Shown here piece by piece: positions 1-64,000 of a DNA stretch of 64,000 nucleotides. The stretch lies in assembly GCA_034387635.1 (NCBI GenBank), contig JAOANU010000004.1, positions 1,302,001-1,366,000 on the forward strand, written 5' to 3'. A program made the position numbers and the translations under genes. This DNA is from Rhodosporidiobolus odoratus (lineage: Eukaryota; Basidiomycota; Microbotryomycetes; Sporidiobolales; Sporidiobolaceae). Below the pieces are notes generated by a model, which was not told the DNA's origin, made no database searches, and saw only the letters and a list, made by a program, of their open reading frames with translations. Numbering within the stretch: position 1 is the stretch's first letter; every line of letters starts with the position of its first letter.

Positions 1-114
1 GTCTCAGGGAGACAGCTTCCTCCCACCGTGCGTTGACGTCTTCCTCGACCTCCTCCCCACCTTCAAGTTCCCGATCATCCCACTGACGCTGTTTCCCTCT
101 TCAACTCCTATCGC

Positions 115-122
115 TATATATA
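115..122 (+). promoter_or_regulatory. TATA-like box upstream of the aminotransferase
   Basis: TATATATA lies about 70 bp before the ATG at 192, a normal position for a fungal core promoter. The call rests on sequence and spacing only. Confidence 0.4.
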
Positions 123-191
123 GAACGGGATCACTCTGAGGCTCATAACGTAGGTCCATGCTAACCTTACCCGGTTCGTGATCTCTAGGCC

Positions 192-2885
192 ATGCTGAAG
201 ACCCTTGCCTCCTTCGTCGACGACGCCTCGCAGCTTTACCGCTCCGGTAAGTCGACCTTTGACCCTCCTCTCATCGCCCTCGTCAAGTTTCGTGTACGAT
301 TCCGTGTCACATAGCCATGGTTCACAGCTCGACGCGCTTACCGTCCTTCGCCATCTTTCTCTTTTCCTGTCTGCCGTGTTTCCTTCCTCCGTCCGCAGTC
401 CCCGGTCACCAGCACAAGAGCGACCAGAAACATGCTCACAAGGTAGCGGGGATCGACGCACCGGGAGAGACGGGCGTCATGTATGTCTCATCGAGAGCGT
501 CTGCGAACGGATGGACCGCCGGGAATGAAGAGGTGCGCCGGCCGCTTCTTCCTGGGCTCTTCTTCTCGGGTCGCTGAAATACCGCTGACGCTGATACGGG
601 AACCTGCGCAGTGGGCGAACTTCGTACGCGTCAAGGTCTTCTCGCTTCGGAGCACCGCAGATCGAACTGAGTTTTCCTTCTCGTTTCCTTCTTCCTTCGG
701 TCCTGCGCCACGAATCAGGGTCAAGGCGCGCCTGAAGGTATGCTATTCTGCTTTGAGCTAGTCTCTCGTACAGAGTCCCTGGGGTTCCTCCCCTTTCCTG
801 CTATTGACTCCCAACTCGGACCCTTCTTTCGCAGTCGGCCACCTTCCCGGCTCCTCCCCCCGCCCCGACATCCTCAATATTGCCGAGCTCTCCGCTTCTA
901 TCGGTTCAGACGTCAATGAATACGCCCCTACGACCGGCGTCAAAGAATTGAGACAAGCAGTTGCCGATCTCTACAACGAGACTTATCGAAAGGGCAAGGA
1001 GAGTCAATTGTGCGTTGACAACATCGTCAAGCTTGGCCCTTTACGAAACGTCCGCACAAGCGTGAGGGTGGGCTGACTGTTCACCCGTTCTTGCTCATGC
1101 AGTACTCACGAGAACGTCTGCATCGTTCCCGGCGGGTAAGCCTGGCTATTCGCCCTCTTATCCAGCTTCGATTGCTGACACTTGCCTTACATTTACTGTT
1201 AAGTCGCGCTGGTCTGACCCGCGTTGCGTCCGTCCTCTCTGACGTCTATGTCTCTTACACCCTCCCCGAGTATACCGCGTGCGTCTTCGCCCCTTCTGCT
1301 TCTGGTGCGAATGGCAGTTGACGCCTTCTCATGCACGGTGCAGCTACGACCAGCTCCTGTCATCCTTCAAGCGCCTCGTGCCTATTCCCACTACGCTGCA
1401 TGAGGAAGATGCGTATCATCTCAATGTGGACAAGCTTGAGGGAATGATCAAGGAGATGGGGTTGACAGCTTTGATGGTACGTCGGCCATACCTCGCCGCT
1501 GTCTATAGCCTATGTCAAAGCTGACTGTGAATGGCTCTCTCGCGACGATCTCTGCACAGCTTTCCAACCCGCACAACCCGGTAAGTCGCCTTACGCTTGC
1601 CTTTTTCATGTGTCCTACGAAACTGATTGTCACCTGCATGTCATACAGACCGGCCAAGTCATCTATGGCGAAGATCTGGCCAAACTCGTCGAGCTAGGGA
1701 GGAAAGGGACGACCATGATCCTGGACGAGGTGCGAGTCACTTTTGTTCCTCTAGCCTGCAGCGACTAACTAGCCGGCGCTACTCCAGTTTTACGAACAAT
1801 ACATCTACGACCTTGGCGAGGGCGCTCAAGTGTCAGCTGCAGAATACATCAAAGACGTAGATGAAGACAACGTGCGGTTATTACAAGTTTTCCTTCCGTC
1901 GGGCTCGTCTGAACCGTATGAGCGCTGCAGGTCGTCCTTATCAACGGCTTGACGAAGTGCTGGCGTCTCCCTGGGTGGAGGGTCGCCTGGGTCGTCGGTC
2001 CCAAGAGCTTGATCAAGGCTCTTGGTCAAAGTGGAGGATTCCTAGATGGAGGCGGTACGTTCTGCCCCTCTTCATTTCCCTAAGCCGGACCCACCCGCTC
2101 ACCCGCAAACCACCGAGTCTACAGCCTCCCACCTTCTCCAAGTCGCCGCCATCCCGCTCCTCAACCCCTCCCTAGTCCATTCCGACCGCCAAGCCCTTCA
2201 AACCCATTTCCGCAAAAAGAGGGATCACGTCCTGACTCGATTGAGGAAAATGGGGTTTGAAGTCAAGAATGCTCCGACGAGCACGTTTTATATTTGGTTG
2301 GATTTGAGGGGACTTCCGGAACCGTTGAATAGTGGGTTGGTGTTCTTTGAGGAGGGGTTGAGGGAGAAAGTTATTGTTGTGTGCGTGGCAGCTTCTCTCG
2401 GTTGTCTTGTCTTTCCCCTCGTGAGCAAGGTACGTAGGGTGTGCGCGAGCATCAAGCTGACTGTTGTCGTGAGTTGTTCAGCCCTGGACAATTCTTCGAC
2501 CTGAACCCATCACATCGGTACGTCGTATGCCGCAAGGCTCTTCATCTTGACAACACCCTTCAGCTCGTGTCAAAGGCTGGTCTTACTGATCTCTTGTTGG
2601 GTACCGCTTCGCAGACGCAACCTCTCCGACTCCCCCTGCGAGCACTTCGTTCGATTGTCCTTCGGTCCACCTATGGAAGAACTCGATCGAGGTGCGTCCA
2701 TATTTCCTCCTTCCCCTCGGGCCGTGTGCTCTTGCTGTCCCGGAACTCTCAGGCTACTGATCGGTGTTGGCGTGATTGATTGCGCAGGTCTAGACGGTAT
2801 CGAACGTCTGCTCAAAAGGGTCAAGCAACATGTCGAAGAGGGGACGGATCTGCATGAGGTCATTGGGAGGGATCTCAAGCAGTAA
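192..2885 (+). CDS. PLP-dependent class I/II aminotransferase, multi-exon
   Basis: Fold-type I aminotransferase, a cytosolic or mitochondrial PLP enzyme that moves an amino group from an amino acid to a 2-oxo acid. The ATG at 192 opens MLKTLASFVDDASQLYRS, followed by a GTAAGT donor. Later exons give YAPTTGVKELRQAV (822-1010), the NPHNP-TGQ substrate-loop motif split by an intron near 1580-1650, DEFYEQYIY (about 1725-1820), and NGLTKCWRLPGWRVAWV (about 1930-2000), whose lysine should form the Schiff base with PLP. The C-terminal exons carry FVRLSFGPP, with the expected substrate-carboxylate arginine, and end at TAA 2885. About ten exons are needed; exons 2-3 (about 400-480) are the least certain. 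Substrate specificity cannot be read from the sequence; aromatic, aspartate or kynurenine-type enzymes are all possible. Confidence 0.85.
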
Positions 2886-5017
2886 GGAGTGATGCTCGGA
2901 CTGTGTACAAGTCTGTTCAATCAATGGGTGAGGGCGCAACGGACACGAGCGACGCCGTTGCATCAGGTCTTGTCTGGGTTGAGAAGGCCAAAATCGAAGA
3001 GTCGGAGCACGTCTCGGCGACAAACACACAGCCGTGACTGTCGCTTACACCGTTACAGGAGCTGCAGCCTACAAGCGTGGCTCAGGATGGAGGCTCTAGC
3101 AAAAAAAAAAAGGTACAGGAAGAAGAGATTCGATTGTGGCGGGAGAGAAATCCGCCCGTGTGTCGCAACCTGCAAGGGATCGTGGAAACACTGCTCACCT
3201 CCTTCTAGTACCCTACTCTGAAGCCTTCTCACTCCATCTCTGTATCGGTCGGCCTGCCTCGCTGTCATCCTGTGGTGTACTACTGGGGGAGAGTGAAGCC
3301 AGTCATTGATTGGTACGAGGTGAGTTGGCTAATATTGCTATTCCATGATCATTGCCCTGTTACATCCACACAAGCATCAGGGGAAGGGAGTTAGAGACTT
3401 CTGGGTTGACTAGTCTATATGACTAGGAAGACTCGTCACTGTCCAGCTGGGCTCATATTCGCGCTCACGCACAAGACTACGACGCTTAGCTGAGCTGGAC
3501 CTGCGTGAGCTCGGCGGCCTAGCACTCTCAGCCTCAGTCCTCATGAATCTTGGCCAAGGGTCGCTGTCAGATGGCCTGTAACAGTTTGGCTAGTGATTTT
3601 GCGATTGGCGTATAGCTGAGCCCCAAGGATCAGCTGGACTCGGGATGACCCAGATGGACGAGTGACGCCGTCGTTGATGTGTGGCAGCTGCTGGAACAGT
3701 CGAAGAGGGGCTGTAAACCATCATATAAGCACAGACCAGACTCTGGGCAAGACAAAGGGGACGTACAATCTCCCACGGATCGAGCAACTCCGCCTTTTTA
3801 AGCCTGGCCCGGGCTTGATCCAAGAGCGCTTTTGCCTGAAGGCGACCACCTTGCGCGAGTGCCCAGACACTCCACCTGGCACGCCGATACTCGCGCACAT
3901 CCCTGTACCATGTAATGACGCTGCGAGAGCGTGCGGAACCTGGTCACGAAAGATGAGACGGTCGGCCTGGGCTCGTCCAAAGGGGTCCTTGACTTCCGTC
4001 AGCAAGGGAATGACGATGTCCTCGAGGGATGGGTCCAAGATAGTGTGCGGTACTTGCTGCATGTGGAACCTCAAGGGGACGTGCAGAGCTACGGCGGGCG
4101 GAATCTCTAAAAGCATATCCTTGCAGCTCCTAGCTCTGCTTGCTGGAAGTATATGACAAAGCACGCCGGTCCGCCTCCGCGCCGTTGAAAGAGCCTAATT
4201 TAGGCAAGAAAGCAGTGCTGACGGTGCTGACCTATCTGCGGATTCTTGTCAAGGTCTGCCGGATGGAGATGCCCTTTCACTCTGGCCCCTGTGCTTTCGA
4301 GCGTCCGGGGAGGGCGAAATTCGGCTGAGACAGTGGATCTATCTTACTGATGAGGTTACACAGAGCAAGAAGATCGAGGCGCGAGGAGGGCCGTCGAGAC
4401 TGGCTCGAGCGCGGAACACGATCGAATCGAAAAGGTCGTTCAAACCTTCGACTAGGAGGGGGTGGGGGCTGAGAGCGCAGAGCGTCTCGGGCGCAGGACC
4501 CCGGCGGACGCAGCCGCGGGCGCGCAGACGAATCGTCAGGCCGAAACCGGGGAGGCAAGTCCGGGGAGGAGGGCGGGAAGAAGATCGCAAGAACTGCCCG
4601 AGCGAGCGAAGAGCGAAGCGAGGACGAGGGAAAGAAGAGAAGCGCAGCACAGCGCCCGCTCGAACGTCGAGAGAGGAGAGCGAAAGAGACTACAACGAAA
4701 CGCAGTCGCTAGGGACCTCTCGCAGGGCCCTCCGTTGCGCCCTCTGCGCCCCTGCTCCGCTGGCTAGCCGCCAGCGAAGCACGAGGCCGCCGACTTGAGA
4801 AGGTCCGCGCGCCTTCCCACGAGGTCTCCTGCGACGACCGCTTGAAAGCGTGTGTATGGGATACCAGAGGGCGTTACAAGAAGCAACATCATCCGTCGGG
4901 GGGGGGGGGAGAGACGAAGCTGAGGAGTCGCGTATGGGTAGCAATACTCGCAGCGTCTCATTGCTTCGCTTGCTGTGCAGCAGCTTATCCCGCGCGGGAA
5001 ATGCTTGACCAACACTT
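2886..5017. other. 2.1-kb stretch without a confident gene
   Basis: Only short open frames occur here. The longest (3721-4164, minus, 147 codons) has no motif I recognise and no convincing exon partner. Frames at 4277-4767 on both strands are Arg/Pro/Ser-rich and mirror one another, which is typical of GC-biased non-coding DNA. A run of ten G at about 4899-4908 lies near the 3' end of the DUF1640 gene. A decayed gene at 3.6-4.2 kb is possible. Confidence 0.4.
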
Positions 5018-6492
5018 CTACTCCCCCTCCTCTCCCACTCTCTTCCCCTTCGCCACCCCCATCTTTTGCCCCGCCGTCGCGCCCGCCTGACCCGTCCAAT
5101 AAGCCCATCCTTTGTTCGCCGGTGTCCCATCCGGTAGAACCTCGGCTTCCTCCCCTCCTCCAGGTTGGACCTGTACGCCGAGTTCTTCGATTGTGGGAAG
5201 TGGTTGTTCGGTCGAAGATTTGGATTTTTTCGAGACGGAACGGGAGGAAAAGGTTGCGACCACTACTACGACGACGACGACGATGGCGGTCATAACTCGG
5301 CCTGCAGGAGGAGCAGCGATGTGTCACAGAGTGCAGGACGATGTAGGAGAGAGAACTTGACACACGTGTGCTGATCCACTTTGTGGCCTCTATTTCTGTT
5401 CGGACCTCGCTCAGCAAGATGGTGAATCTACTATTCAGGTCCTGCACAAGGCTGGCTTTCAGCGGGCACACGAAAGCAAGAGCGCATGAGTTTTCGACGT
5501 ACCATGACTTTCTTATCCAGATTCTGCAGTTCCTGACCCGTTTCCTCTTTTCGGGCATTTGCTTCGAGCTGCACAACAACGGTTTGAGGCTCGACACGAA
5601 AGGCAGAACGACGGGAGAACGCACCTGGATGTCACTTGATAACCTCTGCATGTCCTCCTTCATCTTCTGCTCGAGGGCATCGACCTCTCGCTGCAGACTA
5701 GCTGTCAAGCTTTTCAACGTGATGCTGTCATTCCGAGACTTGACCTGCGAGCCCGTCTTGAGCTCGTTCAGGGCGGCAGCGAACAGATAGGCTTCCTACC
5801 GAGCCTGGTTAATCAGCAAGCTGCAAGACCGGAGGGCAACCGGGGCAAAGGAAGAAGTGAATGAGACGCACATTCTCCAAATCCTGCTTGTTCAGTAACT
5901 CCTGCCTCGCCCGCTCTTCTTCCCGTATCAGCAGTGACTTGGTAGCCTGCATCAAATCTTCCGCCATTCCTCGCGGTACGCTTGCCTGTTCCAGTTTTCG
6001 CACGAAGCGGTGGGTGGAAAAGGGGATTCGGGGAACGGGGAGGACGTGGCTGTGAAGGTGGGGAAGGCCGGATTCTGGAGGAGAGACGACTACTCCAGCG
6101 TCGTCTGGGGCTGAATTTGGAGGTAATGTTGAGGGCGCTATGGGTTCGGGCTGTACAGGAACGGGTGAAGGCGGAGAAGGTGTTGAGGGAGTAATGGCGG
6201 AGGTGGAAGGAACAGTTTCCGCACTGTTGATACTGTCCACAGCATGGGAAGACAGTGGAGTTGCGCCTGCTACGCCTGCTTCTCGCGCCAGTTCCCGCTC
6301 TGACGCCTCGGTAAATTGCAGGCGGTCTCGTGGTCGCAACTTGCGTGAGGCCGAGACTGATCCGTGGGCGTCTTCGCGGTCTGGAGCTGGAGCAGAACGC
6401 TTGACGGTCGGTACTGTGAATGTCCGTCGAGGACAGGAAGGCAAAATGGGTGCGGAGCGGCAGGGGAAGGCGAAGAGGGTGCGAGGTGACAT
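5018..6492 (-). CDS. Mitochondrial coiled-coil protein, DUF1640 (MCUR1/CCDC90-like)
   Basis: Members of this family are inner-membrane mitochondrial proteins with a long coiled coil and a C-terminal membrane anchor; animal MCUR1 and CCDC90B are linked to calcium uniporter or respiratory-chain assembly. The true ATG is at 6492 (MSPRTLFAFPCRSAPILPS), giving an Arg-rich N-terminus like a mitochondrial presequence. A Pro/Ser-rich linker follows, then the family core THRFVRKLEQASVPRGMAED and EEERARQELLNKQDLEN. An intron leads to EAYLFAAALNELKTGSQV and SLQREVDALEQKMKEDMQRL (coiled coil). The last splice joins KWISTR to RVMTAIVVVVVVVVA, a single hydrophobic span, and the frame stops at 5018. At least five exons. 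The final 75 residues are polar and poorly conserved. Confidence 0.75.
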
Positions 6493-7098
6493 GGTGGGAA
6501 AAGCGTTCAAGTCGTAGCTGCAGAGCGGCGAGCATGAGTACAGTCTTACTGGTGAGGTGCAGCTCCACTACCACGTCTCTGCTCATCTGTCCGGATTTGT
6601 GCTATGTACCCCACTTGCACTGGGTCCGCCTCGATCAGACGCCGGTTGTCGCCCCTGATGAGCGAGTGAGGATATCACACGCACCGCTCTGAGATATGTC
6701 TCAGCCTGGAGCCAGTTACCGGATGTCCAACGAGGGTCGTTGCGATGTTTGATTAGGCGGATTGATGAAGGCGCTGAGAACGACTGGCGGACGACGATCA
6801 ACCTTGCGAGAGCGCAGGAGGGTGTGTATGTGGCGAGAAAGGGTGTAGCAAGCGGGGTAGAGGGGTACAACGACCGCAGGAAAGTGGACAATGTATAAAA
6901 CCACGACAAGGTGCGACACCCCTCCTCCTCGCGATCTCTTTCCCATTGCCAACGCTTCTCCTGCCAATAGAGCCTGGCCCTCGCCGTTCACTACTACTAA
7001 CAGACGGAGACAGGACGATATCAGCAACGAGACGAACCTCCTATAGCAACAGTAAAAGTGTATCTTTTGGGAACAGTAAAAGTCTATCTTGACATCCG
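6493..7098. other. Intergenic, convergent/upstream DNA with a short direct repeat
   Basis: This lies between the ABC transporter stop and the DUF1640 start, so it holds the 3' end of one minus-strand gene and the promoter of the next. No coding exon is convincing. The only structure seen is an imperfect 19-bp direct repeat (AACAGTAAAAGTSTATCTT) at 7048-7066 and 7072-7090. Confidence 0.5.
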
Positions 7099-14197
<7,099 letters not shown>

Positions 14198-14778
14198 TAT
14201 AGATAACTCGAACGCTGAGAACGAGAAGAGCGAGAGTGGATTCAAAGCGAGGACAATGAGGACAGAATCAACATTGGATCAACGTCTCCTCTGCTGCGCT
14301 CTGTAGCAGCAGACCACTATGACTTACGAGTACAATACTCGCTCACTCGTCAAGATCGACTGGCTGTCCTTCCGTCCCTCTCACCCTGCTCCACGCTGTT
14401 CCTCCCCTCATCTGCTTCTTCTTCATCAACGTCACAGAGCAATCACACCACACTCACCTCGTCGGTACAGCTACAGAATATCGACTGCCAGACACCGGTC
14501 TTCAGCGAGTCTCTACACCTAGCCAGAATTTGCAGTACAGACGCGCGTCTTGCACCGCTTTCAAGCCCTAGTCCGGTCTCTGTTCGGTATCTGTCATGTC
14601 CGCCGTTCCGTTCGATCCGTTAAATTAGCCTCTCAACCTCCGCGGAGGCTCTTTTGTTTACCCTCGCCACTCGTCGCCCACAGCGGATTCTGTGTTTCCT
14701 TCCCTCCCTCCCGCATCCTGACTGCATACTGACCACCTTGGCTCTCCTGCTCAGCGACCGTAGCACAACAGTTCAAAT
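14198..14778. other. Divergent promoter region
   Basis: Lies between the minus-strand ABC transporter and the plus-strand short-family copy 1. It is CT-rich on the plus strand near the short gene. No coding exon is supported. Confidence 0.4.
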
Positions 14779-15460
14779 ATGCCCCCCCACGTACCTCGCC
14801 CGATCTCGTACGAGAACTTCACCCTTTTCCTCTATAGTCTTGGCGAGGTCTTTCCGCTCAACAGCACGCAACACTCTGCGGTGTTGAGCTGGGTCAACAA
14901 GATCGTCGATGCCATCCCTCAGCACTACTGGGACGCGCTGGTTCTGGCCAATGCTCACGGAGAAACGGGTCAACAGGGTCTGACGGTCAAGCTTCAGAAG
15001 GCGGTCGACAATTACAAGGCCGCGCCAGTACGCTACCCGCTGGTGAGCATTGCGTTTTCTTGCCCCTTTTTTGTAAAAGAGAACAGAGAGGGCTGCGAGC
15101 TGATATGCATGACGGCCCTTTTATCCAGCCAGGAGGCGCCAACGTGCAAGCCTTTCTAGTAAGCCCATTGTCCTTCTCTCTCCTTTTTAATCTCATCTCA
15201 AGTTTCAAGCTCACCCTTTTCGCTCTTTTCAGGCCAACTACCCGTTGAAGGACGACTCTAGCAGCGAGGGCGAATCATCCATGCACGTAAGTTTCCGTCT
15301 TCCTGCTCTCAAATCCATCTCCTCAGAGTGTGCTTCCTTCTAAATAACTGGATACTCTGAACAGGCACTCGCTCACCTCAGCAGCCCGGATCCGTTCCAC
15401 CCCGGCGCCCGATCCGCTTCGACAGCCTACCAGAACTACGGACGACTAGCCTTCAGATAG
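14779..15460 (+). CDS. Short-family copy 1, small intron-rich protein of unknown function
   Basis: I do not recognise this family. The ATG at 14779 opens an 87-codon first exon with PRPISYENFTLFLYSL and the family core AIPQHYWDALVLANAHGETG-QQGL, ending at a GTGAGC donor. Three further exons follow: a short one (FIQPGGANVQAF), ANYPLKDDSSSEGESSMH, and a last exon starting ALAHLSSPDPFHPGARS and stopping at 15460. About 150 aa, no signal peptide or membrane span. The same exon order and the HYW..L..N..G-TGQ core recur at 16080 and 26143. The last-exon peptide is also shared with the long-family genes at 40.8-44.4 and 52.3 kb. All four exons are open with canonical splice sites, so this copy looks intact. 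Confidence 0.65.
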
Positions 15461-16079
15461 TACCCGAGTTGTCAGCGGTAGCCCCCCGGGATGTCAGCGA
15501 TTTTCTCACGAGCAGGGTTGTGTGAAGGCAAAGTCGCGAGGTAAGTGCACAGCAGGGACCCATGGAATGCAGGTTGTATAATGTCAGTAGGCGAGTTCTC
15601 TTGATCTGATGCAGTGCAGTGCGTCGCGGGGTGCAGATCGCTCGCAGAGCTCGCATCTGAACATGGAGATCGGCTGATTGCCCTCCCACTGATTTCGACC
15701 TGTTCCACCCTGTTCGTCGCTATCTCTACCTTCTACACTAACTGCTTTACTTCGTCAACTCACGCAGCTAGCGAGCTTGCCGGGACCTACTCCGCACTCC
15801 GCCTCTACCGCTGATGACACAACGCTGCTTGTCAGCCTCTTGCAGACGCCTTCGTCGCCTTTGTGTCGCCTTTTCGCCTGAAATAGCCTTATTGTCAGCA
15901 TGATCACCTCACCCAAACCTCAGATCTTCTGAAGAATCAAAGCAGGCTATGTGTATGACGCCGCCGTCTTGGCAATTGCTTTGGTCGTCTTCACAGCCTT
16001 CAACCGCATCCTCTTGCGTTTTTTCCTCCTGGCCTCTTTCCTCTCTGGTGTACCCACACCTCCAACTTATAGCCTCGGC
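15461..16079. other. Intergenic between short-family copies 1 and 2
   Basis: No supported exon. A short word at 15613-15632 (CAGTGCAGTGCGTCGCGGGG) recurs nearly unchanged near 17330, beyond copy 2. This may be a trace of the local duplication that made the two copies. Confidence 0.35.
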
Positions 16080-16722
16080 ATGTCACCGCATTTGCACTCA
16101 TTGCCTAGACCCACCTCGATCCTCTATCAAATGCCTACCCGCTCCCTCGCTGCCATCCGCGATTACCTGCGATCTCGTTCAAGCGGTAACCACGCCTCCG
16201 CAGATGCCTGGTCCGCCAAAGCTAGTGCGGCCATTCTCAAACATTACCAGAATGCCTTGACGGTACTACACGAGGGAAAACGGGGCAAATGGCACTACTG
16301 GAAGAGGTGCAGCGGGTTGACGGAGAGGTGCGAAGCAGGCAGGTGACTGATTTGGTAAGTTAGTCTCCGTAGTATAGCTGTACTTTACCCTCACACCCCA
16401 TCTCTCCCTCTCTCAATGTGTGGTATAGCCAGAAGGCTGGCAACTACAGGCTATCGCAGTGAGTGATGTTTTCGCAGACCGTCCCGCATCCTTCTCCAGA
16501 TCTTCATACCTTGTGTTCAACAGTTAAAGTACAAAGTACAATCTAACGCCGGAACAAGACACGAACGAGCACGTACGTTCACCATCCACCTGCTGACCCC
16601 AAGCGCCTTTCACCAACCCTAATCTTCTTGGTCCGTGACTCACTGAGACTCAGTCTCTTCCGCATCTTGCTGCGCTGGATCCTTTCCACCCTTGGGCCCG
16701 CTCAACCACACTACGCTATTGT
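16080..16722 (+). pseudogene. Short-family copy 2, probably frameshifted
   Basis: Homologue of the gene at 14779. The ATG at 16080 gives MSPHLHSLPRPTSILYQ, and the exon runs to AAILKHYQNALTV, matching the HYW.AL core of copies 1 and 3. The next conserved stretch, GKTGQMALLEEVQRV (about 16275-16320), is in a different frame, so one base has been lost or gained near 16270. Downstream exons are recognisable: RQVTDL with a GTAAGT donor, PEGWQLQAIA, LKYKVQSNAGTRHERA and a final exon SLPHLAALDPFHPWARS (from about 16651). The frame change cannot be removed with a plausible intron, so I treat the copy as damaged; a sequencing error would give the same picture. Confidence 0.55.
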
Positions 16723-18715
16723 ACTCTTGCAAGCCAAGTCTTCCAGTAAAGATCTGCGCCATGGACACCTCACAACGCGCGGCCTCCTTCCAAAGTTTCC
16801 GCCCATGGGTGTAAGGCCTCGCGCAATATACCGTGAGTCATCTCTACTTGCAAGTCCCCTGCAATGCGAAGTAGACAAGTGGACAAGTATTAAGTGACGC
16901 TCGCTGGAAGGCGAGAAGACACAGCAAGTCAAGTCGAGATGTCGAGACGCGATAGCGAGTATTTCCCCCGTTCCTTCCTGATCGCTTCCCTTCTGCAGTT
17001 CACCTTAGCCTGTTCAGCCAATTGAGTGTTCTCATCGACTAGTGCGCGTGCCGCTTCAGAGGACCTGGAAACGAGCGCACCGAGACGAGCCACTCAAGGG
17101 GCGTGAATGGCATAAATTCTTGTCCTATCAGGAGAGGGAATATGGGCCGCGAAGCTTACTCAGGTGATCTGCATGTTGAACACCCGTGCAGGATCAGTCG
17201 ACTCCCTATGGCTCAAGGCCATCTCGACGTTGCGGGCAGCGGTGCGGCCGAGGGAGAACCTCCTCAACTCTCCCTACAGTCTCGCTGTCGCTCCTCCGTC
17301 CCCTTTAGCCGACCTACATCCACACTCAGTGCAGTGTGTCGCGGGAGAGCTCGTCGCTCCTCCCAGAGGACGGTACGTACGGCCCGGTCGCGCGGCAACG
17401 GAAGAGAGCCGCTGGCAGTGGGGCTTGACTTATGCTGTTCCTGCCACTCTGTCGAGCCTGACTGATCAGGACAAAAGGGTGAGAGTTGTGTCAAGCTTTA
17501 ATTTCGCACTATGGTATAGTATTTCCTTGTTCAGCTGAAGCAGCTGCTTACTCACCGTACACCGCCTTTGCATACTGTAGCCCCTCTCGGACGCTTTCGG
17601 CGTAAGAGGTCTCCGATCACTTTTTTCTCCTCGGCCTTCTCCCTGAGCCAGCTTCTGGCGACCCGGGGGTTGATCCCCACCCGGCTGTACATTTCAGTAA
17701 AGTGCGCTGATCGCTAAGCTACACTTGTTCGTTACGAAACTAGAAGAGCTATGAAGACAATGTCCGTTATATATTGTTATTGTTGTTTTGTAAGTGTTAC
17801 AACTACCCTGTCAGCGAGGGAGGTGGGCGGGTTGTCGAAAAGGGATTCCTTGAAGCCGAAGGCTCGCAACGACTTGAACGCGACGTCGTCAGCTCCTTCT
17901 GCTTCACCTGAATAGCCGAGTGGGGAGGCTCACCTTAAAGGCGAGGAGGAAGTGACCTTTGCTAGAGCTTGAAAGTGGGCGAAGCCCGGGTAAGGCGACG
18001 CCTGGGGGACAAGTCGTACGCAAAGGTCAGCGTCCAGGCAGTAGTCGCTGTACTAGGGCTCCCAAGCGACGTACCTGTAACCCTTGCTCTACTTGTGTCC
18101 GTCTTCCTGCCGAGAGAGCCAAAGGCTCGAAGAAACTGAGATGTCAACGAAAGACGCGATGTCAGTTTCTTAGTTTCGGCCAGAGCGCTCGAAGCGCTGC
18201 AGGAAGCGGGGAAGTAGTAGCCCGGGATTGGAGGCTCCTTGCCGACCTCAGCAGGCGAGGCCTAACTGAGGAGGGCGCCTTCGGATCCAAAAACCCCCCA
18301 CTCGAATTCCGAAGGAGGGAGAGGAAGGGGAATTTGAAACGCACCTGACTAGAGTGGCGAAGCTGGGCCAGGCGACCTCTTGCTAACTCGAGCTAGTCAA
18401 ACTCGAGGTCGTACACAAGAGAGAAGAAGGAAACACAGAGAGGGAAGGACTGGTGGGACCAAGTCTCCCTAGCAACACTGTTTCTGCTTCCGTAGGCATC
18501 GAGGACGCAGTGAGGGCGCGGAGCGAATCGAACCACGAAGACATCTAGAGACTCTGTGATTTTTCCCTAGCGCTTTCGAGCGAGTGTGAGTGAGCGAGAA
18601 AGACGCGTCTTCGAGAGAGATTGTTTTCTTCTTTGTCATTTTCGCTCGCTTCTTTCGTCGCTCGCTTGGCGTTTGGAGATTGTTTTCAGCGCTCTCTTCT
18701 ACCCTATCTGCAGCT

Positions 18716-18716
<1 letters not shown>
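16723..18716. other. 2-kb region between short-family copy 2 and the retrotransposon
   Basis: No confident gene. The left end of the DIRS-like element probably lies somewhere in this stretch, but I could not find a repeat shared with the DNA after 25939. Between 17940 and 18410 a motif resembling GGCGAAGC...GGCGACG occurs twice (about 17978 and 18356), which may belong to the element's leader. A tRNA-like stretch near 17660-17730 is discussed under rejected items. Confidence 0.35.

Positions 18717-18760
<44 letters not shown>
18717..18760 (+). repeat. 44-bp uninterrupted poly-C tract
   Basis: Forty-four consecutive C residues end 11 bp before the gag ATG at 18772. It is the longest homopolymer in the window. 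It may be in the 5' leader of the retrotransposon; its exact length in the genome is uncertain because such tracts are hard to sequence. Confidence 0.9.
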
Positions 18761-18762
<2 letters not shown>

Positions 18763-18771
18763 TCCCCCGCC

Positions 18772-20256
18772 ATGTCTACCGCCGAGCTTCAGAAGCAACT
18801 TGAGGACGCGCAAAGGGCATTGGCGGAGGCTGAACAGGCGAGAGAGGACGCGGAGCAGAGGGCTCAGGAGGCGGCTAGGGTGAAGACGAGTGATTTGACG
18901 GAGGCTTGGAAGAACAGAGATAAGCACGCAAGACGAGAGGGACCCAGGATCGGAGCGAAGGACACGGGTGGGGAAACACTTCCCGTCTACACAATTAAGC
19001 TCTACGACTCCGACCTCAACGTACCCGCCGACCTCTAACGTCTCCTTCAGTGCGAGCAGATCCTCGCTCCCACCGCCTTATTCAACGTCGACGCGATCAA
19101 CTACATGACGACTCACCACTTCGAGTTCCTTCCTTACGCCGACAAGTCCGACAGCGCCGTGACTAGGGCGAAGAACCACCTTGCTTCGTTCGAAAAGGTC
19201 ACCCGCCTCATGCCCCTCCACAAGTTTTTCCCGGCTTTACTCCGTCAAGCAATTTTAGTCGGCAAGGTAGTCGGACTCAAACCCACCGACGAAGACGATA
19301 TCTACAACGACGCGATCCAGCTCGTGACTGATTGCATGGCGAGGGCGACGCGGGCTGGGATGGAGGCAGTTGTGAGGGAATACGCGATCAACAGGCTGGA
19401 CATGTGGGTGGTGAATGTTCAGGGTAAGGTCGGCTGGGAGTCGAATAAGATGGGCGATTGGAATGAGGCGATTTTCCAGATGGCGGCGACGAACATGGGG
19501 GTGATTGCGGGAACGGACACGAGTTTCAAGTCGGAGATTGAGGGGCCCGCGCCTTCGTATTGGGGGAATTTACTTAGAACCGGGTTCTCGACTGCGGGCG
19601 GTAGGGATACGAAGCTCGATAAAGTTATCGAACAGGAGAAGTTTATCGATGCGAAGGTGATCAGGCAGGAGATGCCAAGTGGAGCGATTCCCAGCGCGGC
19701 GGGCTACTCACCCTTCTTCGCCACTAACCCTCTTTACACCTTTCTCGGCCCGGTTCCCCGTAATCTTCCGCCCCCGCGTCCCCAAAATACCTACATCGCT
19801 CCTAACCGCGGCGGCTTCGGACCACCGGCACAACAACAACCTCCTTTCCACCCCCCTCCGCCTTTCCAAGCTCCTCCTTTTCAACAGTTGCCTCCGGCTT
19901 CGGGTCCTAACCGTAATGCCTATACCGCTCCACCTACGCCAACTCTTCCTTATCCCCCACAACAACCGAGAACCGGTCAACAAGCGACGTTTTGTCCCCC
20001 CCGTCTATTCAACGCCTGCCTCCGCTGCCGTCAGAATCACCTCGCGGCCAACTGCCAAGCTAACAACCCCAACACCTTTCTCCCCAATGGTCAGATCATC
20101 CCTCCCTTCGACGTCGCCGGCAAGACCTGGCTTTGCAAGGATCTCAACTACGGAGTCTGCCAGCTCGGCGACGGGTGTAGGAATATTCACGGGTGCTCGC
20201 TTTGCGGGGTCAAAGGTCACGGAGCGTTCGAATGCCGGACTGGACCGCCTCAGTAA
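18772..20256 (+). pseudogene. Gag-like protein of the DIRS element, with one in-frame stop
   Basis: The ATG at 18772 (MSTAELQKQLEDAQRALAE, coiled coil) opens a frame that meets TAA at 19036-19038 and continues in the same frame to 20256. Ignoring that stop the product is about 494 aa: coiled coil, an alpha-helical capsid-like domain (about residues 110-300), a Pro/Gln-rich linker, then three Cys/His clusters. These are CLRCRQNHLAANC, a CCCH-like cluster around CKDLNYGVCQLGDGC, and a zinc knuckle CSLCGVKGHGAFEC of the form C-x2-C-x4-H-x4-C. Zinc knuckles fit a nucleic-acid-binding Gag. The single stop with intact sequence on both sides suggests recent inactivation. Confidence 0.75.
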
Positions 20257-20688
20257 GGACCAACGACTTGAGATGATAAGGAAGGTGTTGCATGTTCCGT
20301 TTCAAACCCTGTACGTTACATCGTTTCGTGCGCTCTTCCTGCTTCGTTTCGTGGGGCGTTTATTCCGTCGCTTCTCGTCGCGCGGTTGGCATCGTGTCAT
20401 GAGGACTTCTCTGTTGATTTGAGGGGATATGTGATCGCGATGGTGCACGGAGACGTTGGCTTGTTTACGCACGATTCCGAGTCAACTCGAAACTTCGTAC
20501 TCGAACTCGTATAGTACTGACTGTGTGCTTCGTCTCTTTTCGTCGTCGTTTCTTCGTTCCGCGTCTTCCAATTCGTTCTCTTGCGGGACTGTCTTCATCG
20601 GAATAGGTGAGTTTGACATTTTGTTTCGCTTCGCTGGGTTTTCGCGGTTAGCTCGTGATTGCGGCTTCGAGGCATACGAACGACGATA
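20257..20688. other. Spacer between gag and RT in the DIRS element
   Basis: About 430 bp follow the gag stop before the nested MITE. Frames are short and none extends the RT domain convincingly. The last 8 bp (20681-20688) are the target-site duplication of the MITE. Confidence 0.5.
20681..20688 (+). repeat. 8-bp target-site duplication, left copy (CGACGATA)
   Basis: Identical to 21440-21447 on the other side of the element at 20689-21439. Confidence 0.9.
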
Positions 20689-21439
20689 TAGAGAATGCCT
20701 TCCCGTGCCCGTCGGTCCCGTGGGACGGGACCGACGGGGCAAAAGCCTCCCTCTCAACCAACGGGATCCGAACCGGGGACGGGGCCCCGATTCTCCCGGT
20801 GGAACGGGGAAAACGGCGTTGTAACGGGCAAACCGGGAGAAAAGGAGAAATACAGACTCGACTTGCGCATTTCTCAATCCAGACTGACAGAAAAGGGAGA
20901 AAGACTTCGTTGACACACACAGGAGAGGCCAACAAAAACCAGAAAGAGAGAGTGCGGCGTAAATGAGCAAGAGCCAGGAGGACGGCGGGAGGACCTCCTC
21001 TCCCCTTCCGCGGAACACTCTGAAGCGGGATCACTGTCTCGCAGGGAGTCTATAGAGGCTCTGGGCCCCAAGATATGCAGCCTGCGATCAGTGGGAGACC
21101 GCACAGGCGGCGTGTGAGAGGTCATTTCGATTGAGAAGGTCATTCTTGCCGGCCTCTTTATAGACCGCTAGTGGGCTTCCCGACGGCGCTGACGTGAAGA
21201 GCGCGTCTCCATCACGCTAAACAAGGTCTAGTATTTACGACTGACATGCTGGAGACGCGTGCGCGTCTGCAAAAGCCGCCGGCACCTCTTCCGACCTCAC
21301 GGGTTCAACGGGAATAACCGGCATTGCAGCGCTTCTCTACGGGGGTGGCCGCCGGGACCGGGTCCCGGTGAGCCCGTATAACCGGGGCGACGGGCCCTCG
21401 TCCCCGTCTCCGCCCCGACGACCGGGAAGGCATTCTCTA
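20689..21439. mobile_element. hAT-like MITE (751 bp) nested in the DIRS element
   Basis: The element begins TAGAGAATGCCTTCCCG and ends in the exact inverse complement of that 17-mer. It is flanked by a perfect 8-bp duplication, CGACGATA. A TAGAG-type terminus with an 8-bp duplication is the hallmark of the hAT superfamily. No transposase frame fits inside, so it is non-autonomous. A perfect 13-bp hairpin stem (20708-20720 with 20726-20738) sits just inside the left end. Its insertion separates the gag and RT parts of the host retrotransposon, so it is younger than that copy. Confidence 0.9.
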
Positions 21440-21447
21440 CGACGATA
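21440..21447 (+). repeat. 8-bp target-site duplication, right copy (CGACGATA)
   Basis: Pairs with 20681-20688. Confidence 0.9.
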
Positions 21448-21522
21448 GGAGGGTCCTGGCGACACAAAGTGCAATGTGGTTCGAAGTCGAGATAACGGAG
21501 GAGCGTTTGACCACTCGATTGA

Positions 21523-23348
21523 CCCGCTTTGGTTCTCTTTCCTTTCTTCCTATATTATCGAAGAATTCCGTCTCGCTTCGAATACTATATGTCTCTGTAC
21601 CACCTCGACCAGGTCGAACGCTTCAAAAAGATACCCTCTTTAATCCGTAACGGCTCTACCTTGGGCATTGTCCCGCTTCCTTCGCCCTCGACTTCCTTCC
21701 TTCCTCCGAATTCCGTTCCGCTTGAAGACGAACACTTTGTTGATGAGAAGCTAGAGAAGTGGAGGGAGAGAGGGAAGATGGTGGGTCCGTTCAGGGTAGA
21801 GGAGGTCGTCGAAGTCGCAGGTCCCATCCAATCTTCTCCAATCAAACTCGTCGATAAAGCGCCGCTTCCTTCACAACCCGTTCGCAAACGCATCGTCGAG
21901 AATTTCTCTTATCCCTATGATCCAGTCCCCTCCTCTCTGCCCGCGGCCAACGACAATCTCAACCCCGACGACTTTGAATGTACCTGGACCCGTCTCTACC
22001 AGCTGAAGAAATTTTATCGCCCGGTTAAGCATTACCCTGAAGCGCGCGTTCTCGGTCTCGACTTCGAGGACTGCTTCGAACACATCTCGCTTCACGAGTC
22101 GGCAAAACCGAGGTTGGTCTTTTACTGGAAGGACAGGGTGGATATTCGGCAGGTGGCGCCGTTTGGGTTAAGGACGACGCCAGGGGAGTCGGGGAATCTC
22201 GTCGATTTTAGGGTGGAGTGTGTGGAGCGTCGCTTTGAAGGGAGGGTTAGGATTATGTCGCAGGTGGATGATCTTTCGGTCGTGGTTTACGATCCTTCGA
22301 TTTCCGACGACGAGATTATCGCTTTCATCGAATCGTTCGGTTGGCACCTCAACAAGGAGAAGATTCAGAGCGGTACTCGTCGACCTACGCATAACGGGAT
22401 CGAATGGGATATGGATGAGCAGACGATGACGTTGCCGAAAGGGAAGTTGGAGAAGTTTGTGGGTAAGCTCGAGGCTATGGAACGCAAAGGGAAGATGGAG
22501 GTGGTGTCGCTTAAGGAGATGGAGTCGTTGACTGGCTCACTTCAATACGTCGCTGCGAGTACGGTTTCGTCTTATCCTTTTTCCGTTTCTCTCGTCGTAA
22601 CTAACTATTCCCTCAAGTCCTACCGCATCTCCGCCCCCGTCTTCGAGTGCTTTACCGTTTCCGCGCTTCCTTCCCCGATGACCGATCCCGACGGCACCTC
22701 CTAGACAAGGAACTCCGTTGTATCCGATGGTGGATCTCTTTTCTTCGCAGCAACGACGTCTCAGCCTCCTTTGCCGAGCTTCCATGTCTATCTCCTCTTT
22801 ATCTCACATGCGACGCTTCGAATTCTGGGATCGGTCTTTTAATTCGCAACGCCGCCCCTCCCTCACCTTCTCTCATCTCTTCTTTCTCCCTTCCCGAAGA
22901 ATGGCGATTGACTCTCGAGGCGTATATTGGTAACCCAGAGGCGTGGGCAGTGGAGGCTACGGTTGAAGCGACGATCAGGCTGGGGGCAAAGGATAGTGTG
23001 GTGATTGTGAAGTCGGACAACGATAACGTGGTGAAGAGTTGGAGCAAGGGTTGGTCAAGGAATGCGCTTCTTAACCTTTCTATCTTCCGTCTGCTTCGTC
23101 TCACCGCCCTTGCGAACATCGCGCTTGTCATTGAATACATCCCTACCGACCTCAATCCCTCGGACCCGGTCTCTCGTTTCCTTTCCGTTCCCGATTCCCT
23201 CGACCTTTCTTCCCTCATCTTCCTATTTACACCACCGGGGACAGTTGGCGGCTCAGATCCATATGCATCCAGCACGCCGTATATTGATGAGCTTGAGAGC
23301 GCGGTCAAGGATGTCGGTGACCCGGATATATCGATGGACGGGCCTTGA
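21523..23348 (+). CDS. Reverse transcriptase-RNase H of the DIRS element
   Basis: The RT part starts near 21550 (FEYYMSLYHLDQVERFKKIP, RNGSTLGI) and holds RVLGLDFEDCFEHI (first catalytic Asp region), QVAPFGLRTTPGESGNLVDF and MSQVDDLSVVVYD, where VDD takes the place of the usual YXDD. A 59-bp intron (22559-22617, GTACGG...CTAAC...AAG) joins GSLQYVAA to ILPHLRPRLRVLYRFRASFP, turning two apparently separate frames into one. RNase H follows with LYLTCDASNSGIGLL (D), EAWAVEATVEATI (E), KSDNDNVVKSW (D) and PTDLNPSDPVSRF (D). The frame ends at 23348. No start codon is assigned: the frame opens after a stop at 21520, and upstream exons may lie before the nested MITE. Confidence 0.8.
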
Positions 23349-23522
23349 AGAGAAGGTGTCGAGAAGAAGATTCGCTTGCAAGTATATAGTTTCCCTCTCA
23401 TACAATGTTACTGTTTCATTCTACGAGTGTGCGGCCTGCAGGGCAATAAGGAATTTGGGTACCCGACGAAATGTTCCTGTATAGGTCGTTTCGCTTTTAC
23501 GTTTCTCTTTCCCATCCTTATC

Positions 23523-25939
23523 ATGCCTCCAAAAATCAATGTGAGCGAGCAAGCCTGGGTTGTTGTCAGAGCTGGACTAACCTGCGTGCGTAGCTCCATC
23601 CCCCGGTCCTCTCGAAACCCACTTCATCCGAATCGACTCGTCAGCAAACCTCATCTCGCCCGAAACTCTCACAACGTACACCGGCTCAAAAGACTTTCCA
23701 GACGGCCGATAGTACTACAAACACGCCTCCCACGACGACACAGCACGTAGCGTTGCGATCGAACACAACTGTAGGCGACGATAAGGACAAGGAGAAGGAG
23801 GTTGACGTACTGGCAGTAGGAGCTACCCCGGGGGAAACAGGTTTGGATAAGGGTGAGGAGCGTTTCGAGAAGAGAAGAGTTTCGACGGTGAGGAGATTCA
23901 CAGGTTTCGGTAATTCTTCGTTGGCGGCGTCGACCTCGACCGGCGAAGCGGAGTCGCCAACGCAACTTCAGGTGAAGGATGGGGGCACTAGACACACCAA
24001 GGAGTACGAGGAAACACCGGCTATGACCCTTGAGGCGGAGCCGGAGGCGAGCTTGGCGTTGTGGTTGGGGACGGAGGAAAGAGAGGAGAGGGATTTGAGC
24101 GGCGATTTTGCAAACTTCTCGCTAGACTCGGAAGCTAAGGAGGCAGATATCCAAGTAGGAGGAGTGGCTAAGATGTGGGAACCTAAGTTGGGCGACGAGG
24201 TGCTCCGTCATGACGAATCTTTCCTTTTCCCCGAAACTTCTGCCGACGACTTCTTTTACGACTCCTTGAACTCCCAAATTAACACAGCCTCCCACACTGC
24301 GGGTTGGCAGCCGCCGCTTCACTCTGAACCCGTACACCAAGCTGCCCCGACTGTTCCCTCCATCGTCGCCGACATCTCTACTTCCTCAAGTTCTCAATCG
24401 TTCCCTACCTATTCCGCGTCGACCGTCAGCGATAACCTCACGCGGCTTTCCTCCAAATTCGCCGCCTCAGTCCCTCGCAATGTTCGCCTTCTCGTTCTCG
24501 CACCGGTCGGTTACGAAGAACACTTTCAGCTTACCCTCGAAGCACGTTGGAAGCTAGCCGATGTCCTCTACAACTCGATCCAGCTAAAACACCTCGAATC
24601 ATGTGCCTTCCTAATCGAACGTTGGCTGAAATTCTGCGAAGTCGAACGCGCCCCTCCCAACAGACGTTTTCCTGCCGAACCCCGTCTCGTCTATGTCTTC
24701 CTAGCCTTCCTCGGCCGTTCTTACTCCATCTCCTACGTCCGCCAACATCTCACCGCACTCAAACTTTGGCACAACATTCACCTCATCCCGTTTCCCCTTG
24801 ATAAAGCGATTTTGAGGCAGGTCATGGCGGGAGTGAAGGGATTGGGACCGACCCCGAAGGAGGATAGGAGGGGCATTACGATGGACGACATTTACTTCGT
24901 TATCAGCCAGCTTAAGAAGGAGAAGGAGGAGAAGCCGGAGGAGGAAGGTATGATGCTGGCGGTTTCGGCGGCGATGACGTTCCTCTTCTTCGCCATGGGG
25001 AGGTGCAAGGATGCCACGGTCGAACGTCAAACGGCGTACAAGGCACCATCGGCAAACTCGACGGCAGTGGTCAAGACTTTCGATCCCAAATACGATCTTC
25101 ATGGCGGATCGTTCGAATTCTTCAAGGAGACAAAGAAGATGCCCCCTCTCGTCCGTATCTCTCTTCCGTTCGACAAGATCAAAAAGAAGGCAGGAGAGAA
25201 GCTCTACCTTACCGAACAACGCGCTTTCTCCGTCTCCGTTGACCCCATCAGCACGCTCAAGGAACACCTTCTCTTCAACCGTCCGTCTCCGACTGACCCA
25301 GCTTTCTCGTTCATCGGTCGTGACGGCAAGACTCGCGTATGGCTCACCAATTCCTTCCTCGTCAAGGAGATCAACGAGATTCTCCAGAAGGCAGGGAGGT
25401 CGAAGATCCATGGCCATTCATTCCGAACCGGCGGCAGCAACTTTTACAAGCTCGCGAAGGTTCACCCGGAGATCATCAAGTCCGTAGCACGTTGGGCTTC
25501 CTCTTCCTCGTACCAGCGCTATCAACGCGACAAAGAAACTACCGCCCGCATGTTCTTGTCGAATCTCAAACCGATCGAAGAGGAGGAGAAGACATTGGAA
25601 GAGGAGGATATTTTCGCAGAAGGCGAGCCGGAGGATGCTTGGTTCGTCTTTCATTCCGTAATCGGTGCCCGCACGAGGCGAGGTGAGTCTCTGCAGCGCA
25701 GAGTCGTCCTGGGTGTTTCGGCGGTGCCTCGCGTCGTCGCTGTGCGAGTCTCGTTGGGAGGCCGCGAGCCTTCGCCGTTCTCCCCAGGCCGGCCGAGTAG
25801 CGAGACAAGAGACGCCTCTCTTTCCCCCAACCCTTCGTTGACCCGTCCTCGTCTTCCGAACAGATCGATCCAGTCTAACGAGCGAGATCGTCGACGCGCC
25901 CGCTTCGCTTCTCCGTTGCAGCGGCTGCGCGAGATCTAG
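23523..25939 (+). CDS. Tyrosine recombinase of the DIRS element
   Basis: ATG 23523 opens a six-codon exon (MPPKIN); a 53-bp intron (23541-23593) joins it to LHPPVLSKPTSS and the long frame to 25939, about 785 aa. The N-terminal half is low-complexity and acidic. A SAM-like core-binding region (about 24540-24850) is followed by the catalytic domain: box I arginine in FLFFAMGRCKDATVER, HGHSFRTGGSNFYKL (H-x-x-R) and VARWASSSSYQRY with the candidate nucleophilic tyrosine. This is the integrase of DIRS elements and resembles Crypton recombinases. The C-terminal 100 residues (after about 25640) are Arg/Pro/Ser-rich and may be read-through into terminal repeat sequence. All catalytic residues seem present. 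Confidence 0.8.
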
Positions 25940-26142
25940 GCTCGTTGCAGCTCGACTGCAGGGAGACTTGAAGTTTTTCTCGACTGCTTGCAATCGGTCG
26001 ATGCAACGGCCAAAGTACAGTGCCGACTCATCGCCAGCTCTTCGACGGCAAAGTCCATTGGCAACTCCTCGGATCTACTTTGTTCCTCCTCATTTTCCTC
26101 CCTTCTCTGCCGTGCCTCTACCTCATATCTTGATCAGCAACG

Positions 26143-26808
26143 ATGCGGCATGGACTTCCTCTCAGCCCGCCACCCACACCGATCCATTACCATACCTTCC
26201 TTCAGCTCCTCGCTTCCTTTCGCGACATTTACTTTGCCCAGGATCTCCTCGAAGGTCGCGACTGGCACGACGATTGCACGACAGCTATTCCTGAACATTA
26301 TTGGGATGGTTTGAGGTTTCGCAATCGACGAGGCGACACGGGTCAGATGGCGCTCAAGGGAACAATGCAGGAGGCCGTGTGGAAGTTGCGTCAGGGCCAT
26401 GAGGTTGACTTGGTAATTTGACACGCTCTTGCCCTACTTGTCTAACTGGGTGGTGTCGTGCTGAACTTTGTCATCCGTCTTCGGGCTGACAGTCACAAGG
26501 TTCGGATCTACGGGAGATAGCGGTGAGTGTTTTCTTTTCTTCCGTGGTTTACGGCCCAATTTATGCTGAGTTGTATGCCTTCGATAACCTCAGCTAAAAT
26601 ACCCACTGGAAGGGGACCTCAGCAACGAGGAAGAGCACGAGCGCGTACATCCGCGATCCTCCTCTCACTGTTTCACTCCATGAGATAACTCTTCCTTCAT
26701 TTCGCTACTCCGCAGTCTCTGTCCCATACCACCCGTCTTGATCCCTTTCGTCCCGGCGCCCGCTCAACTCCCGTCAGTCTACGACCTGCGTACGGGACCA
26801 ACTTTTAG
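26143..26808 (+). CDS. Short-family copy 3, small intron-rich protein of unknown function
   Basis: The ATG at 26143 gives MRHGLPLSPPPTPIHYHTFL; the exon contains AIPEHYWDGLRFRNRRGDTG-QMAL and ends at EVDL with a GTAATT donor. Small exons then give SQGSDLREIA (about 26500-26520) and LKYPLEGDLSNEEEHER (about 26595-26645). The last exon, SLSHTTRLDPFRPGARST, stops at 26808. About 150 aa. It is the closest match to copies 1 and 2 in exon order and core motif. It lies just after the DIRS recombinase gene, so the retrotransposon sits between copies 2 and 3. All frames are open. Confidence 0.65.
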
Positions 26809-27142
26809 CTGAGCCAGCCGTGACACCTCTTTCTCGCAAAAGAAGTAGAATTGGCCTGCAGCGGAGTGGGCGCTCCGGGTAGCGTGGGTTGTATGGGTGT
26901 CAAGGTGGGATTGACAGCATGGAGTGGTACAGGTAGATGAAAGGAGCGTATCCTCCGTGCGCTGGCTAGCGAAGGTGAGATAAACAGCATCTGTCATTCA
27001 TGCAGATAGGCTGATTCGCGTTGGTCATTATCTCTCACTTCGCTGCTTCCTAGTCAACCATCTTGCCGGTCCATGACGCTGAGCTTCTGAAACCGCACGA
27101 ACAGATTGGCCGAAGGAACCGACAAAAACGACAACCTTCTCA
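26809..27142. other. Intergenic
   Basis: No exon supported. The region runs from short-family copy 3 to the target-site duplication of the second MITE. Confidence 0.4.
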
Positions 27143-27150
27143 ACCTGGTC
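27143..27150 (+). repeat. 8-bp target-site duplication, left copy (ACCTGGTC)
   Basis: Identical to 27612-27619. Confidence 0.9.
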
Positions 27151-27611
27151 TAGAGACCTCACCGGAAATTTCCGGAGCGAGAATTTCCGGGTTTCGGGGG
27201 TTTCGGAGGGGTCGACCGGTTTCCGCGTATTTTCCGGGTTCCGGACCCGAAAATCCCGAAAATTCCGGGTTCCGGCTCCGAAATAGACAGTACGGAAGTC
27301 GCTGTGCGTAGCTCCGGCTCGTAGGTAACAAGTGCAATGGTCTAGTCTCATTCCACTGCGCTACCGCACCAGCTATACCGGTCTTGTGTAACATGTCTCT
27401 CTATACAGTCTTTTGCAGGTAGGTAACGCAGCAGGCCCGCCATTTCTACTCCGAAACTTGCGAAACCCGAAATTTCCGGGTCATATACCACCTCAGCCAC
27501 CTCAATCCGGTTTCCGGTTACTTTTCGGATTCCGGAGCCGGAACTTCCGAAAACCACGGAAAGTTCCGGACATCCTAGAAATTCCGCCGGAAAATTCCGG
27601 TGAGGTCTCTA
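27151..27611. mobile_element. hAT-like MITE (461 bp) with CCGGAA-rich interior
   Basis: Termini are TAGAGACCTCACCGGAA and its inverse complement, flanked by the perfect 8-bp duplication ACCTGGTC. There is no coding capacity. The interior holds many copies of TTCCGG/CCGGAA and GGAATTTCCGG-like words in both orientations, the kind of subterminal clusters that hAT transposases bind. It shares only the TAGAGA tip with the 751-bp element at 20689, so the two belong to different MITE families that could use related transposases. Confidence 0.9.
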
Positions 27612-27619
27612 ACCTGGTC
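27612..27619 (+). repeat. 8-bp target-site duplication, right copy (ACCTGGTC)
   Basis: Pairs with 27143-27150. Confidence 0.9.
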
Positions 27620-27778
27620 AATTCTTTTTCTTCTCGAGTGTCGGACCCGCGTTGTTGTACAGAGCAAGAGACTTGTGCAGCTGTCTATATACTTCCCGAT
27701 GACCGCCTAGCACTGCCAGGTTACCCGCTACCTAGAACGGTCGAGCAAGGCCGCCATCATTCTCGAAGAGAGGAAAAA

Positions 27779-27850
27779 TGCTAGCCGGTGCTAGCTAATA
27801 CTCCCCATTTGTTGGTGCTAGCCGGTGCTAGCTAATACTCCCCATTTGTT
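27779..27850. repeat. Tandem duplication, 35-bp unit with 37-bp period
   Basis: Two perfect copies starting TGCTAGCCGGTGCTAGCTAA (27779-27813 and 27816-27850) are separated by GG. Each unit itself holds the word GGTGCTAGC in a near-repeat. There is no coding context; it lies about 580 bp beyond the stop of the minus-strand gene at 28435-31550. Confidence 0.85.
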
Positions 27851-28434
27851 AAGTCTTTTCCCTTGTCTTTATTCCTATACCTTTTCTTCTTCTTTTCTTT
27901 CATTGCCTTCCTCCCGAATCTGTACTGGCATTCCCTTATCCTACAGCCTAATACACCTTCCCGCCTCGACGTCGGATGGTTAAGGACAACGGAATGGGAA
28001 TGTTGAATGATTGGTCGGACTTGTAGCTCGAAGGAGGCTTCTCGCTCTTCTTTTTCTTTAGCTTTAGCAACGAGGGTTTCATCACTGTTACCTTTGTTCT
28101 TGCGCTCAGTGCTACTTCCGTAAACCCTACATCTCGCTGGTTCCGCGGCCTCCCACCTGGTCGACGTCGCTGGCCCCAGCAAAAAAAGCAAGTTCGAGGC
28201 CTTGGCGAGTGTTTAGACGAGCTGGTCCTCTCGAGCACGCGGACAGACAAGCAAATATTACTGTAGTAGCTGATGTAGAACAAAAAGACCAGGAAGCGCC
28301 GGGAAAATAATCGACATGGTAAAAGCACAGAAGCACGAAAAAAAGGCGAGCGAGCCGGATTCGAGCTTAAGCGAGCCTTCAGAGAGCTGACACGCAGAAT
28401 GAGAGATGTAGGTAAGCAGTTTGAGAACAGGGCG

Positions 28435-31400
28435 TTACGACTTGTCCTCCGCATCTTCTTCTTCATCCGCCTCGTGGCCATTGTCGACGACTTCGATCTC
28501 GGTGCCACTAAGTTTGGAAAAGCGACCGATCAGTATACCGTTGACTACTGCGCAGGGTCGGCAGGTGCAGGAGAAGGTGCTGAAAAAGGCGGAGGAAGGA
28601 AAGAGGAAGAAAGAAAAACAAAGGAGAGGAAAGGCAAGGTAAGGGAAGGAAAGGGGATCTGTACGGGAGAGGCGCACCTGTCCCTGGCGAGCCAGACCAT
28701 GGGCTGCTTGAACGCGGCGGTGAGGCATTGCGCGAAGTGATAGTCGTAAACCTCCGGCCCCCAGGTCGCGTCCCGGAACGGCGTCACCGACTTGTCCTTA
28801 TCACGAGCCTCCTGGATCTCCGCAGACTTGAGCGTGCCAAGCTGCATCACTGAGGCTGTCCTGCGTACATCGAACTCGAGTCCGACCAAGCGAAGGAAGT
28901 GCGCCCATACCCCTTCCCGGAAAACCTTGGCCCTCTGCGGCTCGCCGTAGACAGTGTCGGCGACGACAAGCTTGAGCCCCTTACTCTCCCAGAGGCGACG
29001 GATCGAGTTGCAGTGCGGCTGTGTAGCGGCAAAGTTCAAACCGTGGGTTAGTGATCAATATGCGGGGGAAGAGCAATGAGGATAGAAAGCACACAGCCAT
29101 ATTCCTGTCTCCGTGTTGAAGACCCCAACCTGGTCGCATCTCCTCCAGGCGCTCCTCTTTCGGCAGAAGCCTATTGATGAGCTCATCCAAACGGCCGTGC
29201 CTCGTTGAGTCGTCGACTTGAGCGGGACGAAGGACTCTGGTGTCATCCACTCGCACGCGTTCTTGCGGTAGTCGGTTCTCTCGTCGGCGTCGTAGAACTG
29301 GGTGTTTCCGATGGCTTCCCGGTAAATCTTGTCCGCCAGCTTCGAAGGGAGGTTGTAGAGCTTGAGCTTGTTGTTGACTGCGTACATGCGCGGCCGTGGT
29401 CCTATGTGCGTCGAATGAGCGTCAGGTACACACTCAGTCGGCCGTAAAATGTGATACGCTGCGAAGCGCAGGAGTTCCGGAACGACGCAAAAGGGACAGA
29501 AAGGAGGAGGTGAAGGAGGAAGTATTGACAAGCAGACAACGCACCTGACGAAAGAGCTCGCAGGGCAAGATGCATGGAGACGCGTTCATCGTCACGGGGC
29601 TCGGGACAGCCGTCCTTGCCGAAGGTCCGCATGATCTTATTCCTCGCCATCTTTGGCCATTCTCCCCAAGGAGTGTCGGATCGCCCGGCCTCCTTCTCCT
29701 CGCGAGCGCCCATGCAGAGGCGGATAAGCGGCCACTTGATAAGGTCGGGGCGAATCTTGCCGTTCTTGACCTCCAGTCCAGCGCCGTCGGCGTTGCACGA
29801 CATTCGAGTTCTTCAGCTGTAGGCGCTGGTGCTGTGATTCTGCTGGCTGGGTTCTGACGGGGGATGAGCCAACGCCTAGTCTGATTCTCGACGAAGACGA
29901 CAGCGATGTAGATGTACATGAGGGTTGCCGAAGCGGGAAGTTCGAGAGCGGACGTGATATGCTGAAAATCGAGAGACTTGAATTTCTTGGAGCGAAAGCG
30001 CGATCGGTACTCCTTGTAGATGATCTGGACGACCTCGAAGACATCCTTGCCTTGTCCGCCGGGGACGTCGGGCGGAGGAGCTCGGCCCTGATCTTCAGGG
30101 TAGGTAGTTTGAAGGTAGTAAAGATGAGCGTAGGCGAGATGGACGGAGGTTTTGAGGCTTAGGAGCGCATGCTGGAACGGCGAGCTCGTCCTCCCTGCGA
30201 TGGTAGGGTGTCGCTTGACAAGCCAGCTGAGACGGTAGCCCCAATCGTGGGAGTAGTAGAACATGTGCTCCGGCGAGCGCTTCAGAGAATGGCCGTATTC
30301 CGAGATGCCGCAAGCGACCTGCGCCTCGGCGCCTTCCGCGATCCCGATGCGAGCTCGGAGCCCGTAGCGACGGTAGAGCGTGCCGAAATAGACTGCAAAA
30401 GGCCAGGAGGTCGAGCGGGGAATGGTGCGGAGGAGGGGATGCGCATGTTCGGAAAGCAAAGGTGGACGTGCGAAGGAAGTGTAGCGTGGTGACGAGGTAG
30501 CGTCAGCTCGTCTCGATCAGAACAATGGTTCCGAACCCGCAAAACGGGAAGAAAAAAAATGCAAGGCCAAACATACGGCGAAGTTCCAGACGGTCTAAAT
30601 ACTGCAACGCCGGCGGAGCTGCGAGCTCAACACCCTCAGGTAAAGCCTCCCCAACGGTGAGGAGATAGAGCAAGCGGATGATGCCGCCGCGGCAGTATCG
30701 CCTCGCATCCTAGTAACGAATCATCCAAGGTCAGCCACAACCGAAGGAAAGCAAAAAGCAGTGGGCACGAACTGTGCAGACGGAAACGCACCGTAAGAAG
30801 ATGGAGTTCATTACCGAACAGCTTGAGAGTCGTGCTTGTCTCATAGCCAGCATGCAGCTTGCGCTCGGTAGGACCGTTGCCCGCCCACTTCTCTGCGTCC
30901 CCTGCTTTACGGTCAGAGAGCTGAGGGCCGTCGCGATGTATGTACTGGGCCATATCGACGAGCCCGAACCGAAATTTGGCGTTCGCGTTCTCCTGACGGA
31001 CACGCTCAGCATGACCGAGATACGGCATGAGTTGGATATGCAGCGCGCTGAACCATTCCGAGTCTTCGAAGAGCTTGCGAGGATCGAAATCGACGAAGCG
31101 GCGGTTCTATGCGACGGCAGCAAGGGCGAGTCGAGTTAGGGGCGAAGCTGACGGAAGCGAGATTGACAACACACCCTGTGGCCGTCCGGTGGTCCTCCCG
31201 GGCGTTCTTGTCGTGACTCTTTGTGGTCGTCATCCCCCATCTCAGGCGGTTCGATGCGTACGAAAGAAAAGGGATCCGTCAGAGGGAGAAAGGGAAGGAC
31301 CGGCGCGGGAGCCGTCGCTGCTAGGTATTTGGGCGCGTAGGAGATTGGCCATGGCGGAGTCGTACGGCGAGCCGTCTCTTAGCTTTTCTGTGATAGAAGG

Positions 31401-31550
31401 GTCGAGCTCGTCAAAGGCGGCCTCCACTTCGGGAGTTATAACGGTAGCTTTGTTGAGACGCTCGAGGAGAAGACGAGAAGAGGCATGGGAAGGAGCCGGG
31501 TGCTGGCGGATGTCGTTGCCGTCGGAGACTGCTGACGGTGAGTCCGCCAT
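28435..31550 (-). pseudogene. Unrecognised multi-exon gene with two apparent frameshifts
   Basis: I do not recognise the family. The likely start is ATG 31550 (MADSPSAVSDGNDIRQHPAP). Recognisable exons are RRFVDFDPRKLFEDSEWF and RFGLVDMAQYIHRDGPQ (about 31.1-30.8 kb), SYFGTLYRRYGLRARIGIAE and SPEHMFYYSHDWGYRLSWLV (about 30.4-30.2 kb), KNGKIRPDLIKWPLIRLCM (about 29.75 kb), NNKLKLYNLPSKLADKIYR (about 29.35 kb), LDELINRLLPKEERLEEM (about 29.18 kb) and LKLVVADTVYGEPQRAKVF (about 28.95 kb), with an acidic end NGHEADEEEDAEDKS and stop at 28435. The protein would be about 750 aa and mostly helical, with no obvious membrane span. The frame changes near 29790 and near 29215 have no plausible intron to explain them, so the gene is either decaying or contains sequence errors. 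Confidence 0.5.
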
Positions 31551-31914
31551 TCTGGACCAAGGTCGGTTGACGGGAGTGACCAGAGGAGAAAACAGGAAGT
31601 GAGAGACAAAAACAAGGACGGAAGAGCTCCAGTTGAGGGAGGAAGGGAAGGGCTTGGGAAGGGCGAAAGTCAAGGTTTGTTGGGGGCGCATCGCTCAGAC
31701 CTTCTCCTCCTTTCCAACGGTGACGCAGGTCCCGTTCTGAAGATTGCACTGACCTGCGGTCTTCTCGTACTATGGCTCCCGCTTTTTTCGACCGCAGATC
31801 GACGTTAGAAAGTGATGCATTGCGGGTCGGGCAAGATTGTAGCGGTGTCGGGGTGGCCTGAGAAAGAAAAAACACCAAGAGCGATAGCTGTCGACGGCAA
31901 TAGGAAACCTCCGT

Positions 31915-33871
31915 CTATTGACTTTTGAACCACAATAATCTGCGCGTCGGCGGATGGGGCACGAGTATATGAGGAGACTTCGTTCAGTAATGAACCAGAA
32001 GACAAGCACGTAAGAATGAAAATGCGAGGAGAGGAAAGAAACGTGCCCTCCGAGTGCGATCGCATACCCCATGACTTGAATCCCAGTGATTGAACTACCG
32101 AGCAAGGCCCAACTTCCCACAATCAGCAAGATATCCTATTTTTTCCATTCAAACACCAAAAAGAGAATAATATCAGCGTTCTCTTTCTTTATAGTGAAGA
32201 AGAGAAAGGAGGAGGGAATGGAAAGGGAAAGGGAGAGACGGACCTTGAGTACTCCCGCGAGGGTGAGGACTAGACCCGAGGCTTTTCCAATGAGCCAGAC
32301 CGAGGAGAGGTTGAGGGAAAAGGTGAGGCAGGCGCTGCATCATCATCATCACACAAGAACGCAGACGCAACCATCCGATCAGGTCCTAGTTTCTCTGCCT
32401 ACGTCTTAGACCGAGAGGGAAAGGAGAAATGGGGAGCTCACTTGAACAACAGGTAAGGCACCCCGACGACGTTCAACGCATCCTCAAAAACGACGAATCC
32501 TTCGACTGGCAACAGTATGACTGCATTGGCGGCGAGGACGACTGGAGCCATGTAGGAGAGGGACGAGATTGGGTCGAGTCCGAATCCTTGAAGGAGCATT
32601 TGAACGAGAACTAGGCGGAAGGATTCGATGCCGATGGCTAAGAGTTGAACCTGAGCCAGGATCAGATACAGGGAGGACAGTGGCTCAACGCAAGTTTGGG
32701 GAAGGAGGAGATGACAGAGAGAGGAATGAAGAGCTCACCGAGAAACCGACAATCTCGAATTCCATTTCTCCGTAACTTGCGAGAGCCACACCGAAGGAGA
32801 TGACAGAGACGATGAACATGATCTTCTTGTTTAGCTCTTTAAGGCCAAATGAGGCGGAAACGAGGAGGACTGAGACGGGGGTGAAGGCCTGTAGAGAGCG
32901 AAGCAGAGCGTCAACGATGCGACCAAAGGAATCGAGACCGTGCAAGACAAAAGGAGCGCACCTTGATCATCTGGATAAAGGAAACTGAGAGACGGAGGTA
33001 GACCCAGTTTGACAGGACGAGAGAAGCGGAAAAGAGCAGGCCGACGGGGACAATCTTCCGAAGGAAGGCCTCGCGGTTTATGACGCCTACAAAAGCCTCA
33101 CGACTCAGCGTCAACCATATGCCAAAAGACCGGCCATAGCGGAGAGAGGAGCGAGACATGGTAGCGTCGAAATGGACGAACCGGTGGCTTCCAGCTCTTT
33201 AGCCTTGTCTACGAGGCTGGTGTACTTTCGCAACAGTCGAGTCGCGATCGTTTGGAAGAGAACGTGAATGGTGGTGAGGGCGACGGGGTGCTATGAGGGA
33301 AGTCTTGGAATCAGCCAGCGACTTTCTGGGTAAGACTCAAAGTCGAAAAGCGTACTCGGAACCCAAGGTCGGACAGGATGTACTTGTTCTGCATGTGTAC
33401 ATGATGATTGATCAGCGGACGTTGCTCTGGGACAGAGGAAAGGACTGCGCCGGGGAAAGATGCCTTTTTTTCCCCGTTCAGAGAGAGGTCGCCGAACCTG
33501 CAAGATGACAGCAGAACTAGTTGCGACTGTTCACGAAGAACAAGCGTCAATGCGTCGAGCTCCCAAACCTCAGGGGGAAAGCGAGGTCGCTACTCACTCC
33601 AACAAACAATCGGCACCCAACTCGGCAACCTCCTCCACAGCGGCACTTCTCCCTCAATGCCCGCCCCGGCTGCCAGTCCGGCTCCATCATTACCGAGCAT
33701 CCCACCCGATTCTCTCCCATTCTCAGAATCCTTCCTCTCCATTCTCAGACTCTCCCCACCTGGAGGAGGTTTCTGATAAAATGGCAAAGGGGCTCTGGAT
33801 TGTTCTTGAAAGAAGGAACCAAAGGTGAATTCGTTGTTGTTGCCTCGAGAGGGCTGTGCAGCATGCGACAT
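31915..33871 (-). CDS. Triose-phosphate-translocator/SLC35-type nucleotide-sugar transporter
   Basis: Drug/metabolite transporter superfamily, usually ten membrane spans in Golgi or ER, exchanging a nucleotide sugar or phosphorylated sugar. The ATG at 33871 ([19 protein letters not shown]) starts a cytosolic tail, then [11 protein letters not shown], the spliced [19 protein letters not shown], then [20 protein letters not shown]. Later exons carry [20 protein letters not shown] and [20 protein letters not shown] (the KAxxPV signature), [20 protein letters not shown], and [20 protein letters not shown]. The last coding exon reads LLWFKSQ and stops at 31915; joining it in frame to YAIALGG requires a GC-AG intron (donor GCACGT). 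About eleven exons. The substrate cannot be told from sequence. Confidence 0.8.
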
Positions 33872-34184
33872 AGTAGTCGTCGTAGTTGAATGATAGCGGG
33901 ATGGTGAAGGCGATGGTGGAGCGCGGGATGGCGAGGAGCGGGTAAGGCAAGCGACGCGGGAGGAATCGGTGCGCAGGGTCGTACAGCAGCTGTACTGTAT
34001 TCAGTGGTGGTCCACAAGCTTCACGAGAAGTACCTCGGCCTGCAAAGCAGCGACAAACGTTCTTTCGCGATGAGACTCGCCTGCACTTTCTCTCGCTACG
34101 AGTATCCATTGGACGGCTTAGTCTATGTAGTCAAGTTCCATCATACAGGTCCGATCCGAGAGATTGCGACCAGCGCTTGAGCCA

Positions 34185-35703
34185 CTATTTTTCCTTTTTC
34201 CCCTCCTTCCCCTTCCCTGGTCCGTCATCCTCAACCACCTGCTCCTCATCCTCCTCTCCATCCACATACTTCCACAGCTCCTTCCCCTCCCCTCTGAGAG
34301 CCGCGCAGCCCACTACACTAAGGATACATGCAGGAGAGAGGTAAAGCAGGGCGGGTTGAGCGGCTCGGAAGGTGTGCATGACGAAGACGGTGGTGACCAG
34401 ACCTGCAACAATGAGCGAAGCGCGGTCAGCTGCTTATCTCGAGTGTGCTCCGCCCAGGAAAGAGAAGGAAAGGGCCACGTACCGAAGAAATAAGCCGCGA
34501 AAACCGTCCAGAAATACGGTCTCGGATAAGAAGACGAGGGTTTGAAAGGGACAGTTGCCCTTCTGAGCGCCATGAAATAATCGAATCTAAGAGCAAGTGC
34601 GATAAAGATCCCCGGTAGAACAATATCCCCCAAGCCGAGTAACGAGAAGTCGCTGCCTCCTTTGGCGAAAGTCTTGGGCGCGAGAAGTTTGATAGGCGCT
34701 TCGAATGAGGTGGCGACCGTGACCATTACGTCTGCACCCTTTCCAAAGACGGCTTTGGAGCCGAACACCCACCTGCAGAGTAGTCGCTGAAGCGTCAGAC
34801 CGGCTTAGACTGCAGGAGAAGAGGAGAGGAGGGGGTCACAAACCAGATATCGTAGAAGAAGAGTCCGGCGAGAAGGACGGATCCGGTAGCAAATGAGTCG
34901 ATGTATAGGAGGGAGATTGCGTTGAATGAGAAGGAGAGAGCGACGAGGTTCGAGAGGATCCAGTGGTTGGTGTAGAGTTGAGCAGCGGATACGAGAGCGG
35001 CGAGCGGGAGAATGAAGAGGTGCAGTCGGGTGAAGGTTAGGTGGCCTTCGTCGGCGCCGTTCTTTGTCAGAGAGAGCTTCCACTGTACAAGGAACCGAGT
35101 ATTAGTCCTTTTCCGCAGCGGCAGAAGAAGGAACAGGCGGTGAGAGTGAATGATCGCACCTTGACCAACCCTTTGCACTTCTCCTCGCCTATCACCTTTT
35201 GCGTAACCTTTACTCCACTCCGTGCCAGCCCAGCCACCGCCATGATAGCCATGTATCCTCCGAGCATGCGGTTGATCCATTCCTTCGGCAAATACTTGAA
35301 GCAGAGGAAAAGGGAAAAGAGGACGACGGAGCCGAGGATGGGGAACCAGTAGGCGTCTTCTCGCTACGAGATAATGACGACGGTCAGTTGCGTCGGGATA
35401 AGGAGGTACTGGGGGCAAATGCGCACGGTCAACCGCTCTACATCGTTTTCTTCCTCCTCTTCCTCTTCCTCCTGCTTTGTCTTTCTGTCCCCTTCGAGCT
35501 CTCGTAGCTTCTTCCGCGCCGACTTTGGCATCTGTTCGAGGAAGACCGGCAAGGTCAAGCCAAGGTATCAACCCTGTCGTGCGTTACAAGAGCAGGAAGT
35601 AATGCGGACCTTTGAGCTGCTGTGTGCTCCAGCGTAGATGGGACCCAGTGCGCCCAGTAGCAGCATGACGTAGGAGCGGTACAGGCCCGTACTAGAGGCC
35701 ATG
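34185..35703 (-). CDS. Signal peptide peptidase (presenilin-type intramembrane aspartyl protease)
   Basis: ER membrane protease that cuts signal peptides within the bilayer after signal peptidase. The ATG at 35703 (MASSTGLYRSYVMLLLGALG) begins the first membrane span; an acidic poly-Glu loop (about 35450) follows. Catalytic motif 1, FYDIW, is near 34840, split by an intron before VFGSKAVFGKGADVMVTVA. Motif 2, GLGDIVLPG (GxGD), is near 34640, and the family PAL motif is in QPALLYLSPACI near 34350. It ends at 34185 with a Lys-rich tail (GKGKEGKKEK), which fits an ER-retention KKxx-like end (KKEK). All three signature motifs are intact. At least six exons. Confidence 0.9.
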
Positions 35704-36243
35704 GTAGGCAGTCGAGACTCAGGTGTGGGGAGGTCGGGAGAGAGAGAAAGGGGAGAGATGTCGATTGGAGAGAGACCGACCACTCTTGCTAGACAGTGCA
35801 TGGGACTAATACGCTTGCTGCTTGCTAAAATGTCACCTGATCATCAAGCTAGTCACTTCTCCCCGTCCCAGCGACTGTACAACCCCCGTCCCCCCCACTT
35901 CTTCATCAGCCAGCAAACTTGTTTCGCCTCGCCGCGCCGCCCAGTCGCTATACGCCCAACGAGACAGTCAGTAACACATCAAGTCATCATGCAAGTCTAC
36001 TTCAGTCCTCCGCCAACCGCACCGCTCGACCACGGTAGACACCAACACCCAACTCTATTTGACATTCTCGACCTTCTTCGTCTACGTCAAGTCTTGCCTA
36101 GACCGGAGCAATTGTTTCCTTGTTCAGCATAGCCTATCCTTCTGCTTACGTTGGCCAAGCGCAGGCGAGACCGCATCTTCCGCTTCACGGTTTCATCTTG
36201 CTGCTTCATCCGCTTTCGTCACTATCAATGACTACCTGCATCA
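35704..36243. other. Divergent promoter region between signal peptide peptidase and Spherulin-4 copy 1
   Basis: Pyrimidine-rich, with no supported exon. It must hold the promoters of both flanking genes. Confidence 0.4.
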
Positions 36244-37545
36244 ATGCTCGTTCGCTCGCTACTGATGATACTCGCAGCGGCTGCAGGGACAGTCACCTCC
36301 GCTGCAGCAACCAAGATCTTGGTACCGCTGTACGTCCATTCTTTCCCTTCCCTTCCTCCTGTGTTGACTGATCTCTCATTGCCTTGCAGCTACGAATGGT
36401 CTGAAGACTGCTGGCCAGAACTCCAAGCTGCTGCGTAAGCTAGTCACCGTGCTGTACCCAACCGCTTACACTGACTCTATACCTACTTTCTCCCGCAGGG
36501 CCAACAACCCGACCGCCTCTTACCTGGCCATCATCAACCCCAACAGCGGTCCTATCCTCGACACCTCCGATCCCTCTCTCTACTGCATCCCCGTCCTCCG
36601 TCAACGGATCCCAAACCTCACTCTAATAGGCTACGTCCGAACTGGTTATTGTTCCCGTCCGGCTTCGGAAATAGAGGCCGATGTCGCGATTTATAAGAGT
36701 TGGAGTGGGTTCAATGTTAGTGCTGGGGGCGTGAAGGGCACGTCGAAGGTGGATGGGATCTTCTTTGATGAGACGCCGAATTTTGTGGATTCTTTGAACG
36801 GGCTGACGACGTATTCGGGGTATGCCAAGGCGGCCAGGAGTGCCTTTGGAGCCAAGACTAGCACGGTGCGTCCTCTTACACTTCCATCTCCCTCTCCATT
36901 TCGCTCCAAACGAGGCCGTCTCTGCCTTGTACTCGTTCGCTTTTCTCCTCTCTTCCCGATTCATCGATATCTGACCCGCCTTGCTTGAACAGGTCGTTTT
37001 CAACCCTGGCACGTACGCCAATACTCGCCTGTACACCTTCGCAGACCTCGTCGTAGCCTACGAAGACTCGTATCAGAATTACGCGTTCGTCCCTTTTTCC
37101 TCTTCATACCTTGCCTCCCTTCTGTGTCCCTCTCTTGCCCATCTCGCTTGTACCCAAATCTCGCACCCTATACTCACTCTGAGTCTCTGTGCAGCGCCGC
37201 CAAACCCCCTCCCGCTAATGTTGCATCAAAATCGGCGATCATGATTCATACCTTCCCCTCTGCTTCCCGCGTCCTCCAGATTTCCCTTCGCCGACTTCTT
37301 GGGACTTATGGAGCGGTCTATATCACGACGAACGATATCGCGCAGGAAGACGGTACGCCCTTGTTCTCCAGACTCTTGCTTACGCTTTCAGTGTACCTTT
37401 GGCTTGCTAAACTCGATACTTATGCTTCTTGGCTACGGGTGTAGTCTACAAGCGATTTGGCGACAACTGGAACAATTTCGTCAAATACGTTGCGGCACTG
37501 CAAAAGTCGTCGACAACGAAGGCTCGGCGGGCGCTGAGGTTGTAG
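36244..37545 (+). CDS. Spherulin-4 family secreted protein, copy 1
   Basis: Spherulation-specific family 4 proteins are secreted or wall-associated, with a TIM-barrel related to GH114 glycosidases; their activity in fungi is mostly unknown. The ATG at 36244 gives a clear signal peptide (MLVRSLLMILAAAAGTVTSA). Exons join ATKILVPLYEWSEDCWPEL to NNPTASYLAIINPNSGPI, NLTLIGYVRTGYCSRPASEI, VDGIFFDETPNFVDSLNGL (the DGIFFDE motif holds the acidic residues expected in the active site), VVFNPGTYANTRLYTFADLV and KSAIMIHTFPSASRVLQIS. The last exon, VYKRFGDNWNNFVKYVAAL, stops at 37545. About 280 aa mature length, usual for the family. It is a tandem paralogue of the next gene and lacks that gene's Ser/Thr-rich tail. 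Confidence 0.85.
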
Positions 37546-38195
37546 CTGGTGAAGGGTTATTCGAAAGGACGGCGGTAGCCTGGAACCATCGTACGCATCA
37601 CTTTCCGTGACTCAGCTCTGGCTGTACATAGTGGCCCAGCACCGCTGAGCGTCGAGATGTTCCGCAGCCTCTTCTTCGGATCTTGCTCGACCGTTTCTTT
37701 TCTCCCTCTTTCCGCTTCTTCGCGCCGAGTGACTAGCCGTTGGCGCCATGTACCCCTAGATTTTGTCCGCACCTCACGTGAGCGCTAGGCTGCCCTTGCG
37801 GCCTGATCACTCCTTACGTTGAGCCCCTCTCGCACACGCCTTCCACCCACCGCCCAAATCATCCTCTCTTCTTCTCCGCCGAACGGCCGGGCCTCCTCCT
37901 CGGTTCACGCTCCCTCTGCGCGTCACGTTGCTGTCGCCTTTTCTTCCGAACCTTCCACCATGCTCTCTCCTGTTCTTCTCGGCAGCCGTTGAAGTACGAT
38001 CGGACGGTTACCGTCCTCGGATCTTCCGCCTTGGGTGGTCCTCAGCGCACCGCTCTCTCGCTTGACCTGCCAGCTGCTCGTGCTTGCTCTTCTCTTCTTC
38101 ACCGACCTTTCCCTCGAGAGCTGGGCTCTTTCTCGTCCTTTCCTCTCACCTACCTCCAACTCTCGTTCACTCTTTTCTTCCTCTTCGCTTGCAAC
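37546..38195. other. Intergenic between the Spherulin-4 tandem copies
   Basis: No exon supported. The last 150 bp are CT-rich, typical of a fungal promoter near the transcription start. Confidence 0.45.
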
Positions 38196-39610
38196 ATGCT
38201 TCGCGTCTCTATCCTTTCCGCATTGGCCCTGGCGGCTGCTGCGGTTGATGCTACGAGGGTCCTCATCCCCCTCTACTCCTGGGACGAAGACTGCTGGCCC
38301 GAACTCCAGACAGCGGCGTGCGTTAATTTTCCTTCTTCTCACCTACCCTTTTCTCCCCGCCGCCTGTCTGACCCTATTTCGTCGCCGCGCAGCGCCAAGA
38401 ACCCGTCCACCTCGTTCCTTGCCATCATCAACCCCTCCTCGGGTCCCATCTCGGACGTCTCCGACCCCTCCCTCTACTGCGTCCCAGTCCTTCGCAAAGC
38501 TATTCCTAACCTCACCCTCCTAGGTTACGTTCGAACCGGGTACGGTGACCGATCCGCCTCGACTGTTAAGGCTGAGATTGGGCAGTACGAGGGGTGGAAA
38601 GACTTGAAGGTCAAGGCTGGAGGGGTCGAAGGTAGTGCGGAATTGGATGGGATTTTCTTCGACGAGAGTATGAGCTTCAAGGAGGATCAGACTGGGTTGG
38701 ACAGTTACAAGGGGTTTTCGAAGGCGGCGAGGGAGGCGTTTGGGGAGCAGGGCACCGTCAGTTTTTCTTTTCCTTTCTTTTTCTCGCCGCATGTTTTCAT
38801 TTCTTAGCCTTTCTCTAGGTTGCTTGAGGACTGACGGATCGATTCGCTCCCTCTCAGATCATGTACAACCCTGGTACTCCGTCTGGACAAGCTCTGTACG
38901 ACATTGCCGATGTAGTCGTCGCATACGAGCACTACTACACCCAGTTTGCGTCAGTCTCGTCCCTCTGCCCTTCTTCCCTCCTTGCCTCTCGGTCCCACTC
39001 CTTGACTCTGTACACACTGACCCGCCCTTTCTCTTACAGCGCTGCCGACCTGCCGACCGAAGACAAGATCCAAGCCCAATCCGCCATCATGCTCCATGAC
39101 TTCCCTACTTCTTCTTCGACCCTCTCGACTGTCCTCTCCGCCATTGTTCCCGCGTATGACAGCGTCTGGATCTCGGATGCCAAGATTGACAAGGAGGACA
39201 GTACGTTTGACTTCTTCCCTCTCTTTTTTCCCGGTGGCGTTCCGTATATCATGTCACTGACACACAAGTTGTATTCTTGAACAGTCTACCAAAATTGGGG
39301 TTCTAACTGGAACAGTCTTGTCGCCAACGTCGCTTCCGCCAACAGTAAGAGCAACAGCGGAGGCGGTGTCGCGTCTACCAGCCAAGCGACCAAGATCGTC
39401 CAGCCCTCTTCGACCTCGTCCACGACCGCCAAGAGCTCTTTGACTTCGTCTCGTGCTGGCTTGACAACCACTGCCTTTACCACCGCCGTCCGATCGACCA
39501 CCACCACCCGCTCCTCGACCACGGTCGCTTCCACCAAGTCTACTTCTTCGGCTGCTACTGCTTCAGCTAGTCGCCGTCCGTGGTGGAAGCACGGTCAGCA
39601 CCAGCACTGA
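38196..39610 (+). CDS. Spherulin-4 family secreted protein, copy 2, with Ser/Thr-rich tail
   Basis: The ATG at 38196 gives the signal peptide MLRVSILSALALAAAAVDA. The same exon plan as copy 1 gives TRVLIPLYSWDEDCWPELQ, NPSTSFLAIINPSSGPISD, NLTLLGYVRTGYGDRSAST, LDGIFFDESMSFKEDQTGL, ALYDIADVVVAYEHYYTQF and SAIMLHDFPTSSSTLSTVL. The last exon has YQNWGSNWNSLVANVAS, then about 90 residues very rich in Ser/Thr, ending RRPWWKHGQHQH at 39610. The tail is likely O-mannosylated and could act as a wall stalk; it lacks the hydrophobic end of a GPI signal. All exons are open with canonical splice sites. Confidence 0.87.
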
Positions 39611-40823
39611 GACATGTGCCTTGGGCGTGGAAGTTGAGGTGAGAAGGGTCTGGCAGATGCGTTGTTACCATCCACACTCTTTTTCTTCTTCTGCTTTTCT
39701 TTTTCTTTCCTTTCCTTCTTCTTCGTCAGATCCGCGGGTGTGCGTACGAGGGCGCTGGTAGCCTTGGCATGCTGCGTGACGGATGGTGCAATCCGGTGGG
39801 GTCCATCCGGATCTTTGGATTGGCCGAGCTGGAGAGACTGGATCTTTTTGAAGAGCATCCTGGTCAAGCGGAGGGAAGAGTTCGAGAGGAACTGCCGAGG
39901 CCAAGAGGAGTTCGCCTCAGGAGCTAGAGGAGTTTGTCAGCATGAGTTGACCGCAGACAAGCCCGAGATAGGAGGAAGGAGAGTCTTTGAATCGGACTCG
40001 GGTTTCTTCTTCTCTTCTCCCTCACTTGCTTCGGTCCCGCCCTCACGTGAGTTTGGACATGGATTCGTCCCAAATCGCCTCAGCTGGATGGCTCAGGCGG
40101 GCGTCGCCGTAAATCGTCCTAATGAACAGAACGCTGCGGCCAACCGGGTTCGATTCTTCGTCCTCGCCAGTAAGCCTGGCTTGTATAGGGTGCAGCTGGC
40201 TATACTTCAAGCCAGCGGAAGGTTACAAGGACAGGAACTGGGAGAGGGAAGGAGACTTAGGAGGGCAGCAGATTTTCACACACTGGGCTGTACGAGACAA
40301 ATCAGCAGGCTGTTACTTGGGCCACTGACTTGCCCAGGGTGCGTCTACTAATAGTCTTCTCTTCCGTCAGCTCATCAGCCAAAGGAACCAAGAGGAAGCA
40401 GGCCACCGTTGCGGCCAACTTGACCTTCTCAAGTCGGGCACTCGCTCTTTCGGATGTGTTATGCACGGGGCTTCAGTGCCACATGTGAAGCTCTGCTAGA
40501 TCTGCTCGAGAGTTTCATGCGCATAGGCTGTTGTCAAAGACCTAGCATAGCTTGCCCAGATTCTTGCTTTTTTCTCGACTTGTACTTGTTGCTGGACGGA
40601 GTGCTTCTCGGTGCTCTTGGGCCAAAAATCACTCAGAAAGTATGGTATGGGGGTATCGCCTTGCTTGCAGTTGCTCGCACAGTGGTTCACCGGCAACTCG
40701 CATACCTATGGACTAGCATGGACCCCGAATGACCGAAGGCTGCAGTGGTCCGCGGACCCGCCCGGGGGTTCCACTGCAAGAGCTTCTCGCTCCTCTTTTG
40801 CCTGTGCAACATCTGCTTCGCTT
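39611..40823. other. 1.2-kb intergenic stretch
   Basis: Only short frames; the 92-codon frame at 40454-40732 shows no recognisable motif and no splice-linked partner. A T/C-rich tract lies at 39680-39725. Confidence 0.4.
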
Positions 40824-42257
40824 ATGCCCACCAGTACGGCAACTGCTGCTCTATATGCCGCTGCAGGGGAGTCGCTGTTACAAGCGATTGCAGGGAAAGA
40901 TCGAGTTACATTCCGAACAATCTGCCTCGCGGGTGAGTCCTCATCAAGCGACTATGGCACAAGCTCCGCCAATGCATACTTTACTCCGCAGGTATTGGCG
41001 GAGCTGTAGGGTGGCTGAACGAGCTGACCCTCGGCAGTGTCAAGGCGGAGATGGGACCCCTTGTGCACGGGATTGAATGGCCGACAGATAAAGTCATATG
41101 TCGACTCTTGCTTCACAGCCTGGCCTTGTCGCGCTGATTTCCCTTGTACAATACAGACTCGAAGTCTACGCCGTGGCATCAAGACTCATTGAGGCCGACA
41201 ATGCTCGCTATGAAATGCGGGTCATCGCTAACAAGCTCACCAACGAGGTGATCTTCCCCGTTACCTCCCCTTCTTGTGGTAAACTGAAGTTTTGTGCTCG
41301 GTGCATAGGCTCGTGATGGCGTGCCGCCACCACACCCTGGTCTTCACGTCTTCCGCTATTCACCTGATCCATTCGAACCCGAGTAAGTGCCGCTACTAGC
41401 ACTTGTCCGCTCATCCCACGCAACACGACTATTGGAGCCCCCCCAAGCCTTACATGTCCCATGGCTGCCGGTGCCCAAGCGGCTGCTGACCTTGATATGG
41501 GCCCCGGGCGACTGCAGGCACAACACGGTCAACTTCCTTTTCGACGCCCAAGCTACGCATCCACCTGGTATCTACAAGATTGACCAACTGTACTTTCCAA
41601 AGCGGCCTGATCAGTCTAATCCTGCCCGACACCGCCTGCGATTGCTTGGCGGAGGACACCTCGTCTACAATGCATTTAGTGTCATCAATCATGTGCTCGA
41701 CCCCCGACATGCTGAGTCCTATAATGACAGCAAGGTGAAGCTGTACAGCGAGGTTTTCGTCATCCTCATACTCTACTTGCTCATCGAGCAGGGCCACAGC
41801 GAGCGGGTACAACTCGGCGGTGCGCAATGGCGCGAGCTGGCGCAGCACTTCAACTCGTCTGAGTACGCGGTACTTCAGTGATTCATTCGACAGGAGGAAG
41901 CCGTTTCAAGCTTGGCAAGGGAAGCTGCCAGATACATGTGCGAACAAGGACCAGAAGAGTTGGACCAGATAGTTCTGGAGTTGGAGATCCCGGCAGCATT
42001 CCAATACATCCGCCACAATTTCTATGTAGGCCTCTCCTTGTATTTGACTGTGTCAAATCCATAATGAGCTTACATTCTCTGAGTTCTGCAGGTTGACTCT
42101 GATGTAAGCCCTCTTGCCCTGGTCCTCTCACTGCTTTACTTTTTAACTGTTTTCCTGAGCACAGGGCAAGTATCGGCAGACAGCAATACAACTCCACTCG
42201 CTGTCCCATTCCTCTCCATTCTTCCCTCGTGCTCGTGCCCTACAATCATATGTGTAA
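40824..42257 (+). pseudogene. Long-family copy A, unknown function, interrupted by one in-frame TGA
   Basis: Unrecognised family shared with genes at 42912 and 52292. ATG 40824 gives MPTSTATAALYAAAGESLLQ ... RTICLAG with a GTGAGT donor. Further exons give VGWLNELTLGSVKAEMGPLV...HGIEWP, LEVYAVASRLIEADNARYEM, VPPPHPGLHVFRYSPDPFEP, and a long exon with VNFLFDAQATHPPGIYKI, INHVLDPRHAESYNDS and VFVILILYLLIEQGHSERV. That exon reads SSEYAVLQ, then TGA (41879-41881), then FIRQEEAVSSLAREAARYM in the same frame, exactly where copy C continues through QEF. A 12-nt microexon (VDSD) and the last exon LHSLSHSSPFFPRARALQS follow, stopping at 42257. Apart from the TGA the gene is open. Readthrough or a tiny intron cannot be excluded. 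Confidence 0.6.
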
Positions 42258-42911
42258 ATCGGGTCAGTTGTTGTAACTTGGCATGAAATATTGCTTTGCA
42301 TCCCAACATATATAGGTGATGCTGTCTGAACCGTGTTGTAGCTCTTCCCAGTACGGAGTTCACCCAATCCTGGGTCTTCGTCCCACGGGACACTCGTGGG
42401 ACGGACATGGAACAAGGGAAAGATCCTTTGCGATTGTGAGAGACGCGCGAAGTGTCCCTTGCCAAAGACCTTCTCAATCTGCTTTCAACATCGAAGCTTC
42501 CGGCTACGCTGTTTGTTCTTGGTCAAAGCCGCCGCTCCTGTAGCTTGCGGTACGTACTGCTGGGGGGTGCCCGCTTCAAGCGCAGTCTAGTGAGCGCGTG
42601 CCTGGTCCTGCACTATCAAGTTGTGACTATCACGAAATTTCGTTCTGGCTTTTCTTCCAGAATGATACACACTCCCGCCTGTGTGTAGAGACACGTGGAA
42701 TCACCAGGGTGGTCTTGCGCATAAGCTTCTCCAGGATCCCGCGGACTGCGTGTGCACAGTCTCCTGACTTAACTCCCTTTCGGCTTCTCCGGGGTCCACA
42801 CGGCCACTCGGCTTTCTCGCCAGCTCGTCTGCTTGACTGACAGCAGTTGAGAGAGCACTCCTTCCCATAACTAGTCCACTCTCCTGAAGGGCAAGCTTCC
42901 CCATACAGTAT
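42258..42911. other. Intergenic between long-family copies A and B
   Basis: No exon supported. A short hairpin (GTCCCACG with CGTGGGAC) occurs at about 42380-42405. Confidence 0.4.
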
Positions 42912-44369
42912 ATGAGTCGACCAAACCGCATTCCCACCATCAACGCTACGACCTTATGCGACGTCGGCATACAAGTCGCTGTCTCGTGTGAGCGTATTGA
43001 CGACATCAGCCGTCACTTCGAGGCGTTTGTCGTGGGAGGTATGTGTTTCTCGCGTGTTGTGGTCCGCACTTCCGGGAATGTGCGACTTCCTCTGACTGAC
43101 GAGGCTTTCGCAGGACTCGCGGCTACGGCAAAGTGGATTCAGCTCTGTGATCCGTCAGGCAGGAGCAGAGCGGCTCGGTTAATCTTGGCCGTCCACTGGC
43201 CTTGCAACTTGACAGCTCCGAGTCCTATGAGTGCTTCCCTTTCTTGCACGCAATTGAGCCCTACATGCTGACTGTTCTTGCGGTCTAGCACCACCTCGAG
43301 GTATCTGCTGTGGCTTCGGCACACAAAGACCCCAGTGGACTGCAAGAAACCATGAGGGAGATTCTGCTAGAGGTCTCGAAGAAAAGCTTCGAGGCCGTCA
43401 ACGTGCGTATCTCACACTGTGACATCCGCGAGTTAATCATCTTAACCGTGTTTATCTCCTGGTCAGCGCCTCCCGCCCTATCCGATTTTGCTGGACCACC
43501 AGGAATACTGGTTCCGCAAATCAAGGTAAGTTGTTTCCCGCTTCCTCTCTTCGGTAGATCTGAATCAGAGGAACGGCTGACTTCCCAGCGTTCAGTACAC
43601 AGGATGTTTGCCTACGCGTCTATAGCACGACGTGCCATGCTCCCCAGGACAAGACTATCTCCAAGTTGTGGCACCCCTCGACTGTTTCAACCGGCAACTG
43701 GCAGCATCGTCTGCCCAACCGAATTCGGCTAATCGGCATCCCCATCCTACTCTTCAAGTCCATTCACTTGGCGTGTCAACAGCTGGACTCCTCCAGAAAG
43801 GAGGAGCACGAGGAAGCCTTTAAAAGCATTTTCATCGCCCTTTTGATCTTTCTTTTGATCAGGGATTCGCGGGAGGGCGACACAACCAGGGACCTCAGCT
43901 TGGACTACCATAGCTGGAGGAGCTTCGTGATGGAGCTGGACAACGACCTCTATGGACCGACACGATCGCAGGTTCAGTACCACAAGCTGGATAAGGAGTT
44001 GGCTAAGACTGCCGCACGTCACATGGCCAGCTGGCACGGTGTGACGGACGTGTTGAAAGAAGAAGAGCTGCGGTTCGAGCTTGGTAAAGCATTTGAATTC
44101 TACGAAGACATCTTTGCGGTATGTGCCACCTTTTTCTTTTTCACTCTCTGCGTGACGCAAGCCATTCACTGACTCTGCTCCCCTCTTTGCAGCACTGTGG
44201 TATCACGGTAGGGGACATTACGCTCAATGCAATGAGACGACACACTGATAGAATCTACAAATATGCGCAGGGAAATTTGACGGTATCCGCCGTACAGCTC
44301 CGTTCACTAAGCCATTCCCCATACTCCCCCGTCGCTCGCTCGAACGTCTCCGCTTCGCGCGCTTTCTGA
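42912..44369 (+). CDS. Long-family copy B, unknown function
   Basis: Tandem paralogue of copy A on the same strand. ATG 42912 (MSRPNRIPTINATTLCDVG) opens exon 1 up to EAFVVGG with a GTATGT donor. Exon 2 has KWIQLCDPSGRSRAARLI...LAVHWP, matching W-(5)-DP...HWP in copy C. Exon 3 is HHLEVSAVASAHKDPSGLQE, exon 4 APPALSDFAGPPGILVPQIK, and exon 5 RVYSTTCHAPQDKTISKLWH ... IGIPILLFKSIHLACQQL ... EEAFKSIFIALLIFLLI. Then comes a 15-nt microexon (HCGIT) and a last exon LRSLSHSPYSPVARSNVSAS, stop 44369. About 320 aa. The long exon holds one hydrophobic stretch (FIALLIFLLI) that could be buried or membrane-inserted. All exons are open. Sequence identity with A and C is low, but exon phases and landmarks agree, so duplication is old. 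Confidence 0.65.
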
Positions 44370-44673
44370 ACCTCTTGGTCGCAACACTTGGATGACCTAC
44401 CGTCTGGGCAGCAGAAATCGAGAGGTTCTTGACCTTCCCAAGATCCGGATTCTGACGTGAGAAGGCAGGGTATGCAGAGGGAGATGATACGCTGCTCGTC
44501 CTCATGCGGGCGCCAAAACAGAGAACGAGCAAATGATGAACAGAGCAAAAGTTGCTAAGTAGCTGCATCGAGCTGAACCCGCCTCGCAACGCTATCTCGC
44601 TACGCCGAGATCGCGCCGTAAGCAGCGACGGCGCGATTGCCTTATTCCACCTAGTCGATTGGCCGCGGCGCCA
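44370..44673. other. Convergent intergenic region
   Basis: 300 bp between the stops of long-family copy B (+) and the GPC1-like gene (-). Nothing else seen. Confidence 0.45.
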
Positions 44674-47328
44674 CTATCGCCCGGGCCGCTCCACCTTTCC
44701 CAACTCCTTCTGCACCGTGCTCTTCGGTCTTTCGTCCTTCTCTGTGATCTCTTGCGGTTGATCGCCCTCAGCTCCCACCTTTGCCTCTCCTATCCTCTCT
44801 AGTCCACTTGCGCTTCGGTGCATCTCGACCGCTTCAGCTGCGCTCGTCACAGGACTCGTAGCGAGCGGGTCGGTTTGCAGCGCGACTCCTGGAGTGTGGG
44901 GGAAAGAGGAAGGGTTGGCGGCGTATTTGGCGAGGAGGGCTTGTTGGGCGTCGTACTCTTTCCGAAGGGCGAGGAGTTCCTGCGTTCGCGGAAAACAGGC
45001 AAGTGAGGTCAATTGTGTGGAGCTGCAAGATGTGGGGCCGCTTTGAAGAGGAACAAGGAAACGTACTTTCTCGAACCGCCTCCCGAAGACACTGAGGTAG
45101 AACGACGCTCCGTTCCAAACCGAGACAACGAAAAGGAATAAGAGGTAGATGCTCGACAGGGTCTTCGAGTCGTAGAGGAAGAAGACGGGCGGGAGAAGGG
45201 TGACGAAGGTGTAGACCGCTTGTCCGCCCTATAGTTCAGGACACAATAAACCGGTTGTTAGTCAAGTGAGACCGGGGCAGCGGGTGGTACTGCTCGGGTA
45301 CAGCAATGAGCAGGAGAGCGAGAAATGGGGGACAAACCATGAAAGCCGCCTCTCTCCACCTCTCCGGGACCTTGGCCGCAATTTTGCCGATCAACCTCTT
45401 CTTGTCGTTGATCATAAAGGTGAAACTCGTGGCTCGGCCTTCCTTGATTTTCTCGGCGCGCAGCTGGACGACAAAGTGGAAGTAGAGGAGTTGCCACAGT
45501 GTGTCTGCACGGGGACAGTGCGTCAGCAGAGGTACGCCAGTGTACAGGCGGACAAGTCGCGGGAAGAAAAGCTGATCGTTCCCGCTGCGTCACCTCTCGG
45601 GCTGTTGGGTCTTGTGGGAGAGAAGATACGCACAGACTGCCATACAGATAGCCACGGTCCGCCACGGGCGTAAGTGATCCAGCTCCTTAAGCGCGGGATA
45701 GCGTTCGAGCGCTTCTTCACGAGGGTAGAAATGCCTGCAAGGGATATACCGGGAATCAGTATGAGTAGCCTCGGTGACACCCCCACCTGCTTCGAGGAGG
45801 TGACAGGGCAAGCTGCGAGCATCAGGGAGCGCACGTACCGGATGACAGTGAAGACAAAAGGCGGGAAGATATGGATTGCGAGGGAGATGACCTTGTCGAG
45901 CGAGTGGAAAACGAGCGAATTGCGCCATGTTGCAATGGCACTGAAGAGGGCGCAAAGATCAGTATGGACAGTTGCAGGCAGGTGATAGAATCCCTTGCGG
46001 AAGACGACGTGTGAATGCGCAGGTGATTCTGGTGTCAGAGGAGTACTTGTAGCAGGGTAAAACGCGGACTCACGTTCCCAAAGTACCGAGGGTCAGGCCG
46101 TAGCACGCCTCGAAGAGCATCGCATTCGAAGGAAGGACCCAGAGCTGCGCCAGGGACAACGTTAGGAAGGAAGTCAGCCGCCAAAAGCGGGCAGAGCGCA
46201 AAATGGCGTACATAGACTAGAACAAGGAGGTTGACGGCATAACAGAGATCGAAGAGGAAGCTGTACGAGAAGGTATAGATGGTTGATACCTTCTGCCCGG
46301 GAAAGCTGACCGGGACGGACCAAAACCTAAGAGAAGCGGCGGAACGTACTAGTGATACGCCTTCTTCTTGTACGTGAATACTCGGTACGGCGTGTAGAAA
46401 AGCATTTGTATGGAGTACCAGGCGGGGATCCATGTCGGGTGGAAACCCAGAAGTAAAGACGATAAAAGAACGTTGAGGACCCCGTAGAGGAAGGAGATCT
46501 GTGTGGTTCATGTGAGACTTCGCGGTCAGGTATGCGGACCAGAAAAGAGAAGATATGGCGATAATGCCGGAGAGATGTAATCGCAGCAGAGGAGAAGCAG
46601 AAAGAGAGCGAACCTTGTCTCGCAGCCTGACTGTCTTCCTACGCGTGTCGCAGCGAAAAGTCAGTCGTATCACCACGTAAAGGAGAGCGAAGATTTGAGA
46701 CGCACTCTTCTTCCCACTTGACCACCAATTTGCCCAAACTCTCCCTTGTCCTCTGCCTGACCTCCCTATATTTTCTCTCCATACGCTCCCGGTCCTTCTG
46801 ACTGAGCACGCGTCTCTCTGTCCCGTCTCCTGCGCCTATGCCCAAGCCGAGATCGAACGCGGGCACCTCTGGCAGCTTCATCAACTTTTTGCCCTCAAAG
46901 TCAAACTTGGGCAGTACTTTGAACTCCTTCCCGCGCGCTTTGGCTTCGTCGAGCAGCTTGTCGGCCTTCTCGCGCCATGTCACAGATTTGCGGCGCAGGG
47001 GACGGGTGAAGAGTTCGACGTGGGCGTCGATGAGGTTGAAAAGGTCGAGCAGGGAGAAGTTGCTGAATAGGGGGTCGTCGTCAGGGAGGTCGAACCTCGG
47101 GCTCGATGAGCTACTGGAGGAGTTTGAAGCTGTGTCGGTCGGGGTGCGGGAGAACGTGGGTCGCAGGGGAGGAGAATGGGAGGAAGAGGAGCCTGAGGAC
47201 GGGTCATCCGATGCTGCGGCGTGGGCTGAGAGGGTCGAATAAGAAGCTGGTGTACTGGAGGCGAGTGTGCGTCTTCTGATACCCTCTGGAGCAGGGTCTG
47301 GAGGTGAAGTGTACGGTGGTTCGGACAT
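44674..47328 (-). CDS. GPC1: Glycerophosphocholine acyltransferase (Gpc1, DUF2838)
   Basis: Membrane acyltransferase that acylates glycerophosphocholine with acyl-CoA to lysophosphatidylcholine, part of phosphatidylcholine remodelling in the ER. The ATG at 47328 (MSEPPYTSPPDPAPEG) starts a Ser-rich cytosolic region, then LLDLFNLIDAHVELFTRP and RESLGKLVVKWEEE. Spliced membrane exons follow: LLLGFHPTWIPAWYSIQM, FLFDLCYAVNLLVLVYLWVL, FEACYGLTLGTLGNAIATWR with NSLVFHSLDKVISLAIHIFP, FPPFVFTVIRHFYPREEALE (a family block), WRTVAICMAVYTLWQLLYFH, TSFTFMINDKKRLIGKIAAK and SIYLLFLFVVSVWNGASFYL. The tail is charged and stops at 44674. The block from VFHSLDKVISLAIH to RHFYP is the diagnostic part of DUF2838. 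About ten exons; length near 600 aa, slightly above yeast Gpc1 because of the disordered N-terminus. Confidence 0.85.
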
Positions 47329-47886
47329 GGCTGGCCGTGAAGTAAGTCGGAGAGGTGGGGTGACTGAAACAGCGAAGTTGGCTCGAGAAGTCGCACGTGT
47401 GGTAGAGAGACCCTGCAGTGTTCTTACGCAGTGCTGGAGTGAGCTTGAGAGTCTTCGAGCGAGACGACGGCGTGGGAACGAGCCAATGCTCTGAGCGTCA
47501 TCAGTTGAGACGGTTTGGGAGCCTCCCCTCGAGTGATCGTGGCAATACAGATTCTAAGCATTAAGCATTGGTGTTACATTACCTTGATGCCTTTTCCGCG
47601 TCTGTATAGCTGCGACAGCAGTCAACCTCTGTCATGTAGCAGACCATACTGTTACTTGTCTCTCTGGGGCAGGTGAGCGGGAGAAAAGAGTTTCCCGAAG
47701 CGCAAGCGAGGAACGAAAAAGTTGGGAGCCCTATTATTGCTTATATTATACGTTCTCGCCAGTCTTCAGCCAGGGTATCGGCGCGCAGAGGAAGTAGTGC
47801 CCTTGCGTTGTATCGCTATGAACAGGCGGATATAGTCTAGCCGGCAGTAGAGGGGAAGAGTACACTTTGGCAAGGGCCGAAACGAC
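47329..47886. other. Intergenic upstream of GPC1
   Basis: No exon supported. It holds the GPC1 promoter and the 3' side of the broken KGG gene. Confidence 0.4.
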
Positions 47887-48439
47887 CTACCCGCCGGCGC
47901 TGGCAAGCTGCCGCTTGTGGTGAAGGTGAAAGCTGTGCTCCTTGGCTTCGTCGCCTGTCGAGTTGTGGCCCTTCTGTAGCTTCCGCTCACACGTGTCATC
48001 GAAGCCCTGCAACCGAAAGGACACAAAAGTCAGCGGGCGGGTCACTTTGGAAAATGTTGGCGGAGGTTCCCCTTGACTTACGTGATCGCAAGACATGTGG
48101 GCATCCGGCTCGCCGTTCTTCTTCAGGCCACTGTGCTCCGAGGGCTACCAAAGTGAAGGATAGGTCAGTCAACACCTCAACGGAAAGGAAGAAAAGAAAG
48201 AGAAAAGCGGCGCACCTTGTAAGTTTCATCCGGCTGAGTCTCGCCTCCCTCCTTGCCCATCTCCGAAGCAAACTCGTGGCCGTTGGAGATGGTCTTGCCG
48301 TCGTGGTGGGATTAGGAGCCGGACTGTGCATGGAAGACATGGACGAAGCAAGTCAGTACCCCCGCGAAGGCAAAGAACGCCGGAGACTGCGCAGGACGTC
48401 GGTAGTCCTCAGTTTCAGCCACGTGTTGACTCACTCCAT
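47887..48439 (-). pseudogene. KGG-repeat stress protein, broken copy
   Basis: Paralogue of the intact gene at 61707. The second exon begins SGS, then TAA (48314-48312), then continues in frame with SHHDGKTISNGHEFASEMGK and GGETQPDETYK with a GTGCGC donor at 48215. The next exon, PSEHSGLKKNGEPDAHMSCDH, is still in frame. The third exon starts GF (from 48006) but the rest, DDTCERKLQKGHNSTGDEA, has lost the EFASEMGKKGGK repeat seen in the intact copy. A possible ATG at 48439 followed by a GTGAGT donor would put the second exon out of the KGG frame. Both the early stop and the eroded last repeat argue for a pseudogene. The family (plant-LEA-like, con-10/stress-induced KGG proteins) is small, hydrophilic and stress-induced. 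Confidence 0.7.
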
Positions 48440-48620
48440 GAGCGCCACCGTTTACATCACTGCGGGTCACAGACCACGTCCGGCAGACACTGCTCCTCGC
48501 AGAAAGGCTGTCTTTCCTCCCCGTTGACCTTCTCAACTCGCCTGGAAGTCGGTTCTGCGCCGGCATCCCTGCCTTGTCTGCGCCGTGCGCAGCCCGTACC
48601 AGCAACAGCCTAGACTACCG

Positions 48621-51600
48621 TACAGTGAGGGACCGCTATTCCGGACAAGTCGTGTCATGGCCATTTTCTGCTTCGTCAAGCGCTGGTCTTGCAAAAGCGA
48701 AGAGACCAAGCTGACGGCAATGAAGTCTACTTGCTCTGTGCGAAGTTCGACAGCGAGAGGAGCAAGAGAGAGGGAGAAAAGACAGTCAGAAAAAATGGCG
48801 TCTTCGGACGCGTCGGTCAGCGTGTCCGGACAGCGTTATCTCGCTTCACAGGCCACGCAGCAGAACGGACGGGTATCAGGTGCAATACGCATCTCATCAA
48901 AGTGGCCTAGGGCCCGTCAAAACCTTCCAGGTGCGCAAGATGCGAGGCAGAGGAAGACCAACCTGGCGCTGTCATGTCCGCAGGCGCGGAATCCCTTGCG
49001 CCATCTTTCTGCTGCCCATACCCGCTGTACATGTTCTCTATACCTATGGCCATATGGTAGGGACGCTTGATGGAGGATCCCGGCGTGTTGAGGCCGAAGT
49101 TGGGGGCTTAGTGAGCTTGACCGGTGGAGAGGCTCTGAGGGGTGTAAGTCGAGTACTGAGCGGCGGAAGTGGGTGCAGCGGTCGACAACGGATCGTGGTA
49201 GAAGGCGAACGAGCTTGCGGCGGGAAAATGGGCGCGGGACGAGGAGGGAGTCGCCGGAGAAGCATGGACCTGGAGAAAATCATTGTCAGTAGTGTGCTTA
49301 GTTGCTCAAACGGCGCACTAAGCTGTAGTAGAGCAGCGAAGATGCGTACCTGCGTCTGGGCGGCGGCTACAAGACTGGAAGCGGAGGGATAGGGTGAGAA
49401 AGTCGGTGCGGAAGGCTGGAAACAAGGGGAAAAGGAGAATAATACCCCTGCGCCAGGAGAGACGGGATCTACGTACCGTTGTATGAGGAGCCATGTAGGA
49501 GGCCGGATACGGCGCGGCGAAGGACAAGGATGACGTAAGCGTCGACAGCTGTAAGAAGAATGATCAGCAGGGAGCACGAAATTGAAACAGAGAGTGTGGC
49601 GTACCGGCGGGGTGCGAAGAACAGCGCCAGCTAGACCAAACGCGGTTGTAGGCGTCTGCTGGAGCGCACCAGAGGCGCCGCGAGATGACGAAGCAGGCGT
49701 AGAAGCTAGCTTTGCCTGGGCCTCCTTGGCCTCTTTAGCCAATTTGTTGGCTGCCCGGGTCTGCTTGCGCTTCTCCTTTGCTTCTAGCTCCGCCTTCTTC
49801 TTCTGCTCGGCCTCTGCGAGTGCGGCGCGGTGCGCCTCCCCTGTAACGAGAGCAGAAGATGGGTTTGGTCCAGCAGCCTTAAGGAGCTTTTGCCCGATCA
49901 TCGGCCTCCCTGGCTTGCAACTGGCGGGAGACTTGTTCGACGCCAATACCTAGTCCAGCTTCACGCGCTCCGGTAGCCGTGAGCTCATCGCCCATGTCAC
50001 GGGCGAGGGAGACGAGGTCAGAGATGTAGGAGAAGAGGACGGCCTTGAGGAAGTGTTTAGTGCGCTCTGCGGTTGGTACATCATTTATGAGGGTCGCGAG
50101 GCGCTTAAGATGGGTGGGAATGGGGGTTTTGGGATGCTCAGACACATATCTTTGGAGGGAGGCGAAGGAGAGGGTCGGGGGAAGAGGCGGGGGTTGCGGC
50201 GCGGCAGCGGAATTGTCTTGCGGCTGAGCACGGTTGTCCTGCCACAGAACAGTGTCAAGAAGCGTATGAGAAGAAGAGAAGCAGCGCACCTCGACCTCGG
50301 GAGCCGGAGCGTTGTCTGCCGGAATGTGCTCATCCTGCCGAACAGCGCAAAAAGTCAGTACAGCAATGAGTACGGACTCAACAGCATGCGCACTTCAGCA
50401 TCACCACCTTCTTTGACCTCGTCGTCCTCACTTGCTTTCGCAAAACGATCGGCGCAACGCTTGACGACGTCGCCAAACTCTGATTCTTCCAACTCCTCCG
50501 CTGTACATGCCCTTAACACCTCTCCCAAGACTGTACCAGTAGCTGAATGAGCGAAGAAGGTGTCCACCGGGCGCGTGAGAGTCATCGAATCTCCACGCTC
50601 CAAGTCTTCCTTTGAAATTACGGTTGGGTCGAAAGGAGAGATCCCAGTTTTGGCGAATCCCGAGATAATTGTTGCCGGAATGTGGGATTGCCGATAGGCT
50701 TGTGTGAAGACGGTCATAAACGCGCCGGGCTTGAGGTTGCCAAACAAGGCTACGGGAGTGGGGAGGTCAGCGCGCTGCCCCACAATGAAAGGAGGGAATA
50801 CGCACAGTGCTTGTCGGCCCAGTCCTTGACGGCAGAGCGCCAGTACGTCTTGTGTGGACCGAAGACACCGACATCGAGAGGCTGCAAGCAATGAGTGGTG
50901 TGCGCAGGGAGACAGAGAAGTTCGACGCCGTGGTCGACCGCCGCTTGGATTGTGTCAGGGGATAGATGGGAGCGGTGGCCGTCGAATATCAGCAAGACCT
51001 TCTCCCCATTGGGATATTTAGCTCTGACGTGCTTGACGAAGACGTCCTTGAACCATCGGAGGAAGATGCGCGAGTCTGTCCACCCGTTCCCCTGTACCTC
51101 GATGAGTGCGCCGAAGGAATTTTCGTTGATGATCTTTTTCGCGATAGTGCGGAACATCTTGCGCGGGTAGATGATGAAGGGAGGAACTGTAGTCCCGTCA
51201 TCGACAACGCAGGTCCCGGCCGATGTATTCTCGCGGCCGTTTGCTGCCAAAGAGGAAAAGTCAATTTTTTCCGACTCCCATATTAGGCGAAACTAGCTCA
51301 CGCACCCTTTATCTCCTCGATCGTGACCATATTTGTCGGTACGATGCGAGCGCCGGCACCGGATTGAGCGTAGTGCCCACTCTCGTCCATATTGAAGATG
51401 CGCCCTTTTTCTCCCGGTTGGATACCGCACGCCTTGATGGCGTTCTCGAGCTGCGGAAGCTCGGACAGTTAATCATAGACCCAAGCCAGCTTGGAGACTG
51501 AGTGACTTACCACGGTCAACCACTTCTCTGCCATAGTTGAGTTTTCACAAGAAGCCCTCAATGCGTCCAGCTGGGTTGCCCTCTTAATGCTTGTAACCTG

Positions 51601-52155
51601 GATCTTCCGCTTGATGAAGCGCTTCACCCAGTTTTTGCCGAGCGCTTCATGGTCGCCCTGCGCTGCTAGCATGTCCTGGACAAAACGACGGACCTAAACG
51701 AAGCTGCACGGGTGTCCCATTCTTGCCAATTTCTCAACTCGCAAAGCACAGTCTCTTGCTCCAGCGCCAGGCGTGAATGACTGCGATGAGACGTCATGCT
51801 GGCCGGTCCGCCGCGTTTGAGGGCGTCAAAAAGGGTGGAAGGTGCAATCTTGTTTTCTTTGGCGATAGCGCGGATGGAGGGGGGAGGAGTGTCGTCGGCG
51901 AGACAGACCTTCTGGCCGCGCGTGTACTGGTCAATGGCCGTGATAATGCGTGTGGCAAAGTCGAGAAAGCTTGTGGGAGCCATAGCAAGTGTGTAGAGGG
52001 AGAGAACAACAAACAAACAAACCTGAGAAGGTTGCCGCAACGCGTCCGTCTTGGGTTTTTTCCACTTTTCCTGCTCTCCCTGAACTCCGCAGATTGCCGC
52101 ATTTTGGGCGGTGTCCGGAGAAGCGACCTGTCCGGGCGGGTGGTCCCCTACTGTA
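48621..52155 (-). mobile_element. pogo/Fot1-type DNA transposon with TIRs and TA duplication
   Basis: The inverted termini are CAGTGAGGGACCGCTATTCC at 48623 and, on the other strand, CAGTAGGGGACCACCCGCCC at 52153. They agree at 22 of the first 30 positions, including a shared CCGGACARGTCG block, and each is flanked by TA, the target duplicated by Tc1/mariner-pogo elements. The 3,531-bp interior carries one transposase gene on the minus strand. The right end is only 137 bp upstream of the start of long-family copy C, so the insertion is in that gene's promoter region. Confidence 0.88.
49108..51983 (-). pseudogene. pogo/Fot1-type DDE transposase, damaged near the N-terminus
   Basis: Catalyses cut-and-paste transposition. 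ATG 51983 (MAPTSFLDFATRIITAIDQY) begins the HTH region (SIRAIAKENKIAPSTLFDAL); the CENP-B-like second HTH has NWVKRFIKRKIQVTSIKRA. The DDE_1 domain holds all three acids: IFNMDESG (about 51.4 kb), VLLIFDGHRSHLSPD (about 51.0 kb) and HTTHCLQPLDVGVFGPHKTYW (about 50.9 kb). The C-terminal part (PATIISGFAKTGISPFDP, then a Lys/Ala-rich coiled coil at about 49.8 kb) runs over several introns to TAA at 49108. Around 51.70-51.74 kb the family block LARMGHP and VRRFVQDMLAAQ are in a different frame from the preceding LEQETVLCE and are separated by a TAG, so one frameshift and one stop have accumulated. It is unlikely to make full-length protein. Confidence 0.8.
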
Positions 52156-52291
52156 AAGCCCTGTCCGCTTTGCCCGTGACGTGAGGCTGTGTAGACCGTC
52201 CGCGGACCAAGAAGGCCTGGAGCAAGCAAAGGATCACCCTGATAGCCTGGCTGCTCTCCCCTGCTCCTGCCACATAGCTCAGTACAAGCGT

Positions 52292-53662
52292 ATGAGTGAC
52301 CTTACGTTCACTGCGGTAGGTAGCCTATCGCTAGGGCGCCTCATCGCTACGAGATTGCAGGAGAAGGCCAATGGAACCGTGGCTTATGTCGCACTTACGG
52401 GTATGTGACACTCTACGTCCTCTTGAAGCACAGTTGACCCCTCGAAAGTCCACCAGATCTTACTGGTCTAGCAGAATGGGTCGAAACTCTGGATCCAAAT
52501 CGCTCAACAAAGGCTTGGGAATTGGTCGCAGGATTTCACTGGCCGGTCGAGGTCGGCCGGTAAGCATCTATTACCTCCCATAGCTAGTTGTGCGGCCATC
52601 GACCACTGCTCGAATTCGCAGGTACAAGCTCGACGTCATCTTCCGTACCTCAATCAGACCGGAAGCAGCAGAGCTCATAACAGCCTCCGCAGCTAACTCG
52701 GTCACCGCTGAAGTGCGTGTGTCCATTTGGCCATATCCTACTGCTCCTCATGCCCGGAATACCGCGTCAGAGTGCGCGAGCTGTACACGCGCAAGTTCCA
52801 GCGACGATCTCCTTCTTCTACAAACAAGGGTGAGTGGTTGTTTACTTGATTCTTCTGTCTTTGCTACCGCCATAGTACTACCTAACGTATGCATATGCAA
52901 CCTATGTCCACCCCTCCTTCCTCAGGTCAGGAACGGGACGAGTCGACTTCTTTCCGAGCACCTTCGCAGGAAGCACGCTCGTGAATAACCTCTACTACAT
53001 GGCCAATCTCGGAATCCCGCATCACCGACTCGTGAGCGGCAGTAAACTTCTGTATCAGGCGGTCCTCTACATCAGCAGTCCCAATGCCACCAGGGTCGAT
53101 AAACATTACGGCGTGTTCATGCTGTTGACACTCGGCCTGTTGATTCACGAGGTGGAAGCACTCGAGTCGGGATGGCGTCAGCTGTTGCTGGACCATGAAC
53201 ACTGGGGCCGCTTCGTCATGCAGACCAACAAGACTGAGTATAAGGCGGTTCAGGAGTTTGTTCAGTATGGGGGCCTCAATCCAGCCCTGGCGGAGGAGAC
53301 AGCTCGGTACATGGAAGACCAGCAGCCGGCACTCATTTGCAGCCGCCAGGGAATAGCCAACGACATGATGACCGCGTTTCGATTCGCTGAAGAGCAATTT
53401 AAGGTGAGTTTGCACATCCTACTCCCGTAGGCAGATATTACCAGACCCTCATTCCACTTCACTTCTGCTTATCCACAGATTGATCATCGAACAGTATGCC
53501 GGTCACCTTTGTATGCTGGCTATCCTGACTTGACTTTCTGACTACCGCTTCTTAACCTTTTCTGTGCAGGGTCAATACGACGCGCCCGCCCGCGCCATGA
53601 GATCGTTGGCCCACTCTTCTCCCTTCTATCCCCGGGCTTGTACATCTCAAATTCAGCTCTAG
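52292..53662 (+). CDS. Long-family copy C, unknown function, intact
   Basis: Best-preserved member of the unrecognised long family. Splice phases are consistent throughout: exon 1 52292-52400 (MSDLTFTAVGSLSLGRLIAT), exon 2 52475-52559 (EWVETLDPNRSTKAWELV, FHWPVEVG), exon 3 52622-52712 (YKLDVIFRTSIRPEAAELIT), exon 4 ending near 52830 (VPATISFFYKQ), exon 5 about 52926-53403 (GTGRVDFFPSTFAGSTLVNN, NKTEYKAVQEFVQY, LAEETARYMEDQQP), a 15-nt microexon IDHRT, and exon 7 GQYDAPARAMRSLAHSSPFY...PRACTSQIQL with stop 53662. About 310 aa, acidic-helical, no signal peptide. No catalytic motif is visible. A pogo transposon ends 137 bp upstream, which may alter its expression. Confidence 0.7.
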
Positions 53663-54261
53663 CAATGACTGTGCACCCGTTGTCGAGGCAGGCACAATAC
53701 CCTCTACCATGTGTACACTTTGAGGTTCACGATGCCAAGTTGCTGGTCTTCAATGCTGGCGGTGACTCGACGGCCGCGTACATCTCTGGGCTGACGTCAA
53801 GAGAAAAGCGACCCGTAGTCAGAGGGGACAGCTGATCAAGCTGCAGAGCGAAACAGCAGCGGACAAGCGGGCGGAAAAAGCGAGGCAGTGGTTCTGCAAA
53901 GCCCCGGCGCGTGCAAGTTTCGTCCGCACAAGGTGTCCCAAGACTGAGGATTCGAGCACGTGCACTGCAAGGGCAGGAATTAGTGTGTTCTACCGCAACA
54001 TCGGAAAGAACGAGAAAGCAGAGAGGAGGAAAGAGTGATGAGGGAAAGAGCGTACGCCAAGCCTAATCTGCAAGCTCAATCCTCGGCCTTTGCGCCAACC
54101 GCACGCTGTAAAGCTGGCCCAGACGTAGTGAAAGTGTCGCTTGGTCGCTCTAGCTTGCTCCCGCCCATCGAGTTCCGCTTCCGACACATTTCGAGACGGT
54201 CGTTCTTCTCTGCTGACCGCTTGACGCTGTTCAATCGCTAGATACAGCCATTCCACACGCC
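53663..54261. other. Intergenic between long-family copy C and ATG10
   Basis: No exon supported; the frames present are short and compositionally non-coding. Confidence 0.45.
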
Positions 54262-55157
54262 GTGTCCGCAACACTGCATGCCCCATCGCCACGACGGCGA
54301 CTTACGAGGGAGGAGTTCGCCAGAGCGGCCAAGGCGTTCTTCCTCCAAGCGACACCGGTAGACGGAAGGGAAACAGTTGAGGTTGTTGTAACGGGAGTGG
54401 ACGAGCAGCTCAGCCTGATAGCAGGTCCGGAAGGCTGGGAGTGGGCGATAGCTGGGCGTTCAAAGGTTCGTAGCCTCTGCTTCTTGCAAGACTGACGGTG
54501 TATACTGACATTTATGGCGTGCAGTACCACCCCGGCGGCGTGAGCTATCTTCACCGACGTGAGCCTCTGCTGCGGCGCTTCGACCCTAACACCAATCACC
54601 CGAGTTCCTTCTCGGGGGAGGAGTCCGACGATTTCCGTCTCGAGGTGGTAGCGGACAGCGACGCTCTAGACCTCTCTACTGCGATCGAGCATGGAATGCG
54701 AAGCTCGATGATGGCAGTTGAGTGGTGCAAGGTGGATGTGTCGATATGCTACTCGCCGTCGTTTTCTGTCCCGGTCCTGTGGTTTTCCGCCGTTTCTCTC
54801 TGTACGCCCCCTCTTGTTCCTCAGAGCCCTCCCTGCGCCGGTCGCTGATATCCTTATCCCCGACCAGCCGGCACACCCCTCCCGCTCTCGTCTCTTGCTA
54901 GCTCGACCTTTTTCCGAGCCTCTTTCGCCTCGTCCTCAGCTTCTCAACCTGAGCGTGGCCCGGTTATATCCCAAGCGGACCATCCTGCAACAGGGCAAGC
55001 GGTATGGTTCTTGCATCCCTGCGGAACGGAGGGTATGGTGGATGAAGTGCTTGGGTCAGTCGAGGCGGAAGAGAAAAACGAGAAGGCGGAAGACTGGGAG
55101 ATCAAGTGGATGAGGTGTTGGTGGATGGTTGTCAGTCATGTGGTAGATCTCGATTGA
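54262..55157 (+). CDS. ATG10: Autophagy E2-like enzyme ATG10
   Basis: E2-like conjugating enzyme that takes activated Atg12 from Atg7 and passes it to Atg5, needed for autophagosome formation in the cytosol. ATG 54262 (MSATLHAPSPRRRLTREEF) has the usual LTREEF.RAAKAF opening. TVEVVVTGVDEQL and GWEWAI are followed by an intron to YHPGGVSYLHRREP, and then VEWCKVDVSICYSPSFSVP with VLWF, the E2 beta-sheet core. An intron from about 54801 (donor GTACGC) to about 54869 leads to PERGPVISQADHPATGQAVW...FLHPCGTEGM, whose HPC cysteine is the expected Atg12 thioester site. It ends MVVSHVVDLD at 55157. About 220 aa, a normal ATG10 size. The HPC motif is in a frame that opens only after splicing. Confidence 0.8.
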
Positions 55158-55543
55158 GCTCAGTCCGGGTAATGACCATATCAATGTAGGCGATCGGAGA
55201 AGACTCGGACTTGGGGAAATCAGCGACGCGAGGAGAGCGCGCAAATGCTGCCTTTGTGCGTCGCCGCACTCGCGTGGGCTGAGCTGTTCGCGTCAGCTGA
55301 CAAATCTCAGGCCGCCGTTAGCACCTTTGCTTTTCATCGCATCAATCCGTCCAGCGCCCAGCGCATTCACTTGACCTCCTCCTCCGCAACCGCTCACATT
55401 GAAAGCGACTGCGCACGACACGAGGGACGGGCGTACACGGCACCACTGTAGACGATCAAGGGACTCATCAGGTCTCGCTACGCCGTGTGTCTGGGCCAAG
55501 TTTGCCTCTCCCACCGCATCCGCCAAGTCGTCGACTTGATCAA
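55158..55543. other. STE11 promoter region
   Basis: Lies between the ATG10 stop and the STE11 ATG. No exon or recognised element, such as a clear pheromone-response box, was found by eye. Confidence 0.4.
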
Positions 55544-58500
55544 ATGGACAACATCACTTCACCCGCCTCTACGACGTCAGCCTCGTCAGCATCAGCAACT
55601 TTGGACTATGCATCGCTGCAAAAATGGGACGACAGTCAGGTCTCCCTCTGGCTTCGCAACTCTCTCCCCACCCTCCCTTCCAGCTACTCCGACCTCTTCG
55701 CCCAGAATGATATTCGAGGTTCAGTCCTCCTCGAGCTCGACCAGACCGTTCTGAAGGAGATGGGAGTACGCAGCGTAGGAGATAGGGTCAAGATCTGCGT
55801 GGCCGTAAAAGGCTTGAGGGGGAAATACCTCGCTGCAACGGGAGCAGGTGGGCTGGGTAGCGCAGGCGGACCCAGAGGGAGCATGCTGGGCAGAGTACAC
55901 GCCCAGGGGTTCAACGGCGGGCTTGGCGGACCGGGAGGGAGCAGGCCTTCGTCCCCGCTTGTCAACTCGAGTTTGCCCTCAAGCGTCCATGGCTCGCCGG
56001 TCGCGCCTCCTCACCCTTCTTCCGCAATACTCATCAATCAACACGCTACTTCGCCGCTACCCAACGGGACGGCATTTCCTCTGAGCCATTCGAGGGCAGG
56101 TAGCGGGTCGTACTCCGCGCGTTCACTACAAACCGGCAACCGAATCCCTCCACCTCTCCACCTCGCGCAATCAAACGTTCACCATCAGACCCAGCTGGCA
56201 TCGCCCTCCTACCCCTACGCTCATGGGCAGCCTCATCCTCATTCGCAAACCCATTTACAAACTCAACCGCATGCGAATCAGCAAACCCTCTTTACGACCT
56301 CGCCGCCCTCCCATACGACCTCCCCGCATTCTGCAACGTTCTCGCGACCTCTTCACCCTCCGCACTCTTCTGCACCAGGTCCTCCACCGAATGGCCGAGT
56401 CCCTCTACCTCCACCTTCCGCTTCCTCAATCTCGTCGTCTTCCACCGCTCCCTCTTCCGCCTCCACCTTAGTCCCGCCCGCGATCCCAAGCGGTCTAACT
56501 ACCTCGACTGCCGGTACATCTCTCGCCGCTCTGCGATCTAACACTGTCCCGCTTCATTCCGCCGCCTCTCCCTCGTCCGGCCTGCTGCCTACTCACGCCA
56601 ATTCCCTCGCACCCACCTCGAGCGTACCTTCTCCAGGTCATCGAAAAGCGTCGTCGTCGTCCCTGTTCTCTGGGCCGGGGTCTGTCGCGCAAGTTCGGCC
56701 TGCCACGGCCGGGGCTTCGCTTGGTTTCGGAGGCGGAGGCATGAGTTCACCGTACGCGGGACATCCGTATGCTTCTACTGCCTCGGGGTCCGGCGCTGGT
56801 GGCATGGGATCAGGACTCCTACCCTCGGCGTTAGAACCTCCGTCTACATCGAGCGGGAATAATGGAGGAGGAGGAGGAGGAGGAGGAGGAGGAGGAGGAG
56901 GAGGTTTCACCGTCGGCCGTTCAACCTTTGCCCGACCCTCTACTGCTGGAGGACTCGTCTCGACATCCGGCGTGATCCCTTCTTCCTCTTCTCTCTTACC
57001 TTCGCCTCATCCCGCGCCTACGCTCGACTTGATGCGCAAAGCAGTCAAGTTTACTAGTGCCGACGGGATTACGAGCAGGGTGTTGGCGGTTAGTGACGCT
57101 AAGGATGGAAGAGAGGTGCTGGGGAGGGTGATGAGGAAGTTCGGCGGGCAAGGGGGCCGCGGAGGCGAGGAGGAGGATGTTGATGGCTGGGGAGTTTGGA
57201 CTGTGGAAGCTGGCGGTGGAGGTCAGTCCTTGACTCACTTTTCGGAATCTTTGCGACCTGCCGATCGGCCCTCAAACGTCCTCCCTTCCAAACCTATGCA
57301 TGGGAACTTTCTGCGCTTTCTTTCATTCCTTCCAAGCGCGACTCGCTGACGTACTTTCCCTTCCTCCTCGACTACCCATTCGTAGCTCGTCTTCTTACCG
57401 AGCACGAACTGTACCAGATCTGTCAGAACGCTTCGGCACCCGAGCGGCAACGCGGTCTCATCGTCCGACGACACCACACCCCGTTCATACCAACTATCGC
57501 AACCTCACCTCCTGCCACGTCTACCTTCGCTTCTTCCCAACCCACCTCGCCATCTGCCCTGACCACCACTTTCGCTTCTTCAGCTATGGCGGCGGGCTCG
57601 TTCCCCTCGAAACGGACTCGGAAGCTACAATGGGTCTTCGGCGAGTCGCATGCGCCAAGCGCAGAACTTACCCGACCAGGGGGAACCGTCGCATTCGCTG
57701 CCGCTGCCGGTACTAGCGGGTCGTCTCCTACTTCGCCAAACTACCTCGGTATCGAGATTCCCAGGATGGGCATCGAACCCGCCAGTCCGCCCGAGACGAG
57801 TGGGGATGAAATCATGTTCGCGCAGGGGATAGGCAGAGTCGGCAACAGGGATCAGGAGGTCAAGAACAGGAGCAAAGCTCAGACGACGAAGATGAACCGG
57901 GCCAGTACGGTGAGTGTCATGAGCGGACTTGAGGCGCCGGAGTGGGCTAGGGACTATTATGCGGCGGGAGAAAGGTTCGCTGGGGGTGCAGCCACCAGTC
58001 CCGAGAAACAGATTTCGATGTCAGCTGCGTCTATGGCAGCGGCGAGGGATCGGGACAGGACAAAGGAGACGGAGTTCAAGGTCGCCTCACCCCCTCAGCG
58101 AACCTCGTCGCGTCGCATCCCACCTTCCCAGCAACAACAGTACCAAATACACCAGCAACAGAACATCGCCTCACCACCTCAATCGCATCCCCCTGCTCCC
58201 TCCCCCACAGCTAGTCAACGCCCTCTCACCCCGCCACGAGAATCGACCGGTCTTCTCCCCGCGTCTACTCGCAAACTTCGGAACTTCTTCGGGCAACGCC
58301 CTCCGTCCGAACTCATCACCAACCATCTTACCGAGTTCTTCCCCCTCGGAATCGGCGGGAGGGGCGAGAGGAGTCGGCTGAGCAAGCAGGTGAGGGCGAG
58401 CATTCGGAGGAGTATGAGCGCGACAGGTGCGGGAGGAGCTGGAGTGGGTATGGGACGCAGAATGAGTACGACTAGTGTGGCTAGTCGGGCTAGTCGAGCG

Positions 58501-60765
58501 AGTAGAGCAAGCCGGACCAGCACCAGGGCTAATGTCGGCTTGTCGGGTGCAGGAGGAGGCGGGACGTCGTGGGAGAAGAATATTGCTGGAGGGACAGGTG
58601 ATGGTGTTCGACCCCCAACGCAGGAAAACGCTGCGGTCGAGAGCGCACCGATGAGTCGATTCTCGGGGTCTTCGAATGGCTCAGCAGCGGAACTGCACAT
58701 CACGGTCGCTACGCCTCCGCCTTCCTCTTCCTCCACACTGGGCGGCGGACTTCCTTCTCCTCCTCCAGCTCCGTCTCAAACTCTCTCTTCGTTGCCGGTA
58801 TCGATGGGCGGTGGTCGCTCGCCCCGAAGTAGCTCGGGGAGCGGGTTGGATCCCTTCGACGAGGCGGAGGAGAATGCGATTGAACTCGACCAAGACGATG
58901 ACGTGGGCACGAGCGCGAGAGCAAGACGTGGTACTCTGTCAACGGACATTACTTCTGCACCTTCCCTTTCTTCCTCTACTTCGACCACGACTTCCCAAAC
59001 CTCCACCGCAGCATCCACCGCTGGCGAGACCGACCTCGACCCGCACGCCGACACTCGCTCTATCGCCTCCTCCTCTCTTCGGGCCCCTTCCATCTCCGGC
59101 GCATCCTACCTGCATCCTTCGCGTCTCTCTCGACGAATGAGCCGTATGAGCGGCACAAGCTCATCGACCCGACTTTCGGTTGGTGGACAGAGTTTGTGGG
59201 AAAGGAAAAGCAAAGACTCTGACTCGGTGAGTATCGTTACCATGGATGAGGTTACGGCTGAGCTGGAGGAGAGGGAGGAAAGGCGACGAAGCGGAGTGCA
59301 TTGGGAAGATGAGGAGGCTATGGGTGATGGAAGCGATGAAGAGGGCTCTTTTGTGAGCAGCGAGGATGGTATCGGGAGCGATGAGGACGTCTTTGAAGAT
59401 GAGGAGGAAGAGGAACTGTTCAGCGATGAGGAGGAGGACGAGGAAGAGGACGGCGAATGTGAAAAACCGGGAACTGCCAAAGCAGAGCGTGCGTTGTTTC
59501 CTTCGACTACTCCTGCGTCTCTCTTCCTCCCAGTTGGCCTTCACGTTCTACAAGTGCTAACCCTTAAGACATGACCCTCCACAGCTAAAGGGATGAAATG
59601 GATCAAAGGCGCTCTTATCGGCCAAGGCTCCTTCGGCAGCGTATACCTCGGCATGAACCCCCTCACCGGCTCCCTTATGGCGGTCAAGCAGGTCGAACTC
59701 CCGACGGGCAACTCGCATAACGAAGAACGGAAGAAGGGGATGCTGGACGCCCTGGAAAGGGAGATTGAGCTTTTGAAGGTGTTGCAGCACGACAGTGAGT
59801 CCTTTTTCCAGGACTCGGTCCTATTCCCCTTTGAGAAATCATGAGACAGCATGACTTCGCCTCGAGGATGAAGTTACCGGTCTGCTGCTGCGCCCTCGCT
59901 GACACCGCGCCCTTCTCTTCCCGAGCAGATATCGTCCAGTACCTCGACTCATCGACTGACTCGCAACATCTCAACATTTTCCTCGAATACGTCCCCGGTG
60001 GTTCCGTCGCAGCTCTGCTTCAGAACTATGGCGCATTCGAAGAAGCCCTCGTATCCAAGTTTGTGCGGCAAATTCTCACCGGACTCGACTACCTTCACGA
60101 TAAGGAGATCATTCACCGCGACATCAAGGGCGCCAACATCCTCGTCGACAACAAGGGCAACATCAAGATATCGGATTTCGGTATCTCGAAAAAGGTGGAA
60201 GACAGTGAGTCTGGCTCCAGTTCGTGAGTATTCCGTAGGCACCAGACTGAGCCGCCACTTCCTCCTGTACAGACCTCCTCAGTGGCGCCAAGGTTCATCG
60301 CCCGTCCTTGCAAGGGTCCGTTTATTGGATGGCGCCCGAAGTCGTCAAGCAAACCGCGTACACCTCCAAGGCCGATATCTGGTCTCTTGGGTGCCTCGTC
60401 GTGGAGATGCTTACTGGTGCGCATCCTTGGGCGAATCTAACCCAGATGCAGGCCATCTTCCGAGTACGTTCCTGCTCTTTTTCTGACTCGTTCCGAGGTT
60501 CTGCCCCAACTTATGCATCCTTGCTGCACAGATCGGGTCGTCCCTCCGCCCAACCGTCCCAGACGACATCTCTACCGATGCAGACGACTTTCTCGAGCAG
60601 ACCTTCGAAATCGAGCATACGGACCGACCAGCAGCGAAGGAGCTTCTGCTTCATGCGTTCATCCGAGATCCCGATCAATGGGCAGCAAGTCAGCAAACGC
60701 CTACCAGAGCCACTTTCTCCCAGCACCAAGAGCCGGCGGTGGCAGTCGTCCACGTCGTCCCATAA
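55544..60765 (+). CDS. STE11: Ste11/Byr2-type MAPKKK (SAM-RA-kinase)
   Basis: MAP kinase kinase kinase of the mating/filamentation cascade, acting between Ste20-type kinases and the Ste7 MAPKK. The first true ATG is 55544 ([20 protein letters not shown]). A SAM domain ([15 protein letters not shown] to [16 protein letters not shown]) follows, for Ste50-type adaptor binding. A long Ser/Pro-rich linker holds a poly-Gly run encoded by (GGA)n. A Ras-association-like region starts [20 protein letters not shown] (about 57.05 kb). After an intron, [20 protein letters not shown] introduces a second disordered, strongly acidic region (to about 59.48 kb). The kinase is built from spliced exons: [14 protein letters not shown] (P-loop), MAVKQVELP (catalytic Lys), [14 protein letters not shown] (HRD), KISDFGIS (DFG), [11 protein letters not shown] (APE), and ends ...HVVP at 60765. 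About 1,600 aa, longer than yeast Ste11 (717 aa) because of the linkers. All kinase residues are present. Confidence 0.9.
56864..56903 (+). repeat. (GGA)n microsatellite within STE11
   Basis: About 13 GGA units encode a run of about 14 Gly in the linker between the SAM and Ras-association regions. The length is likely to vary between strains without breaking the frame. Confidence 0.85.
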
Positions 60766-61706
60766 TCGAAAAAGACCTTTTCCACTATTGCACCTGTGCA
60801 CCCCGTGCCCCTCCCTCGATGCACCTTCCATTTCTCTTGTTCACAACATCCCCTTCTTCTCTATCACGCTCATCCTTAGTTTATGGCGGTCCTCTGTTGT
60901 CGTTAGGAAGATTGGTGCGCAATTCTTGACGTTCTTATTCCTCACCTCATGAGCAGCATTCTGCGAGCTGCCCCGAGGCTACTGGTGCATGGCTCGCAGA
61001 TATCCTTGCCGACTCAGTGCTGCCCTCCCGAAGCACTCATGGCGCGCAATGTGTGACAATGTCGCGGCCAAACGCATAATGTACATATGCTCCGCCTCTC
61101 TCGACGGCTCGCGCTTCTTCGCTGACAGATGTTCGTCAAGTCTGGCGGCTGGTCACACAAGAGGCTTAGCCATCTCTGCCTCTCCGCAGCCCATCCAGCC
61201 GCCGTCCTTTCCTTTGCCTTTCCTTCAACCAGCGCGGCCTCATTCAGATCGGAATCGTGCAGACCCAGTCTCGATGACCTTCCCAATCTGGGTTAACATC
61301 CACGTGTCACGTCCCGAGCACAGCGTCTCTGGCCTGCACTGCAACATCTGCACGTACAGCGTGAGTGCTTCCGTTGAGAGTGGTATCTGGCCAGTCACCC
61401 GCAGGTTTGAGTCGACGATGTCGCCTCGACGAGACGCGTCGTCTTTATTTTTCTGCCGGCTCGTTTTGGAAGGTCTCCTCGGTCCTGTTTGGTCACCGGT
61501 TCCGATGGTCAAGTTGCGTTGACGACCCTGTTGAGTGACAAGCGTTTTCTTGATTGCCGGTGAGCGTCACTGGTGGGGCTGGTCTGATCGAGGTGGGGGT
61601 ATAAGAGCGGTTCTCTTCCCTTGGTTCCCTCCCTCTCCTTCACTCAATCGCACTCTAGCATACTCCTCACTCTCCACTCTTACTCCGACTCAACCACACT
61701 CTCATC
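60766..61706. other. Promoter-side region between STE11 and the KGG gene
   Basis: No exon supported. The last 110 bp hold TATAAGAG (61600-61607) and then a CT-rich stretch up to the ATG at 61707, a strong-promoter layout. Confidence 0.45.
61600..61607 (+). promoter_or_regulatory. TATA-like box of the KGG gene
   Basis: TATAAGAG about 100 bp upstream of the ATG at 61707, followed by a pyrimidine-rich initiator region. TATA-containing promoters are common in stress-induced fungal genes. Confidence 0.5.
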
Positions 61707-62179
61707 ATGGTGCGCTCCCGCCCCGCTGTTCTCCTTAATTGACGCTTGATCAAAGCTGACCTCGCACCCTTGTCTTCACAGTCCGGCTCCGAGAACCACC
61801 ACGACGGCAAGACCTTCTCCAACGACCACGAGTTTGCTTCGGAGATGGGCAAGGAGGGAGGCAAGACTCAGCCGGATGAAGTTTACAAGGTGCGCTTGTC
61901 TCTTCCTCAATCTTCCTTCGCTTCGAATTGTCGGCTGACCTATCCTTCACTTTGGTAGCCCTCGGAGCACGGTGGATTGACCAAATCGGGAGAACCCGAC
62001 AAGCGCATGAACCCGGAGCACGTAAGCAGAGTGAACACATTTCGCCCAGGTGACCCGTCCACTGACCTTCATTTCTTGTCTTTTCTGACTGCGTTCAGGG
62101 CTTTGGTGGCAACCGCGAATTTGCGTCTGAAATGGGCAAGAAGGGCGGCAAGACCACCGACGGCGACGACGAGGAGTAA
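61707..62179 (+). CDS. KGG-repeat stress-induced small protein, intact copy
   Basis: Small hydrophilic protein of the con-10/stress-induced KGG family, thought to protect against desiccation and other stress. Exon 1 is just the ATG (61707-61709), followed at once by GTGCGC; the next exon starts SGSENHHDGKTFSNDHEFAS, EMGKEGGKTQPDEVYK. A third exon gives PSEHGGLTKSGEPDKRMNPE, and the last GFGGNREFASEMGKKGGKTT then DGDDEE, stop 62179. Two EFASEMGK-GGK repeats, about 66 aa. Introns are canonical. It is paralogous to the broken gene at 47887-48439 in the opposite orientation. Confidence 0.8.
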
Positions 62180-63255
62180 AGTCACCACTGGCCTTTTTCC
62201 GCCAATACGGTGTCTTTTTCAGCCCATGTTGTAGTTTTTCTCCCCTTCTTTCGCCACCGCTTGATTGTAAGGAAACGAAGCAGTAGTATCCCAGTCCATA
62301 GTGTGCTACCTCGGCTCGTGGGCCTGCGGCTGCTCTTCCGGTGTGAGCTTTTCCTTCCTCTTTCATTTCCAAGCTGCTAGACATGAAGATTTGCCAGCGT
62401 CCATACACACTGCCTCGCTGCTCATAACCGCTTGACATCCTGCCGATGCACATTTCCGCAATGCGACGCAAGTTGAGGAGACTGCTGAGCAGACCAAACA
62501 TCAAGAATGGCACGGTGGCATTGTCGGAAACTCAGGGTCCCTCTTCACAGGCCGCTTAGGCGATGCCAGCTCCGGAAGCCCTAACTCAACGGGTCTCCAC
62601 TGCCCAATCCAGTCCTCCATCCCGCTTCAGCTCCGCCCTCCATTCTCTCATTCCTTGCCTTCTTGTTCGACCTGAACCAACTGATCAGGGCAGGACGTCT
62701 TGGGCCACCGCCGCTCGAAGGATGTGCGTGAGTCGTATGCACGAGCTGGTGGCTCCCCTGAGAGAGATGTTGGGGCCGCAGATCAGCAGAAAAGACGAAC
62801 CGCCTCGAAAGGACAGCGATGGACGCAAAATTCAATAAGCGCCTCGAGGCCCGGCAGAAAGCGGACAGCGTCTCACGAGCGTCTCGCTTTGGATTGCCTG
62901 ATCGACGCAGGCCACGCGCTGTAAGCTTGCCGGCGCAGCGCAGACTTCGCGCCATCCGTCCGAGTTGCGAAGGTCATCCGGGAGGACGACGACTGAGCCG
63001 GCAAAGAACGAAGGGCGGGTAGCAGCGCTACAGCGCTTCCGCCTTGGTCTGCGTTGTCCGTGGAATGCAATGCCGGCCCAACCTGCCCAGAACACCACTC
63101 ATCGCAGCCCCCTGTCTTGGCATCTTCAGCTTTCCTCGCGTCTTAGCTCCTGCAGTACTCTCTCCATGACCCGCCGCATTGCACGACTGTGCTGCTCGAA
63201 CCGGAAGAAAGCTTCCAACTGTCCCAGTCCCCTACACTCAGCGAATCCCACAGCC
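62180..63255. other. 1.1-kb intergenic stretch
   Basis: No supported exon. The frames at 62563-63022 lack motifs and splice partners. Confidence 0.4.
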
Positions 63256-64000
63256 TTACTCCTCATCCGACCATCCCCCTCCATCCTCCTCCGCCAAATC
63301 GACCTCGTCTGCATTTCCGGATCCAACCCCGCCGATAGGGTCATCGTCATCCTCCCCCCAACCATCGTCTTGATCCAGGTCGTCTTCGTCCGAGAGGCCA
63401 AATGCAGAGGGGTCGTCTTCGTCAGAGAGGTCGCTGTCATCCTGTCGCAAGAAAGCCAAGAGAGGCCGACAAGGCCGGTCAGTACTGGGCTACGGTACAG
63501 CCATAGCGAGGGCGACCCAGCAGGAGCCTGCTCGAGGGGAAGAGAAGCGGGAAAAGAGCGCAGTGTTCATCCGTTCTTGACTCACCGGCTGCATCAACTC
63601 GCACTCAATCCCCCTCGCGTGACAAAGCACCTCCAAACTCTCAACCTGCGCCTCTGTAAGCGCCGCATCATACTCAACCTCGATCCTCCTCAACGTCTCC
63701 AAATGCTCGTCCATAAACGCCTCGATATCCGCAAATCCAATGGCAGGGCAGAATCCCAACCCAAAGACCTTGATCCGGCAGGCTGAGAAGGCTTTGAGGA
63801 AGACGGGTTCGTGGGGAGTTTCTAGAACGAGGGTGTCGAGTTTGGGAAGGTTTAGTCGTTGTCCGAGGTACTTTTTCGTATCGCGCTCGTTGTCGTTGTG
63901 AGGAGTGCCGGCTATGTCGAGGCATTCGAGCGTGGAGGAGAAGCGTTCGACGAGACTGATGAAAGAGGGGAAGGAAAGGTCTTCGCATTCGCTCAAGGCT
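63256..64000 (-). CDS. Leucine-rich/F-box-like protein, C-terminal part with acidic tail (runs off the window)
   Basis: The 5' part lies beyond the right edge. The visible exon reads FISLVERFSSTLECLDIAGT, LPKLDTLVLETPHEPVFLKA and EAFMDEHLETLRRIEVEYDA, with the regular Leu spacing of irregular LRR segments found in fungal F-box proteins, and ends ARGIECELMQP at a GTGAGT donor near 63588. The last exon carries AFLRQDDSDLSDEDDPSAFG, then a very acidic Asp/Glu/Gly tail ending GGGWSDEE at 63256. No F-box is visible because the N-terminus is missing, so the assignment is tentative. Confidence 0.5.

Follow-up and report, generated by a model that had tools for sequence, protein, structure and literature searches.

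Short linear docking motifs occur in flexible protein tails. Among the C-terminal signals with a fixed position, PTS1 is an SKL-type tripeptide, ER retention uses an HDEL/KDEL-type tetrapeptide, and CaaX prenylation, including that of fungal pheromones, places a cysteine four residues from the end. Ligands of SH3 domains follow P-x-x-P-x-[KR] (class II) or [RKY]-x-x-P-x-x-P (class I). Lineage-specific genes are the subject of PMC7660931.

Here we describe two gene families, A and B, in a 64,000-nucleotide stretch of DNA (the window), whose last exons encode similar peptide tags. The tags resemble linear docking motifs in being short, conserved, apparently at the protein level, and close to the end of fast-changing proteins, but support for the relation between the A and B tags is moderate, and none of the known motif classes covers every copy. 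Like PTS1, HDEL and CaaX signals, the tag lies near the C terminus of different protein bodies; unlike them, it ends 6–15 residues before the stop. The cluster also recalls orphan families that evolve by birth and death, with no relatives found outside the genus, B main exons about 25% identical, side-by-side pairs and broken copies. It differs from such families in holding two of them, perhaps with a common C-terminal motif. The reading we favour, tentatively and at rather less than an even chance, is a genus-restricted two-family orphan cluster whose tails would carry a linear docking motif for a common partner, derived from the 3′ end of a gene ancestral to both families.

Two paralogous families account for the six peptides

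The six peptides picked out in the initial annotation are real, and all are encoded on the plus strand in last exons (Table 1). They had been assigned to six otherwise different genes, which proves wrong: they belong to two paralogous families, A (A1, A2 and A3; about 147 aa) and B (B1, B2 and B3; about 310 aa). A query with A1 exon 1 matches A3 at E 9e-8, and A1 and A3 are 35% identical; with B3 as query, E is 4e-5 for B2 and 5e-4 for B1. The weakest member of A is A2, whose tag matches that of A1 at E 0.007–0.07. One piece of the A2 body matches A3, at only E 0.94, and its remaining likeness was judged by eye; the reading frame of its first exon is apparently disrupted, with weak tblastn pieces falling in different frames. 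A phase-0 intron precedes the terminal tag exon in both families, in agreement with the annotation, according to predicted splice models with GT-AG introns for A1, A3 and B3 and to inspection by eye for A2, B1 and B2. The peptides were said to end 5–31 residues from the stop; the residues that follow them number 14, 14, 13, 6, 8 and 7.

Table 1 Genes of families A and B and their C-terminal tags (window coordinates)
Feature	Position	Strand	Description
A1	14779-15460	+	147 aa; exons 14779-15042, 15129-15158, 15233-15286, 15365-15460 (predicted splice model, GT-AG introns)
A1 tag ALAHLSSPDPFHPGARS	15365-15415	+	
A2	16080-16749	+	start approximate; adjoins A1; frames read by eye
A2 tag SLPHLAALDPFHPWARS	16654-16704	+	
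A3	26143-26808	+	147 aa; exons 26143-26412, 26493-26522, 26594-26644, 26716-26808 (predicted splice model)
A3 tag SLSHTTRLDPFRPGARS	26716-26766	+	
B1	40824-42257	+	in-frame TGA at 41879-41881 breaks main exon; terminal exon 42165-42257
B1 tag SLSHSSPFFPRAR	42198-42236	+	
B2	42912-44369	+	main exon 43596-44118 open; mini exon 44193-44207; terminal exon 44271-44369
B2 tag SLSHSPYSPVARS	44304-44342	+	
B3	52292-53662	+	open 309-aa predicted model, 7 exons; 15-nt mini exon 53479-53493; terminal exon 53570-53662
B3 tag SLAHSSPFYPRA	53603-53638	+	

Inspection of B2 intron 2 by eye revealed no satisfactory splice donor. Downstream of B3, the gene at 54.25-55.16 kb was considered as an additional B N terminus; judged by eye from ATG10 features, an ATG10-like protein fits better. 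The part of this gene that was compared with Pfam gave no match.

Three further B copies (B4, B5 and B6) lie about 108–126 kb past the window, bringing the totals to three A and six B genes, and a search of the other contigs of the 24.8-Mb genome found no A or B copy. The two families would have arisen through local duplication within one stretch of one contig, and frame disruption would then have cost several copies, in a birth-and-death pattern. A different origin would make the A and B genes passengers of mobile elements or decayed ORFs and not host genes. In its favour, a DIRS-like tyrosine-recombinase ORF precedes A3 by about 200 bp, a DDE transposase ORF lies at a distance of about 1 kb from B3, and frames are broken in several copies. 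We find this very hard to credit, given that the copies are few, spliced, confined to that one stretch and partly side by side, that the counterparts of A1, B2 and B3 are clustered close together in the red yeast Rhodosporidiobolus odoratus, and that a repeat search of window positions 13500-57000 found no flanking terminal repeats.

The tag looks conserved at the protein level in each family

The tags follow the consensus [SA]-L-x-[HK]-x(1,5)-P-[FY]-x-P-x-[AD]-R. Six of the nine copies fit it in full; departures are seen in B3, where C replaces the last R, in B4, where V replaces the first P, and in B6. The pattern first put forward in the annotation has four matches in 224 kb, all at expected loci, although it misses A1 and B3, and none in 15 simulations. 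Two patterns, both broadened after A1 and the outside copy B5 had been seen, give a similar picture: P-[FY]-x-P-x-[AD]-R has seven occurrences in the six frames of 224 kb, of which six fall in terminal exons of A or B, and 15 order-2 Markov sequences average 1.2, with a maximum of 5. The longer form, which adds the SL..H lead, is found six times, always in A or B, and in none of the Markov sequences. Since paralogs are not independent, these counts amount to two conserved family motifs and not to six separate events.

Within B, the tag is the best-conserved segment, with a mean pairwise identity of 56%, whereas the main exon reaches 25% and the tail beyond the tag 15% (five copies, B6 left out); among B1–B3 tag identity reaches 70%. 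Within A, nine of the 17 tag residues are invariant, and a synonymous codon differs at seven of those nine, which makes constraint at the protein level likely. The B1 and B3 tags are identical at 10 of 13 residues, with a different codon at six of them. From these comparisons of sequence, the tag looks like a conserved C-terminal protein motif under apparent protein-level constraint in both families.

Moderate support for a resemblance between the A and B tags

In a full-length comparison of the A and B profiles, the tag–tag pair is the top match (score 23.1), placed close to the C-terminal end of A and B proteins alike. None of 300 full-length column shuffles reaches this score (maximum 20.9). 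When the tags alone are shuffled, the result depends on the copies included: strong for the window copies (0 of 1000 column shuffles, Gumbel p ~1e-5), moderate for all six B copies (1 of 1000, p ~0.001, unadjusted for how many gene ends were compared) and not significant for the outside copies B4, B5 and B6 (256 of 1000, p ~0.24). A B-tag profile run over 224 kb places A1 12th and A2 14th of 7,506 matches, with A3 outside the best 20; the A-tag profile has no B tag among the best 20 of its 7,276 matches. When the tags served as protein queries against the whole genome, neither family's tags retrieved those of the other.

The tags may be truly conserved inside A and inside B and their likeness a coincidence, noticed because all gene ends were compared. 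The silence of the outside copies, the unadjusted p value for all six B copies and the failure of the A-tag profile to retrieve B tags speak for such a coincidence. We nevertheless regard it as unlikely, in view of the full-length shuffles, the placement of the best pair near both C termini and the absence of the long pattern from all 15 simulated 224-kb regions.

The initial annotation also raised exon sharing between families. Copying of the tag exon as DNA, by exon shuffling or gene conversion, would be compatible with the phase-0 intron and terminal tag exon common to A and B, but the sequences lend it no support. No direct repeat of at least 24 nt (14-nt seed) links the A and B terminal exons, and the motif opens the tag exon in A, whereas in B3 the exon encodes 11 residues ahead of it. 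The sole repeat that touches a tag joins that of B1 to 33717-33745 (29 nt, 76%), which belongs to neither family. We therefore consider exon copying most improbable; descent of both tags from the 3′ end of one ancestral gene, as in the reading we favour, would not call for recent copying.

A and B could instead be distant branches of one family, the tag being the best-kept structural end that packs onto the body, with no separate partner. Consistent with this, and also with the reading we favour, the second-best match between the A and B profiles is co-linear and near the N terminus, around W-x-x-x-[LI], and this region becomes the top match when the profile is built from B4 and B5 only. Both families also have a short exon, and the exon after it opens with x-[KNQ]-Y in A1, A3, B1, B3 and B5, by eye, though not in B2 and B4. 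The N-terminal match alone, however, stays at chance level (E 0.15; E 0.4 with B4 and B5), the bodies are unlike in both length and number of exons, and a predicted model of the A1 counterpart shows no confident packing of the tail. A single family of this kind is a possibility that we hold with considerable doubt.

A possible docking site in the protein tails

A common binding or sorting signal had been proposed for the tags. Its binding half is reasonable in light of the apparent constraint in both families. Three known sorting signals, PTS1, HDEL/KDEL and CaaX, were looked for and none is present. The nine C termini read AFR, VFQ, TNF, SYV, RAF, IQL, SGV, GGM and SGI: none carries the SKL-type tripeptide of peroxisomal PTS1 cargo or the tetrapeptide of ER-retained HDEL/KDEL proteins, and none has a cysteine where CaaX prenylation requires it. 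By eye, no hydrophobic leader of the kind expected for secreted proteins is seen at the start of the A1, A3 and B3 proteins. The SH3 class II pattern occurs in none of the nine tags and the class I pattern in two (A3 and B5); P-x-x-P alone is present in seven.

In the predicted model of the A1 counterpart, residues 34–111 have moderate confidence and everything after 111, tag included, has pLDDT below 50, which may reflect a thin alignment instead of disorder. On suggestive evidence from sequence, the similar tail motif may be a docking site for both families. We picture it as a short linear site in a flexible tail that would be bound by a common partner. A variant in which two unrelated orphan families of one cluster have a C-terminal address or docking tag in common and act on one partner, a lineage-restricted arrangement for which we found no described counterpart, seems to us rather improbable.

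Were the tag a common docking site, it would offer a handle on the role of a young cluster, with a 13–17 residue peptide usable as bait. If within-family conservation alone holds, A and B form an ordinary orphan multigene family. The pair is in addition a clean case for asking about a common ancestor when a short motif is all that still aligns.

Mating-type linkage is unsupported: in a check that covered STE3 receptor and Homeobox_KN homeodomain genes, the STE3 match is on contig C17 and the single Homeobox_KN match on C20, with A and B on C4, although these three contigs may belong to one chromosome.

Counterparts in R. odoratus

Pfam contains no family above its curated cut-off for A1, A3, B3, P0003 (the A1 counterpart) or four B main exons; one sub-threshold match links A1 to PGA_cap (E 0.038). 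Searches of a large protein collection, which for B used the main exons, found three relatives, all from R. odoratus and apparently on one contig. An A3 query alone found no match there, and an alignment of A1 and A3 recovered the R. odoratus protein, so search sensitivity accounts in part for the lack of relatives in other organisms. Among the titles and abstract openings listed on R. odoratus, Rhodosporidiobolus genomes, orphan genes and C-terminal motifs, none mentions the A or B genes, and the word 'odoratus' is absent from the main text of PMC12093110.

P0003 (JCM11641_002174) differs from A1 at nine of 146 shared residues and at none of the 17 in the tag. The tag lies within a 47-residue unchanged stretch (20 residues before it, the 17 of the tag and 10 after), and so is not specially kept between these two proteins. 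P0001 (JCM11641_002169) matches part of the B2 main exon. P0002 (JCM11641_002165), the counterpart of B3, retains all 12 tag residues while four of the seven residues after the tag differ, and it has R where B3 leaves the consensus. Comparison by eye with the R. odoratus protein also suggests that A1 has an extra upstream exon, beginning near 14319.

Two orphan families with similar C-terminal tags

Searches place the genes that the initial annotation had read as six otherwise different genes with the same C-terminal exon peptide into two paralogous families, A (~147 aa) and B (~310 aa), while all six peptides were found at their reported positions. The window corresponds to C4:1302001–1366000 in this genome (24.8 Mb, 45 contigs). 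A3 is matched by an A1 query (E 9e-8), and A2 is tentatively assigned to family A by sequence searches and by eye. A B3 query matches B1, B2 and two more copies on the same contig (1475.1 and 1490.7 kb), and B5, the latter copy, in turn matches B4, B6, B2 and B3, with no match on any other contig at E up to 10 among the best candidates scored. B6 adjoins B5 and is divided between frames. All nine copies lie within ~175 kb, with A1–A2, B1–B2 and B5–B6 side by side; copy counts are lower bounds, since the searches score best candidates only.

Splice models with GT-AG introns place the tag in the terminal exon of A1 and A3 (147 aa, four exons each) and of B3 (309 aa, seven exons). The A2 reading frame appears disrupted, B1 has an in-frame stop codon, and no satisfactory donor was found for B2 intron 2. 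B genes also appear to contain an internal mini exon of 12–15 nt; its length is divisible by three in each of the five copies examined, of which B4 and B5 were read by eye.

The closest protein relatives found for both families are proteins of the red yeast R. odoratus, so the DNA probably comes from this species or a near relative of it. The annotation of these proteins also uses the tag exons of A1 (P0003) and B3 (P0002, where the 15-nt mini exon is skipped); P0001 corresponds to just a portion of B2, ending before the tag. Counterparts differ at 9 of 146 shared residues for A1, 8 of 92 for B3 and 7 of 94 for B2; two of the B2 differences are the residues at the ends of the R. odoratus fragment. 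Their locus tags are 002165 (B3), 002169 (B2) and 002174 (A1), and each entry names a 58,262-base contig; gene order thus appears conserved.

Conservation and relation of the tags

With B6 set aside, the five other B copies have a mean pairwise identity of 0.28 in exons 1–2, 0.19 in exons 3–4, 0.25 in the main exon and 0.29 in the mini exon; the value is 0.34 for the stretch preceding the tag, 0.56 within the tag and 0.15 after it. The tags of B4, B5 and B6 read SLSKHSVYFPSDRR, SLRKHDPYFPSDRR and SLSKHAIYFPSDCC. In family A, synonymous codons differ at seven of the nine invariant tag residues, which argues for protein-level constraint; the A1 tag lies inside a 47-residue stretch unchanged in its counterpart, and is thus not singled out by that comparison.

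In column shuffles, the observed score of A against B1–B3 tags was reached in 0 of 1000 (Gumbel p about 1e-5) and against all six B tags in 1 of 1000 (p about 0.001), but against B4–B6 alone in 256 of 1000 (p about 0.24). The tag pair is the top match in the full-length A–B profile comparison (score 23.1; 0 of 300 shuffles as high), followed by an N-terminal tryptophan segment; with B4 and B5 only, the N-terminal region is top at 12.9, the shuffle mean of the whole B set. Across 224 kb, B tags are absent from the 20 best matches of the A-tag profile; among the 7,506 matches of the B-tag profile, A1 comes 12th and A2 14th. In six frames of the same sequence, the core motif occurs seven times, six in A/B (simulated mean 1.2, n=15), and the long form six times, all in A/B (none in 15 simulations), both patterns having been widened after A1 and B5 had been seen. 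Together, these sequence comparisons lend moderate support to a real A–B tag relation. Tag queries match near copies only (A3 itself; B1 and B3 from B1; A1 and A2 from A1), so some third family elsewhere may carry the tag.

A putative docking motif

No Pfam family scores above cut-off for A1, A3, B3, P0003 or four B main exons, no solved structure is related by sequence to the B main exons, and no confident fold was obtained. The model of the A1 counterpart has a helical exon-1 domain (residues 34–111, block means 59–81 pLDDT) and places the tag within a low-confidence tail. The C termini fit none of the sorting signals PTS1, HDEL and CaaX; the SH3 class I ligand pattern fits two of nine tags. 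The simplest reading is a putative docking motif in a flexible tail, which would explain the tag outlasting the B body.

Neighbouring elements and genes

Features in the window
Feature	Position	Strand	Remarks
DIRS-like element	21529–25939	+	ends ~200 bp before A3
MITE-like 25-nt inverted repeats	27151–27611		96% complementary, 411 nt apart; ~340 bp after A3
Two adjoining genes resembling spherulation-specific family 4	36390–38807	+	
B mini exon	42092–42103		also in B4, B5
B mini exon	44193–44207		also in B4, B5
B mini exon	53479–53493		also in B4, B5
DDE_1 transposase ORF	50753–51250	-	E 6.9e-27; ~1 kb before B3
ATG10-like gene (autophagy conjugating enzyme)	54250–55160	+	assigned by eye

The part of the ATG10-like gene tested had no Pfam match. 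One ORF of the DIRS-like element weakly matches reverse transcriptase (Pfam E 0.035), and its 728-aa ORF weakly matches tyrosine recombinase (Pfam E 0.13; PHROG integrase E 0.0055). The second spherulation-like gene matches Pfam Spherulin4, and the first resembles it by eye and through a 47-nt repeat.
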